Assembly: GCF_000003815.2 (NCBI RefSeq)
Contig: NC_049997.1
Coordinates: 6,619,134-6,683,133, forward strand
Direction: 5' to 3'
Origin: Branchiostoma floridae
Lineage: Eukaryota > Chordata > Leptocardii > Amphioxiformes > Branchiostomatidae
Length of the DNA: 64,000 nucleotides
Under the pieces are notes generated by a model. That model was not told the DNA's origin and searched no databases. It was given only the letters and a program-made list of their open reading frames with translations. Positions within the stretch are counted from its first letter, which is position 1. Every line of letters begins with the position of its first letter. Below are positions 1 through 64,000 of this stretch, one piece after another. A program made the position numbers and the translations under genes.

Positions 1-73
1 AAAAGACAAAAAAAGATAGTAATAATTTAGTGGGGCGGAAAAATAAACGCGATTCAACCTCTGCTTGGAGAGT
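1..73. repeat. partial MITE end
   Basis: The stretch ending at base 73 carries the terminal motif CTCTGCTTGGAGAGT. The same motif closes the palindromic MITE at 26568-26712, so the window opens inside another copy of that short inverted-repeat family. Only one end is in the window. Confidence 0.5.
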
Positions 74-139
74 ACCGTTTTCTTCATCTCGAGACATGAA
101 GAAAAGTCGGTACGAAATAGAAAGCCAGACAGAAACATA

Positions 140-317
140 TACAGTAGAAGCCGTTTAATTGCACACCTCATTTGCCAGCATATTTTGTGCAATTATCCGG
201 GTGGTGCAACAATGTAAAGTTATCCAGCTGCACCGCACCACCAAGGGCTTTGGGAATTCCGTGCAATTAATAGAAGTGTGCGATAAACTGTTGTGCAATT
301 AACTGGCTTCTACTGTA
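140..317. mobile_element. MITE, 178 bp, TA-flanked
   Basis: Terminal inverted repeats start TACAGTAGAAGCC and end GGCTTCTACTGTA, with TTAATTGCAC just inside. There is no coding capacity. A second copy lies at 15241-15417 in the opposite orientation. The outer TA on both sides fits a TA target duplication, as in Tc1/mariner-type MITEs; the superfamily is an inference. Confidence 0.85.
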
Positions 318-1009
318 CTTACATGTAATGTACATTTTGTATATTTGTTTTTACATGATGAACCTGCTGTTTCCATACTACATTACGTCTACATGTAACT
401 ACAACAAAATATAGATTCATATATAGTCGCTTCATCTTCTTGACGTTGGCTTCCTGCTGTTTTCTATTTTTGTCATGCGTTCTGTCAAGCATTCAAATGA
501 CTGTTTGCAGGATAAACAGCATATTGCAGCAGACTTTGCCTTATTTACTGTCAGAATGATTTAGTACAATGAATAAGGAATTCCTCAAACTATGGCTGCC
601 TATTCATTGTAAGTCTTAAAACTTTTGCCTTGGTTTTAGTTTTGCAATGACTCATAATTTCTCAGAATTTTTTCAGCCCGATTTTAAAGCACATTAAAAA
701 TGTCACTTTCTCTCCTACCATAATGGCATAAAATAAAACTTCTGTGAAAGTTACGCAAAATTTTTTCAGTAATACTAATAGTGACATTTATTTTGATCGA
801 TTTGACAAGGAATATTAAAACTTAACCTAACATTAACATGCGTCTGCTTAGGATATCAAGATTTCTTGGACAAAAGTATTTGAAAACTCAAGGCTTTTGT
901 AAACTTAAATATAGTTGAACCATTACTAGTTGTGCCAAGCCAGAAATGTGTCATGCCATGCTCGAGTTATTTTTTTTGACGTTTGCTCCTGACTCGTGCT
1001 GACATTTTT
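318..1009. other. AT-rich intergenic stretch, nothing recognised
   Basis: I see no open frame, RNA gene or clear repeat here. Confidence 0.5.
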
Positions 1010-1288
1010 GTCAAGTCAAAGTCAAGTCAAAGTTTATTGCACAACATTTGTAAAACGGGTACAATGTATGGCAAACTTAGCAAACGTTATATTGTACAGA
1101 CAACTAGCAATATGCTAGTAGTAGAATTAACCTAACAAAGTAACAATAGGTTATGCAATGTTCTATTGCTAATAACATGAAAACATACTACACTCAGGCA
1201 GTATTTTATACAAACAATATGACTGAGAGGAGACATAGCGAGGATCTTATTATCTAGTATATACATTACTATGACAATGTATACAAAA

Positions 1289-3617
1289 TTAAGTTGAAAT
1301 CATGAGGTTCCTTTTCTGCATTGATGTGTATATGTATTGGCCTACGTAAACGGAAACAGTGTCGGGACATGACATAAGTACATGAAATAACTCTCTGTTT
1401 GTCTTAGGTAATGATTTGTTCTTTATCGTCTGCATTAAGGTAGGATTTCAGGGTGGCTGAGGAGTTTTGGGGGGTGTTTTTGGTCTTCAAAAATTACCAT
1501 CTTAGATAATGTATGGACCTTGATTTTTTCTAAGGTAGTACCCTAACGCATAAAGATAATTTATGCAAATTGGTATGATGTCACAATGACGTCATCAACT
1601 ACTTTTAGGCCACGCCCATTTTTAGAAAAAAAAGCCTAAAAAGCCTAAATTTTGACTTGTATTTTGTCTGTTATTATTGAAACTTTTCAGAAATGTGCAT
1701 AATAGTGATTTGAATAGATCTGTGCGTGGATTTTATCATACCTTGTCATGCTGATTTTTTATTAATTTTTTTCCTGAAATTTTAATTACCCCTTATGCTA
1801 ACAGCATTTGGGAGCACTAAATAGCATTGTTTTGCGTCGGGAGCGCACGAAGTTTTTCCTTACAGGGTAAATTTCATAATAAAACTAATTTTACACATTT
1901 TCGATGAACAGTTTTTCAAAAATTAGGCCGTAAAAATCAAGTTGTTGTGGTAGTAGTGACGTAATCCACTTTTACAGGTTGTAAAAAGACCAAAGTGATG
2001 TTTTTGAGGTCAAATTTGAATTCAGCATGTGCCAAAACCCCTGTATACTAATTTTTTTTCTTGTATCTTCAAGGATAGGGAAAATATGGTGATTTTGCAT
2101 ATTTAATTAGTGGACTCTGATTTTATTACCCCTGGAACTCAATTATTCAGGATTATTCATCGTTTCTGAACTAGATGTATAAATTTCAGGACAATAATTC
2201 AAATCAACATATTATAAAACCCCTGTACACCAATTTTTTCCTTGTATCTTGTATGAGTACAGAGATATTGTAATCTTGCATATTTAATTAGCTGATCAAG
2301 AGAAATTATGCATAATTTTCAGGCCTTTCAATGGCCATAACTCTCTAACGGTATGTCCGATTTTGTTGAAATAAAAACCATTCTATTTGTTTTACTAAGA
2401 CCTATCCAATGATATCAAGTTTTAAAAGTTATGATGAGTTTGAAATTTTTGCGTAATCTTAGACAGCTACTTTGACCTTGAATTTTGACAGACAAAAAGG
2501 AACATTTGATGGGAAAGTATGTTAGATTATGAAAATAGAATTACATAGAAAATAACATTGATAGTTATTTTTTGGAAAATATCATTTTGAAATTTTGTTC
2601 AGCCACCCTGAGATACTACCTTAATTTAGCTCTTTCTTCTATGTAAGTTGGACATTCTATCATGAAGTGGTATTCATCTTCTACGCCTTCTTTGCATGTT
2701 GGACATAGTCTCTGGCTCGCTGGGACATTATTGTGTCGGCCCTTTTCAATTTCTAACCGATGTGCAGCAATTCTGAGTTTTGTTGTATTGGCTACGAAAG
2801 ATTTGTTTTGGACCGAAAGCAAGTATTTCTCAATATGAAATTCAGATTTTATTTTTGAATATGTTTCGAGTTTACTGAAACTTTTGATTTTTTGTCGCCA
2901 GCTGGATAGAAACTCGTCTTTAAGGCGCTCCTTGAACATGTTTCCAAAGTAGTTGGCGCTTATGTTGGGGTTCAGCCAAATATTTTGGAACCCGTGTCTA
3001 CAGAGTGTATCTCGTACATGTATAACCCAGTCTTGTTCTAGTCTTACAGCGTCATTATATGCTTTTTTCACTATTCTGTCATTCGAATGGCTGTTCAATC
3101 TTATCCAATATCTAACCAGTTGAGTCTGTGTATCTATGTATAGCGGAAACATGCCCAATTCTCCCCTTACTGCAGCGTTAACTGAACTTTTGGGGACGCG
3201 GAGAAGTATTTTGCAGAAGTTTAGAAGAACATATTCTAGGTCGGAAACCTCGTAAGAGATTGGAGGTTGAGTTACCGTAATGTTTTGTTTAGCTAATGTA
3301 TTGGAATGATATATCATCTGTAACTTATCATTGTACTTGCTGAGTCGAATTAAAACCGGACGGTTAGATGGTGGTTCAGATTTTTTTCCGACACGAGTAG
3401 CTTTACGGATATTAACATCCGATCCTAGTATCGGAGATATAATGTTGGATAATATTTGTCTTATGTTTTCATTTGGACATTCCGTTATTCCATTAAGGAT
3501 GAGATCCCGTGATTGAACTGTTGTTCCCAGTATCTCGCTGCAATAAAGTAGAATTGGTTTGACTAAACTATTAAATAAAGCAAGTGCTAGTGGAATGGAT
3601 GGGTTGTAGTTTGACAG
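1289..3617 (-). pseudogene. LINE ORF2 C-terminal fragment, interrupted
   Basis: The frame is open on the minus strand from about 3617 down to 2625 and resumes at 1434 to a TAA at 1289-1291 once the nested element and one TTAA copy are removed. Recognisable parts are FNSLVKPILLYCSEILG (RT C-terminal region), YWIRLN, and a terminal CPTCKEG...DEYHFMIECP zinc-finger-like motif typical of CR1/L2-like LINE ORF2 tails. Between about 3522 and 3318 the frame contains a segment that reads like an L1-type ORF1 RNA-binding domain (RVGKKSE...RPVLIRLSKYNDKLQ), which is unexpected inside an ORF2 tail. This is a dead fragment: the endonuclease and RT catalytic core are absent. Confidence 0.65.
1439..2620. 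mobile_element. non-autonomous TTAA-flanked DNA transposon (piggyBac-like), 1182 bp
   Basis: The ends are inverted repeats: GGTAGGATTTCAGGGTGGC on the left, and the right end read on the other strand begins GGTAGTATCTCAGGGTGGC. TTAA flanks both sides (1435-1438 and 2621-2624). Removing the element plus one TTAA restores the surrounding LINE frame, so the borders are exact. There is no transposase. Internally there is a direct repeat of about 75 bp (about 2036-2110 and 2216-2290) and a TGACGTCA motif near 1590. The piggyBac assignment rests only on the TTAA target. Confidence 0.85.
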
Positions 3618-3664
3618 AAGGAGGGATCTGAGTTATGACTCTGAGACTGAGAGGAACTCAGTAC

Positions 3665-4060
3665 TTTCATGTAAACAAACAGTAATGGGTAATCTAAACA
3701 TGACAATCTTTACACTGTAGAGAAGTGTAACACTCAAAAGGAACTGTCAATGTGAAATTCTATGTACATGTACATTTACTATTAATTTTTTTTTAAATTA
3801 AGGCGTTTACTGAAAAATTCACAAATCACATACTAGTAAGGGTTTGGGCTGTCTACCTAAATACTCGTACCTGTTGTTCAGGTACAGGTCCGGACCTACA
3901 TGTAAATGTAAACAAACACTAACACTAGTAAGTAGTAACAGGTAATCTAAACATGACAAAATCTTTATAAAGAAGTGAAAAGTCAAAAGGAACTGTCAAT
4001 GTGAAATTCTATGTACTATTAATATTAATTTTATCATACTTCATAGCCTAAGGCATAAAC
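3665..4060. repeat. tandem duplication, offset about 235 bp
   Basis: Two diverged copies share GTAAACAAACA, GGTAATCTAAACATGACAA and AAAAGGAACTGTCAATGTG (about 3672-3810 and 3905-4060). I see no coding capacity. Confidence 0.7.
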
Positions 4061-5093
4061 TGAAATACTTACCTGTAAAATTGTTTCTAGGTACAGGTTT
4101 GGACCTAAACATCTGTGTACCTGTACTAGTACCTGTACCTAAGCAAATTAAAGCACTATATATAGGTAAATCCTGGATCAATGATCATCATGATGATAAT
4201 CTTACGGTTGAAAGTAAATTATACTAAATAAGAAAACTCGGAAAGAAATTGTTTTGAGATTCAAATATGCAATTCCAGATACAAAGATGAAATTTTATCA
4301 TTTTTTTTTAAATTTATGAAAGACAGTTAGCTACATATTTAAATTACATACAGTGTATACTAATTAAACTTGGTCTAGACCGGTACCTTAAATTTAGTAG
4401 GTACACAGTTCTAGTTAGGGTACATGTGTGCACTGTGCACTTAAGCGGTATGTACGAATAGTTTAGTATTGGTTCAGACATGCCTAATTGCTTTGTGAAA
4501 GGGTTTTTGTGTTTCTCTACAAAGCACAAGTGTACAATGGTCTACTGTGATAGTAGGAACATTGTGAAGGAGAACTCAGGTACATGTACATTGTATGTAG
4601 TGGGCATTAGTGTCTTTCAGGGCAGTTTGTTGTTGCTGTGAAGATTATGTAGTAGTACATGTAACATCTACTTTTTTTCTAGTATTGAACGTTCCTTTTA
4701 CAAATATGAAAGAAGGAAGTAATGCTATTTTGCAAAGTACATCTACATGTATGCGAATCAAGTACGTGTTCCCATTTTCACAAAATGAAGCAAAATTTAA
4801 CAAAACTTTTTGCAAAGGGAACAGTAGCTGAAACTGTGAAAGGGATAGCTTTTCATTTTTGGCAATGCTTGGGTAATTAAATTTAGATAATTAAATTTTG
4901 CTGACTTTCTACTTTGTTTACTAGATGTTTTCTATGTACCCTAACTACGCTAGATTTTTAGTTCAGGTGTATTGATGCACCCATCCCCACAAATGAATTT
5001 CGAGCACTGTAATATGGTGTACTTTGATGTATCTGTCAACTGTCAATGTAACTGTAATCAAAAGTAGACCAAGCTTTGCTGGACATGTATACT
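4061..5093. other. intergenic, nothing recognised
   Basis: Low-complexity AT-rich DNA with frequent GTACATGTA words. The short open frames here have no recognisable domain or splice context. Confidence 0.5.
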
Positions 5094-5416
5094 CAGGGCT
5101 CGAAATAATTTTTCTGCATACCTGCACTGGTGCAGGTAACATTAAAAAACATCTGCACCAGACAAACTTTACCTGCACCACTCTGAATTTAGGAAGTATG
5201 GATCGTAATAAATTTTTTTCTTTTATACTTTATAGGTGGTAACAGTCAATGCAGCTAATAGCAATCCATATACAGCTACATTTTAGGACATTTAATATGT
5301 ATAAAACACAGTACATGGACCAGTGCAGGTTAGGTGCAGGTTGACACCAGAAATACCTGCACAGCTCCAATTTTACCTGCACTAACCTGCATATGTAGGT
5401 GGTATTTCGAGCCCTG
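5094..5416. mobile_element. hAT-like MITE, 323 bp
   Basis: Begins CAGGGCTCGAAATA and ends TATTTCGAGCCCTG. The flanks on both sides read ATACT, a likely target duplication of at least 5 bp. The interior has repeated ACCTGCAC words and no ORF. CAGGG-type ends suggest hAT, but a hAT duplication would be 8 bp, so the superfamily is tentative. Confidence 0.75.
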
Positions 5417-5660
5417 ATACTAGTACCCTTACTACCTGACTGCAGAACAACAACAATTTGTAATAACCACAGGGTAACTGACCAAGATGGTGATCTAAAG
5501 TCCCCCTCCGTCGAACGTTACAAAATGATGCCAAAAGTTAGAATTTGATACAGTTGAGGACATGGCATGGGTGATACCTTTTCAAGGCAAGCAGTCGACA
5601 AGTCGACGTATGCAACAAAGTTGCATCTAAGATCTAATACAGTATCTTTTCTGTGTTCCC

Positions 5661-6458
5661 CAGGATGGATTCCAAGCCACCAGTTTTGCTGCTCTTGTTT
5701 GCGATCATCGGTGCTGCTTCTGCATCAGAGCCCAGTATGGACAGTGCTCCCTCAACTTCACAGCCGGCAAGATCATCAACTTAAGAAAGTCTAATTTGTT
5801 CTTTTTTGTTTTTTTCTAGGATGGATTCCAAGCCACCAGTTCTGCTGCTCTTATTTCTAGTCATCGGCGGTGCCTCTGCATCAGAGCTAGAAGAGTATGG
5901 GCAGTGTTCCCTCAACTTCACAGCCCGCAAGATCATCAACTTGAGAAAATCTAATTTGTCTTTTTTGTTTTTTTCTAGGATGGAATCCAAGCCACCAGTT
6001 TTGCTGCTCTTGTTTGCGATCATTGGCGCTGCTTTGGCATCAGAGCTAGCAGAGTATGGACAGTGTTCCCTCAACTTCACAGCCCGCAAGATCATCAACT
6101 TGAGAAAATCTAATTTGTCTTTTTTGTTTTTTTTTCTAGGATGGATTCCAAGCCACCAGTTTTGCTGCTCTTACTCCTGATCATTGCCACTGCTTCTGCA
6201 TCAGAGCTAGCGCAGTATGGACAGTGCTCCCTCAACTTCACAGCCCGCAAGATCATCAACTTAAGAAAGTCTAATTTGTCTTTTTTGTATTTTTCTAGGA
6301 TGGATTCCAAGCCACCAGTTTTGCTGCTCTTGTTTGCGATCATCGGCGCTGCCTTCGCATCAGAGCTAGCGCAGTATGGACAGTGTTCCCTCAACTTCAC
6401 AGCCCGCAAGATCATCAACTTAAGAAAGTCTAATTTGTCTTCTTTGTTTTTTTCTAGG
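5661..6458 (+). repeat. five upstream tandem copies of the MANSC gene signal-peptide exon
   Basis: Start codons of near-identical copies lie at 5665, 5821, 5980, 6141 and 6300, with the functional copy at 6459 (spacings 156, 159, 161, 159 and 159 bp). Each copy holds an acceptor-like polypyrimidine tract plus CTAG or CCAG immediately before GATGG, a hydrophobic signal sequence (MDSKPPVLLLL...), the first MANSC residues YGQCSLNFTA, and a fused stretch NLRKSNLS. Copy 1 has a 4-nt deletion after SASE and goes out of frame. Copies 2-3 and copies 4-5-6 are mutually in frame. Only copy 6 continues into the rest of the exon and a donor site. The unit appears to run from a TCTAAT word in the upstream intron to AAGAAAG in the exon, which suggests duplication at microhomology. 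Confidence 0.85.
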
Positions 6459-6678
6459 ATGGATTCCAAGCCACCAGTTTTGCTGCTCTTACTTGCGATC
6501 ATCGGTGCTGCCACTGCATCAGAGCTGTCGCAGTATGGGCAGTGTTCCCTCAATTTCACAGACGGCAAGATCATCAACTTAAGAAAGTCCAAGGAGCTAG
6601 GCGGGGCCATCTTCCTGTCCTCCTTCTCCTCGGACAGCCTTGAGGATTGTTCCCACAGCTGCTGTGACGACACTGCAG
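6459..6678 (+). CDS. MANSC1-like: MANSC gene exon 1: signal peptide and first half of MANSC domain
   Basis: The ATG is preceded by TTTTTTTCTAGG. The exon ends GACACTGCAG|GTGAGA in phase 1. It encodes the signal peptide, the first MANSC cysteine (YGQCSLNF), and the LEDCSHSCCDDTA block. This is the only one of the six copies that reaches a splice donor. Confidence 0.85.
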
Positions 6679-9600
6679 GTGAGACCTGTGGATTTTACAA
6701 ATATTAGATATCTCACAGTACGTGTTGTTCACAGAGTGACCTAGTCTCACTAGAGCACTAGACTAGGTCAGAGACTGCGTAGATCTTCTCGGTCCTTACT
6801 TTAGTGCCACTTTGTAAGACTTAGACACATACTAGTACCTACAAATATTAGATATCTCACAGTACATGTTGTTCACAGAGTGACCTAGTCTCACTAGAGC
6901 ACTAGACTAGGTCTGAGACTTGCATAGATCTTCTCGGTCCTTGCTCACTCACTCACTCACTATCCATGGTTAGATTGTACTGCTGCTGGGCTCCCTGACG
7001 CAGGGGTAGGCAGCAGTCGGCCAGTCTTCACACTCCGCTTCCATTTGGCTCTGTCCAGTGGGTCGACCCCTGTCAGGCCGCACTCCTTCAAGTCCCTACT
7101 GACACAGTCCCTCCAGGTTTTTCTAGGTCTACCACGACCTCTGTTGCCAGTCACTTTCAGTTTGGTGATCTTATTAATGCAGTCACTCGATCTTTCAACA
7201 TGCCCAAACCACCTAAGGCGGCGGGCCTGCAGCACTGAAATGATGTCCAGAATACCAAGTTTATCAAGTAAGCTAGATGAAGGGGTCTCATCCCGGGGTT
7301 TGACACCACAAATCCATCTGATCATCGCACGGTCATTGCGGCGCAACCGCTGTAGATCCGAGGTGGTAGGTGCCCAGGTTTCACTCCCATGGAGCATGGC
7401 CGCACGTACACAGGAGTCAAACACCTTGCCACGGGTTTTGAAGGGTAGGTGCCTGGAAGTAAGGATGGGCAGGAGCTTCTTGAATTTACCCCAGGCAACG
7501 CAGGATCTGGTGGTGACTGCAAGCTCACATCCGCCACCAGCACAGAGCATGTCCCCAAGGTAACAGAAGCTGGCTTCCACGTCCAGGACCACTTCATCCA
7601 CTGTGACTTGTGTTGTAGGGCGGCCATCCAGTGGCCTAGCTTCCCCTCGACACCTCGGACATGTGTAGTTCTGAACAGCTAGCAGACTCCCTCTTATGCC
7701 ACAGCATCTCTTGTGGACCCAGAAGTTACAAACTGTACACTGGATGGAGTTAGCACCCACCCCGGAACGGCATACAGCACACGGGAAAGATCCAGTTTCC
7801 TTCAGTTTGTTCAGTCCTTGACCAGAAATCATGATCTTTGTCTTCCCCATGTTAACCCGCAGGCCTTTGCGTTCCATGCCCGACTTCCATGCCTTCAGTC
7901 TAGCGATGCATTCTTCCAGGGTGTCTGCGATGATCACCAGGTCGTCTGCGTACAGGAGCTACCAGGGGACTCCAGTGCGGAATTCACGAGACAGGGCTTC
8001 CAGAACGAGGATGAACAGCAGGGGGCTGAGGACAGACCCCTGGTGAACGCCAACACCAACGCCGAACTCCTCGCTGTACTGTCCGTTCACTCGCACACGG
8101 CTCCTGGCATTTGCGTACATGGCCTGGATCACCCTCACGGCCCACTCCTCAACACCAAGACTTCTCAGTGCCCACCACAGCACCCTTCTGGGAACTCGAT
8201 CGAAGGCCTTCTCCAGATCAACAAAGGCGAAGTACAGAGGTTTGTTTGCGGCTATGAACTTCTCTTGCAGCTGGCGCACAATGAAGATGGCATCGGTGGT
8301 GCCTCTGCCAGGCACAAAGGCAAACTGAAGGTCGTCGATGTTGACCATCTTACGAATAGCTGAGTCCAGCACACGCTCCAGTAACTTCATAACATGGTCG
8401 GTGAGCTTGAGGCCTCTGTAGTTGCCTCGGTCCAGAGCCTCACCTTTCCCCTTGTAGAGACTGAGAATGATGCTCTTCTCCCACTCAACCGGCACAGTTC
8501 CGTTCCTGAAGACCGCTTCAGTCAGTTGTCTAGTCAACTCGATGCCCACCTCGCCAGCTGCCTTTAGCATCTCAGCGTTGATGCCAGAAGGGCCCACAGC
8601 TTTTCCAAACCTCATCTTACTCAGTGCCTTGCTGATCATCTCAGTAGTGACTGGTGGAGCAGGTCCTACAACGGGAGCAGCCTCTGGAAGCTCATCCATT
8701 GGCCAGTCAAACTCCACGTTCAGGAGCCTGTTGTAGTGTTCGACCCAGGCCTTCATCTTATCCTCGTCGTTGAGGTAGAGTTCACCTGCATCGTTCCGAA
8801 CGCACATGTCGCGTACAACATCCTGGTTGGAACGCTCCATCTGTTTGGCAACGCGGTACACATCTGCACCTTGAGGATCGATGACAGCAAAAGTCTCTTT
8901 CTCTGCTGCAGATTTGGCCAGCCAGACAGCGTGCTTTGCAAGGCGTTTGGCTTCATTGTAGGCAGTTTTTGCGACCATTGCTTCCGCAGTTTTACCTTGC
9001 TTCCTAAGGGAGTTGAAGACCTTAAACCGTGCCCTTTTCTTGGACACAGCTTCTTCTACATGGTCATCCCACCACCAGGTCTCAGGTTTCCACAGATGGT
9101 TCTTGGAGTACCCACACACGCTCGCAGCCGCTTCCAAGAGCGGGGTCTTCAACCTTGACCAAAGATCCTCTACCTCCCCACCAGTGCCATCAGTAGTGAC
9201 TGCCTCAACTTTGGATACAAAAGTCTCCCGGAACTCCCTAGCAACAGCGGTGTCACGCAACTTCCAAGTCCGCAGCCGAGGTGTAAACTTGCGCTTACGA
9301 ACTGCAGGGGTGCGTACTACAAAGTCACACACTAACAGCTGGTGCTGTCGAGCACACTCCTCACCGGGGATGACCTTTATGTTGGAGACAGCCTTTCTGA
9401 AACTCTGGCGGAAGAGGATGTAGTCAATCTGGGTCATGTGGTTTCCAGAGGTGTAGGTGACCAAGTGGGACTCCCTCTTGACGAACAAAGTGTTTCCGAT
9501 GAGCAGGTCGTTTGCCACGGCAAATTCCAATATCCTCTCCCCTTCAGTGTTCCGATCACCAAAGCCATGACCGCCATGGACCTCCTCAAACCCCTGAGCG

Positions 9601-12600
9601 TCCTCACCAACATGACCATTCCAGTCTCCGATAGGAAACACGGTCTCAGAGGCAGGTATCTTGGCGATGGTGCTCTGCAGCTGGTCGTAGAAACGCTCTT
9701 TCTCAGCATCCGAGAGTCCGACCTGGGGCGCATAGACGGAGAGGAACTGTTTAAAATATATGTTACATGATCATGAATTGGTGGAATGGTCAAATAAGTA
9801 CTAGTAGGCTGTTTGCCTTGCATTCTGTAGATCTTTGGCAGAGTTCAGTGCTGTCTCCAGGAACCAGGACAGAATATTGCTTTTCTTCCCTTACATCCCC
9901 AAAACCTGAACTTCAAGACATGACACCAATGAAACTGTATTTTTGTAAGCTTGAGTTGGAAGGACAGATAAAACAGCATTAACATAGGCTCCCAAATGAG
10001 GGGGGATAGCAATAATGAATGAATGAATGAAGGCCTTTATTGTACATTCATACCCACTGGGTTTATTACAGGTCACAACAAATGGTACAACATGATATAA
10101 TGATACAATGAATCTACACTACTCAAGAATCGTATTCTACTGCGTACATTCGGCTTCTTCTCGTTTCTTTGTGATATTGAAAATGTAAGAACAGATATGC
10201 TAAATATAAGTAAAGGTTTGTCTAGATTAATAACGAATATAAATTTGTCTATATTACTTAGTTGTATGAAATGGGGGAACATGGATTCTATTAGTTTGTA
10301 GAGTTCAGCTCTCTCTTTCTTGTACAAACTACATTCTACTATAAAATGATGGTCGTCTTCTAACTTATCTAGATTGCAGTATCTACATATTCGTTGTTCT
10401 AGAGGAGTGCGGTTATGTCTTCCGGTTTCGATGTGTAATTTGTGGCAACTGACTCGTAGTTTTGTGACGGCCGTCCTGTGCCAAATATTGTCAATATCCA
10501 GGTATTGTTCTACATTATAAGTGGACTTGAACAGTCTGTAAGACCTCAGTTTGTTTTTAGCGGATCCACCTTTGTTGTCATTGTGTATCTCTCTTAGAAA
10601 AGTTTGAAAATAAATGTCTTTCAGGCGCTGATTGATAGAATTGATAATTTGAGACGAATTTGTATTAATGCAAAACTGGAGACAGTCTTGACTGAGTCAT
10701 AGCAATGACTTTGAAAACGGTAAAACGATACATGTACATGCTGCTTCCTCTGCTTAGCACTTAGCATTGGGGAAACAGTATTTGAGTTAAACACACGGCT
10801 AGCCCCCTTCTGTAGTGATCGCACAAAGCTGTGTGGACCAGGGGCTAGAGAAAAGGAAATGGACATCACCCTATGCACCATCTGGTGAGGAAAGAATTTT
10901 ATTTATTTATTTTTAACATGTATGTTTACAACTTTCATGTCTGTTTTCCAGGCCAGTGCTCCGTTGCTGTGTACCACAATGACAGGAACATGGACAACTG
11001 TTACCACATCAACTGTCCTGATCCCCAGGCCTGTGTGTACCAGGATCTGGCAGGGTACACTCTAGCCATCATCAGCAGGGCTGTACCACAGGCTGAGGCA
11101 CTAGGGGGGACCTCCACAGGTTGGTTTATTGTTTATATTATATAAAATGAACAAGTACTCCCAAAAATTGTTTCATCAGGTTGGTAGAATATAGGATATA
11201 GGAGAATTCTGGTTGTGTAAAAAGAATTCTCCTATATTCTATCAACAAGTACTAATAATAGTGACTAATAAAAAACATGACAGGGTACACTTTAGCCATC
11301 ATCAGCAGGGCCGTACCACAGGCATAGGCACTAGGGGGGACTTCCACAGGTTGGTTTATTGTTTACAACATCAACAAGCATTTTTACAACTATACTTTAA
11401 GTAGAGTTTTAGCCAGCATCTGTCCTTTGATCAAACTTTGATGCTGGAAACAGACAAAACTTTTGCACCTTCTGTCCTCTGTGACGGATAAACATCGGCA
11501 TGCCGTGTCTACCCGCAAAATTTGCCCGTCAAAATAGAAGAAATTTCAGAGGGTCTAGATTTCAAAATTTTCCTGGGGGAGCATGCAACTGCCTTGATCC
11601 CCAAGCCTGTGTGTACCAGGATCTGGCAGGGTACATGCTTGCTATCATCAGCAGGGCTGTACCACAGGCGGAGGTGCTAGGGGGGACCTCCACAGGTTGG
11701 TTTGTTGTTAACAACATCAACAAGCATATTAACAAGTATATTCTAAGCTGGGTTCTAGCCAGCATCTGTCCTTTGACCGAATTTTGGCGCTGGAGACAGA
11801 CAAAACTTTTGCACATTCTGTCCTCTGTGATGGACAAAAATTGGCATGCCGTGCACGTGTCTACCACCAAATTTGCCCCTCAAAATTGAAGAAATGGCAT
11901 TTCACAGGGTTTAGATTTCAAAATTTTCCCGGGGGAGCATGCAACTGCCCAGACCCCCGTCCTGTATGTACCAGGACCTGGCAGGGTACACTCTCGCTAT
12001 CATCAGCAGGGCTGTACCACAGGCGGAGGCACTGGGGGGGACCTCCACAGGTTGGTTTATTGTTTATATTATATAAAATGAACAAGTACTCCCAAAATAG
12101 TTTCATCAGGTTGGTAGAAGATAGGATATAGGAGAATTCTGGTTGTGTAAAAAGAATTCTCCTATATTCTATCAAAAAGTACTTAGTGACTAATAAAAAA
12201 CATGACAGGGTACACGCTAGCTATCATCAGTAGGGCCAGAGGCACTGGGGGGGGGGGGGACTTCCACAGGTTGGTTTATTGTTTATATTATATAAAATGA
12301 ACAAGTACTCCCAAAATAGTTTCATCAGGTTGGTAGAAGATAGGATAGAGGAGAATTCTGGTTGTGTAAAAAGATTTCTCCTATATTCTATCAACAAGTA
12401 CTAGTAATAGTGACTAATAAAAAACATGGCAGGGTACACTCTTGCTATCATCAGCAGGACTGTACCACAGGCAGAGGTGCTAGGGGGGACCTCAACAGGT
12501 TTGTGTATTGTTTATAACATCAACAGGTACTCCCAAAAAGTAGTTTCATCAGGTTGGTAGAATATAGGATATAGGAGAATTCTGGTTCTGTAAAAAGAAT

Positions 12601-14306
12601 TCTCCTATATTCTATCAACAAGTACTAGTAATAGTGGCTATCAAAAAACATGACAGGGTACACTCTAGCCATCATCAGTAGGGCTGTACCACAGGCGGAG
12701 GCGCTGGGGGGGGGGGGCCTCCACAGGTTGGTTTATTGTTTACGACATCAACAAGTACTAGTAAGAAGGGCTAGTAAGCTTTAAAGCTTTAAACAATACA
12801 ACAAAGGATTTGTCATTTTTCTAACACTTAAATGTGCTGTATACTACTGTAACACACTATTTTATAACAGTACCTTAGTCTATGGCTAACTTTAGATTTC
12901 TAGCCAGTTATACAACAGAGTTTTTATAATTTTGCTGTATACCAGTTACTGTTGTATAAAAGCCTATGGCTAACTTTAAATTTTCAAATAAGTTATACAA
13001 CAGAGGCTTTAATATTTTGTTAGAATTCCAATCTCCCCTCGGTGAATTCAGAATTCTGGATTGCAATCTGTACTGTGACACATATAGTGAAGTAATGTTA
13101 TAATTTTATTTGTAACATTGTTTTTGTTATATTTTGTTGAAAAGTAAAATATAATGGCATAACTGACAGTTTTCCCACTTCTTTTATCACCTGACAGAAA
13201 AACCTGCCACTGCCACCACTAAAACAGCCAGTACAAAATCCCCAGAGGTTAACGTTATACCCGAGGAAAGGATGTTCACAGAGAAGCAGCAAGAAACCAC
13301 TACAACAAAATCCGAGGTCAAACTGACCACCGAACAGCCTGGTACTGTTGCACAACCACATACAAATGCCACAGAACAACCCGGTACACCACAACAGACA
13401 ACAGCTGCTGGAGGACAACCAAACCTCGGCTCGGAACAACCGACCACTGAACAACATGTTCCCGATACAGAACAACAGACAAAGCCTGCAACTAAACAGC
13501 CTAACCCTGGTACAGAACAACAACAACAGATGTCAACCAAGCCTTCTTCCCAACTGACCACTGTTACCAAAACCACCACCACACCGAAGACACAGTCAAC
13601 TCAAACCTTCACACAGAAGCAAACCACTAAAACTACCACCACTTCTGTTGTTGGTAAGACAACAGGGAAAGTTGAAGAGGCCTTGCAAACTACGCAAGCA
13701 AGCAAAACACCAGAAGTAGCCATACAGGAAATCAAGCAAACCACACCATCTATTGCAGCTTCTACGCAAAAGCCAACAACCAAGGTCCAAACCGTGCCAC
13801 CTACAAATCCACCGCCAACCGAGAAACCTTCTCCGAGCCCTGTACCAAGTACTAAACCAACCACCACTACATCCAAGCAAACGCAGGCTGTTACAACCAA
13901 GGCCAACCCTGTTCCTGAAGCCACAGCAGCTCAGACAAAAGCCAGCAGCACCGGTAAGACCCCCGATGTCACAGCAGCAGAAACACAGCCTCCTACAGCC
14001 CCTACATCAAAACCTGCAGCAGCTACAACAAAAAAGTTGATGCCAGAAAGCACAGCAAAAGAAGACCACGCTGTTACTCCAGCTAGCCTGGGCTCCATAG
14101 GCCCGCAAGTCGACCACAGAAATGAGTCATTGTCCGCGGCTGACAAGTTGGGAAAGTCGTCTTATGGTTCCCTCATCGTGGCCATGTGCTTTGGACTGCT
14201 GTTTCTGTTCGCAGTCATCGTTGTTGTCGGAAAGAGGTGGTATGAAAGCTGGCAGAGAAGGCACTACTCGAAAATTGACTATTTAATCAACGGCATGTAC
14301 AACTAA
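6459..14306 (+). CDS. MANSC1-like: MANSC-domain type I membrane protein, MANSC1-like, three coding exons
   Basis: The coding exons are 6459-6678, 10952-11119 and 13198-14306, all joined in phase 1, for a 498-residue product. Residues 1-20 are a signal peptide (PPVLLLLLAIIGAATA). About 28-110 form a MANSC domain with cysteines in the contexts QCS, DCSHSCC, QCS, NCYHINC and ACVY. About 130-450 are Thr/Pro/Gln-rich and mucin-like, so heavy O-glycosylation is likely. A ~20-residue transmembrane helix (LIVAMCFGLLFLFAVIVVVG) at about 455-474 is followed by a short basic tail ending KIDYLINGMYN. From memory, human MANSC1 has the same layout and a YLING-type C-terminus. The function of the family is poorly known; MANSC domains also occur in HAI-1 and LRP11. 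The start at 6459 is chosen as the last in-frame signal sequence; copies 4 and 5 (6141, 6300) are in frame upstream and could extend it. An upstream non-coding exon is implied by the acceptor before the ATG. Confidence 0.85.
6701..6942. repeat. tandem duplication with hairpin, in MANSC intron 1
   Basis: A ~100-bp block beginning ACAAATATTAGATATCTCAC occurs at about 6701 and again at about 6840. Each copy contains the palindrome GACCTAGT...ACTAGGTC. It lies directly next to the 3' tail of the RTE-type LINE. Confidence 0.8.
6943..9756 (-). mobile_element. RTE-type non-LTR retrotransposon, 5'-truncated, antisense in MANSC intron 1
   Basis: One long minus-strand frame covers nearly the whole element and ends in a GTGAGTGAGTGAG simple-repeat tail (6943-6960), as RTE elements often do. 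The 5' end is lost inside the endonuclease domain near 9756. It is inserted antisense to the host gene, between coding exons 1 and 2. Confidence 0.85.
6960..9756 (-). pseudogene. RTE-like endonuclease/reverse transcriptase, single nonsense mutation
   Basis: Reading leftwards, the protein has: the C-terminal part of an APE-type endonuclease (FLSVYAPQ, GDWNGHVG, QIDYIL, HQLLVCDF); a linker; a reverse transcriptase core (GKAVGPSGINAEMLK, PLYKGKG-like LSLYKGKGEALDRGNYRG, FVDLEKAFDRVPR, HQGSVLSPLLF, LLYADDLVI); a PHD/zinc-knuckle-like block (CAVCRSG...CTVCNFWVHKRCCG...CPRC); and a conserved tail (FCYLGDML, HGSETWAPT, RRLRWFGHVERS). The only lesion in the retained part is an in-frame TAG at 7959-7961, two codons before YADD. 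The insertion is therefore fairly young. The RTE clade is assigned from family resemblance. Confidence 0.85.
9757..10011. other. intron 1 spacer between two LINE insertions
   Basis: No gene or repeat recognised; a GAAT simple repeat begins at its right edge. Confidence 0.4.
10012..10690 (-). mobile_element. CR1-like LINE 3' fragment
   Basis: The minus strand reads ...KLHIETGRHNRTPLEQRICRYCNLDK...DDHHFIVECSLYKKERAELY and ends in a (CATT)n tail beside CTTTATTGTACATTC. It has the same tail motif and 3' end as the fragment at 1010-3617, so it is the same LINE group, heavily 5'-truncated. Confidence 0.75.
10952..11119 (+). CDS. MANSC1-like: MANSC gene exon 2: second half of MANSC domain
   Basis: Acceptor TCTGTTTTCCAG, donor ACAG|GTTGGT; 168 nt, phase 1 at both ends. 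It encodes GQCSVAVYHNDRNMDNCYHI, then NCPDPQACVYQDLAGY, the most diagnostic MANSC block (compare NCYLFNCPSP-type sequences in the family), then ISRAVPQAEALGGTST. Confidence 0.9.
11185..12726 (+). repeat. six decayed tandem copies of MANSC exon 2 (3' half) with hairpins
   Basis: Exon-2-like stretches end at about 11350 (stop TAG inside), 11695 (open, longest), 12050 (frameshifted), 12269 (deletion and G-run), 12498 and 12726 (G-run), each followed by a GTTGG- or GTTTG-type donor. Most lack the part with NCYHINC and have no proper acceptor. Four intervening spacers carry a strong inverted repeat, TATAGGAGAATTCT...AGAATTCTCCTATA (near 11190, 12120, 12345 and 12565), which would form a hairpin. 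Poly-G expansion (up to 13 G) marks several copies. These look like dead copies from local tandem duplication. Confidence 0.85.
12780..13197 (+). other. 3' part of MANSC intron 2
   Basis: AT-rich intron with a repeated word GCCTATGGCTAACTTTA/GTCTATGGCTAACTTTA (about 12878 and 12963). It ends in the acceptor TATCACCTGACAG before exon 3. Confidence 0.6.
13198..14306 (+). CDS. MANSC1-like: MANSC gene exon 3: mucin-like stalk, TM helix, cytoplasmic tail
   Basis: Starts in phase 1 after CTGACAG and ends with TAA at 14304-14306. The first ~300 residues are Thr/Pro/Gln/Lys-rich with recurring TEQPGT, TTTTK and TKPTT words. A single hydrophobic helix and a 24-residue tail KRWYESW...YLINGMYN follow. 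The long antisense open frames here are an effect of the Thr/Pro codon bias. Confidence 0.9.
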
Positions 14307-14529
14307 GCTTCAGGACTGACACATCAAAAAACTTCTCTTTTTAATTATGTTCCATAGACAATGGTCTATGTAAAGCATAATTTGTAGTCAATATGTTCTA
14401 CTTGTACATGTACATGTTTTCAGTTTCAAAAGATGTAGATGTTTGTTTGCAAGTTGCAAAATTTGTCTCTCTTACTACTTATAATCAGAAGTGTGTATAT
14501 GATAGCAAAGATAACAATGTTAAACATGT

Positions 14530-14535
14530 AATAAA
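14530..14535 (+). terminator. candidate poly(A) signal, proximal
   Basis: AATAAA about 225 nt after the MANSC stop codon. It would give a short 3' UTR. Confidence 0.45.
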
Positions 14536-14809
14536 GTGCCTAAATAATACAGTATATATTTATGAAATTTTATCATGACATTTGGATTTGCCTTGCAAGA
14601 ATACAGAATGTACTTATGTCACTACAAGATGATGTAAACAAGATGCCCATGACAAAAAAAAAATTTCTACGATTCAATCATAATTTTTGACTGAAAAGTG
14701 ATTGTTTTGCATCAATTTGAAAATAGTGTGTGCCAAGCAAGATGATAGAGCAATGCATTAAGATAGACCCTTTTGTTGTTTCACTTTCAATAGATTTTCT
14801 TATCTACTA

Positions 14810-15174
14810 AGGCCACACCAATTTAATTTCTTGGTTCACGGATTCGCTCGCTCCTATTTTTTGGAAAAAAAAAATGAAAATAAAAATTACCACTCAGCAA
14901 ATTTTCACCATTAATGAAACCATTCACCAACTTTCTGGTGTAGCAAACATAAAGACTGACACTACTTTTGTAATTTTCAATGAACAGGTGCTGTTTCTGT
15001 ACAGTAATAGTGTTTTTGTACTTTTTTCAAGATGAAAACTTTTTATTCTTTATGTTTTGGATTAGCCCTTACCTTTACCCCAACCATTTTACAATTTTTA
15101 TTTTTATTTCGCCCTTTCGCTCCATATTTTTTATGAAAAAATCCGTGAACCAAGAAATTGAATTGATGTGGCCT
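14810..15174. mobile_element. MITE, 365 bp
   Basis: Inverted ends AGGCCACACCAATTTAATTT (left) and AATTGATGTGGCCT (right), both followed inward by TCTTGGTTCACGGAT or its complement. No ORF of note. It lies in the 3' flank or UTR of the MANSC gene. Confidence 0.85.
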
Positions 15175-15240
15175 AAAGAAAAAAAAAGACTTATCTACAT
15201 AACCTGTAACATTCTAGGGTGCTTTGTAGTGCCGAATTTG

Positions 15241-15417
15241 TACAGTAGAAGCCAGTTAATTGCACGATGGATACCTGCACACTTCTGCTAATTGCACCGA
15301 ATCCCAAAGTCCCGTGGTGGTGCGGTCCTGCTAGATAACTTTGCTCAGTGCACCACCTGGATATTTGCACGAAATGCACTGGCAAATGAGGTGTGCAATT
15401 AGACGGCTTCTACTGTA
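15241..15417. mobile_element. MITE, 177 bp, second copy of the 140-317 family
   Basis: TACAGTAGAAGCC at the left and GGCTTCTACTGTA at the right. The interior matches the reverse complement of 140-317 (CACCTCATTTGCCAG, GGTGGTGCA). Confidence 0.85.
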
Positions 15418-16527
15418 TCAGAGAATTTGGAACCCTTATGTTAAATTTTTGTTGATGAAATAACCTGTGACTGCCTTTAATTTCGAATTAAAGCTGGATA
15501 AATTATATAAAACCTTCCTGTATGTATTTTCAAGCCTTTGTGTGTTTTAGATGGTTCTGAAAATACTGTACTTGCATTAAGTACAATGTACTTAGCAAAT
15601 GACTCTAGTCACCTAACAGCAAAAAGGAAAAATGTCTTCCATAGAAATGTGTTACTAGTTTGACTGCAAGTGTAGTTTTGAGTGGACAAAGTAAAATATT
15701 TTTGAGTCAGTGTTTTTAAGGTTGGAATTTTTTCAATACAATGAAGTGACAACATAGAGACAACATGTGAACAAGTCAATTATAGTTGAAATCTATACTT
15801 TTGCCATATATTGGTAATGAAGACTGATGTATGCATATTTTTATAGGCTTTGTGATTATATCATCTTGCAAACAAGAAAGAATGTAGATATTTTGTGGCA
15901 ATAATTTTTGAAGCTGTATCTTGTAAAATGAATACTGGAAATGATACATATTTTCCCAATCAAGCTACTGCGCAGTTGATGCAGTTTATACCCATGCCAA
16001 CAGTGCCTTACTACAATGTTGTCTGGTCCACCTGCTTCTCATTCAAGTTCTATGCTGATCTACATTGAAATTTTGTCAAACTGCATGGAATTGGAATGGT
16101 TTCATTTTCAAGCACTATTTTGAGTGTTGAGCAGCAAACTAACTTAGTTTTACTTTCATTAATATACAATACAATACTGGTACTTCTTTTCTACTGAAGT
16201 TTACACATTCAAATTTGTCGAGAAACAATATCAATAATGTTCCATCATTTCAACATTCAATCAAACTGATTTTATGTTCTGTTGCAATGTATTTTATGTA
16301 AATCAGCCCAATATTCTGTAAAGCAATGTACTGAATTGCTGATATTATGTACTTACTGATGCATGTATAATGTTGCTGTATAGAGTTTTAAAATGATATT
16401 ATTTACATGACAAATATGTCTATATCTTGATGTCATAGAGTCTTACAACTGTATGCTATAAAGAAATGATAATCAGACATTTAAATGTGCCTACGTAACA
16501 ATACCTAATCAGCAAAAAAAATGCAGC
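15418..16527 (+). other. 3' flank or long 3' UTR of the MANSC gene
   Basis: AT-rich, no open frame, ends at the distal poly(A) signal. It is consistent with a long 3' UTR but unproven. Confidence 0.4.
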
Positions 16528-16533
16528 AATAAA
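16528..16533 (+). terminator. candidate poly(A) signal, distal
   Basis: AATAAA followed within 30 nt by a TG-rich element (CTGTGTGTGTTTC), the usual arrangement of a strong cleavage/polyadenylation site. Confidence 0.55.
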
Positions 16534-17730
16534 GCTGCTTAACATTTGCTTAAGTCTGTGTGTGTTTCTTCCAAAGTACTCTTGTTGTCTCTTTTTAGAA
16601 TCTAAGAAATCCTGACCTAAATATGGACCTTATAGAACTTCCTAAGTCAGTAAATTTGAATACAATTACTATACTTCTTTTTTTTTTAGGATAAATACCA
16701 ATATTGCCAAATCTTAACTATTAGAAAGAACATCCTGTCATCAGTGCCAAAACTTCAGAAATTGTCTTACTGACAGAAAAACCCAGTCAATATAGAACGT
16801 TGTTATACCAAAATAGTCTTATTGACTGGAACGCTCTTTCTATTGTGCCAAAAATCCTTATTCTAATTGACAGGAACATCCTGTCAATAGTACCAAGACA
16901 TTCTTATTTACAGAAACACCCCATCAATAGCCACGAAATTTGGTCAATTTCCTACTGTTACTCTTACTATAGCAGCCCAAGGACTCTGAAAAGACTAAGA
17001 TCTCTGATACGTTTCTATTTTTGCTTGTTTGAACCTTTGTTTATTCATGAAAGCTCAAATCGGCCTACAGGTCACTTTTCATTGAGGTCACGAAGGATTA
17101 GAGACAAGGGTCAGACAAAGTATATAACAGAGATACAATTTACATCGAGTTAAGTCCTTATGAGTCTTATAAATTTCTATAAAATCGACCGTCATCATAA
17201 GAAGTCTGAGCCGTAAGAGAATCATATGACAGTAAACAAATTCTGTGCTGAAGGTTGACACGCATTTTCGGTCAAAGGTCTACATTGTTAACAGGTAAAG
17301 GTACAAATCGCCAGGTGTATTGTCGAGCACACCTTTTGTGTGGAAAGATCCTCAAGGGCCTTCTTAAGTGCGAGTTTACCTGTTGAGCGAGAGTTAAGGT
17401 TGGACGTGCTCCCGAAACAGCATGGGGAGAAGGTTGAGCTTGTGGGCGTGTGTTGTCCTCGCTGCCAACATTTGCGGATGGGAAGATAACATAAAAGAAT
17501 GGACAGGAATGACATTATATTGAATGTTTATAAAATGTCCTCGCACTAAGTCGTGGGTGATCTTCAACGTTTCAACCTTAGGCTCTCTAATGCCATTGCG
17601 AAGTACCTGTCTCTACCCTTTTATTTATTCATTTGAACTTCACCTTTTTACTATTAGGAAAACTCCCTTCCACGGCAGACTAGGCCCTTCCCAGGCACTT
17701 GAGAAACTTAGTCAACGTTAAAAATCGCGA
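16534..17730. other. intergenic, with degenerate ~65-bp repeat
   Basis: At about 16715-16930 the words CAGGAACATCCTGTCAATAG, ACCAAAATAGTCTTATTGAC and similar recur three to four times. Otherwise nothing recognised. Confidence 0.45.
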
Positions 17731-17739
17731 TCCTCATAA

Positions 17740-17791
17740 TATAAAAGCCAGCCCCGCTAGAGTCTTCGAAAGAGGCCGCAATCATTCAGGT
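17740..17791 (+). promoter_or_regulatory. possible TATA promoter with short non-coding exon
   Basis: TATAAAA at 17740-17746, in GC-richer surroundings, is followed about 45 nt later by CATTCAG|GTGAGA, a good splice donor. It could be a leader exon of the large downstream gene. This is pattern-based only. Confidence 0.25.
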
Positions 17792-18051
17792 GAGATGAGA
17801 TACATTAGCAAGACATATAAGAAAAACTGACAAAATATTAGTCTGTGTAACACAAACTCCGCTGTGGGCCGGCGGATGTTTGGCGGGCTGCTATAAGCGA
17901 GATTTAGTCAGGCTAACAAAATATTAAGGCTGAAAAAAACGCCTTTAAACGTCAAAAACCAAGCCAGCGGCCTGACATCTGCTTGAAGAGGACTCCTAAG
18001 GCACTCCAGATCTGTCCCTATCACGGCATCTATATAATTTAGCATGGTCAA

Positions 18052-18332
18052 NNNNNNNNNNNNNNNNNNNNNNNNNNNNNNNNNNNNNNNNNNNNNNNNN
18101 NNNNNNNNNNNNNNNNNNNNNNNNNNNNNNNNNNNNNNNNNNNNNNNNNNNNNNNNNNNNNNNNNNNNNNNNNNNNNNNNNNNNNNNNNNNNNNNNNNNN
18201 NNNNNNNNNNNNNNNNNNNNNNNNNNNNNNNNNNNNNNNNNNNNNNNNNNNNNNNNNNNNNNNNNNNNNNNNNNNNNNNNNNNNNNNNNNNNNNNNNNNN
18301 NNNNNNNNNNNNNNNNNNNNNNNNNNNNNNNN
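18052..18332. other. assembly gap (281 N)
   Basis: Unsequenced. Frames spanning it are meaningless. Confidence 1.
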
Positions 18333-18830
18333 GGTTTGGATAATGGTCCTACTCTGCCGGCTGACTACCCTAGCGTACTATTGACTCTATTTGTCCAATT
18401 TCGACAATTAGACCACCGAACCACGGAGCCTGGTAGAGGCTAGGAAAGACTGTGACCCTTTTCTCACATATACCGTTTTCTGTCGTCATACTGTGGGGAA
18501 GTTCTGTTGAAAATATCACAATCTTCCTCAACAACATCTAACTTGGAGAGTATCCGACACACATATAGAGATTAGAGTAGGGTTGGCCTAACCTGGAAAC
18601 CAGTCTCCTTGTGGCACGGCCTACCGTAGTTAGTGCAGGCTATCTACGGGGCCAGTGCAGTTCTCAGCCGCCGGGGTAATTGTTCACACCCGGTAAGATT
18701 TTCACGCGGTTAGACCAAGGTAAATTGTATCACCGGCATAGTCTAACCCCGTTAAGGAAGATTGCGAAACAAATTCATTTTCAGTCCTTCCCGTTTTCGC
18801 ACCGAGGCACACCGTATTTGTTTCAGTCTG
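18333..18830. other. intergenic, nothing recognised
   Basis: GC-moderate unique-looking DNA between the gap and a microsatellite; no gene found. Confidence 0.4.
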
Positions 18831-18893
18831 TGTGTTTGTGTGTTTGTTTGTTTGGTTGATTGGTTGGTTGGTTGTTTGTTTGTTTGTTTGCTT
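18831..18893. repeat. GTTT/GGTT microsatellite
   Basis: Runs of GTGT, GTTT and GGTT just before the first unit of the 1-kb array. Confidence 0.9.
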
Positions 18894-18959
18894 GTATTGG
18901 CGTGTGTCACCAGTAATTTCGATATCGTGCAGTGACAGTGTGCGGTGTGTGTGTGTCCG

Positions 18960-21900
18960 GTCCCACGATTGCTGCTGCATGATGGGAAGGTTGGCTTGTC
19001 CCGGCCATGTCTATGGTTGCCATGACAGGAAAACGCATATATATGCAGAACTAGCGACGAATTCATGATAAGGAATGAAAGAAGAAATTCACGAAAACTC
19101 TAAATATCAATTCTCGTATATAGTTTTAAGAGGGTTTTTAAATTTTTTTTTCAACATTCTGTAATGTTTTTCTTCAGCAAGTCTTTTGTAGTTAAATATT
19201 TGAAGTAGAATATTTTAGTTTGGGGCTGAATAAAATTTTGTTTCAACAGAAGAAGCAAAAGGCGATACCCAAGAGCGAGAGGAGCGATAAAACGGAGAAA
19301 CACAAAAGAGACTTATACATATTTCATGATGTCTATAGCAGTTATCCATTCTGTTAGAAGATCTGCGACAACACCTACCAAACACCATTGTACTCTTCTC
19401 CAAGTTTACGACTTATTTTGGAACATCGTCATAACAACGTACAAAACATGTACGCAAAGCGACGGAACCTTAAATGACCTTAACAACGAACCAGGGACGC
19501 GCTGTTTTTCTTTTCGAACCGAAGACAGATAAACATTTGCGCATGCGTCTTCACCGGACGCACACACGCGCGTTTATCTGAGCGGACTGCAGTGAGACAA
19601 CAACGTCTTGACAGGACCGAAGAACACGTAATCAGGTAATTCTGGACGGACGTTAGACATTATCAAACATATTGGCTTCGCCAGCAAAACCGAAAAACTA
19701 TTGTCCCAGGCGAGCGAGAACCGAGGCAACAGGTGTGCGTGTGGTCACACCAAGCCAAGGAGACTGTTGTTCAGTGTATTGTCGGTCCTTTTTTCGAAAT
19801 CGCACGCGCACTTGAAATTGTCCGCTCGTCTTTTGTACCGTGGGTGATTTGCAAACGTCTTGACCCTCCTGTGGGGAAGATTTTCGGAGTCCATGCCTTT
19901 TAAATGCACTGCGATAGAAGGAAAAAGATTCAAAAGAACGAGAACAGGTCACGTGTCCGGACCAACGATTACTGTGGCATGATGGGAAGGTTGGCTTGTC
20001 CCGGCCATGTCTATGGTTGCCATGACAGGAAAACGCATACATATGCAGAACTAGCGACGAATTCATGATAAGGAATGAAAGAAGAAATTCACGAAAACTC
20101 TAAATATCAATTCTTGTATATAATTTTAAGAGGGTTTTAAATTTTTTTCAAAATTCTGTAATGTTTTTCTTCAGCAAGTCTTTTGTAGTTAAATATTTGA
20201 AGTAGAATATTTCAGTTTGGGGCTGAATAAAATTTTGTTGCAACAGAAGAAGCAAAAGGCGTTACCCCAGAGCGAGAGGAGCGATAAAACGGAGAAACAT
20301 GAAAGAGACTTATACATATTTCATGATGTCTATAGAAGTTATCCATTCTGTTAGAAGACCTGCGACAACACCTACCAAACACCATTGTACTCTTCTCCAA
20401 GTTTACGACTTATTTTGGAACGTCGTCATGACAACGGGCAAAATATGTACGCAAAGCGACGGAACCTTAAATGAACTTAACTATGAACCAAGGACGCGCT
20501 GTTTTTTTCTTTTCGAACCGAAGACAGATAAACATTTGCGCATGCGTCTTCACCGGGCGCACACACGCGCGTTGATCTGAGCGGACTGCAGTGAGACAAC
20601 AACGTCTTGACATGACCGAAGAACACATGTTCAGGTTTTTCTGTACGGACTTAAGACATTATCAAACGTCTTGGCTTCGTAGAAAAACCGAAAAACTATT
20701 ATCCCAGGCGAGCTCGATCGAGGCAACAGGTGTGCGTGTGGTCACACCAAGCCAAGGAGACTGTTGTTCTTCGTATTTTGGTCCTTTTTTCTAAATCGCA
20801 CACGCACATGAAATTGTCCGCTCGTCTTTTGTACCGTGGATGATTTGCAAACGTCTTTACCCTCCTGTGGGGAAGATTTTCGGAGTCCATGCCTTTTAAA
20901 TGTACTGCGTTAGAAGGAAAACGATTCAAGAGAACGAGAACAGGTCACGTGTCCGGACCGACGATTACTGTCGCATGATTGGAAGGTTGGCATGTCCCGG
21001 CCATGTCTATGGTTGCCATGACAGGAAAACTGATATGAAGAACTAGCGACGAATTCATGATATAATGAAGAAAAGAATCAATTCATGAAAACTCTAAATA
21101 TCAATTCTCGTATATATCAGGGTGTTTTTTTTTTCAAAGTTCTGTAATGTTTTTCTTCAGCAAGTCTTTTGTAGTTAAATATTTGAAGTAGAATATTTTA
21201 GTTTGGGGCTGAATGAAATTTTGTTTCAACAGAAGAAGCAAAAGGCGTTACCCCAGAGCGAGAGGGGCGATAAAACGGAGAACATGAAAGAGACTTATAC
21301 ATATTTCATGATGTCTATAGCAGTTATCCATTCTGTTAGAAGATCTGCGAGAACACCTACCAAACACCATTGTACTCTTCTCCAACTTTACGACTTATTT
21401 TTGAACATCGTCATAACAACGGTCAAAACATGTACGCAAAGCGACGGAACCTTAAATGAACTTAACTACGAACCAAGGACGCACTGTTTTTCTTTTCGAA
21501 CCGAAGACAGATGAACATTTGCGCATGCGTCTTCACCGGACGCACACACGCGCGTTTATTTCAGTGACTGCAGTGAGACACCAACGTCTTGACAGGACCG
21601 AAGAACACGTACTCTGTTTTTTATGGAGGTACTTAAGACATTATCAAACGTCTTGGCTTCGCCAGCAAAACCGAAAAACTATTGTCCCAGGCGAGTTCGA
21701 TCGGGGCATGCCTTTTAAAGTCCATGCCTTTTAAATGTCCTGCGTTAGAAGGAAAAAGATTCAAAAGAACGAGAACAGGTCACGTGTCCGGACCGACGAT
21801 TACTGTCGCATGATGGGAAGGTTGGCTTGTCCCGGCCATGTCTATGGTTGCCATGACAGGAAAACGCATACATATGCAGAACTAGCGACGAATTCATGAT

Positions 21901-24900
21901 AAGGAATGAAAGAAGGAATTCACGAAAACTCTAAATATCAATTCTCGTAAATAATTTTAGGTGTTTTTTTTTTCAAAGTTCTGTAATGTTTTTCTTCAGC
22001 AAGTCTTTTGTTGTTAAATATTTGAAGTAGAATATTTTAGTTTGGGGCTGAATAAAATTTTGTTTCAACAGAAGAAGCAAAAGGCGTTACCCCAGAGCGA
22101 GAGGGGCGATAAAACGGAGAACATGAAAGAGACTTATACATATTTCATGATGTCTATAGCAGTTATCCATTCTGTTAGAAGATCTGCGACAACACCTACC
22201 AAACACCATTGTACTCTTCTCCAAGTTTACGACTTATTTTGGAACATCGTCATCACAACGGACAAAACATGTACGCAAAGCGACGGAACCTTAAATGACC
22301 TTTACTACGAACCAAGGACGCGCTGTTTTTCTTTTCGAACCGAAGATAGATAAACATTTGCGCATGCGTCTTCACCGGTCGCACACACGCGCGTTTATCT
22401 GAGCGGACTGCAGTGAGACAAAAACGTCTTGACAGGACCGAAGAACACGTACTCAGGTTTTTTCTGTACGGACTTAAGACATTATCAAACGTCTTGGCTT
22501 TTCCAGCAAAACCGAAAAATTGTTGTCCCAGGCGAGCTCGACCGAGGCAACAGGTGTGCGTGTGGTCACACCAAGCCAAGGAGACTGTTGTTCTGTGTAT
22601 TGTCGGTCCTTTTTTTCTAAATCGCACGCGCACTTGAAATTGTCCGCTCGTTTTTTGTACCGTGGATGATTTGCAAACGTCTTGACCCTCCTGTGGGGAA
22701 GATTTTCGGAGTCCATGCCTTTTAAATGTCCTGCGTTAGAAGGAAAAAGATTCAAAAGAACGAGAACAGGTCACGTGTCCGGACCAACGATTACTGTGGC
22801 ATGATGGGAAGGTTGGCTTGTCCCGGCCATGTCTATGGTTGCCATGACAGGAAAACGCATACATATGCAGAACTAGCGACGAATTCATTATAAGGAATGA
22901 AAGAAAAAATTCACGAAAACTCTAAATATCAATTCTCGTATGTAATTTTAAGAGGGTTTTTAATTTTTTTTCAACATTCTGTAATGATTTTCTTCAGCAA
23001 GTCTTTTGTAGCTAAATATTTGAAGTAGAATATTTCAGTTTGGGGCTGAACAAAATTTTGTTTCAACAGAAGAAGCAAAAGGCGTTACCCAAGAGCGAGA
23101 GGAGCGATAAAACGGAGAACATGAAAGAGACTTACACATATTTCATGGTGTCTATAGCAGTTATCCATTCTGTTAGAAGATCTGCGACAACACCTACCAA
23201 ACACCATTGTACTCTTCTCCAAGTTTACGACTTATTTTCGAACGTCGTCATCACAACGGACAAAACATGTACGCAAAGCGACGGAACCTTAAATGACCTT
23301 AACAACGAACCAGGGACGCGCTGTTTTTCTTTTCGAACCGAAGACAGATAAACATTTGCGCATGCGTCTTCACCGGACGCACACACGCGCGTTTATCTGA
23401 GCGGACTGCAGTGAGACAACAACGTCTTGACATGACCGAAGAACACGTACTCAGTTTTTCTGTACGGACTTAAGACATTATCAAACGTCTTGGCTTCGCC
23501 AGCAAAACCGAAAAACTATTATCCCAGCCGAGCTCGATCGAGGCAACAGGTGTGCGTGTGGTCACACCAAGCCTAGGAGACTGTTGTTCTGTGTATTTCG
23601 GTCCTTTTTTCTAAATCGCACGCGCACTTGAAATTGTCCGCTCGTCTTTTGTACCGTGGGTGATTTGCAAACGTCTTTACCCTCCTGTGGGGAAGATTTT
23701 CGGAGTCCATGCCTTTTAAATGTACTGCGATAGAAGGAAAAAGATTCAAGAGAACGAGAACAGGTCACGTGTCCGGACCGACGATTACTGTCGCATGATG
23801 GGAAGGTTGGCTTGGCCCGGCCATGTCTATGGTTGCCATGACTGGAAAACGCATATATATGCAGAACTAGCGACGAATTCATGATATNNNNNNNNNNNNN
23901 NNNNNNNNNNNNNNNNNNNNNNNNNNNNNNNNNNNNNNNNNNNNNNNNNNNNNNNNNNNNNNNNNNNNNNNNNNNNNNNNNNNNNNNNNNNNNNNNNNNN
24001 NNNNNNNNNNNNNNNNNNNNNNNNNNNNNNNNNNNNNNNNNNNNNNNNNNNNNNNNNNNNNNNNNNNNNNNNNNNNNNNNNNNNNNNNNNNNNNNNNNNN
24101 NNNNNNNNNNNNGAGACTTATACATATTTCATGATGTCTATAGAAGTTATCCATTCTGTTAGAAGATCTGCGACAACACCTACCAAACACCATTGTACTC
24201 TTCTCCAACTTTACGACTTATTTTGGAACATCGTCATCACAACGGACAAAACATGTACGCAAAGCGACGGAACCTTAAATGAACTTAACTACGAACCAAG
24301 GACGCGCTGTTTTTCTTTTCGATTTGAAGACAGATAAACATTTGCGCATGCGTCTTCACCGGCACACGCATACACGCGCGTTTATCTGAGCGGACTGCAG
24401 TGAGACAACAACGTCTTGACAGGACCGAAGAACACGTACTCAGGTTTCTCTGTACGGACTTAATAATTATCAACCGTCTTGGCTTCGCCAGCAAAACCGA
24501 AAAACTATTGTCCCAGCCGAGCTCAATCGAGGCAACAGGTGTGCGTGTGGTCACGCCAAGCCAAGGAGACTGTTGTTCTGTGTATTGTCGGTCCTTTTAT
24601 TCTAAATCGCACGCGCACTTGAAATTGTCCGCTCGTTTTTTTGTACCGTGGATGATTTGCAAACGTCTTGACCCTCCTGTGGGGAAGATTTAAGGAGTCC
24701 ATGCCTTTTAAATGTACTGCGTTAGAAGGAAAAAGATTCAAAAGAACGAGAACAGGTCACGTGTCCGGACCGACGATTACTGTCGCATGATGGGAAGGTT
24801 GGCTTGTCCCGGCCATGTCTATGGTTGCCATGACAGGAAAACGCATACATATGCAGAACTAGCGACGTATTCATGATAAGGAATGAAAGAAGAAATTCAC

Positions 24901-25570
24901 GAAAACTCTAAATATCAATTCTCGTATATAATTGTAAGAGGGTTTTTAAATTTTTTTCAAAATTCTGTAATGTTTTTCTTCAGCAAGTCTTTTGTAGTTA
25001 AATATTTGAAGTAGAATATTTTAGTTTGGGGCTGAATAAAATTTTGTTTCAACAGAAGAAGCAAAAGGCGTTACCCCAGAGCAATAGGAGCGATAAAACG
25101 GAGATACATGAAAGAGACTCATACATATTTCATGATGTCTATAGAAGTTATCCATTCTGTTAGAAGATCTGCGACAACACCTTCCAAACACCATTGTACT
25201 CTTCTCCAAGTTTACGACTTATTTTTGAACATCGTCATAACAACGGACAAAACATGTACGCAAAGCCACGAAACCTTAAATGACCTTAACTACGAACCAA
25301 GGACGCGCTGTTTTTCTTTTCGAACCGAAGACAGATAAACATTTGCGCATGCGTCTTCACCGGCACACGCACACGCGCATTTATCTGAGCGGACTGCAGT
25401 GAGACAACAACGTCTTGAAAGGACCGAAGAACACGTACTCAGGTTTTTCTGTACGGACTTAAGACATTATCAAACGTCTTGGCTTCGTCAGCAAAACCGA
25501 AAAACTATTGTCCCAGGCGAGCTTGATCCGAGGCAACAGGTGCGCGTGTGGTCACACCGAACCAAGGAAG
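18960..25570 (+). repeat. tandem array of seven ~1-kb units upstream of the large gene
   Basis: The landmark GATGGGAAGGTTGGC (one mismatch in unit 3) occurs at 18981, 19981, 20977, 21812, 22803, 23797 and 24789, giving periods of 1000, 996, 835, 991, 994 and 992 bp. Unit 3 is short because of an internal deletion near 21706. The last unit breaks off near 25570 and passes into a 114-bp minisatellite. Every unit from the first onward has TGCGCATGCG (NRF1-like; e.g. 19538-19547), and unit junctions have GGTCACGTGTCC (E-box CACGTG; e.g. 19950). Open frames of 60-120 codons occur on both strands, but single-base indels between copies break them, so I do not call genes. A diverged partial unit lies at 26985-27165, on the far side of the gene's first exon. 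Confidence 0.9.
23888..24112. other. assembly gap (225 N) inside unit 6 of the array
   Basis: The 992-bp spacing between flanking landmarks suggests that the gap size is close to true. Confidence 1.
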
Positions 25571-26190
25571 CTTTATTTTCTGTGCGGACCTAAGACTGAG
25601 TGAGAGAAGACGGTCTCGGCTTCGTCTGCAGGGACTTGGTAACCAAGGAGACTGTTGTTCTGTTCCAAGGAAGTAATATAGAGACTCCTTGTTCTGTGCG
25701 GACCTAAGACTGAGTGAGAGAAGACGGTCTCGGCTTCGGCTGCAGGGACTTGGTAACCAAAGAGACTGTTTTTCTGTTCCAAGGAAGTAATATAGAGACT
25801 CCTTGTTCTGTGCGGACCTAAGACTGAGTGAAAGAAGACGGTCTCGTCTTCGTCTTCAGGGACTTGGTAACCAAGGAGACTGTTTTTCTGTTCCAAGGAA
25901 GTAATATAGAGACTCCTTGTTCTGTGCGGACCTAAGACTGAGTGAAAGAAGACGGTCTTGGCTTCGTCTTCAGGGACTTGGTAACCAAGGAAACTGTTGT
26001 TCTTTTCCAAGGAAGTAATATAGAGACTCCTTGCTTTGTGCGGACCTAATTATAAGACTCAGTGAGAGAAGACGGTCTATAGGGACTTGGCAGCCAAGGA
26101 GACTGTTGTTCTGTTCCGTAGAAGGAGATTAATATAGAGACTCCTTGTTCTGTACGGACCTAAGACTGAGTGAGAGAAGACGGTTTCGGG
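25571..26190 (+). repeat. 114-bp minisatellite, six copies, abutting the start exon
   Basis: The landmark GGACCTAA (GGACC) recurs at 25586, 25700, 25814, 25928, 26042 and 26156, an exact 114-bp period. Units share TCTGTGCGGACCTAAGACT, GGGACTTGGTAACCAAGGAG and GACTGTTGTTCTGT. The same words in weaker form occur at the end of each 1-kb unit (TTCTGTACGGACTTAAGACA, CCAAGGAGACTGTTGTTCTG), so the minisatellite appears to derive from the array. The period is a multiple of three, which explains the repetitive antisense open frame. Confidence 0.9.
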
Positions 26191-26203
26191 GGACTTGGTA
26201 ACC

Positions 26204-26288
26204 ATGGGCCCGGCCGAGTCCGGCCACTGGGCGCCGAGGCGCGGTTTTGCCGCCGCCGGAATCACCTGTTGGCTGCTACTTGTTGCAG
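26204..26288 (+). CDS. exon 1: start codon and signal peptide
   Basis: ATG lies in a perfect ACCATGG context. The exon encodes MGPAESGHWAPRRGFAAAG then ITCWLLLVA and ends GCAG|GTAAGG in phase 1. It has a basic n-region (PRR) and a hydrophobic core continued in the next exon. The ACTTGGTAACC before the ATG is the minisatellite unit sequence. Confidence 0.75.
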
Positions 26289-29200
26289 GTAAGGCCTACG
26301 TCACATTTCCAATCCGGGGCCCGGCCGGGCAGCTTTCGAGAACGAAAAATAAGAAATAAAGACACCAAACTACACAAGACGCAAAGAGAATAGTCGTGGA
26401 CATTGTTTGTGTATATTTTTACGTCTACATTTCTATTTTTCGTTTCCACAAACAACCCGGCGAGCCCCGATTTGGAACGGTCAAGTTAGCCTACAGTACC
26501 TCACAGGACTGCGTCTGATTGTGCCAGGCATTCTGACCGGCGCACAGTCATGTGATTTACTAAACTACCACTCTCCAAGCAGAGGTTCGTCTCCGGCTAT
26601 TTTGACGTGGCCAGGGGCATGAAGAAAATTGTACAAAATAGAAAGCCCGGCGAGAAAAACACATGAAACTCGTCAGAAAACAGCCGGAGCCGAACCTCTG
26701 CTTGGAGAGTGGTGAGAGACCCGCGCTTAATGTAGCGCTACTATGTTTATAGTTTATTGTCAGGCACCAAGGCCCATAAAAACAGACAATTAGACAATAC
26801 TATATGTTGTACGCTACCCAGCACCGTGCACTTTGTGTATTATTCTCATGAGGAATCAAAAATCGCTAAAGTATGAAATAAGTTTTTTTCCGGTGATAGC
26901 GATAGCACATCTAAAACGCATAACATTAGGTATACTATGGATACGACGTCATGGAGAAATTTATATGGATTCGACGCTGCGTATTTCGGTCCCTTTTCTG
27001 AATCGCACGAGCACTTTAAGAATTGTCTGCTATTTTTTTTTCACCGTGGATGATTTGCAAAATTCTGTTGGGAAGATTTTCGGAGTCTATGCCTTTGAAA
27101 TGGATTGCCGCTATTTGGAAGGAAAATGATTCAAGAGAAAGACAACAGGTCACTCTGTCACATTTCTTCACCGCAAACAAGCGGAGAGAAAGTTAAAGAC
27201 CATGCGTTATTCTTGGGAAAGAGCTGATCTTTCTTCCCATCGGTTAATTTTTGTTTTTTCCGTGCATCTAAAAAATGGCATTTTGAACAAATCAAGTCGA
27301 ATGACACAGGATAGCGCTAAGTTAAGAAGTTTGCACAGCGTATATTTCCGTTTCCAGAGGGAACATGGCAACATCTCATGCAAGATAGAAACCAACCGCG
27401 ATTTCCCCGTCTGACGTCAAGAATGCCAACCTTTCCCGTAGTGAATTTGTAATTTTCAGAGTGAAAACAGGAATCATATAATATTAACTACATAAAGGCA
27501 GTCAAATCTGTCCATGTGATCACCTCTACATAAGGACTACCTGGCCGACGCAACCGCTTTTTTGGTGGTCCTTCAGATGATTTTGGCCATGGACTATAAT
27601 GACCACCTGTTCACACAAACCAAATTCTATCGGCTCCAGACTCCACTGAATGGTCCGAAGTTCTTGGGCAGTTCTGGCTGTGCAAAAGAAGCGTATTAAT
27701 ATTTAATGGTGTGGTATTTATCAGTCACGGCCATTACAGTATAACTAAGCACACGTCTGGCCTGCCAACAGAAATTTACCTAAGAGTAAGAGCGCTTCCA
27801 AAAACATAAAGCTTTGTAGCAAACCTCGCCAGCTCGAACATTTCTAATCATTTATGCCATATTGACGGGGAAATTCTTTAAAAATATCATTTTTCCATCA
27901 CCATGCACAAGTTTCTGTCATTGATCAATTTCCAGGTCGGTCTTTGGGAGTGGTTTATTCAAATATGATATTTCTACGAATTTTTATCCCCACCCACAGA
28001 CCTTTGTCCGTTAAGGAATGTCTTAATTTTTTCCAGTCAAAAGCATATATGATGGAAACACTTGTACTGTGCGGTACTCCTGTGTTTTATGGCTCTCTGC
28101 ACCACGCCCTCGCGAACAAAAGAAACTGTCAAACATCATGTAAGAGATGCACGGATGTGTGAACACGGACATGTTTGTTATTGTTATCGTTATTGGGTGG
28201 GCCGACTACTCAGTCTTTGCAGCCAGGGGCTGAATTGCGAGGAGCTTACGATAGGTGGGGCTAAATCGCAAGGGTCTGGAGCGAGCTGCCATTCGGCGCC
28301 ACTCAGGTGACCTCAATACGACAGTAATTGCCCCAGGTGCGGCCAAGGTACTGTAGGTTTTGAACCGCTCACACAACACCATCGCACATGTGGCGGGTTC
28401 TTTAACGTGCCCGGGGTATGGCACTCCCCAGACACGGGACCTCCATTTAACGTCCTATCTTATGTTTTGGTTGTGTCTGCGTGTTTGCGTTTGTTTGTCC
28501 ATATCTGTGCGTGGTCAACGTAACTTCGAAAAATGCTGGATGGATATCTTGGTGATATTTTGGGGTATGTGGGTAACGTTAGGTTTCTGGGAAGACAAAA
28601 ATCAATGTCGACGTTGGGCTCCTGACGACTTTCTTTGGTACTACAATGGAACTTTCGTCTCTGGATGTTCTGCCGTGAAAATGTTGTGCTTTGGTGACAG
28701 GTAGCTTTTGATGCCAGGAAAAAAAAGGTTAATATTTGAAAACCTTTTTAGGCCTGCGCAGACCCCTAATCTTAAGTGGTCAGTCCATAAATTGACGTCA
28801 TCAGAAACCAAAATGGCGGTATTGTTTGAAATTGCGACATCTTCCACCAGGAGAAAATGTTTGTAATCGGACTTTTGGGACCCTGGAGATAGCGTCCTGC
28901 TACGTGGGGTGAGTTTTATGACCTGGGATGTTCACAGATGAGATAATGACACCCTGAACTTGCCTTGAATAATCTTTAATGCAGATTTTCATCGGTACCC
29001 CATGGAAACTCTTTCTGTCACGTCTCTCATATGGTATATACTGCCCCCTAGCGACTTTCTGTATGTCTGTCTAGCACATAGTGTATACTGCCCCGCCCCT
29101 GCGTCAAACAAATATGAAGAAATATACCAAAAATCATGACGATTCGTCAACACGTTCTCGAGTTTCTCTCGTCCAAAGTTTGAAAGGAAATCGGCGGCTG

Positions 29201-32200
29201 CAGTTCCAAAAAAGGTGCTAGGGGGTCCAATTCACAGCACTTACTGTTTGCCCCAAGGGCTATCTAGTATCTACCACTCAAAAATCAGCATGCGCATGTC
29301 AAGAAAACGAGGTACCAAAAATGGACGCTCCAATGCAGTACCTTTGCAAGCCGTTAGGGGGCCCATTATCGAACTTCTACCCACCTACCAAATATGATCA
29401 GGATCCATCCAAGGCTTCTCGAGTTATGCTGTTAACACACAGACACACAGACAGACAAACACGTTCAAAATATACCCTTCTGCCATTCTGGCGAAGGTAA
29501 TCAAGTGTAATGGCATTCAATTGTTCCTGTATAAAAGATACATGGTTGGAATTTGGTATGATGGTACCATTGGCCATGTTCATGGTCTTGAGATAAATGG
29601 CTTCAAAATGATTAAATTTGAAGTTACTTTGCTAGCCTGGGTGCCATTCTGAGTTGGTCTTTTACGGCTTCCATACTCGCTTCATACAAGTTCCCTGGCA
29701 ATTGTTTAGCTGTTTAGCGCCAAAAATGAACATTTCAGGTTCATGTGTCATTGTGTGAGAGACACATAATACTGTAAATGCATTTAAGTTCGCGGGGATT
29801 TAATTTCGCGGTAGCGGGAAAAAGGACTTTTCGCGGTGGTTTTAATTTCGCGGTAGCACCATGCACTGTAGTAACTTAATGCCCTGGAAAAATGGTCGCG
29901 GTGGTTTTAGATTCGCGGTGAAATGGCCAACGCGAAAACCGCGAACATTAATCCACCGCGAACATTTCTGCATTTACAGTATTTGACATGGGGTACCTTG
30001 GATACATTTAGATGGGACGCGCCCATCTAAGAGCATACATTTCGTCCTTTTTTTCAATCTTTGAATTATGTATTATTAGTCAAATTATTACAGATCATTT
30101 ATCAGGAGATAGGCGTATGTCAGTTGGGAAAGGTTTTTCTGCGCGTGAAATATTTGCGAGTGAAATTTTGCGCGTGAAAGATTTATTTTCTGAAACATGT
30201 CAGAAAATGTGCATTACACGATTCTAAGCCAGGAAAATGTATCACAGTCATACAATTTTTCATCTGTCATCTGAAAAAATGTCTGATTTCAGGTCCTTTA
30301 GGAATTAGTCCCTTGAGAAAAGTTCAAATTTTTGGCTGTGAAACCTGAACATTTGAAATTCATTTGTCAGAAATACATGGATGAGTTACTCATAAAAGCT
30401 TTTTTATTGTAAAATGTAACTACTTGAGGCTTTTCTCCTTACTATAACCTTAATTACATTTTTTCACAAGCATATCATTTCACGCGCAGATTTCACATTT
30501 TTTTGCGCGTGATAACTTAACATTTGAAAATCACTTGAAAACCCCAAGACAATCGAAAGAACAAGGTTTTGTAGTGTAGAATGCAACAATAAGACACTTA
30601 ATCGCATTTAATGTCATCTTAATCAAATATTTAAGCTTAAAACCCCCAGAAATTTTTTAAAAAGTTTCCAATCTCTTGGGAGCCAGCCAACCTATTCCCA
30701 ATGGAGCTCAAATTTAACGAAAATTTCAGGAAACAGATGTTAAATCATTTCACATTATTCTAATTAATATCTTCGCAGTACAAATTTTCAGGCATGTTTC
30801 GTGGACTTTATTTTTTCACGCGCACAAAAGCCAACCTTGCCAATTGGTAACGTTGCATAATTTTCAAGCTGGTGACTGGTTCTTTGTCTGGATGTACTTT
30901 CTATTTGAGTAACGTTCATGTATCATTGTCAACTAGCCAATAAACCTCAAGATGTTAAAAGATAGAAATATCTGGCCTCCTTTGTAGTTATTTATTTAAA
31001 AGATAATGTTTATCATACAATCAGCCTGAACAACGGAATAACGCAAATGCGCTAACAAATTTAACTTTGTTTCCAGGACATTTGGCTCTAACTTCAGCTG
31101 GTAAGTTTTTGCTCATGATTACGAATTTGGTGTTTTTTTTTATGAACTGCATGTAAAAAGTAAAGTAAAGCTGCTGTCATCACAAAATAGGGGAAAACTT
31201 TTCATTCCATTTGTTTGATATCTAATTCTTAGCTTTTACAGGTAATCAGTTATAATATCATAAATACTAACACATTCATCTTTTTTCCACGGCCTTGAGA
31301 TATAGTTTATCTGGTAATTTGTGTCAAATTCATTAACATCGGCGATAATAGTTTTGTCCAGTACATGTCCCAGGTATTCTAGTAAAGACGCAGTCAACAA
31401 AACAGGAAGTAGTTCTATAAACATTGCAATAAACCCTGGTATAAACCCTACATGTATGATGAATAAAGAAAATTGATTTTATATTGGCATAATTTTCGCA
31501 TTCTTACCAGGAAACCACGCATTTGAGGTCCTCCGTACTGCAAACCAGACATATAAAGGATCCGACTTCATCTCCCAGGAGTATGAAGGAGTTGACTTCC
31601 TCGTCATCGAGGCGAAGCTGCCAGCTGACGGCCTGTCTGCCACTGAGAACTGGTGCAGGGACTACCAGAACCTCTGTGCCGAGTACGGAAGGAGACCTAC
31701 TGGCTGTGGGGAGGACTGGGCAGTCCAGGGTGGGAGGCTCAGCCACGCAGGCAGAATCCGGTAGGTTTGGTGACATTAAGAACAGCCTTACTGTGCGCTG
31801 GTAATAAATCCTCCCTTGTTTTCTATGCTGGGTATTGGAATGGGAAAATGTAAAAACTAGAACTTTTAACTTAAAAGTCGGTTGTGTACGTATCTTAGTT
31901 ATATTGCTGTACCATCCATCCAGTAAAATGCATTAGTGTTTTGTAAATCATGAAAGGCTGTTTGCATAATCAACATTCTATTGCGTCCAATGTATACCCC
32001 AGAAAAGCGTGATGATTTCACAACCCCTACGAGTTCTGTCTCTCTTGTTATGGAAGAAGTGTTGCCAATTGGTGAGGTTTCTTAAAGATGTTGTGTTTCC
32101 AGGTGTGTAAGTGAGTACAACTCCGACCCCTACATCAACAACGTGCTCGGCTGTGACCCGAGCAGTCGTGTAGCTGCGGCGGCAATCTTGGCTTTTTCAG

Positions 32201-35200
32201 CTGGAGCTACAAGGAGCACGAGTTTGGGCTTTAACGGCTGTGACAGCTGCCACCGTGGGATATACGAAAGCAGATACAGTCTAACCTCGACCTCTTTTGG
32301 CAGTGACGGGACCGGAGACAGGACTGTGTACACCGTGTGCACAGGATCAGCAGGTAAGGATTTGGCACTAATTCTTCTTCTTCTCTGACTGACTCTGGAA
32401 GCCACCAATGTCTTCCTCCCCTAGAAGGCATGTCCAATAATGTCTTTAGTCCAATAGTTTTGAGAACTTCAATCTTCAGTTAGTTACCTTCGCCAAGAAG
32501 GGTTTATTTTGGGTAGCGTTTGTATGTATGTATGTATGTTTGTAGAAGAGCAGCATAACTCGAGAATGCCTGGATGGATTGTATTGATATTCGTCAAGTG
32601 GGTAGGTCTTGATGAGACCTGGACACAATTAGACTTCTGGGCCCCCGGCATGTTACGGTACTGCAGCGGAACTTTGATATTTCAAGTTCTGGACATGCTG
32701 TGGGTACAATTTTTGACTGATAGATAGCTCTTGGTGCCGAAAGTAAGTGGTATAGGTTTGTTTTGAAACTGCAGGGCAGGTTTAGTGTGAGACTTTGAAA
32801 GGGAATAACTCAAGAAGGGGTTGGCGGATTGTCATGATTTTTGGTATGTAGATAGCTCAAGTGATGCCTCACTGCTTAAATGATCTGTTGACCTGGACCG
32901 GTTTTCTGGATTATGATTTTGATTTGTCTGCCACCTTTTATGTCTTATTTGAACTTATATGTTCTGTTGTGTACACCTATTTATTTTCTCTGTAACATTA
33001 CTTTATTTCTGTGTATGTGTCCCTGGGCCCTGTTGAAAATCAATTTGTCAAAACTGAACAGGCCACCCATGCGTCTGAAGATATCAATAAACAATAAATG
33101 AATTGATAAATAAATGCAAATCATACAGCTAATGCAAACATGGCAAAAACCATTTAATGACAAATTTTTTCTTGTGACATGTTAAACATGCTGATGCAGA
33201 TCAAAGATGAACATCACCATGCAGAAATCATGAAAATCTTTAAGTCATTTGCATAACATCTACAAAGCTCTAAACATTTCAAAAAGGTCACCGAACCATT
33301 ATCCCATTTAAAACATTGTTGGTAATCAAGTGGGATGATATTACGCGGCTGATTATAATCATGTATGTCTTAAGGTATTACGGTTGGCTAAATTGGCATT
33401 TTGACCTTCCTTTGTTTCTTATTAATGAATTAGGAAAGAATGGAGCCGTAAAGAATATTAATAAATGGGCATGAACGAATTCTAAATCTGATTTTTTTGG
33501 GGCCAAATTAATGACGTCATCATTTTATTGCCCCTAATATCATTTTTTTTCTATGACAAAATACAGCATTTTGATACATACCATTGCAATGAAACTTTGT
33601 TTGTCGTTGCATGATGATGAAAGCTACAAACTTATAAATGTTTTCTTTGCTCTCTCTAGGCAATAATGAATGTGCAACAGGAAACGGTGGATGTGCCCAT
33701 TTCTGTGTCCACACTCAGACCGGCCACAGGTGTACCTGCCAACGGGGGTTCATGTTAATGGCGGATGGTCATGGCTGTGAAGGTGGAAAACTGTTCAACT
33801 GTAATTTTTTCACACTATGCATGTAATAATGCAATGTGATAAGTTTGCTTGAACTTTAAGTTCTGTACCATTATTGTCATCTAACCTTAAGTTGATCAAA
33901 AATTAACTACAGTTTAGTTTAATGAATGAATGAATGAAGAACTTTATTGCACATTTTTGCCCCACTGGGCTAAGTACGGTTCACATGGTAACAATCATAT
34001 ACATTTACATGATTTATATAGTGTTTAATGAATAGCTTTTCTAGACAAGCAAGTAGACTTGGCCCATATAGATATACTAACGTATTTATGGCGGATGGTC
34101 ATAGCTGTGAGGGTGAGTAACTGCTACACTGTAATCAATTCACAATATGCATGTTATGTGACAATTTGGATTTCATCTCACTCTCTGTATTGTCGCCAAC
34201 AGACCAGTTACACTAAACTTGTTTCATTCCGTTTGTTTGATTGATTTAATTCTTAGCCTTTACAGGTAATCAGTTCTTATTCCTAACACATTCATCTCTT
34301 TTTTTCCACCGCCTGTAGATATAGTTTCAACTGGTAAGTTTTGTCAAATTCATGAAAATCGGCGATAATAAATTTGTCCAGTGCATGCCCAAATTATTCC
34401 AGTAAAGATGCAGTCAACAAAACTGGAAGTAGATCTGTAAACATTGCAATAGACCCAGGTATAAACCCTACATGTATAATGGATAAAGAAAATTGGTTTC
34501 ATATTAATGTCAAAATAGTTATCAATAATAGCATAATTTTCGCATTCTTGCCAGGAAACCACTCATTTGAGGTCCTCCGTACTGCAAACCAGACGTATAA
34601 AGGAGTCGACTTCATCTCCCAGGAGTATGAAGGAATCGACTTCCTCGTCATCGAGGCGAAGCTACCGGCTCACGGCCTGTCTGCCACTGAGAACTGGTGC
34701 AGGGACTACCAGAACCTCTGTGCCGAGTACGGAAAGAGACCAACGGGCTGTGGGGAGGACTGGGCAGTCCATGGTGGGAGACTCAGTAACGAAGGCAGAA
34801 TCCGGTAGGTACTGTGACATTTAGAACAGCCTTACTGTGCGCTGGTAATAAATCCTCCCTTGTTTTCTATGCTGGGTTTGGGAATGTAAAAATTTAAAAA
34901 CTGGAACTTAAGTCGGTCGAGTACATATCTTAGTTACATTGTTGCACCATCCATCCAGTTAAATGTATTAGTGTTTTGTAAATTATGAAAGGCTGTTTGC
35001 ATAATCAACATTCTATTGCGTCCAATGTATACCCCAGAAAAGCGTGATGATTTCACAACCCCTACGAGTTCTGTGTCTTTTGTTAAAATGGAAGAAGTGT
35101 TGCCAATTGGTGAGGTTTCTTAAAGATGTTGTGTTTCCAGGTGTGTAAGTGAGTACAACTCCGACCCCTACATAAACAACGTGCTCGGCTGTTTGTGGGC

Positions 35201-38200
35201 GAGCCGTGTAGCTGCGGTGGCAAACTTGGCTTTTTCAGCTGGAGCTACAAGCAGCACGAGTTTTGGCTTTAACGACTGTAACCGCTGCCAGCGTGGGATA
35301 TACGAGAGCAGATACAGTCTACACTCGACCTCATTTGGCAGTGACGGGACCGGAAACAGGACTGTGTTCACCGTGTGCGCAGGATACGCAGGTAAGGCAG
35401 GATTTGGCACTAATTCTTCTTCTTCTCTGACTGACTCTGGAAGCCACCAATGTCTTCCTCTCCTAGAAGGCATGTCCAATAATGTATTTAGTCCAATAGT
35501 TTTGAGAACATCAATCTTCCGTTAGTTACCTTCGCCAAGAAGGGTATACTTTGGGTAGCGTTTGTATGTATGTATGTATGTTTGTAGAAGAGCAGCATAA
35601 CTCGAGAATGCTTGGATGGATTGTATTGATATTCGTCAAGTGGGTAGGTCTTGATGAGACCTGGACACAATTAGAATTCTGGGCCCCCGGCATGTTACGG
35701 TACTGCAGCTGAACTTTGATATTTTAAGTTCTGGACATGCTGTGGGTGTAATTTTTCAGCGATAGATAGCTCTTGGTGCCGTGAGTAAGTGGTATAGGTT
35801 TGGGCACCCTAGCGACTTGTTTTGAAACTGCAGGTCAGGTTTAGTGTGAGACTTTGAAAGGGAATAACTCAAGAAGGGGTTGGCGGATTGTCATGATTTT
35901 TGGTATGTAGATAGCTTTAGTGCTGCCACATATAATTACATATTGATTATGTAAATCGGAATCTATATTTGCATAATAAATCAGTAAATTGTAAAGAGAA
36001 GAATATTGATAGATATATATTATGCAGAAAAGGACCTAGTTTGCATAATTGATGAGAAAAGAACTCAAGAACGGCTGGATGGATTGGTTTCATACTTAGT
36101 GTGTTGGTAGGGTGTGGCAAAAACTAGAAATTATTAGATTTTGACCCCCTAACGGCTTCCTTTGGTACTCCTCCTGGTCTCATATCTCATGTTCTGAACA
36201 AGCCATGGTCACAATGTTTAAGCGTTAGATAGCGAGTTTGGACCTACAAGTGGCTAGGGTTAGAATTGCAGGGACATTTTTGTATAAATATAATTCCGAA
36301 ATGGATAACTCAAGAATGGAAAAACGGGTTTTTATGACTTTTGGTATGTAGGTAGCTTCAGTTGGCCAAAATTTACAAGATTAAATACTAATTTTGCAAA
36401 ATGGGGTGACATTTGCATAATAAATGATAATATTCTATCAAAGTATTTCTTTTAATGTATCTCTTGTCCAGGACATGATACGGTCTTGACTTTTAGTTGG
36501 CAGATAGCTTTTGACGCCAGGACAAGGTGGGGCAGGTTTGAGCCCCCTAACGATTTATTTCTGAAACTTCAGGGACATTGTCAAGACATTCAAAAGAGGA
36601 TAACTGAAACAAAGGAACGTCCAATTTGCATCATTTTAGGCATGCAGGTAGCTTAGACAAACTTTCTCAGAATGATGTTAGCAAATGATGACTTAATTTG
36701 GAAACTGTATGGTTAAACTGTTTTCCATAACTGGACTTCAATAGATGTAGTATATGTAATTTATGATAGGTGGAACATAAATAGACATCAACTATTCAAA
36801 TCAGCTAATGCAAAAATGGCAAAAACCACTTAATGATAAATTATGAGATTTTTTCTTGTGACATGTTTAAGCTGATTAATGATGAACATCATTAAGCATA
36901 CATTATTGAAATGTTTAGTCATTTGCATAACATATACAAAGCTCTAAATATTTCATGAAGGTAGGAGGTCACCGAACTCTAGTTTTCTATCGATTCAAAG
37001 TCAGATTATTTTAAACTATAGCGTGTGCTATGGCTGCATTCTATACCACTTATAGATACATGCCTTACCATGTCTCAATTGGTCTTTCAAAGTTGACCAA
37101 ATGTGTACGTTATCAGTATTTACAGTCCTGTCAATCATCATGATCAAACAGAATGCGCTACCTCTTCCCGTTTAGGGCCTCGTTGGCGATCACGTGGGGT
37201 GAGGAACGAGCAGATTTACTCAACCTAATTACCATAATGCTTGTCTTACCCGTGCTCTTTACTCTCTAGGTAATGACGAATGTGCAACAGGAAACGGTGG
37301 ATGTGCACATTTCTGTGTCCACACTCAGAGCGGCCACAGGTGTACCTGCCGACGGGGGTTCATATTAATCGCGGATGGTCATGGCTGTGAAGGTGGGAGA
37401 CTGTTTAGCTGTAATTCGTTCACATGATTCACATAATGAATTAAATAAAAATGAAATGTAAAACGTTTATTGACCTTAGCTTATTGACCCATGTCCAATA
37501 ACCAATAGACCTATAGTTGTTGACTATTTGTTTAGTTAAAAATATATTTTTATATGATTCCATGTAGAGTAGGGAAATAATTCACACATATTGACAAATT
37601 TATTCTTTTTTTTCACGGCGTTTAGATATAACTTCCACTGGTAAGTTTCTGTTCAATAATTCGGAATTGGTGATAATGTTTTGTTCAGTACAAATTCAAG
37701 GTACAAATAAGATGCAGTCGAGACAACCAGGAGGTAGTTCTGTAAAGATTAGTGTTCTGCGCTGTTTGATGTAAACGCATTCCGTCTTAAGGTAAATGCA
37801 TTGTAGAACATGGTAATGTATATGCAACATTTAAAATTGAGCCATTGCGACGTGTGGATTTGCTTGAAGTTGAGGAATTTGTTTCGCCAAGAAGGTTGTA
37901 TTTTCGCTAGCGTGGTGGTATTGAACAGCGTAATTCAAAGACTTTGAACGTATTCCATCATTTGAATTGTTTAGGTCCTGACAAATGATACGAAGTTGAG
38001 GCCCTTATAGGCGAGACCTCACTTCTGAAAATTTAGTCTGAACATGCAACGGTCAGCACTTTCGAGGTAGAGAATATTTCTGCTCGAAAAGCGTGGCAGA
38101 AGCATGGGATATCGATATCAAGCAGTGTCGTTTTGAACTGCAGCGTTGTCTTTGGGACCTAAAACTGAGTACTTCGAGAAGACGTGAAGAGTTTGCCTCG

Positions 38201-41200
38201 TATAATCAACCAGCAAATATTAAAGTTATAGGATTAGAATAATGCAAATACAATTTTACTTGCAATTTTTTTTCTTGGTGTCAAGCGTCTTTATTACTAC
38301 CATTAGTTTCCTTATTCTCGTCAGGAAACCACGCATTCGAGATCCTCCGTACCGCAAACCAACACTATGAAGGATTCAACTTCTTCGTTATTAAGGCCAG
38401 GCTACCAGTTCACGGCCTGTCTGCCACTGAGAACTGGTGCAGGGACTACCAGAACCTCTGTGCTGAGTACGGAAGGAGACCAACGGGCTGTGGGGAGGAC
38501 GGGGCTGTCGAGGGTGGGAGTTACAGCCACGACGGCAGAATCCGGTAGGTTCTGTGCTATTTAGAACAGTCATACTGAGCGCTGGTAGTAAATTCTATCT
38601 GGTGTTCTCTGCTTGGGTATAGGCATTTTTAACATTGATAGCAGCCAGGTACATATTATGGTTATATGATTGCACCATCTTGTATCTAAATATATTCAAT
38701 TTATAAATTATGAAATAGGGTTTACATAATCTCATCCTATTTCATCAATTGCATATTTCAGAAAAGTGTGATGATTTCATAGACCCTATGAAATAACTTC
38801 TTTGACATTTCGCAATACGTAATGATTAGTACATACCTTCTTATGATCTCTCGGTGAATTGGTTCTCAGCCCACCGATGATTAATTATATGATGATGAAT
38901 GAAATACTAAATGGAATGTCCATTTATGGAAAACACTCATATTACCAAGAAATGGTTACTTAGAAGATAGATTTAAAGGTGTAACTTCAACTTTAATGAC
39001 CAAGTTGGCATTTATTCTTCTCTATTAATAAGTTTATCAGCGGCATTGTCAGAGTTCTCTATTATCTATTTTTAAATGGAGCAAGAGTTATCAATTGGTA
39101 AGATATCTTTGAAATGTTGTTGTGTTTCTAGGTGCGTGACTGATTACAACTCTGACCCCTACATCAACAACGTGCTCGGCTGTGACTGGATGAGCCGTGT
39201 ACATCACGTGGCAAACTTGGCTTTTTCAGATGAAGCTACATATTTCACGAGTTTTGGCTTTAACGGCTGTAACCACTGCAGCCGTGGGATATGGGAGAGC
39301 ATACACGCTCTGCACTTGACCTCATTTGGCAGGGACGGAACTGGAGACAGGACTGTGTACACCGTGTGCACAGGATCAGCAGGTAAGGATTTGGTGCCTA
39401 TTAACACACCACAGAATAAGCATCGATATAAAAAAAAACATTTAGCTCTGGTTCGAATTTGATTGGTCTGGCGGGGAATGGTGAGGTTGTTACTTGTGCT
39501 GCAAAATGATTTCGGATAAAAGAAGTTAGCACCAGAATCCACATTTCCCCAATGTTTATTTCTTTTCATCAACGCATTGTGTACTTAATTCATCATTTTC
39601 CACACATGATAACAGAACTTTAACCAACCAACGACGTCATTACGGTATATTTCAATGTTGTTCCCACAAGCTCTGTATTCGCAAATGTCCATGATGGTGA
39701 ACCAAGTAATAAAATGTTTTTCTGTATATATCTCAACTGCATGGTAGATGTATTCTTATTGATGTAACAACCAGTTACAATAATGTATGCTTAACCCCGT
39801 TATTCTATTGATAATATACTGATGTTATTCTATGAATATGCTACAGAAAACTGTGGGTGTGGCCATATATGTGTCCACAATCAGAGCAGCTACAGTTGTA
39901 CCTGCCGACAGGGCTTCATATTAATGCCGGATGGTCATGGCTGTGAAGGTGAGAAACTGTATTTTTTCACAACATGCATTTAATCAAAAAATGATAATGT
40001 TATTCGTATATATGTTGATATGAGAAACAGAATATGATCCTTTGGGAGTTGTAGCTTTTTTCCAAACACCTAATGAAATAATATCTGTGCAACTTATAAT
40101 GAATAACAATAATGAAGTACACTAATGTCAATTCAGAACATGAAGTAATCAATAGGTCAGTCATGTGTTTATTTGATGACTTTCATCCAATAATATTTGT
40201 GCCGACTGCATTCGGAATTTTTTGCAGAAGACGAATGTGCAACAAACAATGCCGGGTGCGCCCAAAACTGCACCAATGTCCCAGGAGGTTACTCATGTTT
40301 CTGTCGACATGGATTCGTGTTGATGTCAGATGGACATGGTTGTGAAGGTGGGATTATTGTAGACTGATAACTTTTTCTTAATATCATATCCATATTCTAT
40401 GAATTTATCTATATAAAAGCTAGTAGCAACAGATAATTAAAGGCTATTGGAAGGCTAACATTAACTAAGATGCTTCTTACACGTACTCGTCATGCTGATA
40501 TTTACCTTTGCCAAAATGGCTAAGGTTATGTTTTGGGCGTGTTTGTGTGTCTGTGTGTCTGTGTGTTAACAGCATAACTCGAGAAGCCTTGGATGGATCC
40601 TGATGATATTTGGTAGGTGGGTAGGGGTCGGGAAAACGAAGGTCAAGTTTGATAATGGGTCCCCTAGCGGCTTACTAAGGTACTGCAGCTGAAACTCAAT
40701 TTTTTAAATCTCGTGTTCTGGACATGCTGCGGTCATGATTTATGGGTGGTAGATAGCCCACGGGGCAGAGAGTATGTGCTGTGAGTTTGGCTCCCTAGCG
40801 GCTTTTTTGGTACTGCAGGCGCCAGTTTCCTTTCAGACTTTGGACGAGAATAACTCTACAACGTGTTGACGGATCTTCATGATTTTTCTTTTGTAGATAA
40901 AATTAATGTTGACTTACATAATGGAATACTAATTATGTAAATCAACAGCTAATTTGCATAATTAATGAGGAAAGTTTATAAATCCACTGCATTCCATGAT
41001 AGGAGTTTCAAACTTGTCACATATGTAGCTGAGAAGGAGAGAAATGTCAATAGATATCAACTATGCAAATGATGACCTCATTTGCATAATTAATGAACAT
41101 GTTGACGGACCATCATGTTTTTGGTATGTAGGTAGCGTAGGTGAAGACCTACATAATGAGATACCAATTATGCAAATCAACAGATAATTTGCATAATTAA

Positions 41201-44200
41201 TGAGGACATTTTATAAATCCACTACATTCCATGATAGGACTTTGAAACTTGTCACATATGTAGCTGAGAAAGAGAGAAATGGCAATGCATATTAATCATG
41301 CAAATGACGACCTTATTTGCATAATTAATGAGAAAATATGAACGTGTTGACGGATCGTCACGATTTTTGGCATGTAGATAGCCTAAGTGAAGACTTACAC
41401 AATGCGATACTTATTATGCAAATTAACAGCTAATTTGCATAATTGATTATGAAAAGTTCATAAATCCACTGCATTCCATTATAGTAGTTTTAAAGTTGTC
41501 ACACATGTAACTGAGAAAGAGGAAAGAGAGTATAAGGGGTGTATTTAAAGACTTTGAAAGAGAATAAGTCAAGAAAGGATCATCATGATTCTTGGTATGC
41601 TGATAGCTTAAGCAATGCTTGATACCATTTGATTGATTGATTGTAAGTTGGGGCCTTATTTGCATAATTAATGCCGAAATTTTACAAACCAACTCCAAGC
41701 ATATAATTATGAAACAAAATGAAATGAGTAACGCATTTGTCTACAGACACCATACTACATAACAAACCTAGTTTATTTGGCAAAGGTATGTGTTCGTGGA
41801 ACTCTAGTTCCTAGATTGAGTAAGAAAATCAATACACGTACAAATTAAACCGTTACATCGTTTGAAGAAAACAGTATCACTGCTGTTGGAGTCACTAAGA
41901 AAGACTCCCTATTCTAGAGTGTTTTCAATTTCAATAGAGTAGATGACACACTCACCAGATGTATCGTTGTGATCGTAAATTTTGTGTACTTTTCAAATAT
42001 GTATTTTAAGACCTTTCGGACTTACATATCATATATTCATACGGTTGGTATACATTTAATGACTCCTGTAAATCTTAAGAGACTTATCATATGGCCATCA
42101 ATTTTTTTGAGAATGACGTAGACATAATATTTAACAATTTTAAGAAGTTTGACGCTATTTCGACGTCTAAGGACGCAATTATGACGTCATCAATTTGACT
42201 GCATTGGGTAGAACCATGAAAAAGGGATATTCCCAGAAAACTTCAGGGTATGCTACAAAAATATAACAGCAAGTGCAGATAACATAATTACAATGTTTGT
42301 TACGAATTTTGTTGCCAATAGCAACATGAATGACGTCAAAATGACGTCATAAAATGACGTCTTGCATATCTAAGATAACAGTCGGGCTCCGCCATTTTAC
42401 ATTTACCACCTTGATTTTTTTTATATACATTTTTATCGCAAAATAATCTCAAAAGACAATGGACATAGACTAAAAACGTTTATTTAAACATTTCTTAATG
42501 AAAAAATAACAAGGTAGTTACAAATTTCAGGGATAATAATCTAGTTATCCTTGATCTGGTCATATGGTCCGCCATCTTGGCTTTTGACGGATGACGTCAT
42601 CATATTAGCATAATTTATTCATATTTAATTACAAAAGATATTCCAAATATTATGAGATTTTATATATGTAGTAAATTAGCAGTAATATAGCAAATAATCG
42701 TGAAAATACATTGTTAGAACCGAAATTAGCGATTTTCGTGAAAAAATGCCTGTCAACAAACGGTTGCCATGGCAACACAACAGCATTGGAAATTTGTGAA
42801 GTTATTACCAATCGAATTGTAAGAAAACTCACCAAATTTGGTGGCTATATTATAGCGTAAGCCGTTTTTGCGTTATGGAAGATGAAAGTTGGCTCAGGCC
42901 TCAACCGCCCCAGCCTGAATAGGGTTAAATCTCAGCTTACAGCTACAAGGCATAAGGAATGGCATAACAATAACGTTTGGTCATTTGAGGACTTTGAGCG
43001 GATATGATACTATTGTCTCGTCTGTATTTTGAACTCATTGCAGAAGACGAATGTGCAACAAACAATGCCGGGTGTGCCCAAAACTGCACCAATGTCTCAG
43101 GAGGTTACTCATGTTTCTGTCGACATGGATTTGTGTTGATGTCAGATGAACATCGTTGTAAAGGTGGGTTAATGCTATTACCATTAGTTTTGTTTAATGA
43201 CATATTTAGATATTTAATCAACTTTTGCTGTTTAGAAAAGGTGAGCAAAGGGTAGCAACTGGTGGATATCAACACAACTGGAATCTAGTAATGCAAAAAA
43301 TCGGATTTAAACTTTGATGTTCACAGGTGCCAAACGTTGTTAAAATTAACATAACTTCCGTTATTGTCAGGAAACCACTCATTTGAGGTGCTCCGTACTG
43401 CAAACCAGACGTATAAAGGAGTCGACTTCATCTCCCAGGAGTATGAAGGAGTCGACTTCCTCGTCATCGAGGCGAAGCTGCCAGCTGACGGCCTGTCTGC
43501 CACTGAGAACTGGTGCAGGGACTACCAGAACCTCTGTGCCGAGTACGGAAGGAGACCTACGGGCTGTGGGGAGGACTGGGCAGTCCAGGGTGGGAGGCTC
43601 AGCCACACAAACAGAATCCGGTAGGTTCGGTGACATTAAGAACAGCCTTACTGTGCGCCGTGGTAATAAATCCTCCCTTGTTTTCTATGCTGGGTATGGG
43701 AATGGGAAAATGTAAAAACTGGAACTTTTAACTTAAAAGTCGGTTGTGTACGTATCTTAGTAATATTGTTGTACCATCCATCCAGTAAAAGGCATTAGTG
43801 TTTTGTAAATTATGAAAGGCTGTTTGCATAATCAACATTCTATTGCGTCCAATGTATACCCCAGAAAAGCGTGATGATTTCACAGCCCCTACGAGTTCTG
43901 TCTCTTTTGTTAAAATGGAAGAAGTGTTGCCAATTGGTGAGGTTTCTTAAAGATGTTGTGTTTCTAGGTGTGTAAGTGAGTACAACTCCGACCCCTACAT
44001 AAACAACGTGCTCGGCTGTGACCCGAGCAGCCGTGTAGCTGCGGTGGAAAACTTGGCTTTTTCAGCTGGAGCTACAAGGAGCACGAGTTTTGGCTTTAAC
44101 GACTGTAACAGCTGCCAGCGTGGGATATACGAAAGCAGATACAGTCTAACCTCGACCTCATTTGGCAGTGACGGGACCGGAGACAGGACTGTGTACACCG

Positions 44201-47200
44201 TGTGCACAGGATCAGCAGGTAATGATTTGGCACTAATTCTTCTTCTTCTCTGACTGACTCTGGAAGCCACCAATGTCTTCCTCCCCTAGAAGGCATGTCC
44301 AATAATGTCTTTAGTCCAATAGTTTTGAGAACTTCAATCTTCAGTTAGTTACCTTCGCCAAGAAGGGTTTATTTTGGGTAGCGTTTGTATGTATGTATGT
44401 ATGTTTGTAGAAGAGCAGCATAACTCGAGAATGCCTGGATGGATTGTATTGATATTCGTCAAGTGGGTAGGTCTTGATGAGACCTGGACACGATTAGACT
44501 TCTGGGCCCCCGGCATGTTACGGTACTGCAGCTGAACTTTGATATTTCAAGTTCTGGACATGCTGTGGGTACAATTTTTGACTGATAGATAGCTCTTGGT
44601 GCCGAAAGTAAGTGGTATAGGTTTGTTTTGAAACTGCAGNNNNNNNNNNNNNNNNNNNNNNNNNNNNNNNNNNNNNNNNNNNNNNNNNNNNNNNNNNNNN
44701 NNNNNNNNNNNNNNNNNNNNNNNNNNNNNNNNNNNNNNNAGAGAATAACTCAAGAAGGGGTTGGCGGATTGTCATGATATTTGGTATGTAGATAGCTCAA
44801 GTGATGCCTCACTGCTTAAATGATCTGTTGACCTGGACCGGTTTTCTGGATTATGATTTTGATTTGTCTGCCTCCTTTTATGTCTTATTTGAACTTATAT
44901 GTTCTGTTGTGTACACCTATTTATATTCTCTGTAACATTACTTTATTTCTGTGTATGTCTCCCTGGGCCCTGTTGAAAATCAATTTGTCAAAACTGAACA
45001 GGCCACCCATGCGTCTGAAGATATCAATAAACAATAAATGAATTAATAAATAAATGCAGATCATACAGCTAATGCAAACATGGCAAAAACCATTTAATGA
45101 CAAATTTTTCTTGTGACATGTTAAACATGCTGATGCAGATCAAAGATGAACATCACCATGCAGAAATCATGAAAATCTTTAAGTCATTTGCATAACATCT
45201 ACAAAGCTCTAAACATTTCAAGAAGGTCACCGAACCATTATCCCATTTAAAACATTGTTGGTAATCAAGTGGGATGATATTACGCGGCTGATTATAATCA
45301 TGTATGTCTTAAGGTATTACGGTTGGCTAAATTGGCATTTTGACCTTCCTTTGTTTCTTATTAATGAATTAGGAAAGAATGGAGCCGTAACGAATATGGA
45401 TAAATGGACATAAACGAATTCCCTATGAAGATCCTCGCAATATAGTGAGTCGTATAGCGGCCTCAATTTTAGGAGGAAATTGAGGGGGGGGAATACAGCA
45501 TNNNNNNNNNNNNNNNNNNNNNNNNNNNNNNNNNNNNNNNNNNNNNNNNNNNNNNNNNNNNNNNNNNNNNNNNNNNNNNNNNNNNNNNNNNNNNNNNNNN
45601 NNNNNNNNNNNNNNNNNNNNNNNNNNNNNNNNNNNNNNNNNNNNNNNNNNNNNNNNNNNNNNNNNNNNNNNNNNNNNNNNNNNNNNNNNNNNNNNNNNNN
45701 NNNNNNNNNNNNNNNNNNNNNNNNNNNNNNNNNNNNNNNNNNNNNNNNNNNNNNNNNNNNNNNNNNNNNNNNNNNNNNNNNNNNNNNNNNNNNNNNNNNN
45801 CATTATTGTCATCTAACCTTAAGTTGATCAAAAATTAACTACAGTTTAGTTTAATGAATGAATGACTGAAAAACGAACTTTATTGCACATTTTTGCCCCA
45901 CTGGGCTAAGTACGGTTCACATGGTAACAATCATATACATTTACATGATTTATATGGTGTTTAATGAATAGCTTTTCTAGACAAGCAAGTAGACTTGGCC
46001 CATATAGATATACTAACGTATTTATGGGGGATGGTCATAGCTGTGAGGGTGAGTAACTGCTCCACTGTAATCAATTCACAATATGCATGTTATGTGACAA
46101 TTTGGATTTCATCTCACTCTCTGCATTGTCGCCAACAGACCAGTTACACTAAACTTGTTTCATTCCGTTTGTTTGATTGATTTAATTCTTAGCCTTTACA
46201 GGTAATCAGTTCTTATTCCTAACACATTCATCTCTTTTTTTTCCACCGCCTGTAGATATAGTTTCAACTGGTAAGTTTAGTCAAATTCATGAAAATCGGC
46301 GATAATAAATTTGTCCAGTGCATGCCCAAATTATTCCAGTAAAGATGCAGTCAACAAAACTGGAAGTAGATCTGTAAACATTGCAATAGACCCAGGTATA
46401 AACCCTACATGTATAATGAATAAAGAAAATTGGTTTCATATTAATGTCAAAATAGTTATCAATAATAGCATAATTTTCGCATTCTTGCCAGGAAACCACT
46501 CATTTGAGGTCCTCCGTACTGCAAACCAGACGTATAAAGGAGTCGACTTCATCTCCCAGGAGTATGAAGGAATCGACTTCCTCGTCATCGAGGCGAAGCT
46601 ACCGGCTCACGGCCTGTCTGCCACTGAGAACTGGTGCAGGGACTACCAGAACCTCTGTGCCGAGTACGGAAAGAGACCAACGGGCTGTGGGGAGGACTGG
46701 GCAGTCCATGGTGGGAGACTCAGTAACGAAGGCAGAATCCGGTAGGTACTGTGACATTTAGAACAGCCTTACTGTGCGCTGGTAATAAATCCTCCCTTGT
46801 TTTCTATGCTGGGTTTGGGAATGTAAAAATTTAAAAACTGGAACTTAAGTCGGTCGAGTACATATCTTAGTTACATTGTTGCACCATCCATCCAGTTAAA
46901 TGTATTAGTGTTTTGTAAATTATGAAAGGCTGTTTGCATAATCAACATTCTATTGCGTCCAATGTATACCCCAGAAAAGCGTGATGATTTCAAAACCCCT
47001 ACGAGTTCTGTGTCTTTTGTTAAAATGGAAGAAGTGTTGCCAATTGGTGAGGTTTCTTAAAGGATGTTGGTTCCCAGGTGTGTAAGTNNNNNNNNNNNNN
47101 NNNNNNNNNNNNNNNNNNNNNNNNNNNNNNNNNNNNNNNNNNNNNNNNNNNNNNNNNNNNNNNNNNNNNNNNNNNNNNNNNNNNNNNACTCCGACCCCTA

Positions 47201-50200
47201 CATCAACAACGTGCTCGGCTGTTTGTGGGCGAGCCGTGTAGCTGCGGTGGCAAACTTGGCTTTTTCAGCTGGAGCTACAAGCAGCACGAGTTTTGGCTTT
47301 AACGACTGTAACCGCTGCCAGCGTGGGATATACGAAAGCAGATACAGTCTACACTCGACCTCATTTGGCAGTGACGGGACCGGAAACAGGACTGTGTTCA
47401 CCGTGTGCGCAGGATACGCAGGTAAGGATTTGGCACTAATTCTTCTTCTTCTCTGACTGACTCTGGAAGCCACCAATGTCTTCCTCCCCTAGAAGGCATG
47501 TCCAATAATGTATTTAGTCCAATAGTTTTGAGAACATCAATCTTCCGTTAGTTACCTTCGCCAAGAAGGGTATACTTTGGGTAGCGTTTGTATGTATGTA
47601 TGTATGTTTGTAGAAGAGCAGCATAACTCGAGAATGCCTGGATGAATTATATTGATATTCGTCAAGTGGGTAGGTCTTGATGAGACCTGGACACAATTAG
47701 AATTCTGGGCCCCCGGCATGTTACGGTACTGCAGCTGAACTTTGACATTTTAAGTTCTGGACATGCTGTGGGTGTAATTTTTCAGCGATAGATAGCTCTT
47801 GGTGCCGTGAGTAAGTGGTATAGGTTTGGGCACCCTAGCGACTTGTTTTGAAACTGCAGGTCAGGTTTAGTGTGAGATTTTGAAAGGGAATAACTCAAGA
47901 AGGGGTTGGCGGATTGTCATGATTTTTTGTATGTAGATAGCTTTAGTGCTGCCACATATAATTAACACATTGATTATGTAAATCGGAATCTATATTTGCA
48001 TAATAAATCAGTAAATTGTAAAGAGAAGAATATTGATAGATATATATTATGNNNNNNNNNNNNNNNNNNNNNNNNNNNNNNNNNNNNNNNNNNNNNNNNN
48101 NNNNNNNNNNNNNNNNNNNNNNNNNNNNNNNNNNNNNNNNNNNNNNNNNNNNNNNNNNNNNNNNNNNNNNNNNNNNNNNNNNNNNNNNNNNNNNNNNNNN
48201 NNNNNNNNNNNNNNNNNNNNNNNNNNNNNNNNNNNNNNNNNNNNTTAAGCGTTAGATAGCGAGTTTGGACCTACAAGTGGCTAGGGTTAGAATTGCAGGG
48301 ACATTTTTGTATAAAAATAATTCCGAAATGGATAACTCAAGAATGAAAAAACGGGTTTTTATGACTTTTGGTATGCAGGTAGCTTAAGTTGGCCAAAATT
48401 TACAAGATTAACTACTAATTTTGCAAAATGGGGTGACATTTGCATAATAAATGATAATATTCTATCAAAGTATTTCTTTTAATGTATCTCTTGTCCCGGA
48501 CATAATACGGTCTTGACATTTAGTTGGCAGATAGCTTTTGACGCCAGGAGAAGGTGGGGCAGGTTTGAGCCCCCTAACGTTTTATTTGTGGACCTGCAGG
48601 GACATTTTTGTCAAGACATTCAAAAAAGGATAACTGAAAAAAAAGGAACGTCCAATTTTCATCATTTTAGACATGCAGGTAGCTTAGACAAACTTTAAAG
48701 TTTGAGAAATTTCTCAGAATGATGTTATGCAAATGATGACTTAATTTGGAAACTGTATGGTTAAACTGTTTTCCATAACTGGACTTCAATAGATGTAATT
48801 TATGATAGGTGGAACATGAATAGACATCAACTGTGCAAATCATCTAATGCAAAAAATGGCACAAACCACTTAATTATAAATTATGAGCTTTTTTTCTTGT
48901 GACATGTTTAAGCTGATCAATGATGAACATCATTAAGCATAAATTATTGAAAGGTTTAGTCATTTGCATAACATATACAAAGCTCTAAATATTTTATGAA
49001 GGTATGAGGTCACCGAACTCTAGTTTTCTATCGATTCAAAGTCATACTATTTTATATTATTAGCGTGTGCTATGGCTGCATTCTATACCACTTATAGATA
49101 CATGCCTTACCATGTCTCAATTGGTCTTGCAAAGTTGACCAAATGTGTACGTAATCAGTATTAACAGTCCTGTCAATCATCATGATCAATCAGAATGCGC
49201 TACCTCTTCCCGTTTAGGGCCTCGTTGGCGATCACGTGGGGTGAGGAACGAGCAGATTTACTCAACCTAATTACCATAATGCTTGTCTTACCCGTGCTCT
49301 TTACTCTATAGGTAATGACGAATGTGCAACAGGAAACGGCGGGTGTGCACATTTCTGTGTCCACACTCAGAGCGGACACAGGTGTACCTGCCAACGGGGG
49401 TTCATATTAATGGCGGATGGTCATGGCTGTGAAGGTGGGGGACTGTTTAGCTGTAATTCGTTCACATGATTCACATAATGAATTGAATGACAATGTAATG
49501 TAAAACATTTATTGACCTTAGCTTATTGACCCATGTCCAATAACCAATAGACCTATAGTTGTTGAATATTTGTTTAGTTAAAAATATATTTTTATATGAT
49601 TCCATGTAGAGTAGGGAAATAATTCACACATATTGACAAATTTATTCTTTTTTTTCACGGCGTTTAGATATAACTTCCACTGGTAAGTTTCTGTTCAATA
49701 ATTCGGAATTGGTGATAATGTTTTGTTCAGTACAAATTCAAGGTACAAATAAGATGCAGTCGAGACAACCAGGAGGTAGTTCTGTAAAGATTAGTGTTCT
49801 GCGCTGTTTGATGTAAACGCATTCCGTCTTAAGGTAAATGCATTGTAGAACATGGTAATGTATATGCAACATTTAAAATTGAGCCATTGCGACGTGTGGA
49901 TTTGCNNNNNNNNNNNNNNNNNNNNNNNNNNNNNNNNNNNNNNNNNNNNNNNNNNNNNNNNNNNNNNNNNNNNNNNNNNNNNNNNNNNNNNNNNNNNNNN
50001 NNNNNNNNNNNNNNNNNNNNNNNNNNNNNNNNNNNNNNNNNNNNNNNNNNNNNNNNNNNNNNNNNNNNNNNNNNNNNNNNNNNNNNNNNNNNNNNNNNNN
50101 NNNNNNNNNNNNNNNNNNNNNNNNNNNNNNNNNNNNNNNNNNNNNNNNNNNNNNNNNNNNNNNNNNNNNNNNNNNNNNNNNNNNNNNNNNNNNNNNNNNN

Positions 50201-53200
50201 NNNNNNNNNNNNNNNNNNNNNNNNNNNNNNNNNNNNNNNNNNNNNNNNNNNNNNNNNNNNNNNNNNNNNNNNNNNNNNNNNNNNNNNNNNNNNNNNNNNN
50301 NNNNNNNNNNNNNNNNNNNNNNNNNNNNNNNNNNNNNNNNNNNNNNNNNNNNNNNNNNNNNNNNNNNNNNNNNNNNNNNNNNNNNNNNNNNNNNNNNNNN
50401 NNNNNNNNNNNNNNNNNNNNNNNNNNNNNNNNNNNNNNNNNNNNNNNNNNNNNNNNNNNNNNNNNNNNNNNNNNNNNNNNNNNNNNACTACCAGAACCTC
50501 TGTGCTGAGTACGGAAGGAGACCAACGGGCTGTGGGGAGGACGGGGCTGTCGAGGGTGGGAGTTACAGCCACGACGGCAGAATCCGGTAGGTTCTGTGCT
50601 ATTTAGAACAGTCATACTGAGCGCTGGTAGTAAATTCTATCTGGTGTTTTCTGCTTGGGTATAGGCATTTTTAACATTGATAGCAGCCAGGTACATATTA
50701 TGGTTATATGATTGCACCATCTTGTATCTAAATATATTCAATTTATAAATTATGAAATAGGGTTTACATAATCTCATCCTATTTCATCAATTGCATATTT
50801 CAGAAAAGTGTGATGATTTCATAGACCCTATGAAATAACTTCTTTGACATTTCGCAATACGTAATGATTAGTACATACCTTCTTATGATCTCTCGGTGAA
50901 TTGGTTCTCAGCCCACCGATGATTAATTATATGATGATGAATGAAATACTAAATGGAATGTCCATTTATGGAAAACACTCATATTACCAAGAAATGGTTA
51001 CTTAGAAGATAGATTTAAAGGTGTAACTTCAACTTTAATGACCAAGTTGGCATTTATTCTTCTCTATTAATAAGTTTATCAGCGGCATTGTCAGAGTTCT
51101 CTATTATCTATTTTTAAATGGAGCAAGAGTTATCAATTGGTAAGATATCTTTGAAATGTTGTTGTGTTTCTAGGTGCGTGACTGATTACAACTCTGACCC
51201 CTACATCAACAACGTGCTCGGCTGTGACTGGATGAGCCGTGTACATCACGTGGCAAACTTGGCTTTTTCAGATGAAGCTACATATTTCACGAGTTTTGGC
51301 TTTAACGGCTGTAACCACTGCAGCCGTGGGATATGGGAGAGCATACACGCTCTGCACTTGACCTCATTTGGCAGGGACGGAACTGGAGACAGGACTGTGT
51401 ACACCGTGTGCACAGGATCAGCAGGTAAGGATTTGGTGCCTATTAACACACCACAGAATAAGCATCGATAAAAAAAAAAACATTTAGCTCTGGTTCGAAT
51501 TTGATTGGTCTGGCGGGGAATGGTGAGGTTGTTACTTGTGCTGCAAAATGATTTCGGATAAAAGAAGTTAGCACCAGAATCCACATTTCCCCAATGTTTA
51601 TTTCTTTTCATCTACGCATTGTGTACTTAATTCATCATTTTCCACACATGATAACAGAACTTTAACCAACCAACGACGTCATTACGGTATATTTCAATGT
51701 TGTTCCCACAAGCTCTGTATTCGCAAATGTCCATGATGGTGAACCAAGTAATAAAATGTTTTTCTGTATATATCTCAACTGCATGGTAGATGTATTCTTA
51801 TTGATGTAACAACCAGTTACAATAATGTATGCTTAACCCCGTTATTCTATTGATAATATACTGATGTTATTCTATGAATATGCTACAGAAAACTGTGGGT
51901 GTGGCCATATATGTGTCCACAATCAGAGCAGCTACAGTTGTACCTGCCGACAGGGCTTTATATTAATGCCGGATGGTCATGGCTGTGAAGGTGAGAAACT
52001 GTATTTTTTCACAACATGCATTTAATCAAAAAATGATAATGTTATTCGTATATATGTTGATATGAGAAACAGAATATGATCCTTTGGGAGTTGTAGCTTT
52101 TTTCCAAACACCTAATGAAATAATATCTGTGCAACTTATAATGAATAACAATAATGAAGTACACTAATGTCAATTCAGAACATGAAGTAATCAATAGGTC
52201 AGTCATGTGTTTATTTGATGACTTTCATCCAATAATATTTGTGCCGACTGCATTCGGAATTTTTTGCAGAAGACGAATGTGCAACAAACAATGCCGGGTG
52301 CGCCCAAAACTGCACCAATGTCCCAGGAGGTTACTCATGTTTCTGTCGACATGGATTCGTGTTGATGTCAGATGGACATGGTTGTGAAGGTGGGATTATT
52401 GTAGACTGATAACTTTTTCTTAATATCATATCCATATTCTATGAATTTATCTATATAAAAGCTAGTAGCAACAGATAATTAAAGGCTATTGGAAGGCTAA
52501 CATTAACTAAGATGCTTCTTACACGTACTCGTCATGCTGATATTTACCTTTGCCAAAATGGCTAAGGTTATGTTTTGGGCGTGTTTGTGTGTCTGTGTGT
52601 CTGTGTGTTAACAGCATAACTCGAGAAGCCTTGGATGGATCCTGATGATATTTGGTAGGTGGGTAGGGGTCGGGAAAACGAAGGTCAAGTTCGATAATGG
52701 GTCCCCTAGCGGCTTACTAAGGTACTGCAGCTGAAACTCAATTTTTTAAATCTCGTGTTCTGGACATGCTGCGGTCATGATTTATGGGTGGTAGATAGCC
52801 CACGGGGCAGAGAGTATGTGCTGTGAGTTTGGCTCCCTAGCGGCTTTTTTGGTACTGCAGGCGCCAGTTTCCTTTCAGACTTTGGACGAGAATAACTCTA
52901 CAACGTGTTGACGGATCTTCATGATTTTTCTTTTGTAGATAAAATTAATGTTGACTTACATAATGGAATACTAATTATGTAAATCAACAGCTAATTTGCA
53001 TAATTAATGAGGAAAGTTTATAAATCCACTGCATTCCATGATAGGAGTTTCAAACTTGTCACATATGTAGCTGAGAAGGAGAGAAATGTCAATAGATATC
53101 AACTATGCAAATGATGACCTCATTTGCATAATTAATGAACATGTTGACGGACCATCATGTTTTTGGTATGTAGGTAGCGTAGGTGAAGACCTACATAATG

Positions 53201-56200
53201 AGATACCAATTATGCAAATCAACAGATAATTTGCATAATTAATGAGGACATTTTATAAATCCACTACATTCCATGATAGGACTTTGAAACTTGTCACATA
53301 TGTAGCTGAGAAAGAGAGAAATGGCAATGCATATTAATCATGCAAATGACGACCTTATTTGCATAATTAATGAGAAAATATGAACGTGTTGACGGATCGT
53401 CACGATTTTTGGCATGTAGATAGCCTAAGTGAAGACTTACACAATGCGATACTTATTATGCAAATTAACAGCTAATTGCATAATGATATGATNNNNNNNN
53501 NNNNNNNNNNNNNNNNNNNNNNNNNNNNNNNNNNNNNNNNNNNNNNNNNNNNNNNNNNNNNNNNNNNNNNNNNNNNNNNNNNNNNNNNNNNNNNNNNNNN
53601 NNNNNNNNNNNNNNNNNNNNNNNNNNNNNNNNNNNNNNNNNNNNNNNNNNNNNNNNTTTGATTGATTGATTGTAAATTGGGGCCTTATTTGCATAATTAA
53701 TGCCGAAATTTTACAAACCAACTCCAAGCATATAATTATGAAACAAAATGAAATGAGTAACGCATTTGTCTACAGACACCATACTACATAACAAACGTAG
53801 TTTATTTGGCAAAGGTATGTGTTCGTGGAACTCTAGTTCCTAGATTGAGTAAGAAAACCAATACACGTACAAATTAAACCGTTACATCGTTTGAAGAAAA
53901 CAGTATCACTGCTGTTGGAGTCACTAAGAAAGACTCCCTATTCTAGAGTGTTTTCATTTTCAATAGAGTAGATGACACACTCACCAGATGTATCGTTGTG
54001 ATCGTAAATTTTGTGTACTTTTCAAATATGTATTTTAAGACCTTTCGGACTTACATATCATATATTCATACGGTTGGTATACATTTAATGACTCCTGTAA
54101 ATCTTAAGAGACTTATCATATGGCCATCAATTTTTTTGAGAATGACGTAGACATAATATTTAACAATTTTAAGAAGTTTGACGCTATTTCGACGTCTAAG
54201 GACGCAATTATGACGTCATCAATTTGACTGCATTGGGTAGAACCATGAAAAAGGGATATTCCCAGAAAACTTCAGGGTATGCTACAAAAATATAACAGCA
54301 AGTGCAGATAACATAATTACAATGTTTGTTACGAGTTTTGTTGCCAATAGCACAAGAATGACGTCAAAATGACGTCATAAAATGACGTCTTGCATATCTA
54401 AGATAACAGTCGGGCTCCGCCATTTTACATTTACCACCTTGAATTTTTTTATATACATTTTTATCGCAAAATAATCTCAAAAGACAATGGACATAGACTA
54501 AAAACGTTTATTTAAACATTTCTTAATGAAAAAATAACAAGGTAGTTACAAATTTCAGGGATAATAATCTAGTTATCCTTGATCTGGTCATATGGTCCGC
54601 CATCTTGGATTTTGACGGATGACGTCATCATAATAGCATAATTTATTCATATTTAATTATAAAAGATATTACAAATATTATGAGATTTTATATATGTAGT
54701 AAATTAGCAGTAATATAGCAAATAATCGTGAAAATACATTGTTAGAACCGAAATTAGCGATTTTCGTGAAAAAATGCCTGTCAACAAACGGTTGCCATGG
54801 CAACACAACAGCATTGGAAATTTGTGAAGTTGTTACCAACCGAATTGTAAGAAAACTCACCAAATTTGGTGGCTATATTATAGCGTAAGCCGTTTTGGCG
54901 TTATGCAAGATGAAAGTTGGCCCAGGCCTCAACCGCCCCAGCCTGAATAGGGTTAAATTTCAGCTTACAGCTACGAGGCATAAGGAATGGCATAACAATA
55001 ACGTTTGGTCATTTGAGGACTTTGAGCGGATACGATTGTCTCGTCTGTATTTTGAACTCATTGCAGAAGACGAATGTGCAAAAAACAATGCCGGGTGTGC
55101 CCAAAACTGCACCAACGTCCCAGGAGGTTACTCATGTTTCTGTCGACATGGATTCGTGTTGATGTCAGATGAACATGGTTGTAAAGGTGGGTTAATGCTA
55201 TTATCATTAGTTTTATTTAATGACATATTTAGATATTTAATCAACTTTTGCTGTTTACAAAAGGTGAGCAAAAGGTAGCAACTGGTGAATATCAACACAA
55301 CTGGAATCTAGTAATGCAAAAAATCGGATTTAAACTTTGATGTTCACTTATGCCAAACGTTGTTAAAATTAACATAACTTCCGTTATTGTCAGGAAACCA
55401 CTCATTTGAGGTCCTTTTTGGCATGTAGATAGCCTAAGTGAAGACTTACACAATGCGATACTTATTATGCAAATTAACAGCTAATTTGCATAATTGATTA
55501 TGAAAAGTTCGGCCTGTCTGCCACTGAGAACTGGTGCAGGGACTACCAGAACCTCTGTGCCGAGTACGGAAGGAGACCTACGNNNNNNNNNNNNNNNNNN
55601 NNNNNNNNNNNNNNNNNNNNNNNNNNNNNNNNNNNNNNNNNNNNNNNNNNNNNNNNNNNNNNNNNNNNNNNNNNNNNNNNNNNNNNNNNNNNNNNNNNNN
55701 NNNNNNTGCTGGGTATTGGAATGGGAACATTTAAAAACTGGAACTTAAGTCGGTCGTGTACATATATTAGTTATATTGTTGCACCATCCATCCAGTTAAA
55801 TGTATTAGTGTTTTGTAAATTATGAAAGGCTGTTTGCATAATCAACATTCTATTGCGTCCAATGTATACCCCAGAAAAGCGTGATGATTTCACAACTCAT
55901 ACGAGTTCTGTCTCTTTTGTTAAAATGGAAGAAGTGTTGCCAATTGGTGAGGTTTCTTAAAGATGTTGTGTTTCCAGGTGTGTAAGTGAGTACAACTCCG
56001 ACCCCTACATCAACAACGTGCTCGGCTGTTCGTGGGCGATCCGTGTAGCTGCGGTGGCAAACTTGGCTTTTTCAGCTGGAGCTACAAGCAGCAAGAGTTT
56101 TGGCTTTAACGACTGTAACCGCTGCCAGCGTGGGATATACGAGAGCAGATACAGTCTACACTCGACCTCATTTGGCAGTGACGGGACCGGAAACAGGACT

Positions 56201-59200
56201 GTGTTCACCGTGTGCGCAGGATACGCAGGTAAGGCAGGATTTGGCACTAATTCTTCTTCTTCTCTGACTGACTCTGGAAGCCACCAATGTCTTCCTCCCC
56301 TAGAAGGCATGTCCAATAATGTATTTAGTCCAATAGTTTTGAGAACATCAATCTTCCGTTAGTTACCTTCGCCAAGAGGGGTATACTTTGGGTAGCGTTT
56401 GTATGTATGTATGTATGTTTGTAGAAGAGCAGCATAACTCGAGAATGCCTGGATGAATTATATTGATATTCGTCAAGTGGGTAGGTCTTGATGAGACCTG
56501 GACACAATTAGAATTCTGGGTCCCCGGCATGTTACGGTACTGCAGCTGAACTTTGATATTTTAAGTTCTGGACATGCTGTGGGTGTAATTTTTCAGCGAT
56601 AGATAGCTCTTGGTGCCGTGAGTAAGTGGTATAGGTTTGGGCACCCTAGCGACTTGTTTTGAAACTGCAGGTCAGGTTTAGTGTGAGACTTTGAAAGGGA
56701 ATAACTCAAGAAGGGGTTGGCGGATTGTCATGATTTTTTGTATGTAGATAGCTTTAGTGCTGCCACATATAATTACATATTGATTATGTAAATCGGAATC
56801 TATATTTGCATAATAAATCAGTAAATTGTAAAGAGAAGAATATTGATAGATATATATTATGCAGAAAAGGACCTAGTTTGCATAATTGATGAGAAAAGAA
56901 CTCAAGAACCGCTGGATGGATTGGTTTCATACTTAGTGTGTTGGTAGGGTGTGGCAAAAACTAGAAATTATTAGATTTTGACCCCCTAACGGCTTCCTTT
57001 GGTACTCCTCCTGGCCTCATATCTCATGTTCTGAACAAGCCATGGTCACAATGTTTAAGCGTTAGATAGCGAGTTTGGACCTACAAGTGGCTAGGGTTAG
57101 AATTGCAGGGACATTTTTGTATAAAAATAATTCCGAAATGGATAACTCAAGAATGGAAAAACGGGGTTTTATGACTTTTGGTATGTAGGTAGCTTCAGTT
57201 GGCCAAAATTTACAAGATTAAATACTAATTTTGCAAAATGGGGTGACATTTGCATAATAAATGATAATATTCTATCAAAGTATTTCTTTTAATGTATCTC
57301 TTGTCCAGGACATGATACGGTCTTGACTTTTAGTTGGCAGATAGCTTTTGACGCCAGGAGAAGGTGGGGCAGGTTTGAGCCCCTTAACGTTTTCTTTGTG
57401 AAACTCCAGGGACATTTTTGTCAAGACATTCAAAAGAGGATATCTGAAACAAAGGAACGTCCAATTTGCATCATTTTAGGCATGCAGGTAGCTTAGACAA
57501 ACTTTCTCAGAATGATGTTATGCAAATGATGACTTAATTTGGAAACTGTATGGTTAAACTGTTTTTCATAACTGGACTTCAATAGATGTAGTATATGATA
57601 GGTGGAACATGAATAGACATCAACTGTGCAAATCAGCTAATGCAAAAATGGCACAAACCACTTAATTATAAATTATGAGATTTTTTTCTTGTGACATGTT
57701 TAAGCTGATTAATGATGAACATCATTAAGCATAAATTATTGAAAGGTTTAGTCATTTGCATAACATATACAAAGCTCTAAATATTTTATGAAGGTATGAG
57801 GTNNNNNNNNNNNNNNNNNNNNNNNNNNNNNNNNNNNNNNNNNNNNNNNNNNNNNNNNNNNNNNNNNNNNNNNNNNNNNNNNNNNNNNNNNNNNNNNNNN
57901 NNGATTCAAAGTCATACTATTTTAAACTATAGCGTGTGCTATGGCTGCTTTCTATACCACTTATTGATACATGCCTTACCATGTCTCAATTGGTCTTGCA
58001 AAGTTGACCAAATGTGTACGTAATCAGTATTGACAGTCCTGTCAATCATCATGATCAATCAGAATGCGCTACCTCTTCCCGTTTAGGGCCTCGTTGGCGA
58101 TGACGTGGGGTGAGGAACGAGCAGATTTACTCAACCTGATTAGCATAATGCTTGTCTTACCCGTGCTCTTTACTCTTTAGGTAATGACGAATGTGCAACA
58201 GGAAACGGTGGATGTGCCCATTTCTGTGTCCACACTCAGAGCGGACACAGGTGTACCTGCCGACGGGGGTTCATGTTAATGGCGGATGGTCATGGCTGAG
58301 AAGGTGGGAGACTGTTTAGCTGTAATTCGTTCACATGATTCACATAATGAATTGAATGACAATGTAATGTAAAACATTTATTGACCTTAGCTTATTGACC
58401 CATGTCCAATAACCAATAGACCTATAGTTGTTGAATATTTGTTTAGTTAAAAATATATTTTTATATGATTCCATGTAGAGTAGGGAAATAATTCACACAT
58501 ATTGACAAACTTATTCTTTTTTTCACGGCTTTTAGATATAGCTTCCACTGGTAAGTTTCTGTTCAATAATTCGGAATTGTTGATAATGTTTCGTTTAGTA
58601 CAAATCCAAGGTACAATTAAGATGCAGTCGAGACAACCAGGAGGTAGTTCTGTAAATATTATTGTTCTGCGCTGTTTTGATGTAAACGCATTCCGTCTTA
58701 AGGTAAATGAATTGTAGAACATGGTAATGTATGTGCAACATTTAAAATTGAGCCATTGCGACGTGTGGAATTACTTGAAGTTGAGCATTTTTTTTGGCCA
58801 AGAAGGTTGTATTTTCGCTAGCGTGGTGGTATTGAACAGCGTAATTCAAAGACTTTAAACGTATTCCATCATTTGAATTGTTTAGGTTCTGACAAATGAT
58901 ACGAAGTTGAGACCCTTATAGGCGAGACCTCACTTCTGAAAATTTAATCTGAACATGCAACGGTCAGAACTTTAGAGGTAGATAATATCTCTGCTCGAAA
59001 AACGTTGCAGAAGCTTGGGATATCAAGCAGTGTCGTTTTGAACTGCAGCGTTCTCTTTGGGACCTAAAACTGAGTAGATCGAGAAGACGTGAAGTGTTTG
59101 TCTCGTATAATCAACCAGCAAATATTAACGTTATAGGATTTAGAATTATGCAAATACAATTTTACTTGCAATTTTTTTTCTTAGTGTCAAGCGTCTTTAT

Positions 59201-62200
59201 TACTACCATTAGTTTCCTTATTTTCGTCAGGAAACCACGCATTTGAGATCCTCCGTACCGCAAACCAACACTTTGAAGGATTCAACTTCTTCGTTATTAA
59301 GGCCAGGCTACCAGGTCACGGCCTGTCTGCTACTGAGAACTGGTGCAGGGACTACCAGAACCTCTGTGCCGAGTACGGAAGGAGACCAACGGGCTGTGGG
59401 GAGGACTGGGCAGTTGAGGGTGGGAGTCGCAGCCACGCAAGCAAAATCCGGTAGGTTCTGTTACATTTAGAACAGCCTTACTGTGCACTGGCAGTAAATT
59501 CTATCTGGTTTTCTCTGCTTGGGTATAGGCATTTTTAACATTGATAGCAGCCAGGTACATATTATGGTTATATGATTGCACCATCTTGTATCTAAATATA
59601 TTCAATTTATTAATTATGAAATAGGGTTTACATAATCTCATCCTATTTCATCAATTGCATATTTCAGAAAGGTGTGATGATTTCATAGACCCTATGAAAT
59701 AACGTTCTTTGACATTTCGCACTACGTAATGATTAGTACATACCTTCTTATGATCTCTCGGTGAACATGCAGCCCACCGATGATTAATTATATGATGATG
59801 AATGAAATACTAAATGGAATGTCCATTTATGGAAAACACTCATATTACCAAGAAATGGTTACTTAGAAGATAGATTTAAAGGTGTAACTTCAGCTTTAAT
59901 GACCAAGTTGGCCTTTATTTTCTCTATTAATAAGTTTATCAGCGGCATTGTCAGAGTTCTCTATTATCTATTTTTAAATGGAGCAAGAGTTATCAATTGG
60001 TAAGATATCTTTGAAATGTTGTTGTGTTTCTAGATGCGTGACTGATTACAACTCTGACCCCTACATCAACAACGTGCTCGGCTGTTACTGGATGAGCCGT
60101 GTACATCACGTGGCAAACTTGGCTTTTTCAGCTGGAGCTACAAGCAGCACGAGTTTTGGCTTTAACGACTGTAACCGCTGCCAGCGTGGGATATACGAGA
60201 GCAGAAACGCTCTGCACTCGACCTCATTTGGCATGGACGGAACTGGAGACAGGACTGTGTACACCGTGTGCACAGGATCAGCAGGTAAGGATTTGGTGTC
60301 TATTAACACACCACAGGATGTACTATTGATATACAAATGAGCAACGTTGGCAAGAGAGTAACCCCATCTTTTAACATTCCCATATATGTTCATGCACAAT
60401 AGATGCTGCGATGAAAATGTTATTGGCCAACACTTGTTTATCATTTCAGGACCCTGTCCGACGCTGACTCCACCAGACAACGGAGTGCTGAGTCCTATGG
60501 GAGCAAACTCCCATAATGACGAGGTGACGTTCACCTGTAACCAGAATTATGAGCTGGAAGGAGCCCCTAGTGTGAAGTGCCAAGCGAACGGAACTTGGAG
60601 CGACCGTATTCCAACCTGTACACGTGAGACAGTTTTTTTTTAAAGATTTAAACTTTTGTTTTAGTTCTTAGTTCAGACAAAACATGTCGCTACAGAAACT
60701 GCGCCATTGCTGTAGTTCAAATCAGATACAAACAACTCGATGACATTTTGAAGCAGAAATTTAGACGTACTGATATTTTAACATTATATAGATCGTCTAT
60801 CGAGGTAACTTTTGTTGACCATAATATTTGCCTCTTTTGCAGATTCCGACCAATGTGCGACACTAAATGGCCGATGTGACCAGATCTGTACTAACTTCCC
60901 GGGCAGCTATAAATGCTCCTGCCGACAGGGTTTCGTACTGATGGCAGACGCTCACGGTTGTGGAGGTCGGAAAATGGTCCCTTGTAATATGCAGATATGC
61001 TTTGTTAATCGAAGATGCTGACTTATGCCTCGGGTATTTTCGCATGTGGGAAAGGAATAAAAGTGAACGTGTCTCTCTAGCTGCTTAGATTTAAAACTGC
61101 AGTGTCTCCTTAAACGTCTGTCCTTGTCCCCACTCAAGGGGGTCATACTTTTGATCTTCTACTCGTACAATACGTACAACACGTACAGAAGGGAAGGTTT
61201 TGGGTGGTCAGCCCTGGTAGACGAAAAACGAGCAGACGACAGCAATACAAAAGTGAAAATAGCAGTGTGGTTTGAAATTCATACTCATATTTGACTCCAT
61301 ACCAACGTCTAATGTACAATGGTGAAAAATTGATATTGTTTATAACTGTGACGTTTTCCTCTTTGATTGCTAAGTGTGTGGCCACTGTCGCGGCGGGGAT
61401 GTCAACTGTGACCCGACGTCGGGTGTCTGCTCGGCTGGGTGTCAGGAGGGATGGAAAACACAGCTTTGTAATGAAGGTACTGCCTTCTTTGTTAAAAAAA
61501 GCACTTTTGATTTCTCTTTCGTCACATGATAGATAATGTGATTTCATTTTAATACATTGTAGTAAATCAGAGCAGGAGAAGACCCATTCGTTGGACATTA
61601 ATTGAAGTTTTGCATAGTTAAAAAAATTACGTTCTAAATCAATGGTTGGCGTAAGATTTTGTGATCAGTTTTTATATATTTGGAGAGTAAAGATACACAG
61701 AAGTAAAAACATACCATCTGCTTTTGTTTTGCTGCGTTGCATGCTTCTAATTCTAATCTTCCCACAGCACGTTTAATTTCTTTTTCGCCACATGATATTA
61801 ATATGATCTAATGTTAAATACATTGTCGTAAATCAGAGCAGGCAAAGAAATCTTCCCTTGTACTCATTCGTTGGACATTGCATACGTTCTAAATCAAAGG
61901 TTTGCGTAAGGTTTTGTCATCTGTTGTCATGTAAATGGAAAGTAAAGATACACGTACGTAGCTAGTATCAAATTGAAAAACATCATAATATTATGTTTTT
62001 CTTCTGCTTCCAATTCTGCTCTTCCCACAGCCGTGGAGCCTCCAATCAACCTGGCCATTTCTGACGTCACAGATAAAGGATTCAAGATCACGTGGTCCCA
62101 GTCCCCAGAGCCTGACCTTTATGGATATCGCGTCGTGGTGTCAAAGTTAGACATGACGACAGCTGTCAATCAAACCACGAATCAGACATCACTTCTGGTG

Positions 62201-63896
62201 TTGGATCTGTCACCGGACTCGGATTACGTCGTCGGCGTGACTTCGGTGTTCTTGTCGGCTGGTTGGCGGTCACAGAGCGAGGCGGCTGTGATACACGCAT
62301 ACACAGGTATGGAGAGCGTTGTTACAACTGATCATAGACAACTAAAATCAAGACCTCAAATACGTGTACCATAAAAAAGCTTTTACTGTGACGTCAGACG
62401 GCTAAATGTTAGGGCACATCCACAATCTGAGAGGAATAAAGTTTGCTGTGAAAAGTTATGTGTATGGTACATTAGACGATGAATATGTGCGATGCAGAAA
62501 AATCGTTGTCACTATTATCATTAGTACCATACAGCAAAAGATCACAAAGATCATTATAAGTTGATATCAAGTCCAAACAATTTTTCAATCAATTGAATTG
62601 ACCACTAATTTTTATTATACATTTTCAGAGATGAGCTCATCTACTCATCTTCGGTTCGTGGAAGTGACCGAGTCCACGCTGGGGTTCACCTGGGTGCCCC
62701 CTAACGCGACCGTGACCGGATACCGCGTCATGTACGGACAGGGGGAGGCCACAGAACAACTCATCCCCTCCCCGGACCCGGGGAATAGATTAGCTTTGAT
62801 CGAGGGACTTCTGCCAGGAGTAATGTACAAGGTGGAGATCATCACCATCGGATTTTACCGAGAGAGTGCACCTCTAGTCGGGTATAGCACGACTGGTGAG
62901 TACATGGCGTGTTACTTACATTTTACCATTACTTCAATGTCGCTGACGAAATATAGTGGATACTATCTGAAACGTCTGACCGTTTCCAAAATCACATCCA
63001 GTTGCTTGAGTAACTGCTTTTTAGCATATCTTATTACCTGGATGTCTAACCTTCATCGACGTACTTATACTAGTGTTTAGATCATAGAAAGATTTCCGTA
63101 TCTGAAACACGTCGTGTATGTCTACCAAATATTCGCTTGCAGCCCCCATCTTGGTGCCCATCTTACTTCATCTTATCAAGTAGACAGATACGAGGGGCGT
63201 GCAAGAAGTAATGGCCCTGACCCACTTCCAGTCGTCTGATCTAAATGAAATTTTGTATGTGTAATGTGGTTTTTGATTTACTGGTGTTTGAACTTAGTCA
63301 GGTGCGAAATGGACCAGGTGTGAAATGGAACCAGTTGAGTGTCGCGCAGTGATCCGGTTTTTGTATTTGAAAGGACGCACACCAAAAAAGACTTTTGATG
63401 AAATAAATGAAACTTATGGTGATGATGCCCCATCATATGACCTTGTAAAACGCTGGCATCCTGAATTCAAACGTGGCCGGAAGTCTGTGGAAACAGCTCC
63501 CAGACCTGGTTGTCCCTCTTCTGCCATTGATGAGGCATCTGTTGGAGGACCAACCTGGGGTGTCCTACAAAAACGGTGTCCAGAGCTGGATCAAACGATG
63601 GGAGAAATGCATAACTCTGGGTGATTCCTATGAAGAGAATGACTAATATCTGTACCAAGTTTCATTAATCTCCTGCTATGGGAAATGGGTCAGGGCCATT
63701 ACTTATTGCACGCCCCTCTAAACGTACTACTCCATAGAGATTTATATTCATGACTTTATTCTTATAGGGACATTACCAACTTCAGCTGCTCCACCCAACC
63801 GTACAAGTCTGATGACCCTTTTCTTCAGCCTACTAGCTTCAACTACACCAGCAGAGACAACGGAAACTACGCCAATCCTGGGGCTACTAAATCCTG
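26204..63896 (+). CDS. large mosaic extracellular protein: repeated 8-Cys module, EGF, sushi, FN3 (3'-incomplete)
   Basis: About 35 exons, almost all phase 1 at both ends, can be joined in frame: a signal peptide over two exons (26204-26288, 31077-31100); a repeated unit of an unrecognised ~166-residue 8-cysteine module (two exons each; eight copies, N1-N8), EGF exons and 15-nt linker microexons; a sushi domain; an EGF; a short EGF-like exon; two FN3 domains; and a Thr/Pro-rich exon. The gene runs past the window. The product is secreted or an ectodomain; EGF plus FN3 near the C-terminal side would suit a cell-surface receptor (for instance a Tie-like kinase), but no TM or kinase is visible, so this is a guess. 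The middle third is a near-perfect 12-kb duplication with gaps, and one EGF copy has a stop, so the copy number and the integrity of the full frame are uncertain. Confidence 0.7.
26568..26712. mobile_element. MITE, 145 bp
   Basis: Inverted ends CCACTCTCCAAGCAGAGGTT and AACCTCTGCTTGGAGAGTGG, with CTCCGGCT/AGCCGGAG inside; non-coding. Same family as the fragment at 1-73. Confidence 0.85.
26985..27165 (+). repeat. diverged partial copy of the 1-kb array unit in intron 1
   Basis: Shares in order CGGTCC, AATCGCACG, GCACTT, ACCGTGGATGATTTGCAAA, GGGAAGATTTTCGGAGTC, ATGCCTTT, GATTCAAGAGAA and CAGGTCAC with the units at 19-25 kb, at clearly lower identity than the units have among themselves. Confidence 0.8.
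27166..28199 (+). other. intron 1, nothing recognised
   Basis: Non-coding; several short frames without domains. Confidence 0.4.
28200..28465. repeat. dispersed repeat with GTTCTTTAACGTGCCCGGGG motif
   Basis: The words GGCGGGTTCTTTAACGTGCC, ACGGGACCTCCATTTAACGT and GAACCGCTC resemble a dispersed repeat I associate with amphioxus and hemichordate genomes. This rests on memory, with a single copy in the window. Confidence 0.35.
28440..28760 (+). repeat. copy of the CTCGAGAA-type dispersed repeat family
   Basis: Has GCTGGATGGATATCTTGGTGATATTT, GTGGGTAACG and a CCTGACGACTTTCTTTGGTACT-like block in the same order as in the copies at 32486, 35526 and 40505. Confidence 0.5.
28990..29480 (-). repeat. 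inverted copy of the dispersed repeat at 40505-40870
   Basis: Its reverse complement reads TGTGTGTTAACAGCATAACTCGAGAAGCCTTGGATGGATCCTGAT... and matches 40555-40870 block by block (CCCCTAGCGGC/CCCCCTAACGGC, GTACTGCA, GTAGATAGCCC, GTGTTGACGGATC/GTGTTGACGAATC). Confidence 0.75.
29770..29981. mobile_element. MITE, 212 bp, TA-flanked
   Basis: Starts TACTGTAAATGCATTTAAGT and ends CATTTCTGCATTTACAGTA, with repeated TTCGCGG/CCGCGAA inside; non-coding. Confidence 0.9.
29982..31076 (+). other. 3' part of intron 1, nothing recognised
   Basis: AT-rich with scattered GCGCGTGAAA/CACGCGCA words in both orientations (about 30140-30180, 30480-30510, 30815). No gene found. Confidence 0.45.
31077..31100 (+). 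CDS. exon 2: 24-nt microexon completing the signal peptide
   Basis: Acceptor TTTGTTTCCAG, donor ACTTCAGCTG|GTAAGTT, phase 1 at both ends. Adds GHLALTSA to LLLVA, giving a typical small-residue cleavage region just before the first module (GNHAFEV). It resembles the later 15-nt microexons at its 3' end. Confidence 0.7.
31511..31760 (+). CDS. 8-Cys module N1, first exon (type 1)
   Basis: 250 nt, phase 1 in, phase 2 out (AATCCG|GTAGGT). It begins GNHAFEVLRTANQTYKG, has an internal 10-residue duplication (YKGSDFISQE/YEGVDFLVIE), then the core ATENWCRDYQNLCAEYGRR and PTGCGEDWA with three cysteines. I do not recognise this family. Confidence 0.85.
32103..32353 (+). CDS. 8-Cys module N1, second exon
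   Basis: 251 nt, phase 2 in, phase 1 out (GCAG|GTAAGG). It reads RCVSEYNSDPYINNVLGC, a small-residue stretch, SLGFNGCDSCHRGIYES, then GSDGTGDRTVYTVCTGSA, with five cysteines. Completes a ~166-residue module whose outer phases are both 1. Confidence 0.85.
32486..32860 (+). repeat. dispersed CTCGAGAA-type repeat in intron
   Basis: Starts TTACCTTCGCCAAGAAGGG, has (GTAT)n at about 32521-32540, then CATAACTCGAGAATGCCTGG and the recurrent GTCATGATTTTTGGTATGTAGATAGCT block. Copies occur at the equivalent place after each type-1 and type-2 module. Confidence 0.75.
33660..33782 (+). CDS. EGF-1, calcium-binding-like
   Basis: 123 nt, phase 1-1, acceptor TGCTCTCTCTAG. Reads NNECATGNGGCAHFCVHTQ...CTCQRGFMLMADGHGCEG with six cysteines. 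Confidence 0.9.
33919..34010 (-). mobile_element. CR1-like LINE 3' end only
   Basis: (GAAT)n followed by ACTTTATTGCACA and CCCACTGGGCTAAGTACGG, matching the 3' end at 10012 on. Sits just before a broken EGF exon. Confidence 0.65.
34086..34112 (+). pseudogene. remnant 3' end of an EGF exon
   Basis: ATGGCGGATGGTCATAGCTG then TGAGG|GTGAGT matches the last ~27 nt of EGF exons. The upstream part, with the first five cysteines and the acceptor, is missing, apparently replaced by the LINE 3' end and flanking DNA. The copy at 46022-46048 has the same defect. Confidence 0.7.
34319..34333 (+). CDS. candidate 15-nt microexon (linker DIVST)
   Basis: CCGCCTGTAG|ATATAGTTTCAACTG|GTAAGTT, phase 1 at both ends. 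Adds five residues between an EGF and the next 8-Cys module without changing frame. Confidence 0.55.
34555..34804 (+). CDS. 8-Cys module N2, first exon (type 2)
   Basis: 250 nt, phases 1-2, acceptor GCATTCTTGCCAG. Same architecture as N1 with changes such as LPAHGLS and GKRPTGCGEDWAVHGG. Confidence 0.85.
35141..35391 (+). CDS. 8-Cys module N2, second exon (type 2)
   Basis: 251 nt, phases 2-1. Type-2 signature: LGCLWASRVAAVANLAF, FNDCNRCQRGIYES, GTGNRTVFTVCAGYAG. Confidence 0.85.
35526..36680 (+). repeat. long composite of the CTCGAGAA-type dispersed repeat
   Basis: Successive ~250-bp degenerate blocks, each with an AACTCAAGAA-like, GGATTGTCATGATTTTTGG-like and GTAGATAGCTT-like word, plus TTTGCATAAT motifs. 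Fills most of the intron between N2 and EGF-2. Confidence 0.65.
37270..37392 (+). CDS. EGF-2
   Basis: 123 nt, phase 1-1: NDECATGNGGCAHFCVHTQ...CTCRRGFILIADGHGCEG, six cysteines. Confidence 0.9.
37626..37640 (+). CDS. candidate 15-nt microexon (linker DITST)
   Basis: GGCGTTTAG|ATATAACTTCCACTG|GTAAGTT, phase 1-1, between EGF-2 and N3. Confidence 0.55.
38325..38544 (+). CDS. 8-Cys module N3, first exon (type 3, short form)
   Basis: 220 nt, phases 1-2. Lacks the 30-nt internal duplication of types 1 and 2: GNHAFEILRTANQHYEGFNF continues directly to FVIKARLPVHGLS. The three cysteines and PTGCGED are kept. The Trp of EDWA is replaced by Gly. Confidence 0.85.
39132..39382 (+). CDS. 8-Cys module N3, second exon (type 3)
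   Basis: 251 nt, phases 2-1: RCVTDYNSDPYINNVLGCDW, FNGCNHCSRGIWES, GTGDRTVYTVCTGSAG. The most diverged of the second exons. Confidence 0.85.
39847..39948 (+). CDS. EGF-3, shortened first loop
   Basis: 102 nt, phase 1-1: ENCGCGHICVHNQSSYSCTC, then RQGFILMPDGHGCEG. The first two cysteines are only one residue apart, so seven residues of the usual N-terminal loop are missing. Confidence 0.8.
40228..40347 (+). CDS. EGF-4
   Basis: 120 nt, phase 1-1: EDECATNNAGCAQNCTNVPG, then GYSCFCRHGFVLMSDGHGCEG; a typical calcium-binding EGF pattern with an NCT glycosylation sequon. Confidence 0.9.
40505..41700 (+). repeat. dispersed repeat with three ~240-bp tandem subunits rich in ATTTGCAT
   Basis: Begins in the CTCGAGAA-type family (TG microsatellite, then AGCATAACTCGAGAAGCCTT). 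From about 40860 three subunits follow, marked by GTGTTGACGGA at about 40862, 41099 and 41343. Six ATTTGCATAATTAAT/GATT-type words occur. Non-coding. Confidence 0.8.
42100..42860 (+). repeat. intron segment with TGACGTCA cluster
   Basis: Full CRE palindromes TGACGTCA at 42182, 42331, 42342 and 42592, plus TGACGTCT at 42355. Similar motifs occur in other AT-rich repeats here (near 1590 and 33513), so this may be a repeat property rather than an enhancer. No ORF. Confidence 0.5.
43044..43163 (+). CDS. EGF-5
   Basis: 120 nt, phase 1-1: EDECATNNAGCAQNCTNVSG, then GYSCFCRHGFVLMSDEHRCKG. Near-duplicate of EGF-4. Confidence 0.9.
43371..43620 (+). CDS. 8-Cys module N4, first exon (type 1)
   Basis: 250 nt, phases 1-2. 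Type-1 copy, near-identical to N1 (31511-31760). Starts the second 12-kb block. Confidence 0.85.
43968..44218 (+). CDS. 8-Cys module N4, second exon (type 1)
   Basis: 251 nt, phases 2-1; LGCDPSSRVAAVENLAF, FNDCNSCQRGIYES. The donor is GTAATG instead of GTAAGG in its sisters, a weaker site. Confidence 0.8.
44346..44800 (+). repeat. dispersed CTCGAGAA-type repeat (copy of 32486-32860)
   Basis: Same order of blocks as in the first 12-kb copy; interrupted by the 100-N gap. Confidence 0.7.
44640..44739. other. assembly gap (100 N)
   Basis: Aligned to 32775 on, only about 30 bp (GGCAGGTTTAGTGTGAGACTTTGAAAGGG-like) is missing, so the gap length is nominal. Confidence 1.
45422..45492. other. probable cloning-vector sequence
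   Basis: After GAATTC (45416-45421) the match to the first 12-kb copy stops and TATAGTGAGTCGTAT appears, the complement of 15 contiguous bases of the phage T7 promoter, followed by GCGGCC. Homology resumes at ATACAGCAT just before the gap. Confidence 0.8.
45502..45800. other. assembly gap (299 N), expected to hide an EGF exon
   Basis: In the first copy, EGF-1 starts 1307 bp after the end of N1. The same distance from N4 falls near 45525, inside this gap. Confidence 0.95.
45853..45945 (-). mobile_element. CR1-like LINE 3' end only (copy of 33919-34010)
   Basis: Same (GAAT)n and TTTATTGCACA sequence, part of the 12-kb duplication. Confidence 0.6.
46022..46048 (+). pseudogene. remnant 3' end of an EGF exon (second copy)
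   Basis: Same defect as 34086-34112. Confidence 0.65.
46256..46270 (+). CDS. candidate 15-nt microexon (linker DIVST)
   Basis: CCTGTAG|ATATAGTTTCAACTG|GTAAGTT, phase 1-1; copy of 34319-34333. Confidence 0.5.
46492..46741 (+). CDS. 8-Cys module N5, first exon (type 2)
   Basis: 250 nt, phases 1-2; the encoded residues are identical to N2. Confidence 0.85.
47078..47421 (+). CDS. 8-Cys module N5, second exon (type 2), split by a nominal gap
   Basis: GTGTGTAAGT, then 100 N (47088-47187), then ACTCCGACC... to TACGCAG|GTAAGG. By comparison with N2 only 7 nt are hidden. Otherwise matches the N2 second exon. Confidence 0.8.
47555..48700 (+). repeat. long composite of the CTCGAGAA-type dispersed repeat (copy of 35526-36680)
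   Basis: Same block order as in the first copy, with a gap at 48052-48244. Confidence 0.65.
48052..48244. other. assembly gap (193 N)
   Basis: Falls in the repeat-filled intron; no exon is expected here by comparison with 36030-36220. Confidence 1.
49312..49434 (+). CDS. EGF-6
   Basis: 123 nt, phase 1-1: NDECATGNGGCAHFCVHTQ...CTCQRGFILMADGHGCEG; duplicate of EGF-2. Confidence 0.9.
49668..49682 (+). CDS. candidate 15-nt microexon (linker DITST)
   Basis: GTTTAG|ATATAACTTCCACTG|GTAAGTT; copy of 37626-37640. Confidence 0.5.
49906..50486. other. assembly gap (581 N) covering the 5' half of N6
   Basis: By comparison with 37866-38450 the gap includes the acceptor and the first ~120 nt of the N6 first exon. 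Confidence 1.
50487..50586 (+). CDS. 8-Cys module N6, first exon, 3' part only (type 3)
   Basis: DYQNLCAEYGRRPTGCGEDG...DGRIR, identical to N3. The 5' part is in the gap. Confidence 0.8.
51174..51424 (+). CDS. 8-Cys module N6, second exon (type 3)
   Basis: 251 nt, phases 2-1; matches N3 second exon. Confidence 0.85.
51889..51990 (+). CDS. EGF-7, shortened first loop
   Basis: 102 nt, phase 1-1; duplicate of EGF-3 with the same C-x-C start. Confidence 0.8.
52270..52389 (+). CDS. EGF-8
   Basis: 120 nt, phase 1-1; duplicate of EGF-4. Confidence 0.9.
52547..53720 (+). repeat. dispersed repeat with ATTTGCAT-rich tandem subunits (copy of 40505-41700)
   Basis: Same tandem subunits as in the first copy. 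Sequence decays just before the gap at 53493. Confidence 0.8.
53493..53656. other. assembly gap (164 N)
   Basis: The sequence expected at its left edge is the segment found misplaced at 55419-55509. Confidence 1.
54130..54880 (+). repeat. TGACGTCA cluster (copy of 42100-42860)
   Basis: TGACGTCA at 54211 and two further copies near 54359-54378, TGACGTCT near 54383, and another TGACGTCA near 54620. Part of the 12-kb duplication. Confidence 0.5.
55067..55186 (+). CDS. EGF-9
   Basis: 120 nt, phase 1-1: EDECAKNNAGCAQNCTNVPG, then GYSCFCRHGFVLMSDEHGCKG; duplicate of EGF-5 with T-to-K and R-to-G changes. Confidence 0.9.
55394..55582 (+). pseudogene. 8-Cys module N7, first exon, disrupted by misassembly and gap
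   Basis: Starts GNHSFEVL correctly. At about 55419 it switches to intron sequence (stop codons included) and returns at 55510 to GLSATENWCRDYQNLCAEYG, then runs into 124 N (55583-55706). The ~93 exonic bases between are missing. This is more likely an assembly fault than a true pseudogene. Confidence 0.8.
55583..55706. other. assembly gap (124 N) hiding the 3' end of the N7 first exon
   Basis: The donor and the PTGCGEDW part should lie here. Confidence 1.
55978..56228 (+). CDS. 8-Cys module N7, second exon (type 2)
   Basis: 251 nt, phases 2-1: LGCSWAIRVAAVANLAF, FNDCNRCQRGIYES, GTGNRTVFTVCAGYAG. It is type 2, although the intron before its first exon matches that before N4 (type 1). Confidence 0.85.
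56366..57500 (+). repeat. third copy of the long CTCGAGAA-type composite repeat
   Basis: Matches 35526-36680 throughout. Confidence 0.65.
57803..57902. other. assembly gap (100 N)
   Basis: Only about 20-25 bp are missing relative to 36970-36995; the length is nominal. Confidence 1.
58181..58303 (+). pseudogene. EGF-10 with in-frame stop at the sixth cysteine
   Basis: 123 nt, phase 1-1, good splice sites, NDECATGNGGCAHFCVHTQ...GFMLMADGHG then TGA (58297-58299) where sister exons have TGT (Cys). If included, it ends the protein before N8, sushi and FN3. It may be skipped in frame, a sequencing error, or a real null copy. Confidence 0.8.
58536..58550 (+). CDS. candidate 15-nt microexon (linker DIAST)
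   Basis: GGCTTTTAG|ATATAGCTTCCACTG|GTAAGTT, phase 1-1. Diverged in sequence from the other copies, yet length, splice sites and phase are kept. Confidence 0.55.
59231..59450 (+). CDS. 8-Cys module N8, first exon (type 3, short form)
   Basis: 220 nt, phases 1-2: GNHAFEILRTANQHFEGFNF, ENWCRDYQNLCAEYGRR, PTGCGEDWAVEGG. Keeps the EDW tryptophan lost in N3 and N6. Confidence 0.85.
60034..60284 (+). CDS. 8-Cys module N8, second exon (hybrid)
   Basis: 251 nt, phases 2-1. The first third (RCVTDYNSDPYINNVLGCYW, MSRVHHVANLAF) is type 3. The middle (SAGATSSTSFGFNDCNRCQRG) is type 2. The end (GTGDRTVYTVCTGSAG) is type 1/3. This looks like gene conversion between module types. Confidence 0.85.
60450..60623 (+). 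CDS. sushi (CCP) domain
   Basis: 174 nt, phase 1-1: PCPTLTPPDNGVLSPMG, VTFTCNQNYELEG, VKCQANGTWSDRIPTCT. Four cysteines and the conserved Trp in the usual CCP spacing. Confidence 0.92.
60843..60965 (+). CDS. EGF-11
   Basis: 123 nt, phase 1-1: DQCATLNGRCDQICTNFPGS, then YKCSCRQGFVLMADAHGCGG; six cysteines. Confidence 0.9.
61375..61476 (+). CDS. short EGF-like/laminin-type exon
   Basis: 102 nt, phase 1-1, acceptor GATTGCTAAG, donor GAAG|GTACTG. Reads CGHCRGGDVNCDPTSGVC, then SAGCQEGWKTQLCNEG with six cysteines in a C-x2-C spacing seen in Tie, MEGF and scavenger-receptor EGF repeats. Confidence 0.75.
61490..62030 (+). repeat. tandem duplication in intron before FN3-1, with decoy acceptor
   Basis: Two ~270-bp diverged copies share TTTCTTTTTCGCCACATGAT-like, TAAATCAGAGCAGG, CATTCGTTGGACATT and CTTCTAATTCTAATCTTCCCACAG (61746-61768) versus CTTCCAATTCTGCTCTTCCCACAG (62007-62030). 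Only the second acceptor precedes the FN3 exon. Confidence 0.8.
62031..62306 (+). CDS. fibronectin type III domain 1
   Basis: 276 nt, phase 1-1, 92 residues: VEPPINLAISDVTDKGFKI, TWSQ, YGYRVVVSK, LLVLDLSPDSDYVVGVTSV. Has the Trp of strand B and the Tyr/Leu core of FN3. Confidence 0.92.
62629..62895 (+). CDS. fibronectin type III domain 2
   Basis: 267 nt, phase 1-1, 89 residues: LRFVEVTESTLGFTWVPP, TGYRVMYGQG, IEGLLPGVMYKVEIITIG. Typical FN3. Confidence 0.92.
63189..63721 (+). mobile_element. internally deleted mariner-like element
   Basis: Inverted ends GAGGGGCGTGCAAGAAGTAATGG (first 20 nt shown: GAGGGGCGTGCAAGAAGTAA) and the complement at 63688-63719, both followed inward by GGCCCTGACCCA; TA at both borders. 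It lies in the intron after FN3-2. Confidence 0.88.
63325..63624 (+). pseudogene. mariner transposase remnant: N-terminal HTH joined to C-terminal tail
   Basis: MEPVECRAVIRFLYLKGRTP and YDLVKRWHPEFKRGRKSVET are the mariner/SETMAR HTH region. After about 63540 a deletion removes the DDD catalytic core. A C-terminal piece (QSWIKRWEKCITLG) follows in another frame. Inactive. Confidence 0.85.
63768..63896 (+). CDS. Thr/Pro-rich linker exon
   Basis: 129 nt, phase 1-1, acceptor TTCTTATAG, donor CCTG|GTACC. Reads GTLPTSAAPPNRTS, LMTLFFSLLASTTPAETTET; likely an O-glycosylated linker. The middle hydrophobic run is too short and polar-flanked for a confident TM call. The gene continues past the window. 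Confidence 0.55.
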
Positions 63897-64000
63897 GTAC
63901 CATAAAGTTTTAGGTTCAACTGTTTCAAAATCATAGAATTTAATCATATCATTGGTGCATGTGCATCAGCATTACTGTCCTATCGTTGCCAAGGAAAACG

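Follow-up and report, generated by a model that had tools for sequence, protein, structure and literature searches.

A repeated eight-cysteine module in the probable ectodomain region of amphioxus polycystin-1-like receptor genes

The window (the whole stretch analysed, 64,000 nucleotides of Branchiostoma floridae DNA) contains eight tandem copies of a two-exon module, which is best read as a putative ligand-binding ectodomain unit expanded in polycystin-1-like receptor-channels (probability roughly 0.65). The polycystin-1-like identity of the module-bearing gene is well supported by GPS, PLAT and channel exons beyond the window edge.

Structure and variation of the module

Each module encodes 156–166 residues, has outer borders in phase 1 and an inner border in phase 2 (exon 1, phases 1-2; exon 2, phases 2-1), and carries eight cysteines, three encoded by the first exon and five by the second. 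Copies 1, 2, 4 and 5 have a 250-nt exon 1 and copies 3 and 8 a 220-nt one, and all six of these delimited exons have an AG acceptor and a GTAGGT donor preceded by CCG. Exon 2 is 251 nt long in copies 2, 3, 6, 7 and 8 by scripted splice-site calls, and in copies 1 and 4 when counted from the true acceptor. Only copies 1, 2, 3, 4 and 8 are complete exon pairs: the start of exon 2 in copy 5 falls in an N gap (47088-47187), exon 1 of copy 6 is interrupted by another (49906-50486), and exon 1 of copy 7 is disrupted by a 96-bp insert identical to 41364-41459, followed by an N gap. Similarity between copies is far above chance (copy 1 against the others, E from 7e-127 to 5e-33, with one 37-nt piece at 1e-9). 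The first-pass annotation had described an eight-copy repeat with three plus five cysteines, fixed phases with symmetric phase-1 outer borders, and a set of core motifs, all of which were recovered from the window sequence, translations and splice sites. Its fixed exon lengths (250 or 220 nt, then 251 nt) held within the window; over the whole set of exons delimited by splice rules, some with wrong ends, lengths span 142–250 nt (exon 1) and 251–302 nt (exon 2), so that fixed lengths are a local property. The features of the window are as follows.

31511..31760, +, module 1 exon 1, 250 nt, 3 Cys (splice sites, translation)
32103..32353, +, module 1 exon 2, 251 nt, 5 Cys (splice sites; matched genome-wide)
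33660..33782, +, EGF exon, phase 1 acceptor, end approximate (Pfam FXa_inhibition and cEGF above cut-off)
34555..34804, +, module 2 exon 1, 250 nt (splice sites)
35141..35391, +, module 2 exon 2, 251 nt (splice sites)
37270..37392, +, EGF exon, phase 1-1 (splice sites)
38325..38544, +, module 3 exon 1, 220-nt form (splice sites)
39132..39382, +, module 3 exon 2, 251 nt (splice sites)
39837..39948, +, degenerate EGF-like exon with substituted first Cys and no identified AG acceptor (above Pfam FXa_inhibition/cEGF cut-offs)
40228..40347, +, EGF exon (EGF_CA), phase 1-1 (Pfam, splice sites)
43044..43163, +, EGF exon, phase 1-1 (splice sites)
43371..43620, +, module 4 exon 1, 250 nt (splice sites)
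43968..44218, +, module 4 exon 2 (splice sites)
46492..46741, +, module 5 exon 1, 250 nt (splice sites)
47188..47421, +, module 5 exon 2, 5' end missing (N gap) (similarity, translation)
49312..49434, +, EGF exon, phase 1-1 (splice sites)
50487..50586, +, module 6 exon 1, 5' part missing (N gap) (similarity, translation)
51174..51424, +, module 6 exon 2, coding sequence identical to that of module 3 (splice sites, block comparison)
51879..51990, +, degenerate EGF-like exon, duplicate of 39837
52270..52389, +, EGF exon, phase 1-1 (splice sites)
55067..55186, +, EGF exon, phase 1-1 (splice sites)
55394..55582, +, module 7 exon 1, broken by 96-bp insert and N gap
55978..56228, +, module 7 exon 2, 251 nt (splice sites)
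58181..58303, +, EGF exon, phase 1 acceptor, end approximate (splice acceptor)
59231..59450, +, module 8 exon 1, 220-nt form (splice sites)
60034..60284, +, module 8 exon 2, 251 nt; mosaic of modules 3 and 2 by eye
60450..60623, +, sushi exon, phase 1-1 (Pfam Sushi 1.1e-12)
60843..60966, +, EGF exon (EGF_CA), phase 1 acceptor, end approximate (Pfam)
61375..61476, +, short Cys-rich EGF-like exon, no Pfam match (conserved in two other C19 clusters)
62031..62306, +, fibronectin III exon (Pfam fn3 9.3e-10)
62629..62895, +, fibronectin III exon (Pfam fn3 7.6e-11)

All eight cysteines are kept in 28 of 33 spliced module rows; two of the five exceptions are truncated exons of splice calling and three are real losses, of cysteines 3 and 5 together (contig C5, 26371569), 4 and 6 together (C19 minus strand, 6566760) and 5 alone (C13 minus strand, 20688503). 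The paired losses suggest two of the disulfides. In the 22-module alignment, made from 16 of 24 automatically spliced modules and six joined by hand, the cysteines are invariant partly by selection, because eight rows were dropped (one each with 12, 7 and 6 cysteines, three with exon 1 clipped by the donor rule and two near-duplicates), and 28/33 is the fuller tally. Core motifs and cysteines are strongly conserved, and variation is concentrated between the fixed motifs. Median dN/dS at dS < 0.3 was 0.47 for exon 1 (37 pairs) and 0.83 for exon 2 (26 pairs), and at larger dS exon 2 gave 0.58 and 0.49 versus 0.41 and 0.39 for exon 1, from overlapping pairs and spliced exons that include some wrong ends; the exon 2 excess can stem from gene conversion. 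In a 25-module tree, 5 of 22 inner branches were well supported, modules of one array tended to group, yet not as one clade, and two minus-strand C19 modules were placed among those of the window.

Module 1 had zero Pfam-A matches above the curated cut-off, no significant NCBIfam match (sub-threshold, choice_anch_V at 0.023) and one non-significant match to PDB sequences (E 0.038 over 26 residues). The 22 modules likewise gave no significant Pfam match (RtxA_C at 0.0052 and DUF5977 at 0.37, each in one module), none of them matching a Pfam lectin, WSC, SRCR or kringle, and their profile found nothing among PDB sequences at E up to 10. The earlier statement that no named family fits agrees with all three libraries. 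Likenesses to CTLD, SRCR and WSC folds were set aside for want of a supporting Pfam match, and a viral or bacterial origin was rejected, with no relative confirmed in seeded scans of prokaryote and viral contigs. Listings of open-licence papers showed none on this module, nor any on an amphioxus expansion of polycystin-1. The module is, by its cysteine pattern, a putative four-disulfide unit absent from the domain libraries searched, and may, as the first-pass annotation suggested, be specific to amphioxus or to chordates.

Host gene and genomic distribution

In the window, modules alternate with EGF exons, and the last module is followed by sushi, EGF, EGF-like, FN3 and FN3 exons, those for sushi, EGF and FN3 in phase 1. 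Past the window edge, on the same strand, lie a GPS with an HL/T site, one transmembrane helix (TM1), a PLAT domain and a polycystin cation-channel domain. Pfam GPS was matched above cut-off by the joined exons (36.7 bits, 6.2e-09; cleavage-site sequence CHCNHLTAF, just before TM1) and by one GPS exon by itself. PLAT was matched above cut-off by two joined exon pieces after TM1 (31.8 bits, 2.5e-07), which taken singly gave one match below cut-off and one open frame without a match. PKD_channel (PF08016) was matched by two joined exons ~5.7 kb past the TM1 exon (63.1 bits, 3.3e-17), with PDB hits to PKD2L1 and polycystin-2 and weaker similarity to PKD1L3; the remaining transmembrane helices are assumed to lie between the PLAT and channel exons (6693000-6697300). 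No domain is recognised in the ~9 kb that separate the second FN3 exon from the GPS exon, where two long open frames had no Pfam match. A probable reverse-transcriptase fragment also lies there. None of the 91 PF02010 (REJ) matches listed lies at module clusters. Neither an N-terminus nor a signal peptide was located; a tblastx comparison of the three C19 clusters ahead of their first module showed conserved segments, but many of these contain stop codons, and they were read as non-coding and rejected as N-terminal exons.

Searching the species' own 513-Mb genome placed the module at 82 places in 33 clusters of 1 to ~13 modules, a list that includes two places by exon 2 only (C19 6675106 and C137) and some exon 1 fragments, and that counts once a module on the C19 minus strand with exon 1 at 6582357 and exon 2 at 6580354. 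This recurrence had been missed by the first-pass annotation, as had the host gene, of which the module is the main ectodomain unit. A same-strand GPS-TM1 exon follows downstream within 40 kb at 21 of the 33 clusters (67 of 82 modules; 9.7–27.5 kb away, six contigs), and an opposite-strand one at none. On five contigs 19 of 23 clusters were linked, versus at most 3 in 2000 random placements, with the 40-kb limit chosen after the distances were seen and the tandem clusters on C5 and C13 not independent. The 12 unlinked clusters are spread over C4 and C9 (three each) and C7, C18, C137, C270, C281 and C5 (one each, the one on C5 missing the limit at 40.6 kb). Channel exons also lie downstream of GPS-TM1 at other clusters, and two other C19 clusters share the window's downstream layout as far as read. 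No fewer than 49 of 63 GPS-TM1 loci, and at least 16 of the 21 module-linked ones, are followed downstream by a PLAT exon (within 6 kb) or a channel exon (within 30 kb), in a tally without random control that took 54 of at least 158 channel matches, 16 of 84 PLAT matches (one twice) and the PLAT and channel exons belonging to the window gene, omitted matches visibly far from GPS-TM1 exons, and used a 30-kb limit that is loose among tandem genes; the other 14 loci may have such exons beyond the matches listed. From phase, strand and repetition we infer that module and GPS-TM-PLAT-channel exons form one gene.

Interpretation and alternatives

The receptor would run (module-EGF)n, sushi, EGF, EGF-like, FN3, FN3, domain-less stretch, GPS, TM1, PLAT, channel. 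A GPS implies a GAIN domain. The module arrays would bind a ligand or neighbouring surface, binding or pull would act through the GAIN domain self-cleaved at HL/T, and the signal would reach the channel portion, in line with what has been proposed for polycystin-1. Arrays may grow by tandem duplication and swap pieces by gene conversion, and exon 2 appears to vary more readily than exon 1, as would fit a recognition surface.

That the arrays instead encode secreted or other surface proteins merely upstream of polycystin-1-like genes is very improbable: the 12 unlinked clusters, the ~9 kb parting FN3 from GPS and the joining of exons from genomic sequence would allow it, whereas order and strand are the same at 21 clusters, the last module leads into phase-1 sushi, EGF and FN3 exons, and the downstream layout recurs at two other C19 clusters. 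Within the same receptor, the module could be mainly a structural spacer setting ectodomain length or elasticity, with no specific ligand and with exon 2 shaped by drift and gene conversion. Regular alternation with EGF exons, conserved cysteines and motifs, the range in module number, the mosaic look of module 8 exon 2 and an exon 2 dN/dS well below 1 at larger dS fit a spacer; variation concentrated between fixed motifs and an exon 2 dN/dS above that of exon 1 in each dS class fit it poorly, and we consider it unlikely.

A divergent member of a known disulfide-rich fold, invisible to sequence profiles, is possible though less likely than not, given that all comparisons were sequence-based, that three sub-threshold matches were seen, and that lectin and WSC domains occur in ectodomains of polycystin-1 relatives (PMC1934368; PMC5318412, in the portions available); the lack of Pfam lectin, WSC, SRCR or kringle matches among the 22 modules and the empty PDB profile search count against it. 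The array is partly a recent duplication (38445-41452 and 50487-53491 are 99.7% identical, ~12 kb apart), and because these blocks adjoin N gaps the assembly may have contributed to the count of eight. Inflation by unresolved haplotypes or gap filling that repeated one ~12 kb block is rather doubtful: it would account for such identity over 3 kb beside N gaps, in a window with ten N runs, and for the copied 96-bp piece in module 7 exon 1, but the other 17 listed pairs of similar blocks differ by 1–13%, and two other C19 sites carry arrays of 6 and ~13 modules.

The ligand-binding reading can be extended to a new disulfide-rich recognition domain, in ~80 copies across ~20 polycystin-1-like genes of one lineage, in which gene conversion and a faster exon 2 would diversify surface recognition (gamete, self or microbe), with a polycystin channel as the readout; as a whole, this extension is speculative and probably too strong. 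To our knowledge, the ligands of polycystin-1 ectodomains are still poorly known. The genome's dozens of polycystin-1-like loci, one third of which follow module clusters, form a natural set for studying ectodomain sensing, and the module would enlarge the known repertoire of shuffled extracellular modules by a four-disulfide domain.

Comparison with known systems

Polycystin-1 is the protein behind polycystic kidney disease, and its family has 11 transmembrane segments and usually, not universally, a REJ domain. The window gene resembles the family (PKD1, PKD1L1-3, PKDREJ, sea urchin SpREJ) in its order of GPS, TM1, PLAT and channel and in its long modular ectodomain, as the family is described in the portions available of PMC1934368 and PMC5318412. 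It differs in an ectodomain of new module, EGF, sushi and FN3, and in the lack of a REJ detected near module clusters, which according to the same portions is also missing from PKD1L3 and zebrafish Pkd1l2b (PMC1934368; PMC5318412). The 49 or more amphioxus GPS-TM1 loci with a PLAT or channel exon compare with 5 human and 10 sea urchin proteins in the available part of PMC1934368. Adhesion GPCRs likewise combine a GPS with a mosaic ectodomain; this identity was rejected because PLAT and a polycystin channel domain come after the first helix in the window gene. Adhesion GPCRs have a seven-helix bundle. A survey of amphioxus GPCRs counts 37 adhesion GPCRs and, in the portion available, nowhere mentions polycystin or PLAT (PMC2246102). 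With EGF-mosaic matrix and receptor proteins the window gene shares phase 1-1 EGF, sushi and FN3 exons, and it departs from them in combining these with a repeated two-exon, eight-cysteine module that has no Pfam match.

Eight-cysteine module and its array in the window

Module 1, the first copy of the two-exon, eight-cysteine unit, was searched against Pfam, with no match up to E=10, against NCBIfam, with one sub-threshold match (E 0.023), and against PDB sequences, with one match (E=0.038 over 26 residues) that was taken for chance. A set of 22 modules gave two weak single matches in Pfam, and their profile gave none in the PDB. Contigs from prokaryotes and viruses, covered by seeded scans, yielded no confirmed relative. 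The first-pass annotation had placed the module in no named family, and this was borne out in the Pfam, NCBIfam, and PDB sequence and profile searches, with sub-threshold or weak matches at most.

The window spans 6619134-6683133 of contig C19. Motif location, exon alignment and splice-site reading located eight tandem copies on its plus strand, and the eightfold exon pair, the fixed lengths and phases, and the split of cysteines (three in exon 1, five in exon 2) all held as first described. In copies 1, 2, 4 and 5 exon 1 was 250 nt long, against 220 nt for copies 3 and 8, and exon 2 measured 251 nt in each of the seven copies where both of its ends are present. Intron phase is 1 before exon 1, 2 between the two exons and 1 after exon 2, so that an array can gain or skip a whole pair without a frameshift. 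The ten extra residues of the 250-nt form adjoin a similar stretch (A1, an alignment of 22 chosen modules), and by eye read like an internal duplication.

Copies 5, 6 and 7 were damaged by N runs, and exon 1 of copy 7 was also broken by an insert of 96 bp that repeats 41364-41459 exactly. The array appears to have grown by block duplication. Blocks about 12 kb apart (31508-43389 and 43368-55412) shared 95-99.7% identity, most of their breaks falling at N gaps, and may represent recent duplication or an assembly artefact; the N gaps, together with a block of 99.7% identity, leave the exact module copy number uncertain. No N-terminus of the predicted protein was identified upstream of module 1.

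Other features of the window
33660, 37270, 40228, 43044, 49312, 52270, 55067, 58181 (starts), plus strand: EGF exons between modules
39837-39948 and 51879-51990: EGF-like exon, first cysteine replaced, no AG acceptor in open frame
After module 8, in order: sushi, EGF, short cysteine-rich, FN3 and FN3 exons
6963-9770, minus strand: two adjacent retroelement open frames
5662-6589: tandem array, 159-bp unit
11982-12742: tandem array, 224-bp unit
25578-26189: tandem array, 114-bp unit
40911-41525: tandem array, 235-bp unit

All eight inter-module EGF exons had a phase-1 acceptor, and a phase-1 donor was found in six. Four EGF sequences, among them a degenerate one and that of the exon behind the sushi exon, were scanned, and all exceeded Pfam cut-offs for EGF-type families. 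The degenerate exon, which occurs in each copy of the duplicated block, is a decaying EGF exon that still passed two of these cut-offs. About 9 kb behind the second FN3 exon contained no recognised domain. In the retroelement, the reverse transcriptase domain RVT_1 was over cut-off in the first frame and below it in the second, which also carried a PHD finger.

Module copies across the genome

Searched against this genome at the protein level, the module gave at least 153 exon matches and a divergent member at least 155, mostly at the same places. The matches listed comprised at least 82 module places in 33 clusters (contigs C4, C5, C7, C9, C12, C13, C15, C18, C19, C137, C270, C274 and C281). 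In A1, the cores were fixed and variable positions fell mostly at residues 68-81, 101-105, 120-121 and 127-150 (module 1 numbering). On contig C5, one exon 2 was split over two frames beside an unbroken near-copy, and is probably a pseudo-exon.

In a fuller set of spliced rows, all eight cysteines were kept in 28 of 33; two of the five exceptions were exons truncated by the analysis itself, and three were real losses. Cysteines C3 and C5 were lost together in one, and C4 and C6 in another, a suggestion of C3-C5 and C4-C6 disulfides and only that, since each paired loss is a single event; the third copy, having lost C5 alone, speaks against strict pairing.

Median dN/dS among close copies was 0.83 for exon 2 (26 pairs) versus 0.47 for exon 1 (37 pairs), with a smaller gap among distant copies (0.58 and 0.49 versus 0.41 and 0.39), and by eye exon 2 of module 8 resembles that of module 3 except for an inner segment like module 2. 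The exon 2 excess and this apparent mosaic fit diversification of a recognition surface, and gene conversion alone could also produce both.

Linkage to GPS-TM1 exons

The exon encoding the GPS and first transmembrane helix (GPS-TM1) had 63 matches in the genome, query included. With a limit of 40 kb, set once distances had been seen, it lay downstream on the same strand of 21 of the 33 listed clusters (67 of 82 listed modules), and on the other strand of none. Across five contigs, GPS-TM1 lay downstream of 19 of the 23 clusters, whereas 2000 random placements never gave more than 3; the linkage is not a local accident. Among the matches listed, a PLAT or channel exon was present at at least 16 of the 21 module-linked loci. 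The two other C19 clusters shared the window's downstream layout as far as DNA was read, one with the sushi exon, the EGF and EGF-like exons and the FN3 pair, the second with EGF and EGF-like exons. Among the 12 listed clusters with no GPS-TM1 exon within 40 kb, one had it 40.6 kb away, and the rest were on C4, C7, C9, C18, C137, C270 and C281.

A PLAT or channel exon lay downstream of at least 49 of the 63 GPS-TM1 loci, and for 42 of the 63 the 40 kb upstream contained no module cluster. The predicted polycystin-1-like repertoire of this genome is strikingly large.

Predicted receptor layout and comparison with polycystin-1

Past the window on the same strand (L050 and L059) were, in order, a GPS with an HL/T site, then a single hydrophobic helix, PLAT and a polycystin cation channel; this order and the cleavage-site letters are observed. 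Between the FN3 and GPS exons (about 67977-68489, window numbering), an open frame that contains YADD is probably, by eye, another reverse transcriptase fragment. The channel part matched PKD2L1 and polycystin-2 in the PDB better than PKD1L3. Its pore region, in the second exon of L059, reads LGLFDY, with leucine where PKD2-type filters have an acidic residue, and this replacement may change ion selectivity.

None of the 91 REJ matches listed lay at module clusters, which suggests that REJ is absent from this module-bearing polycystin-1-like subfamily. By analogy with polycystin-1, for which PMC9672506 describes GPS self-cleavage, a buried stalk and signalling, the receptor would cleave itself at the GPS, binding or pulling of the ectodomain, with the modules as putative binding surface, would expose the stalk, and the signal would pass via the channel part. 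The order of GPS, TM1, PLAT and channel at the module-bearing locus is the same as in polycystin-1, as described in PMC1934368 and PMC5318412.
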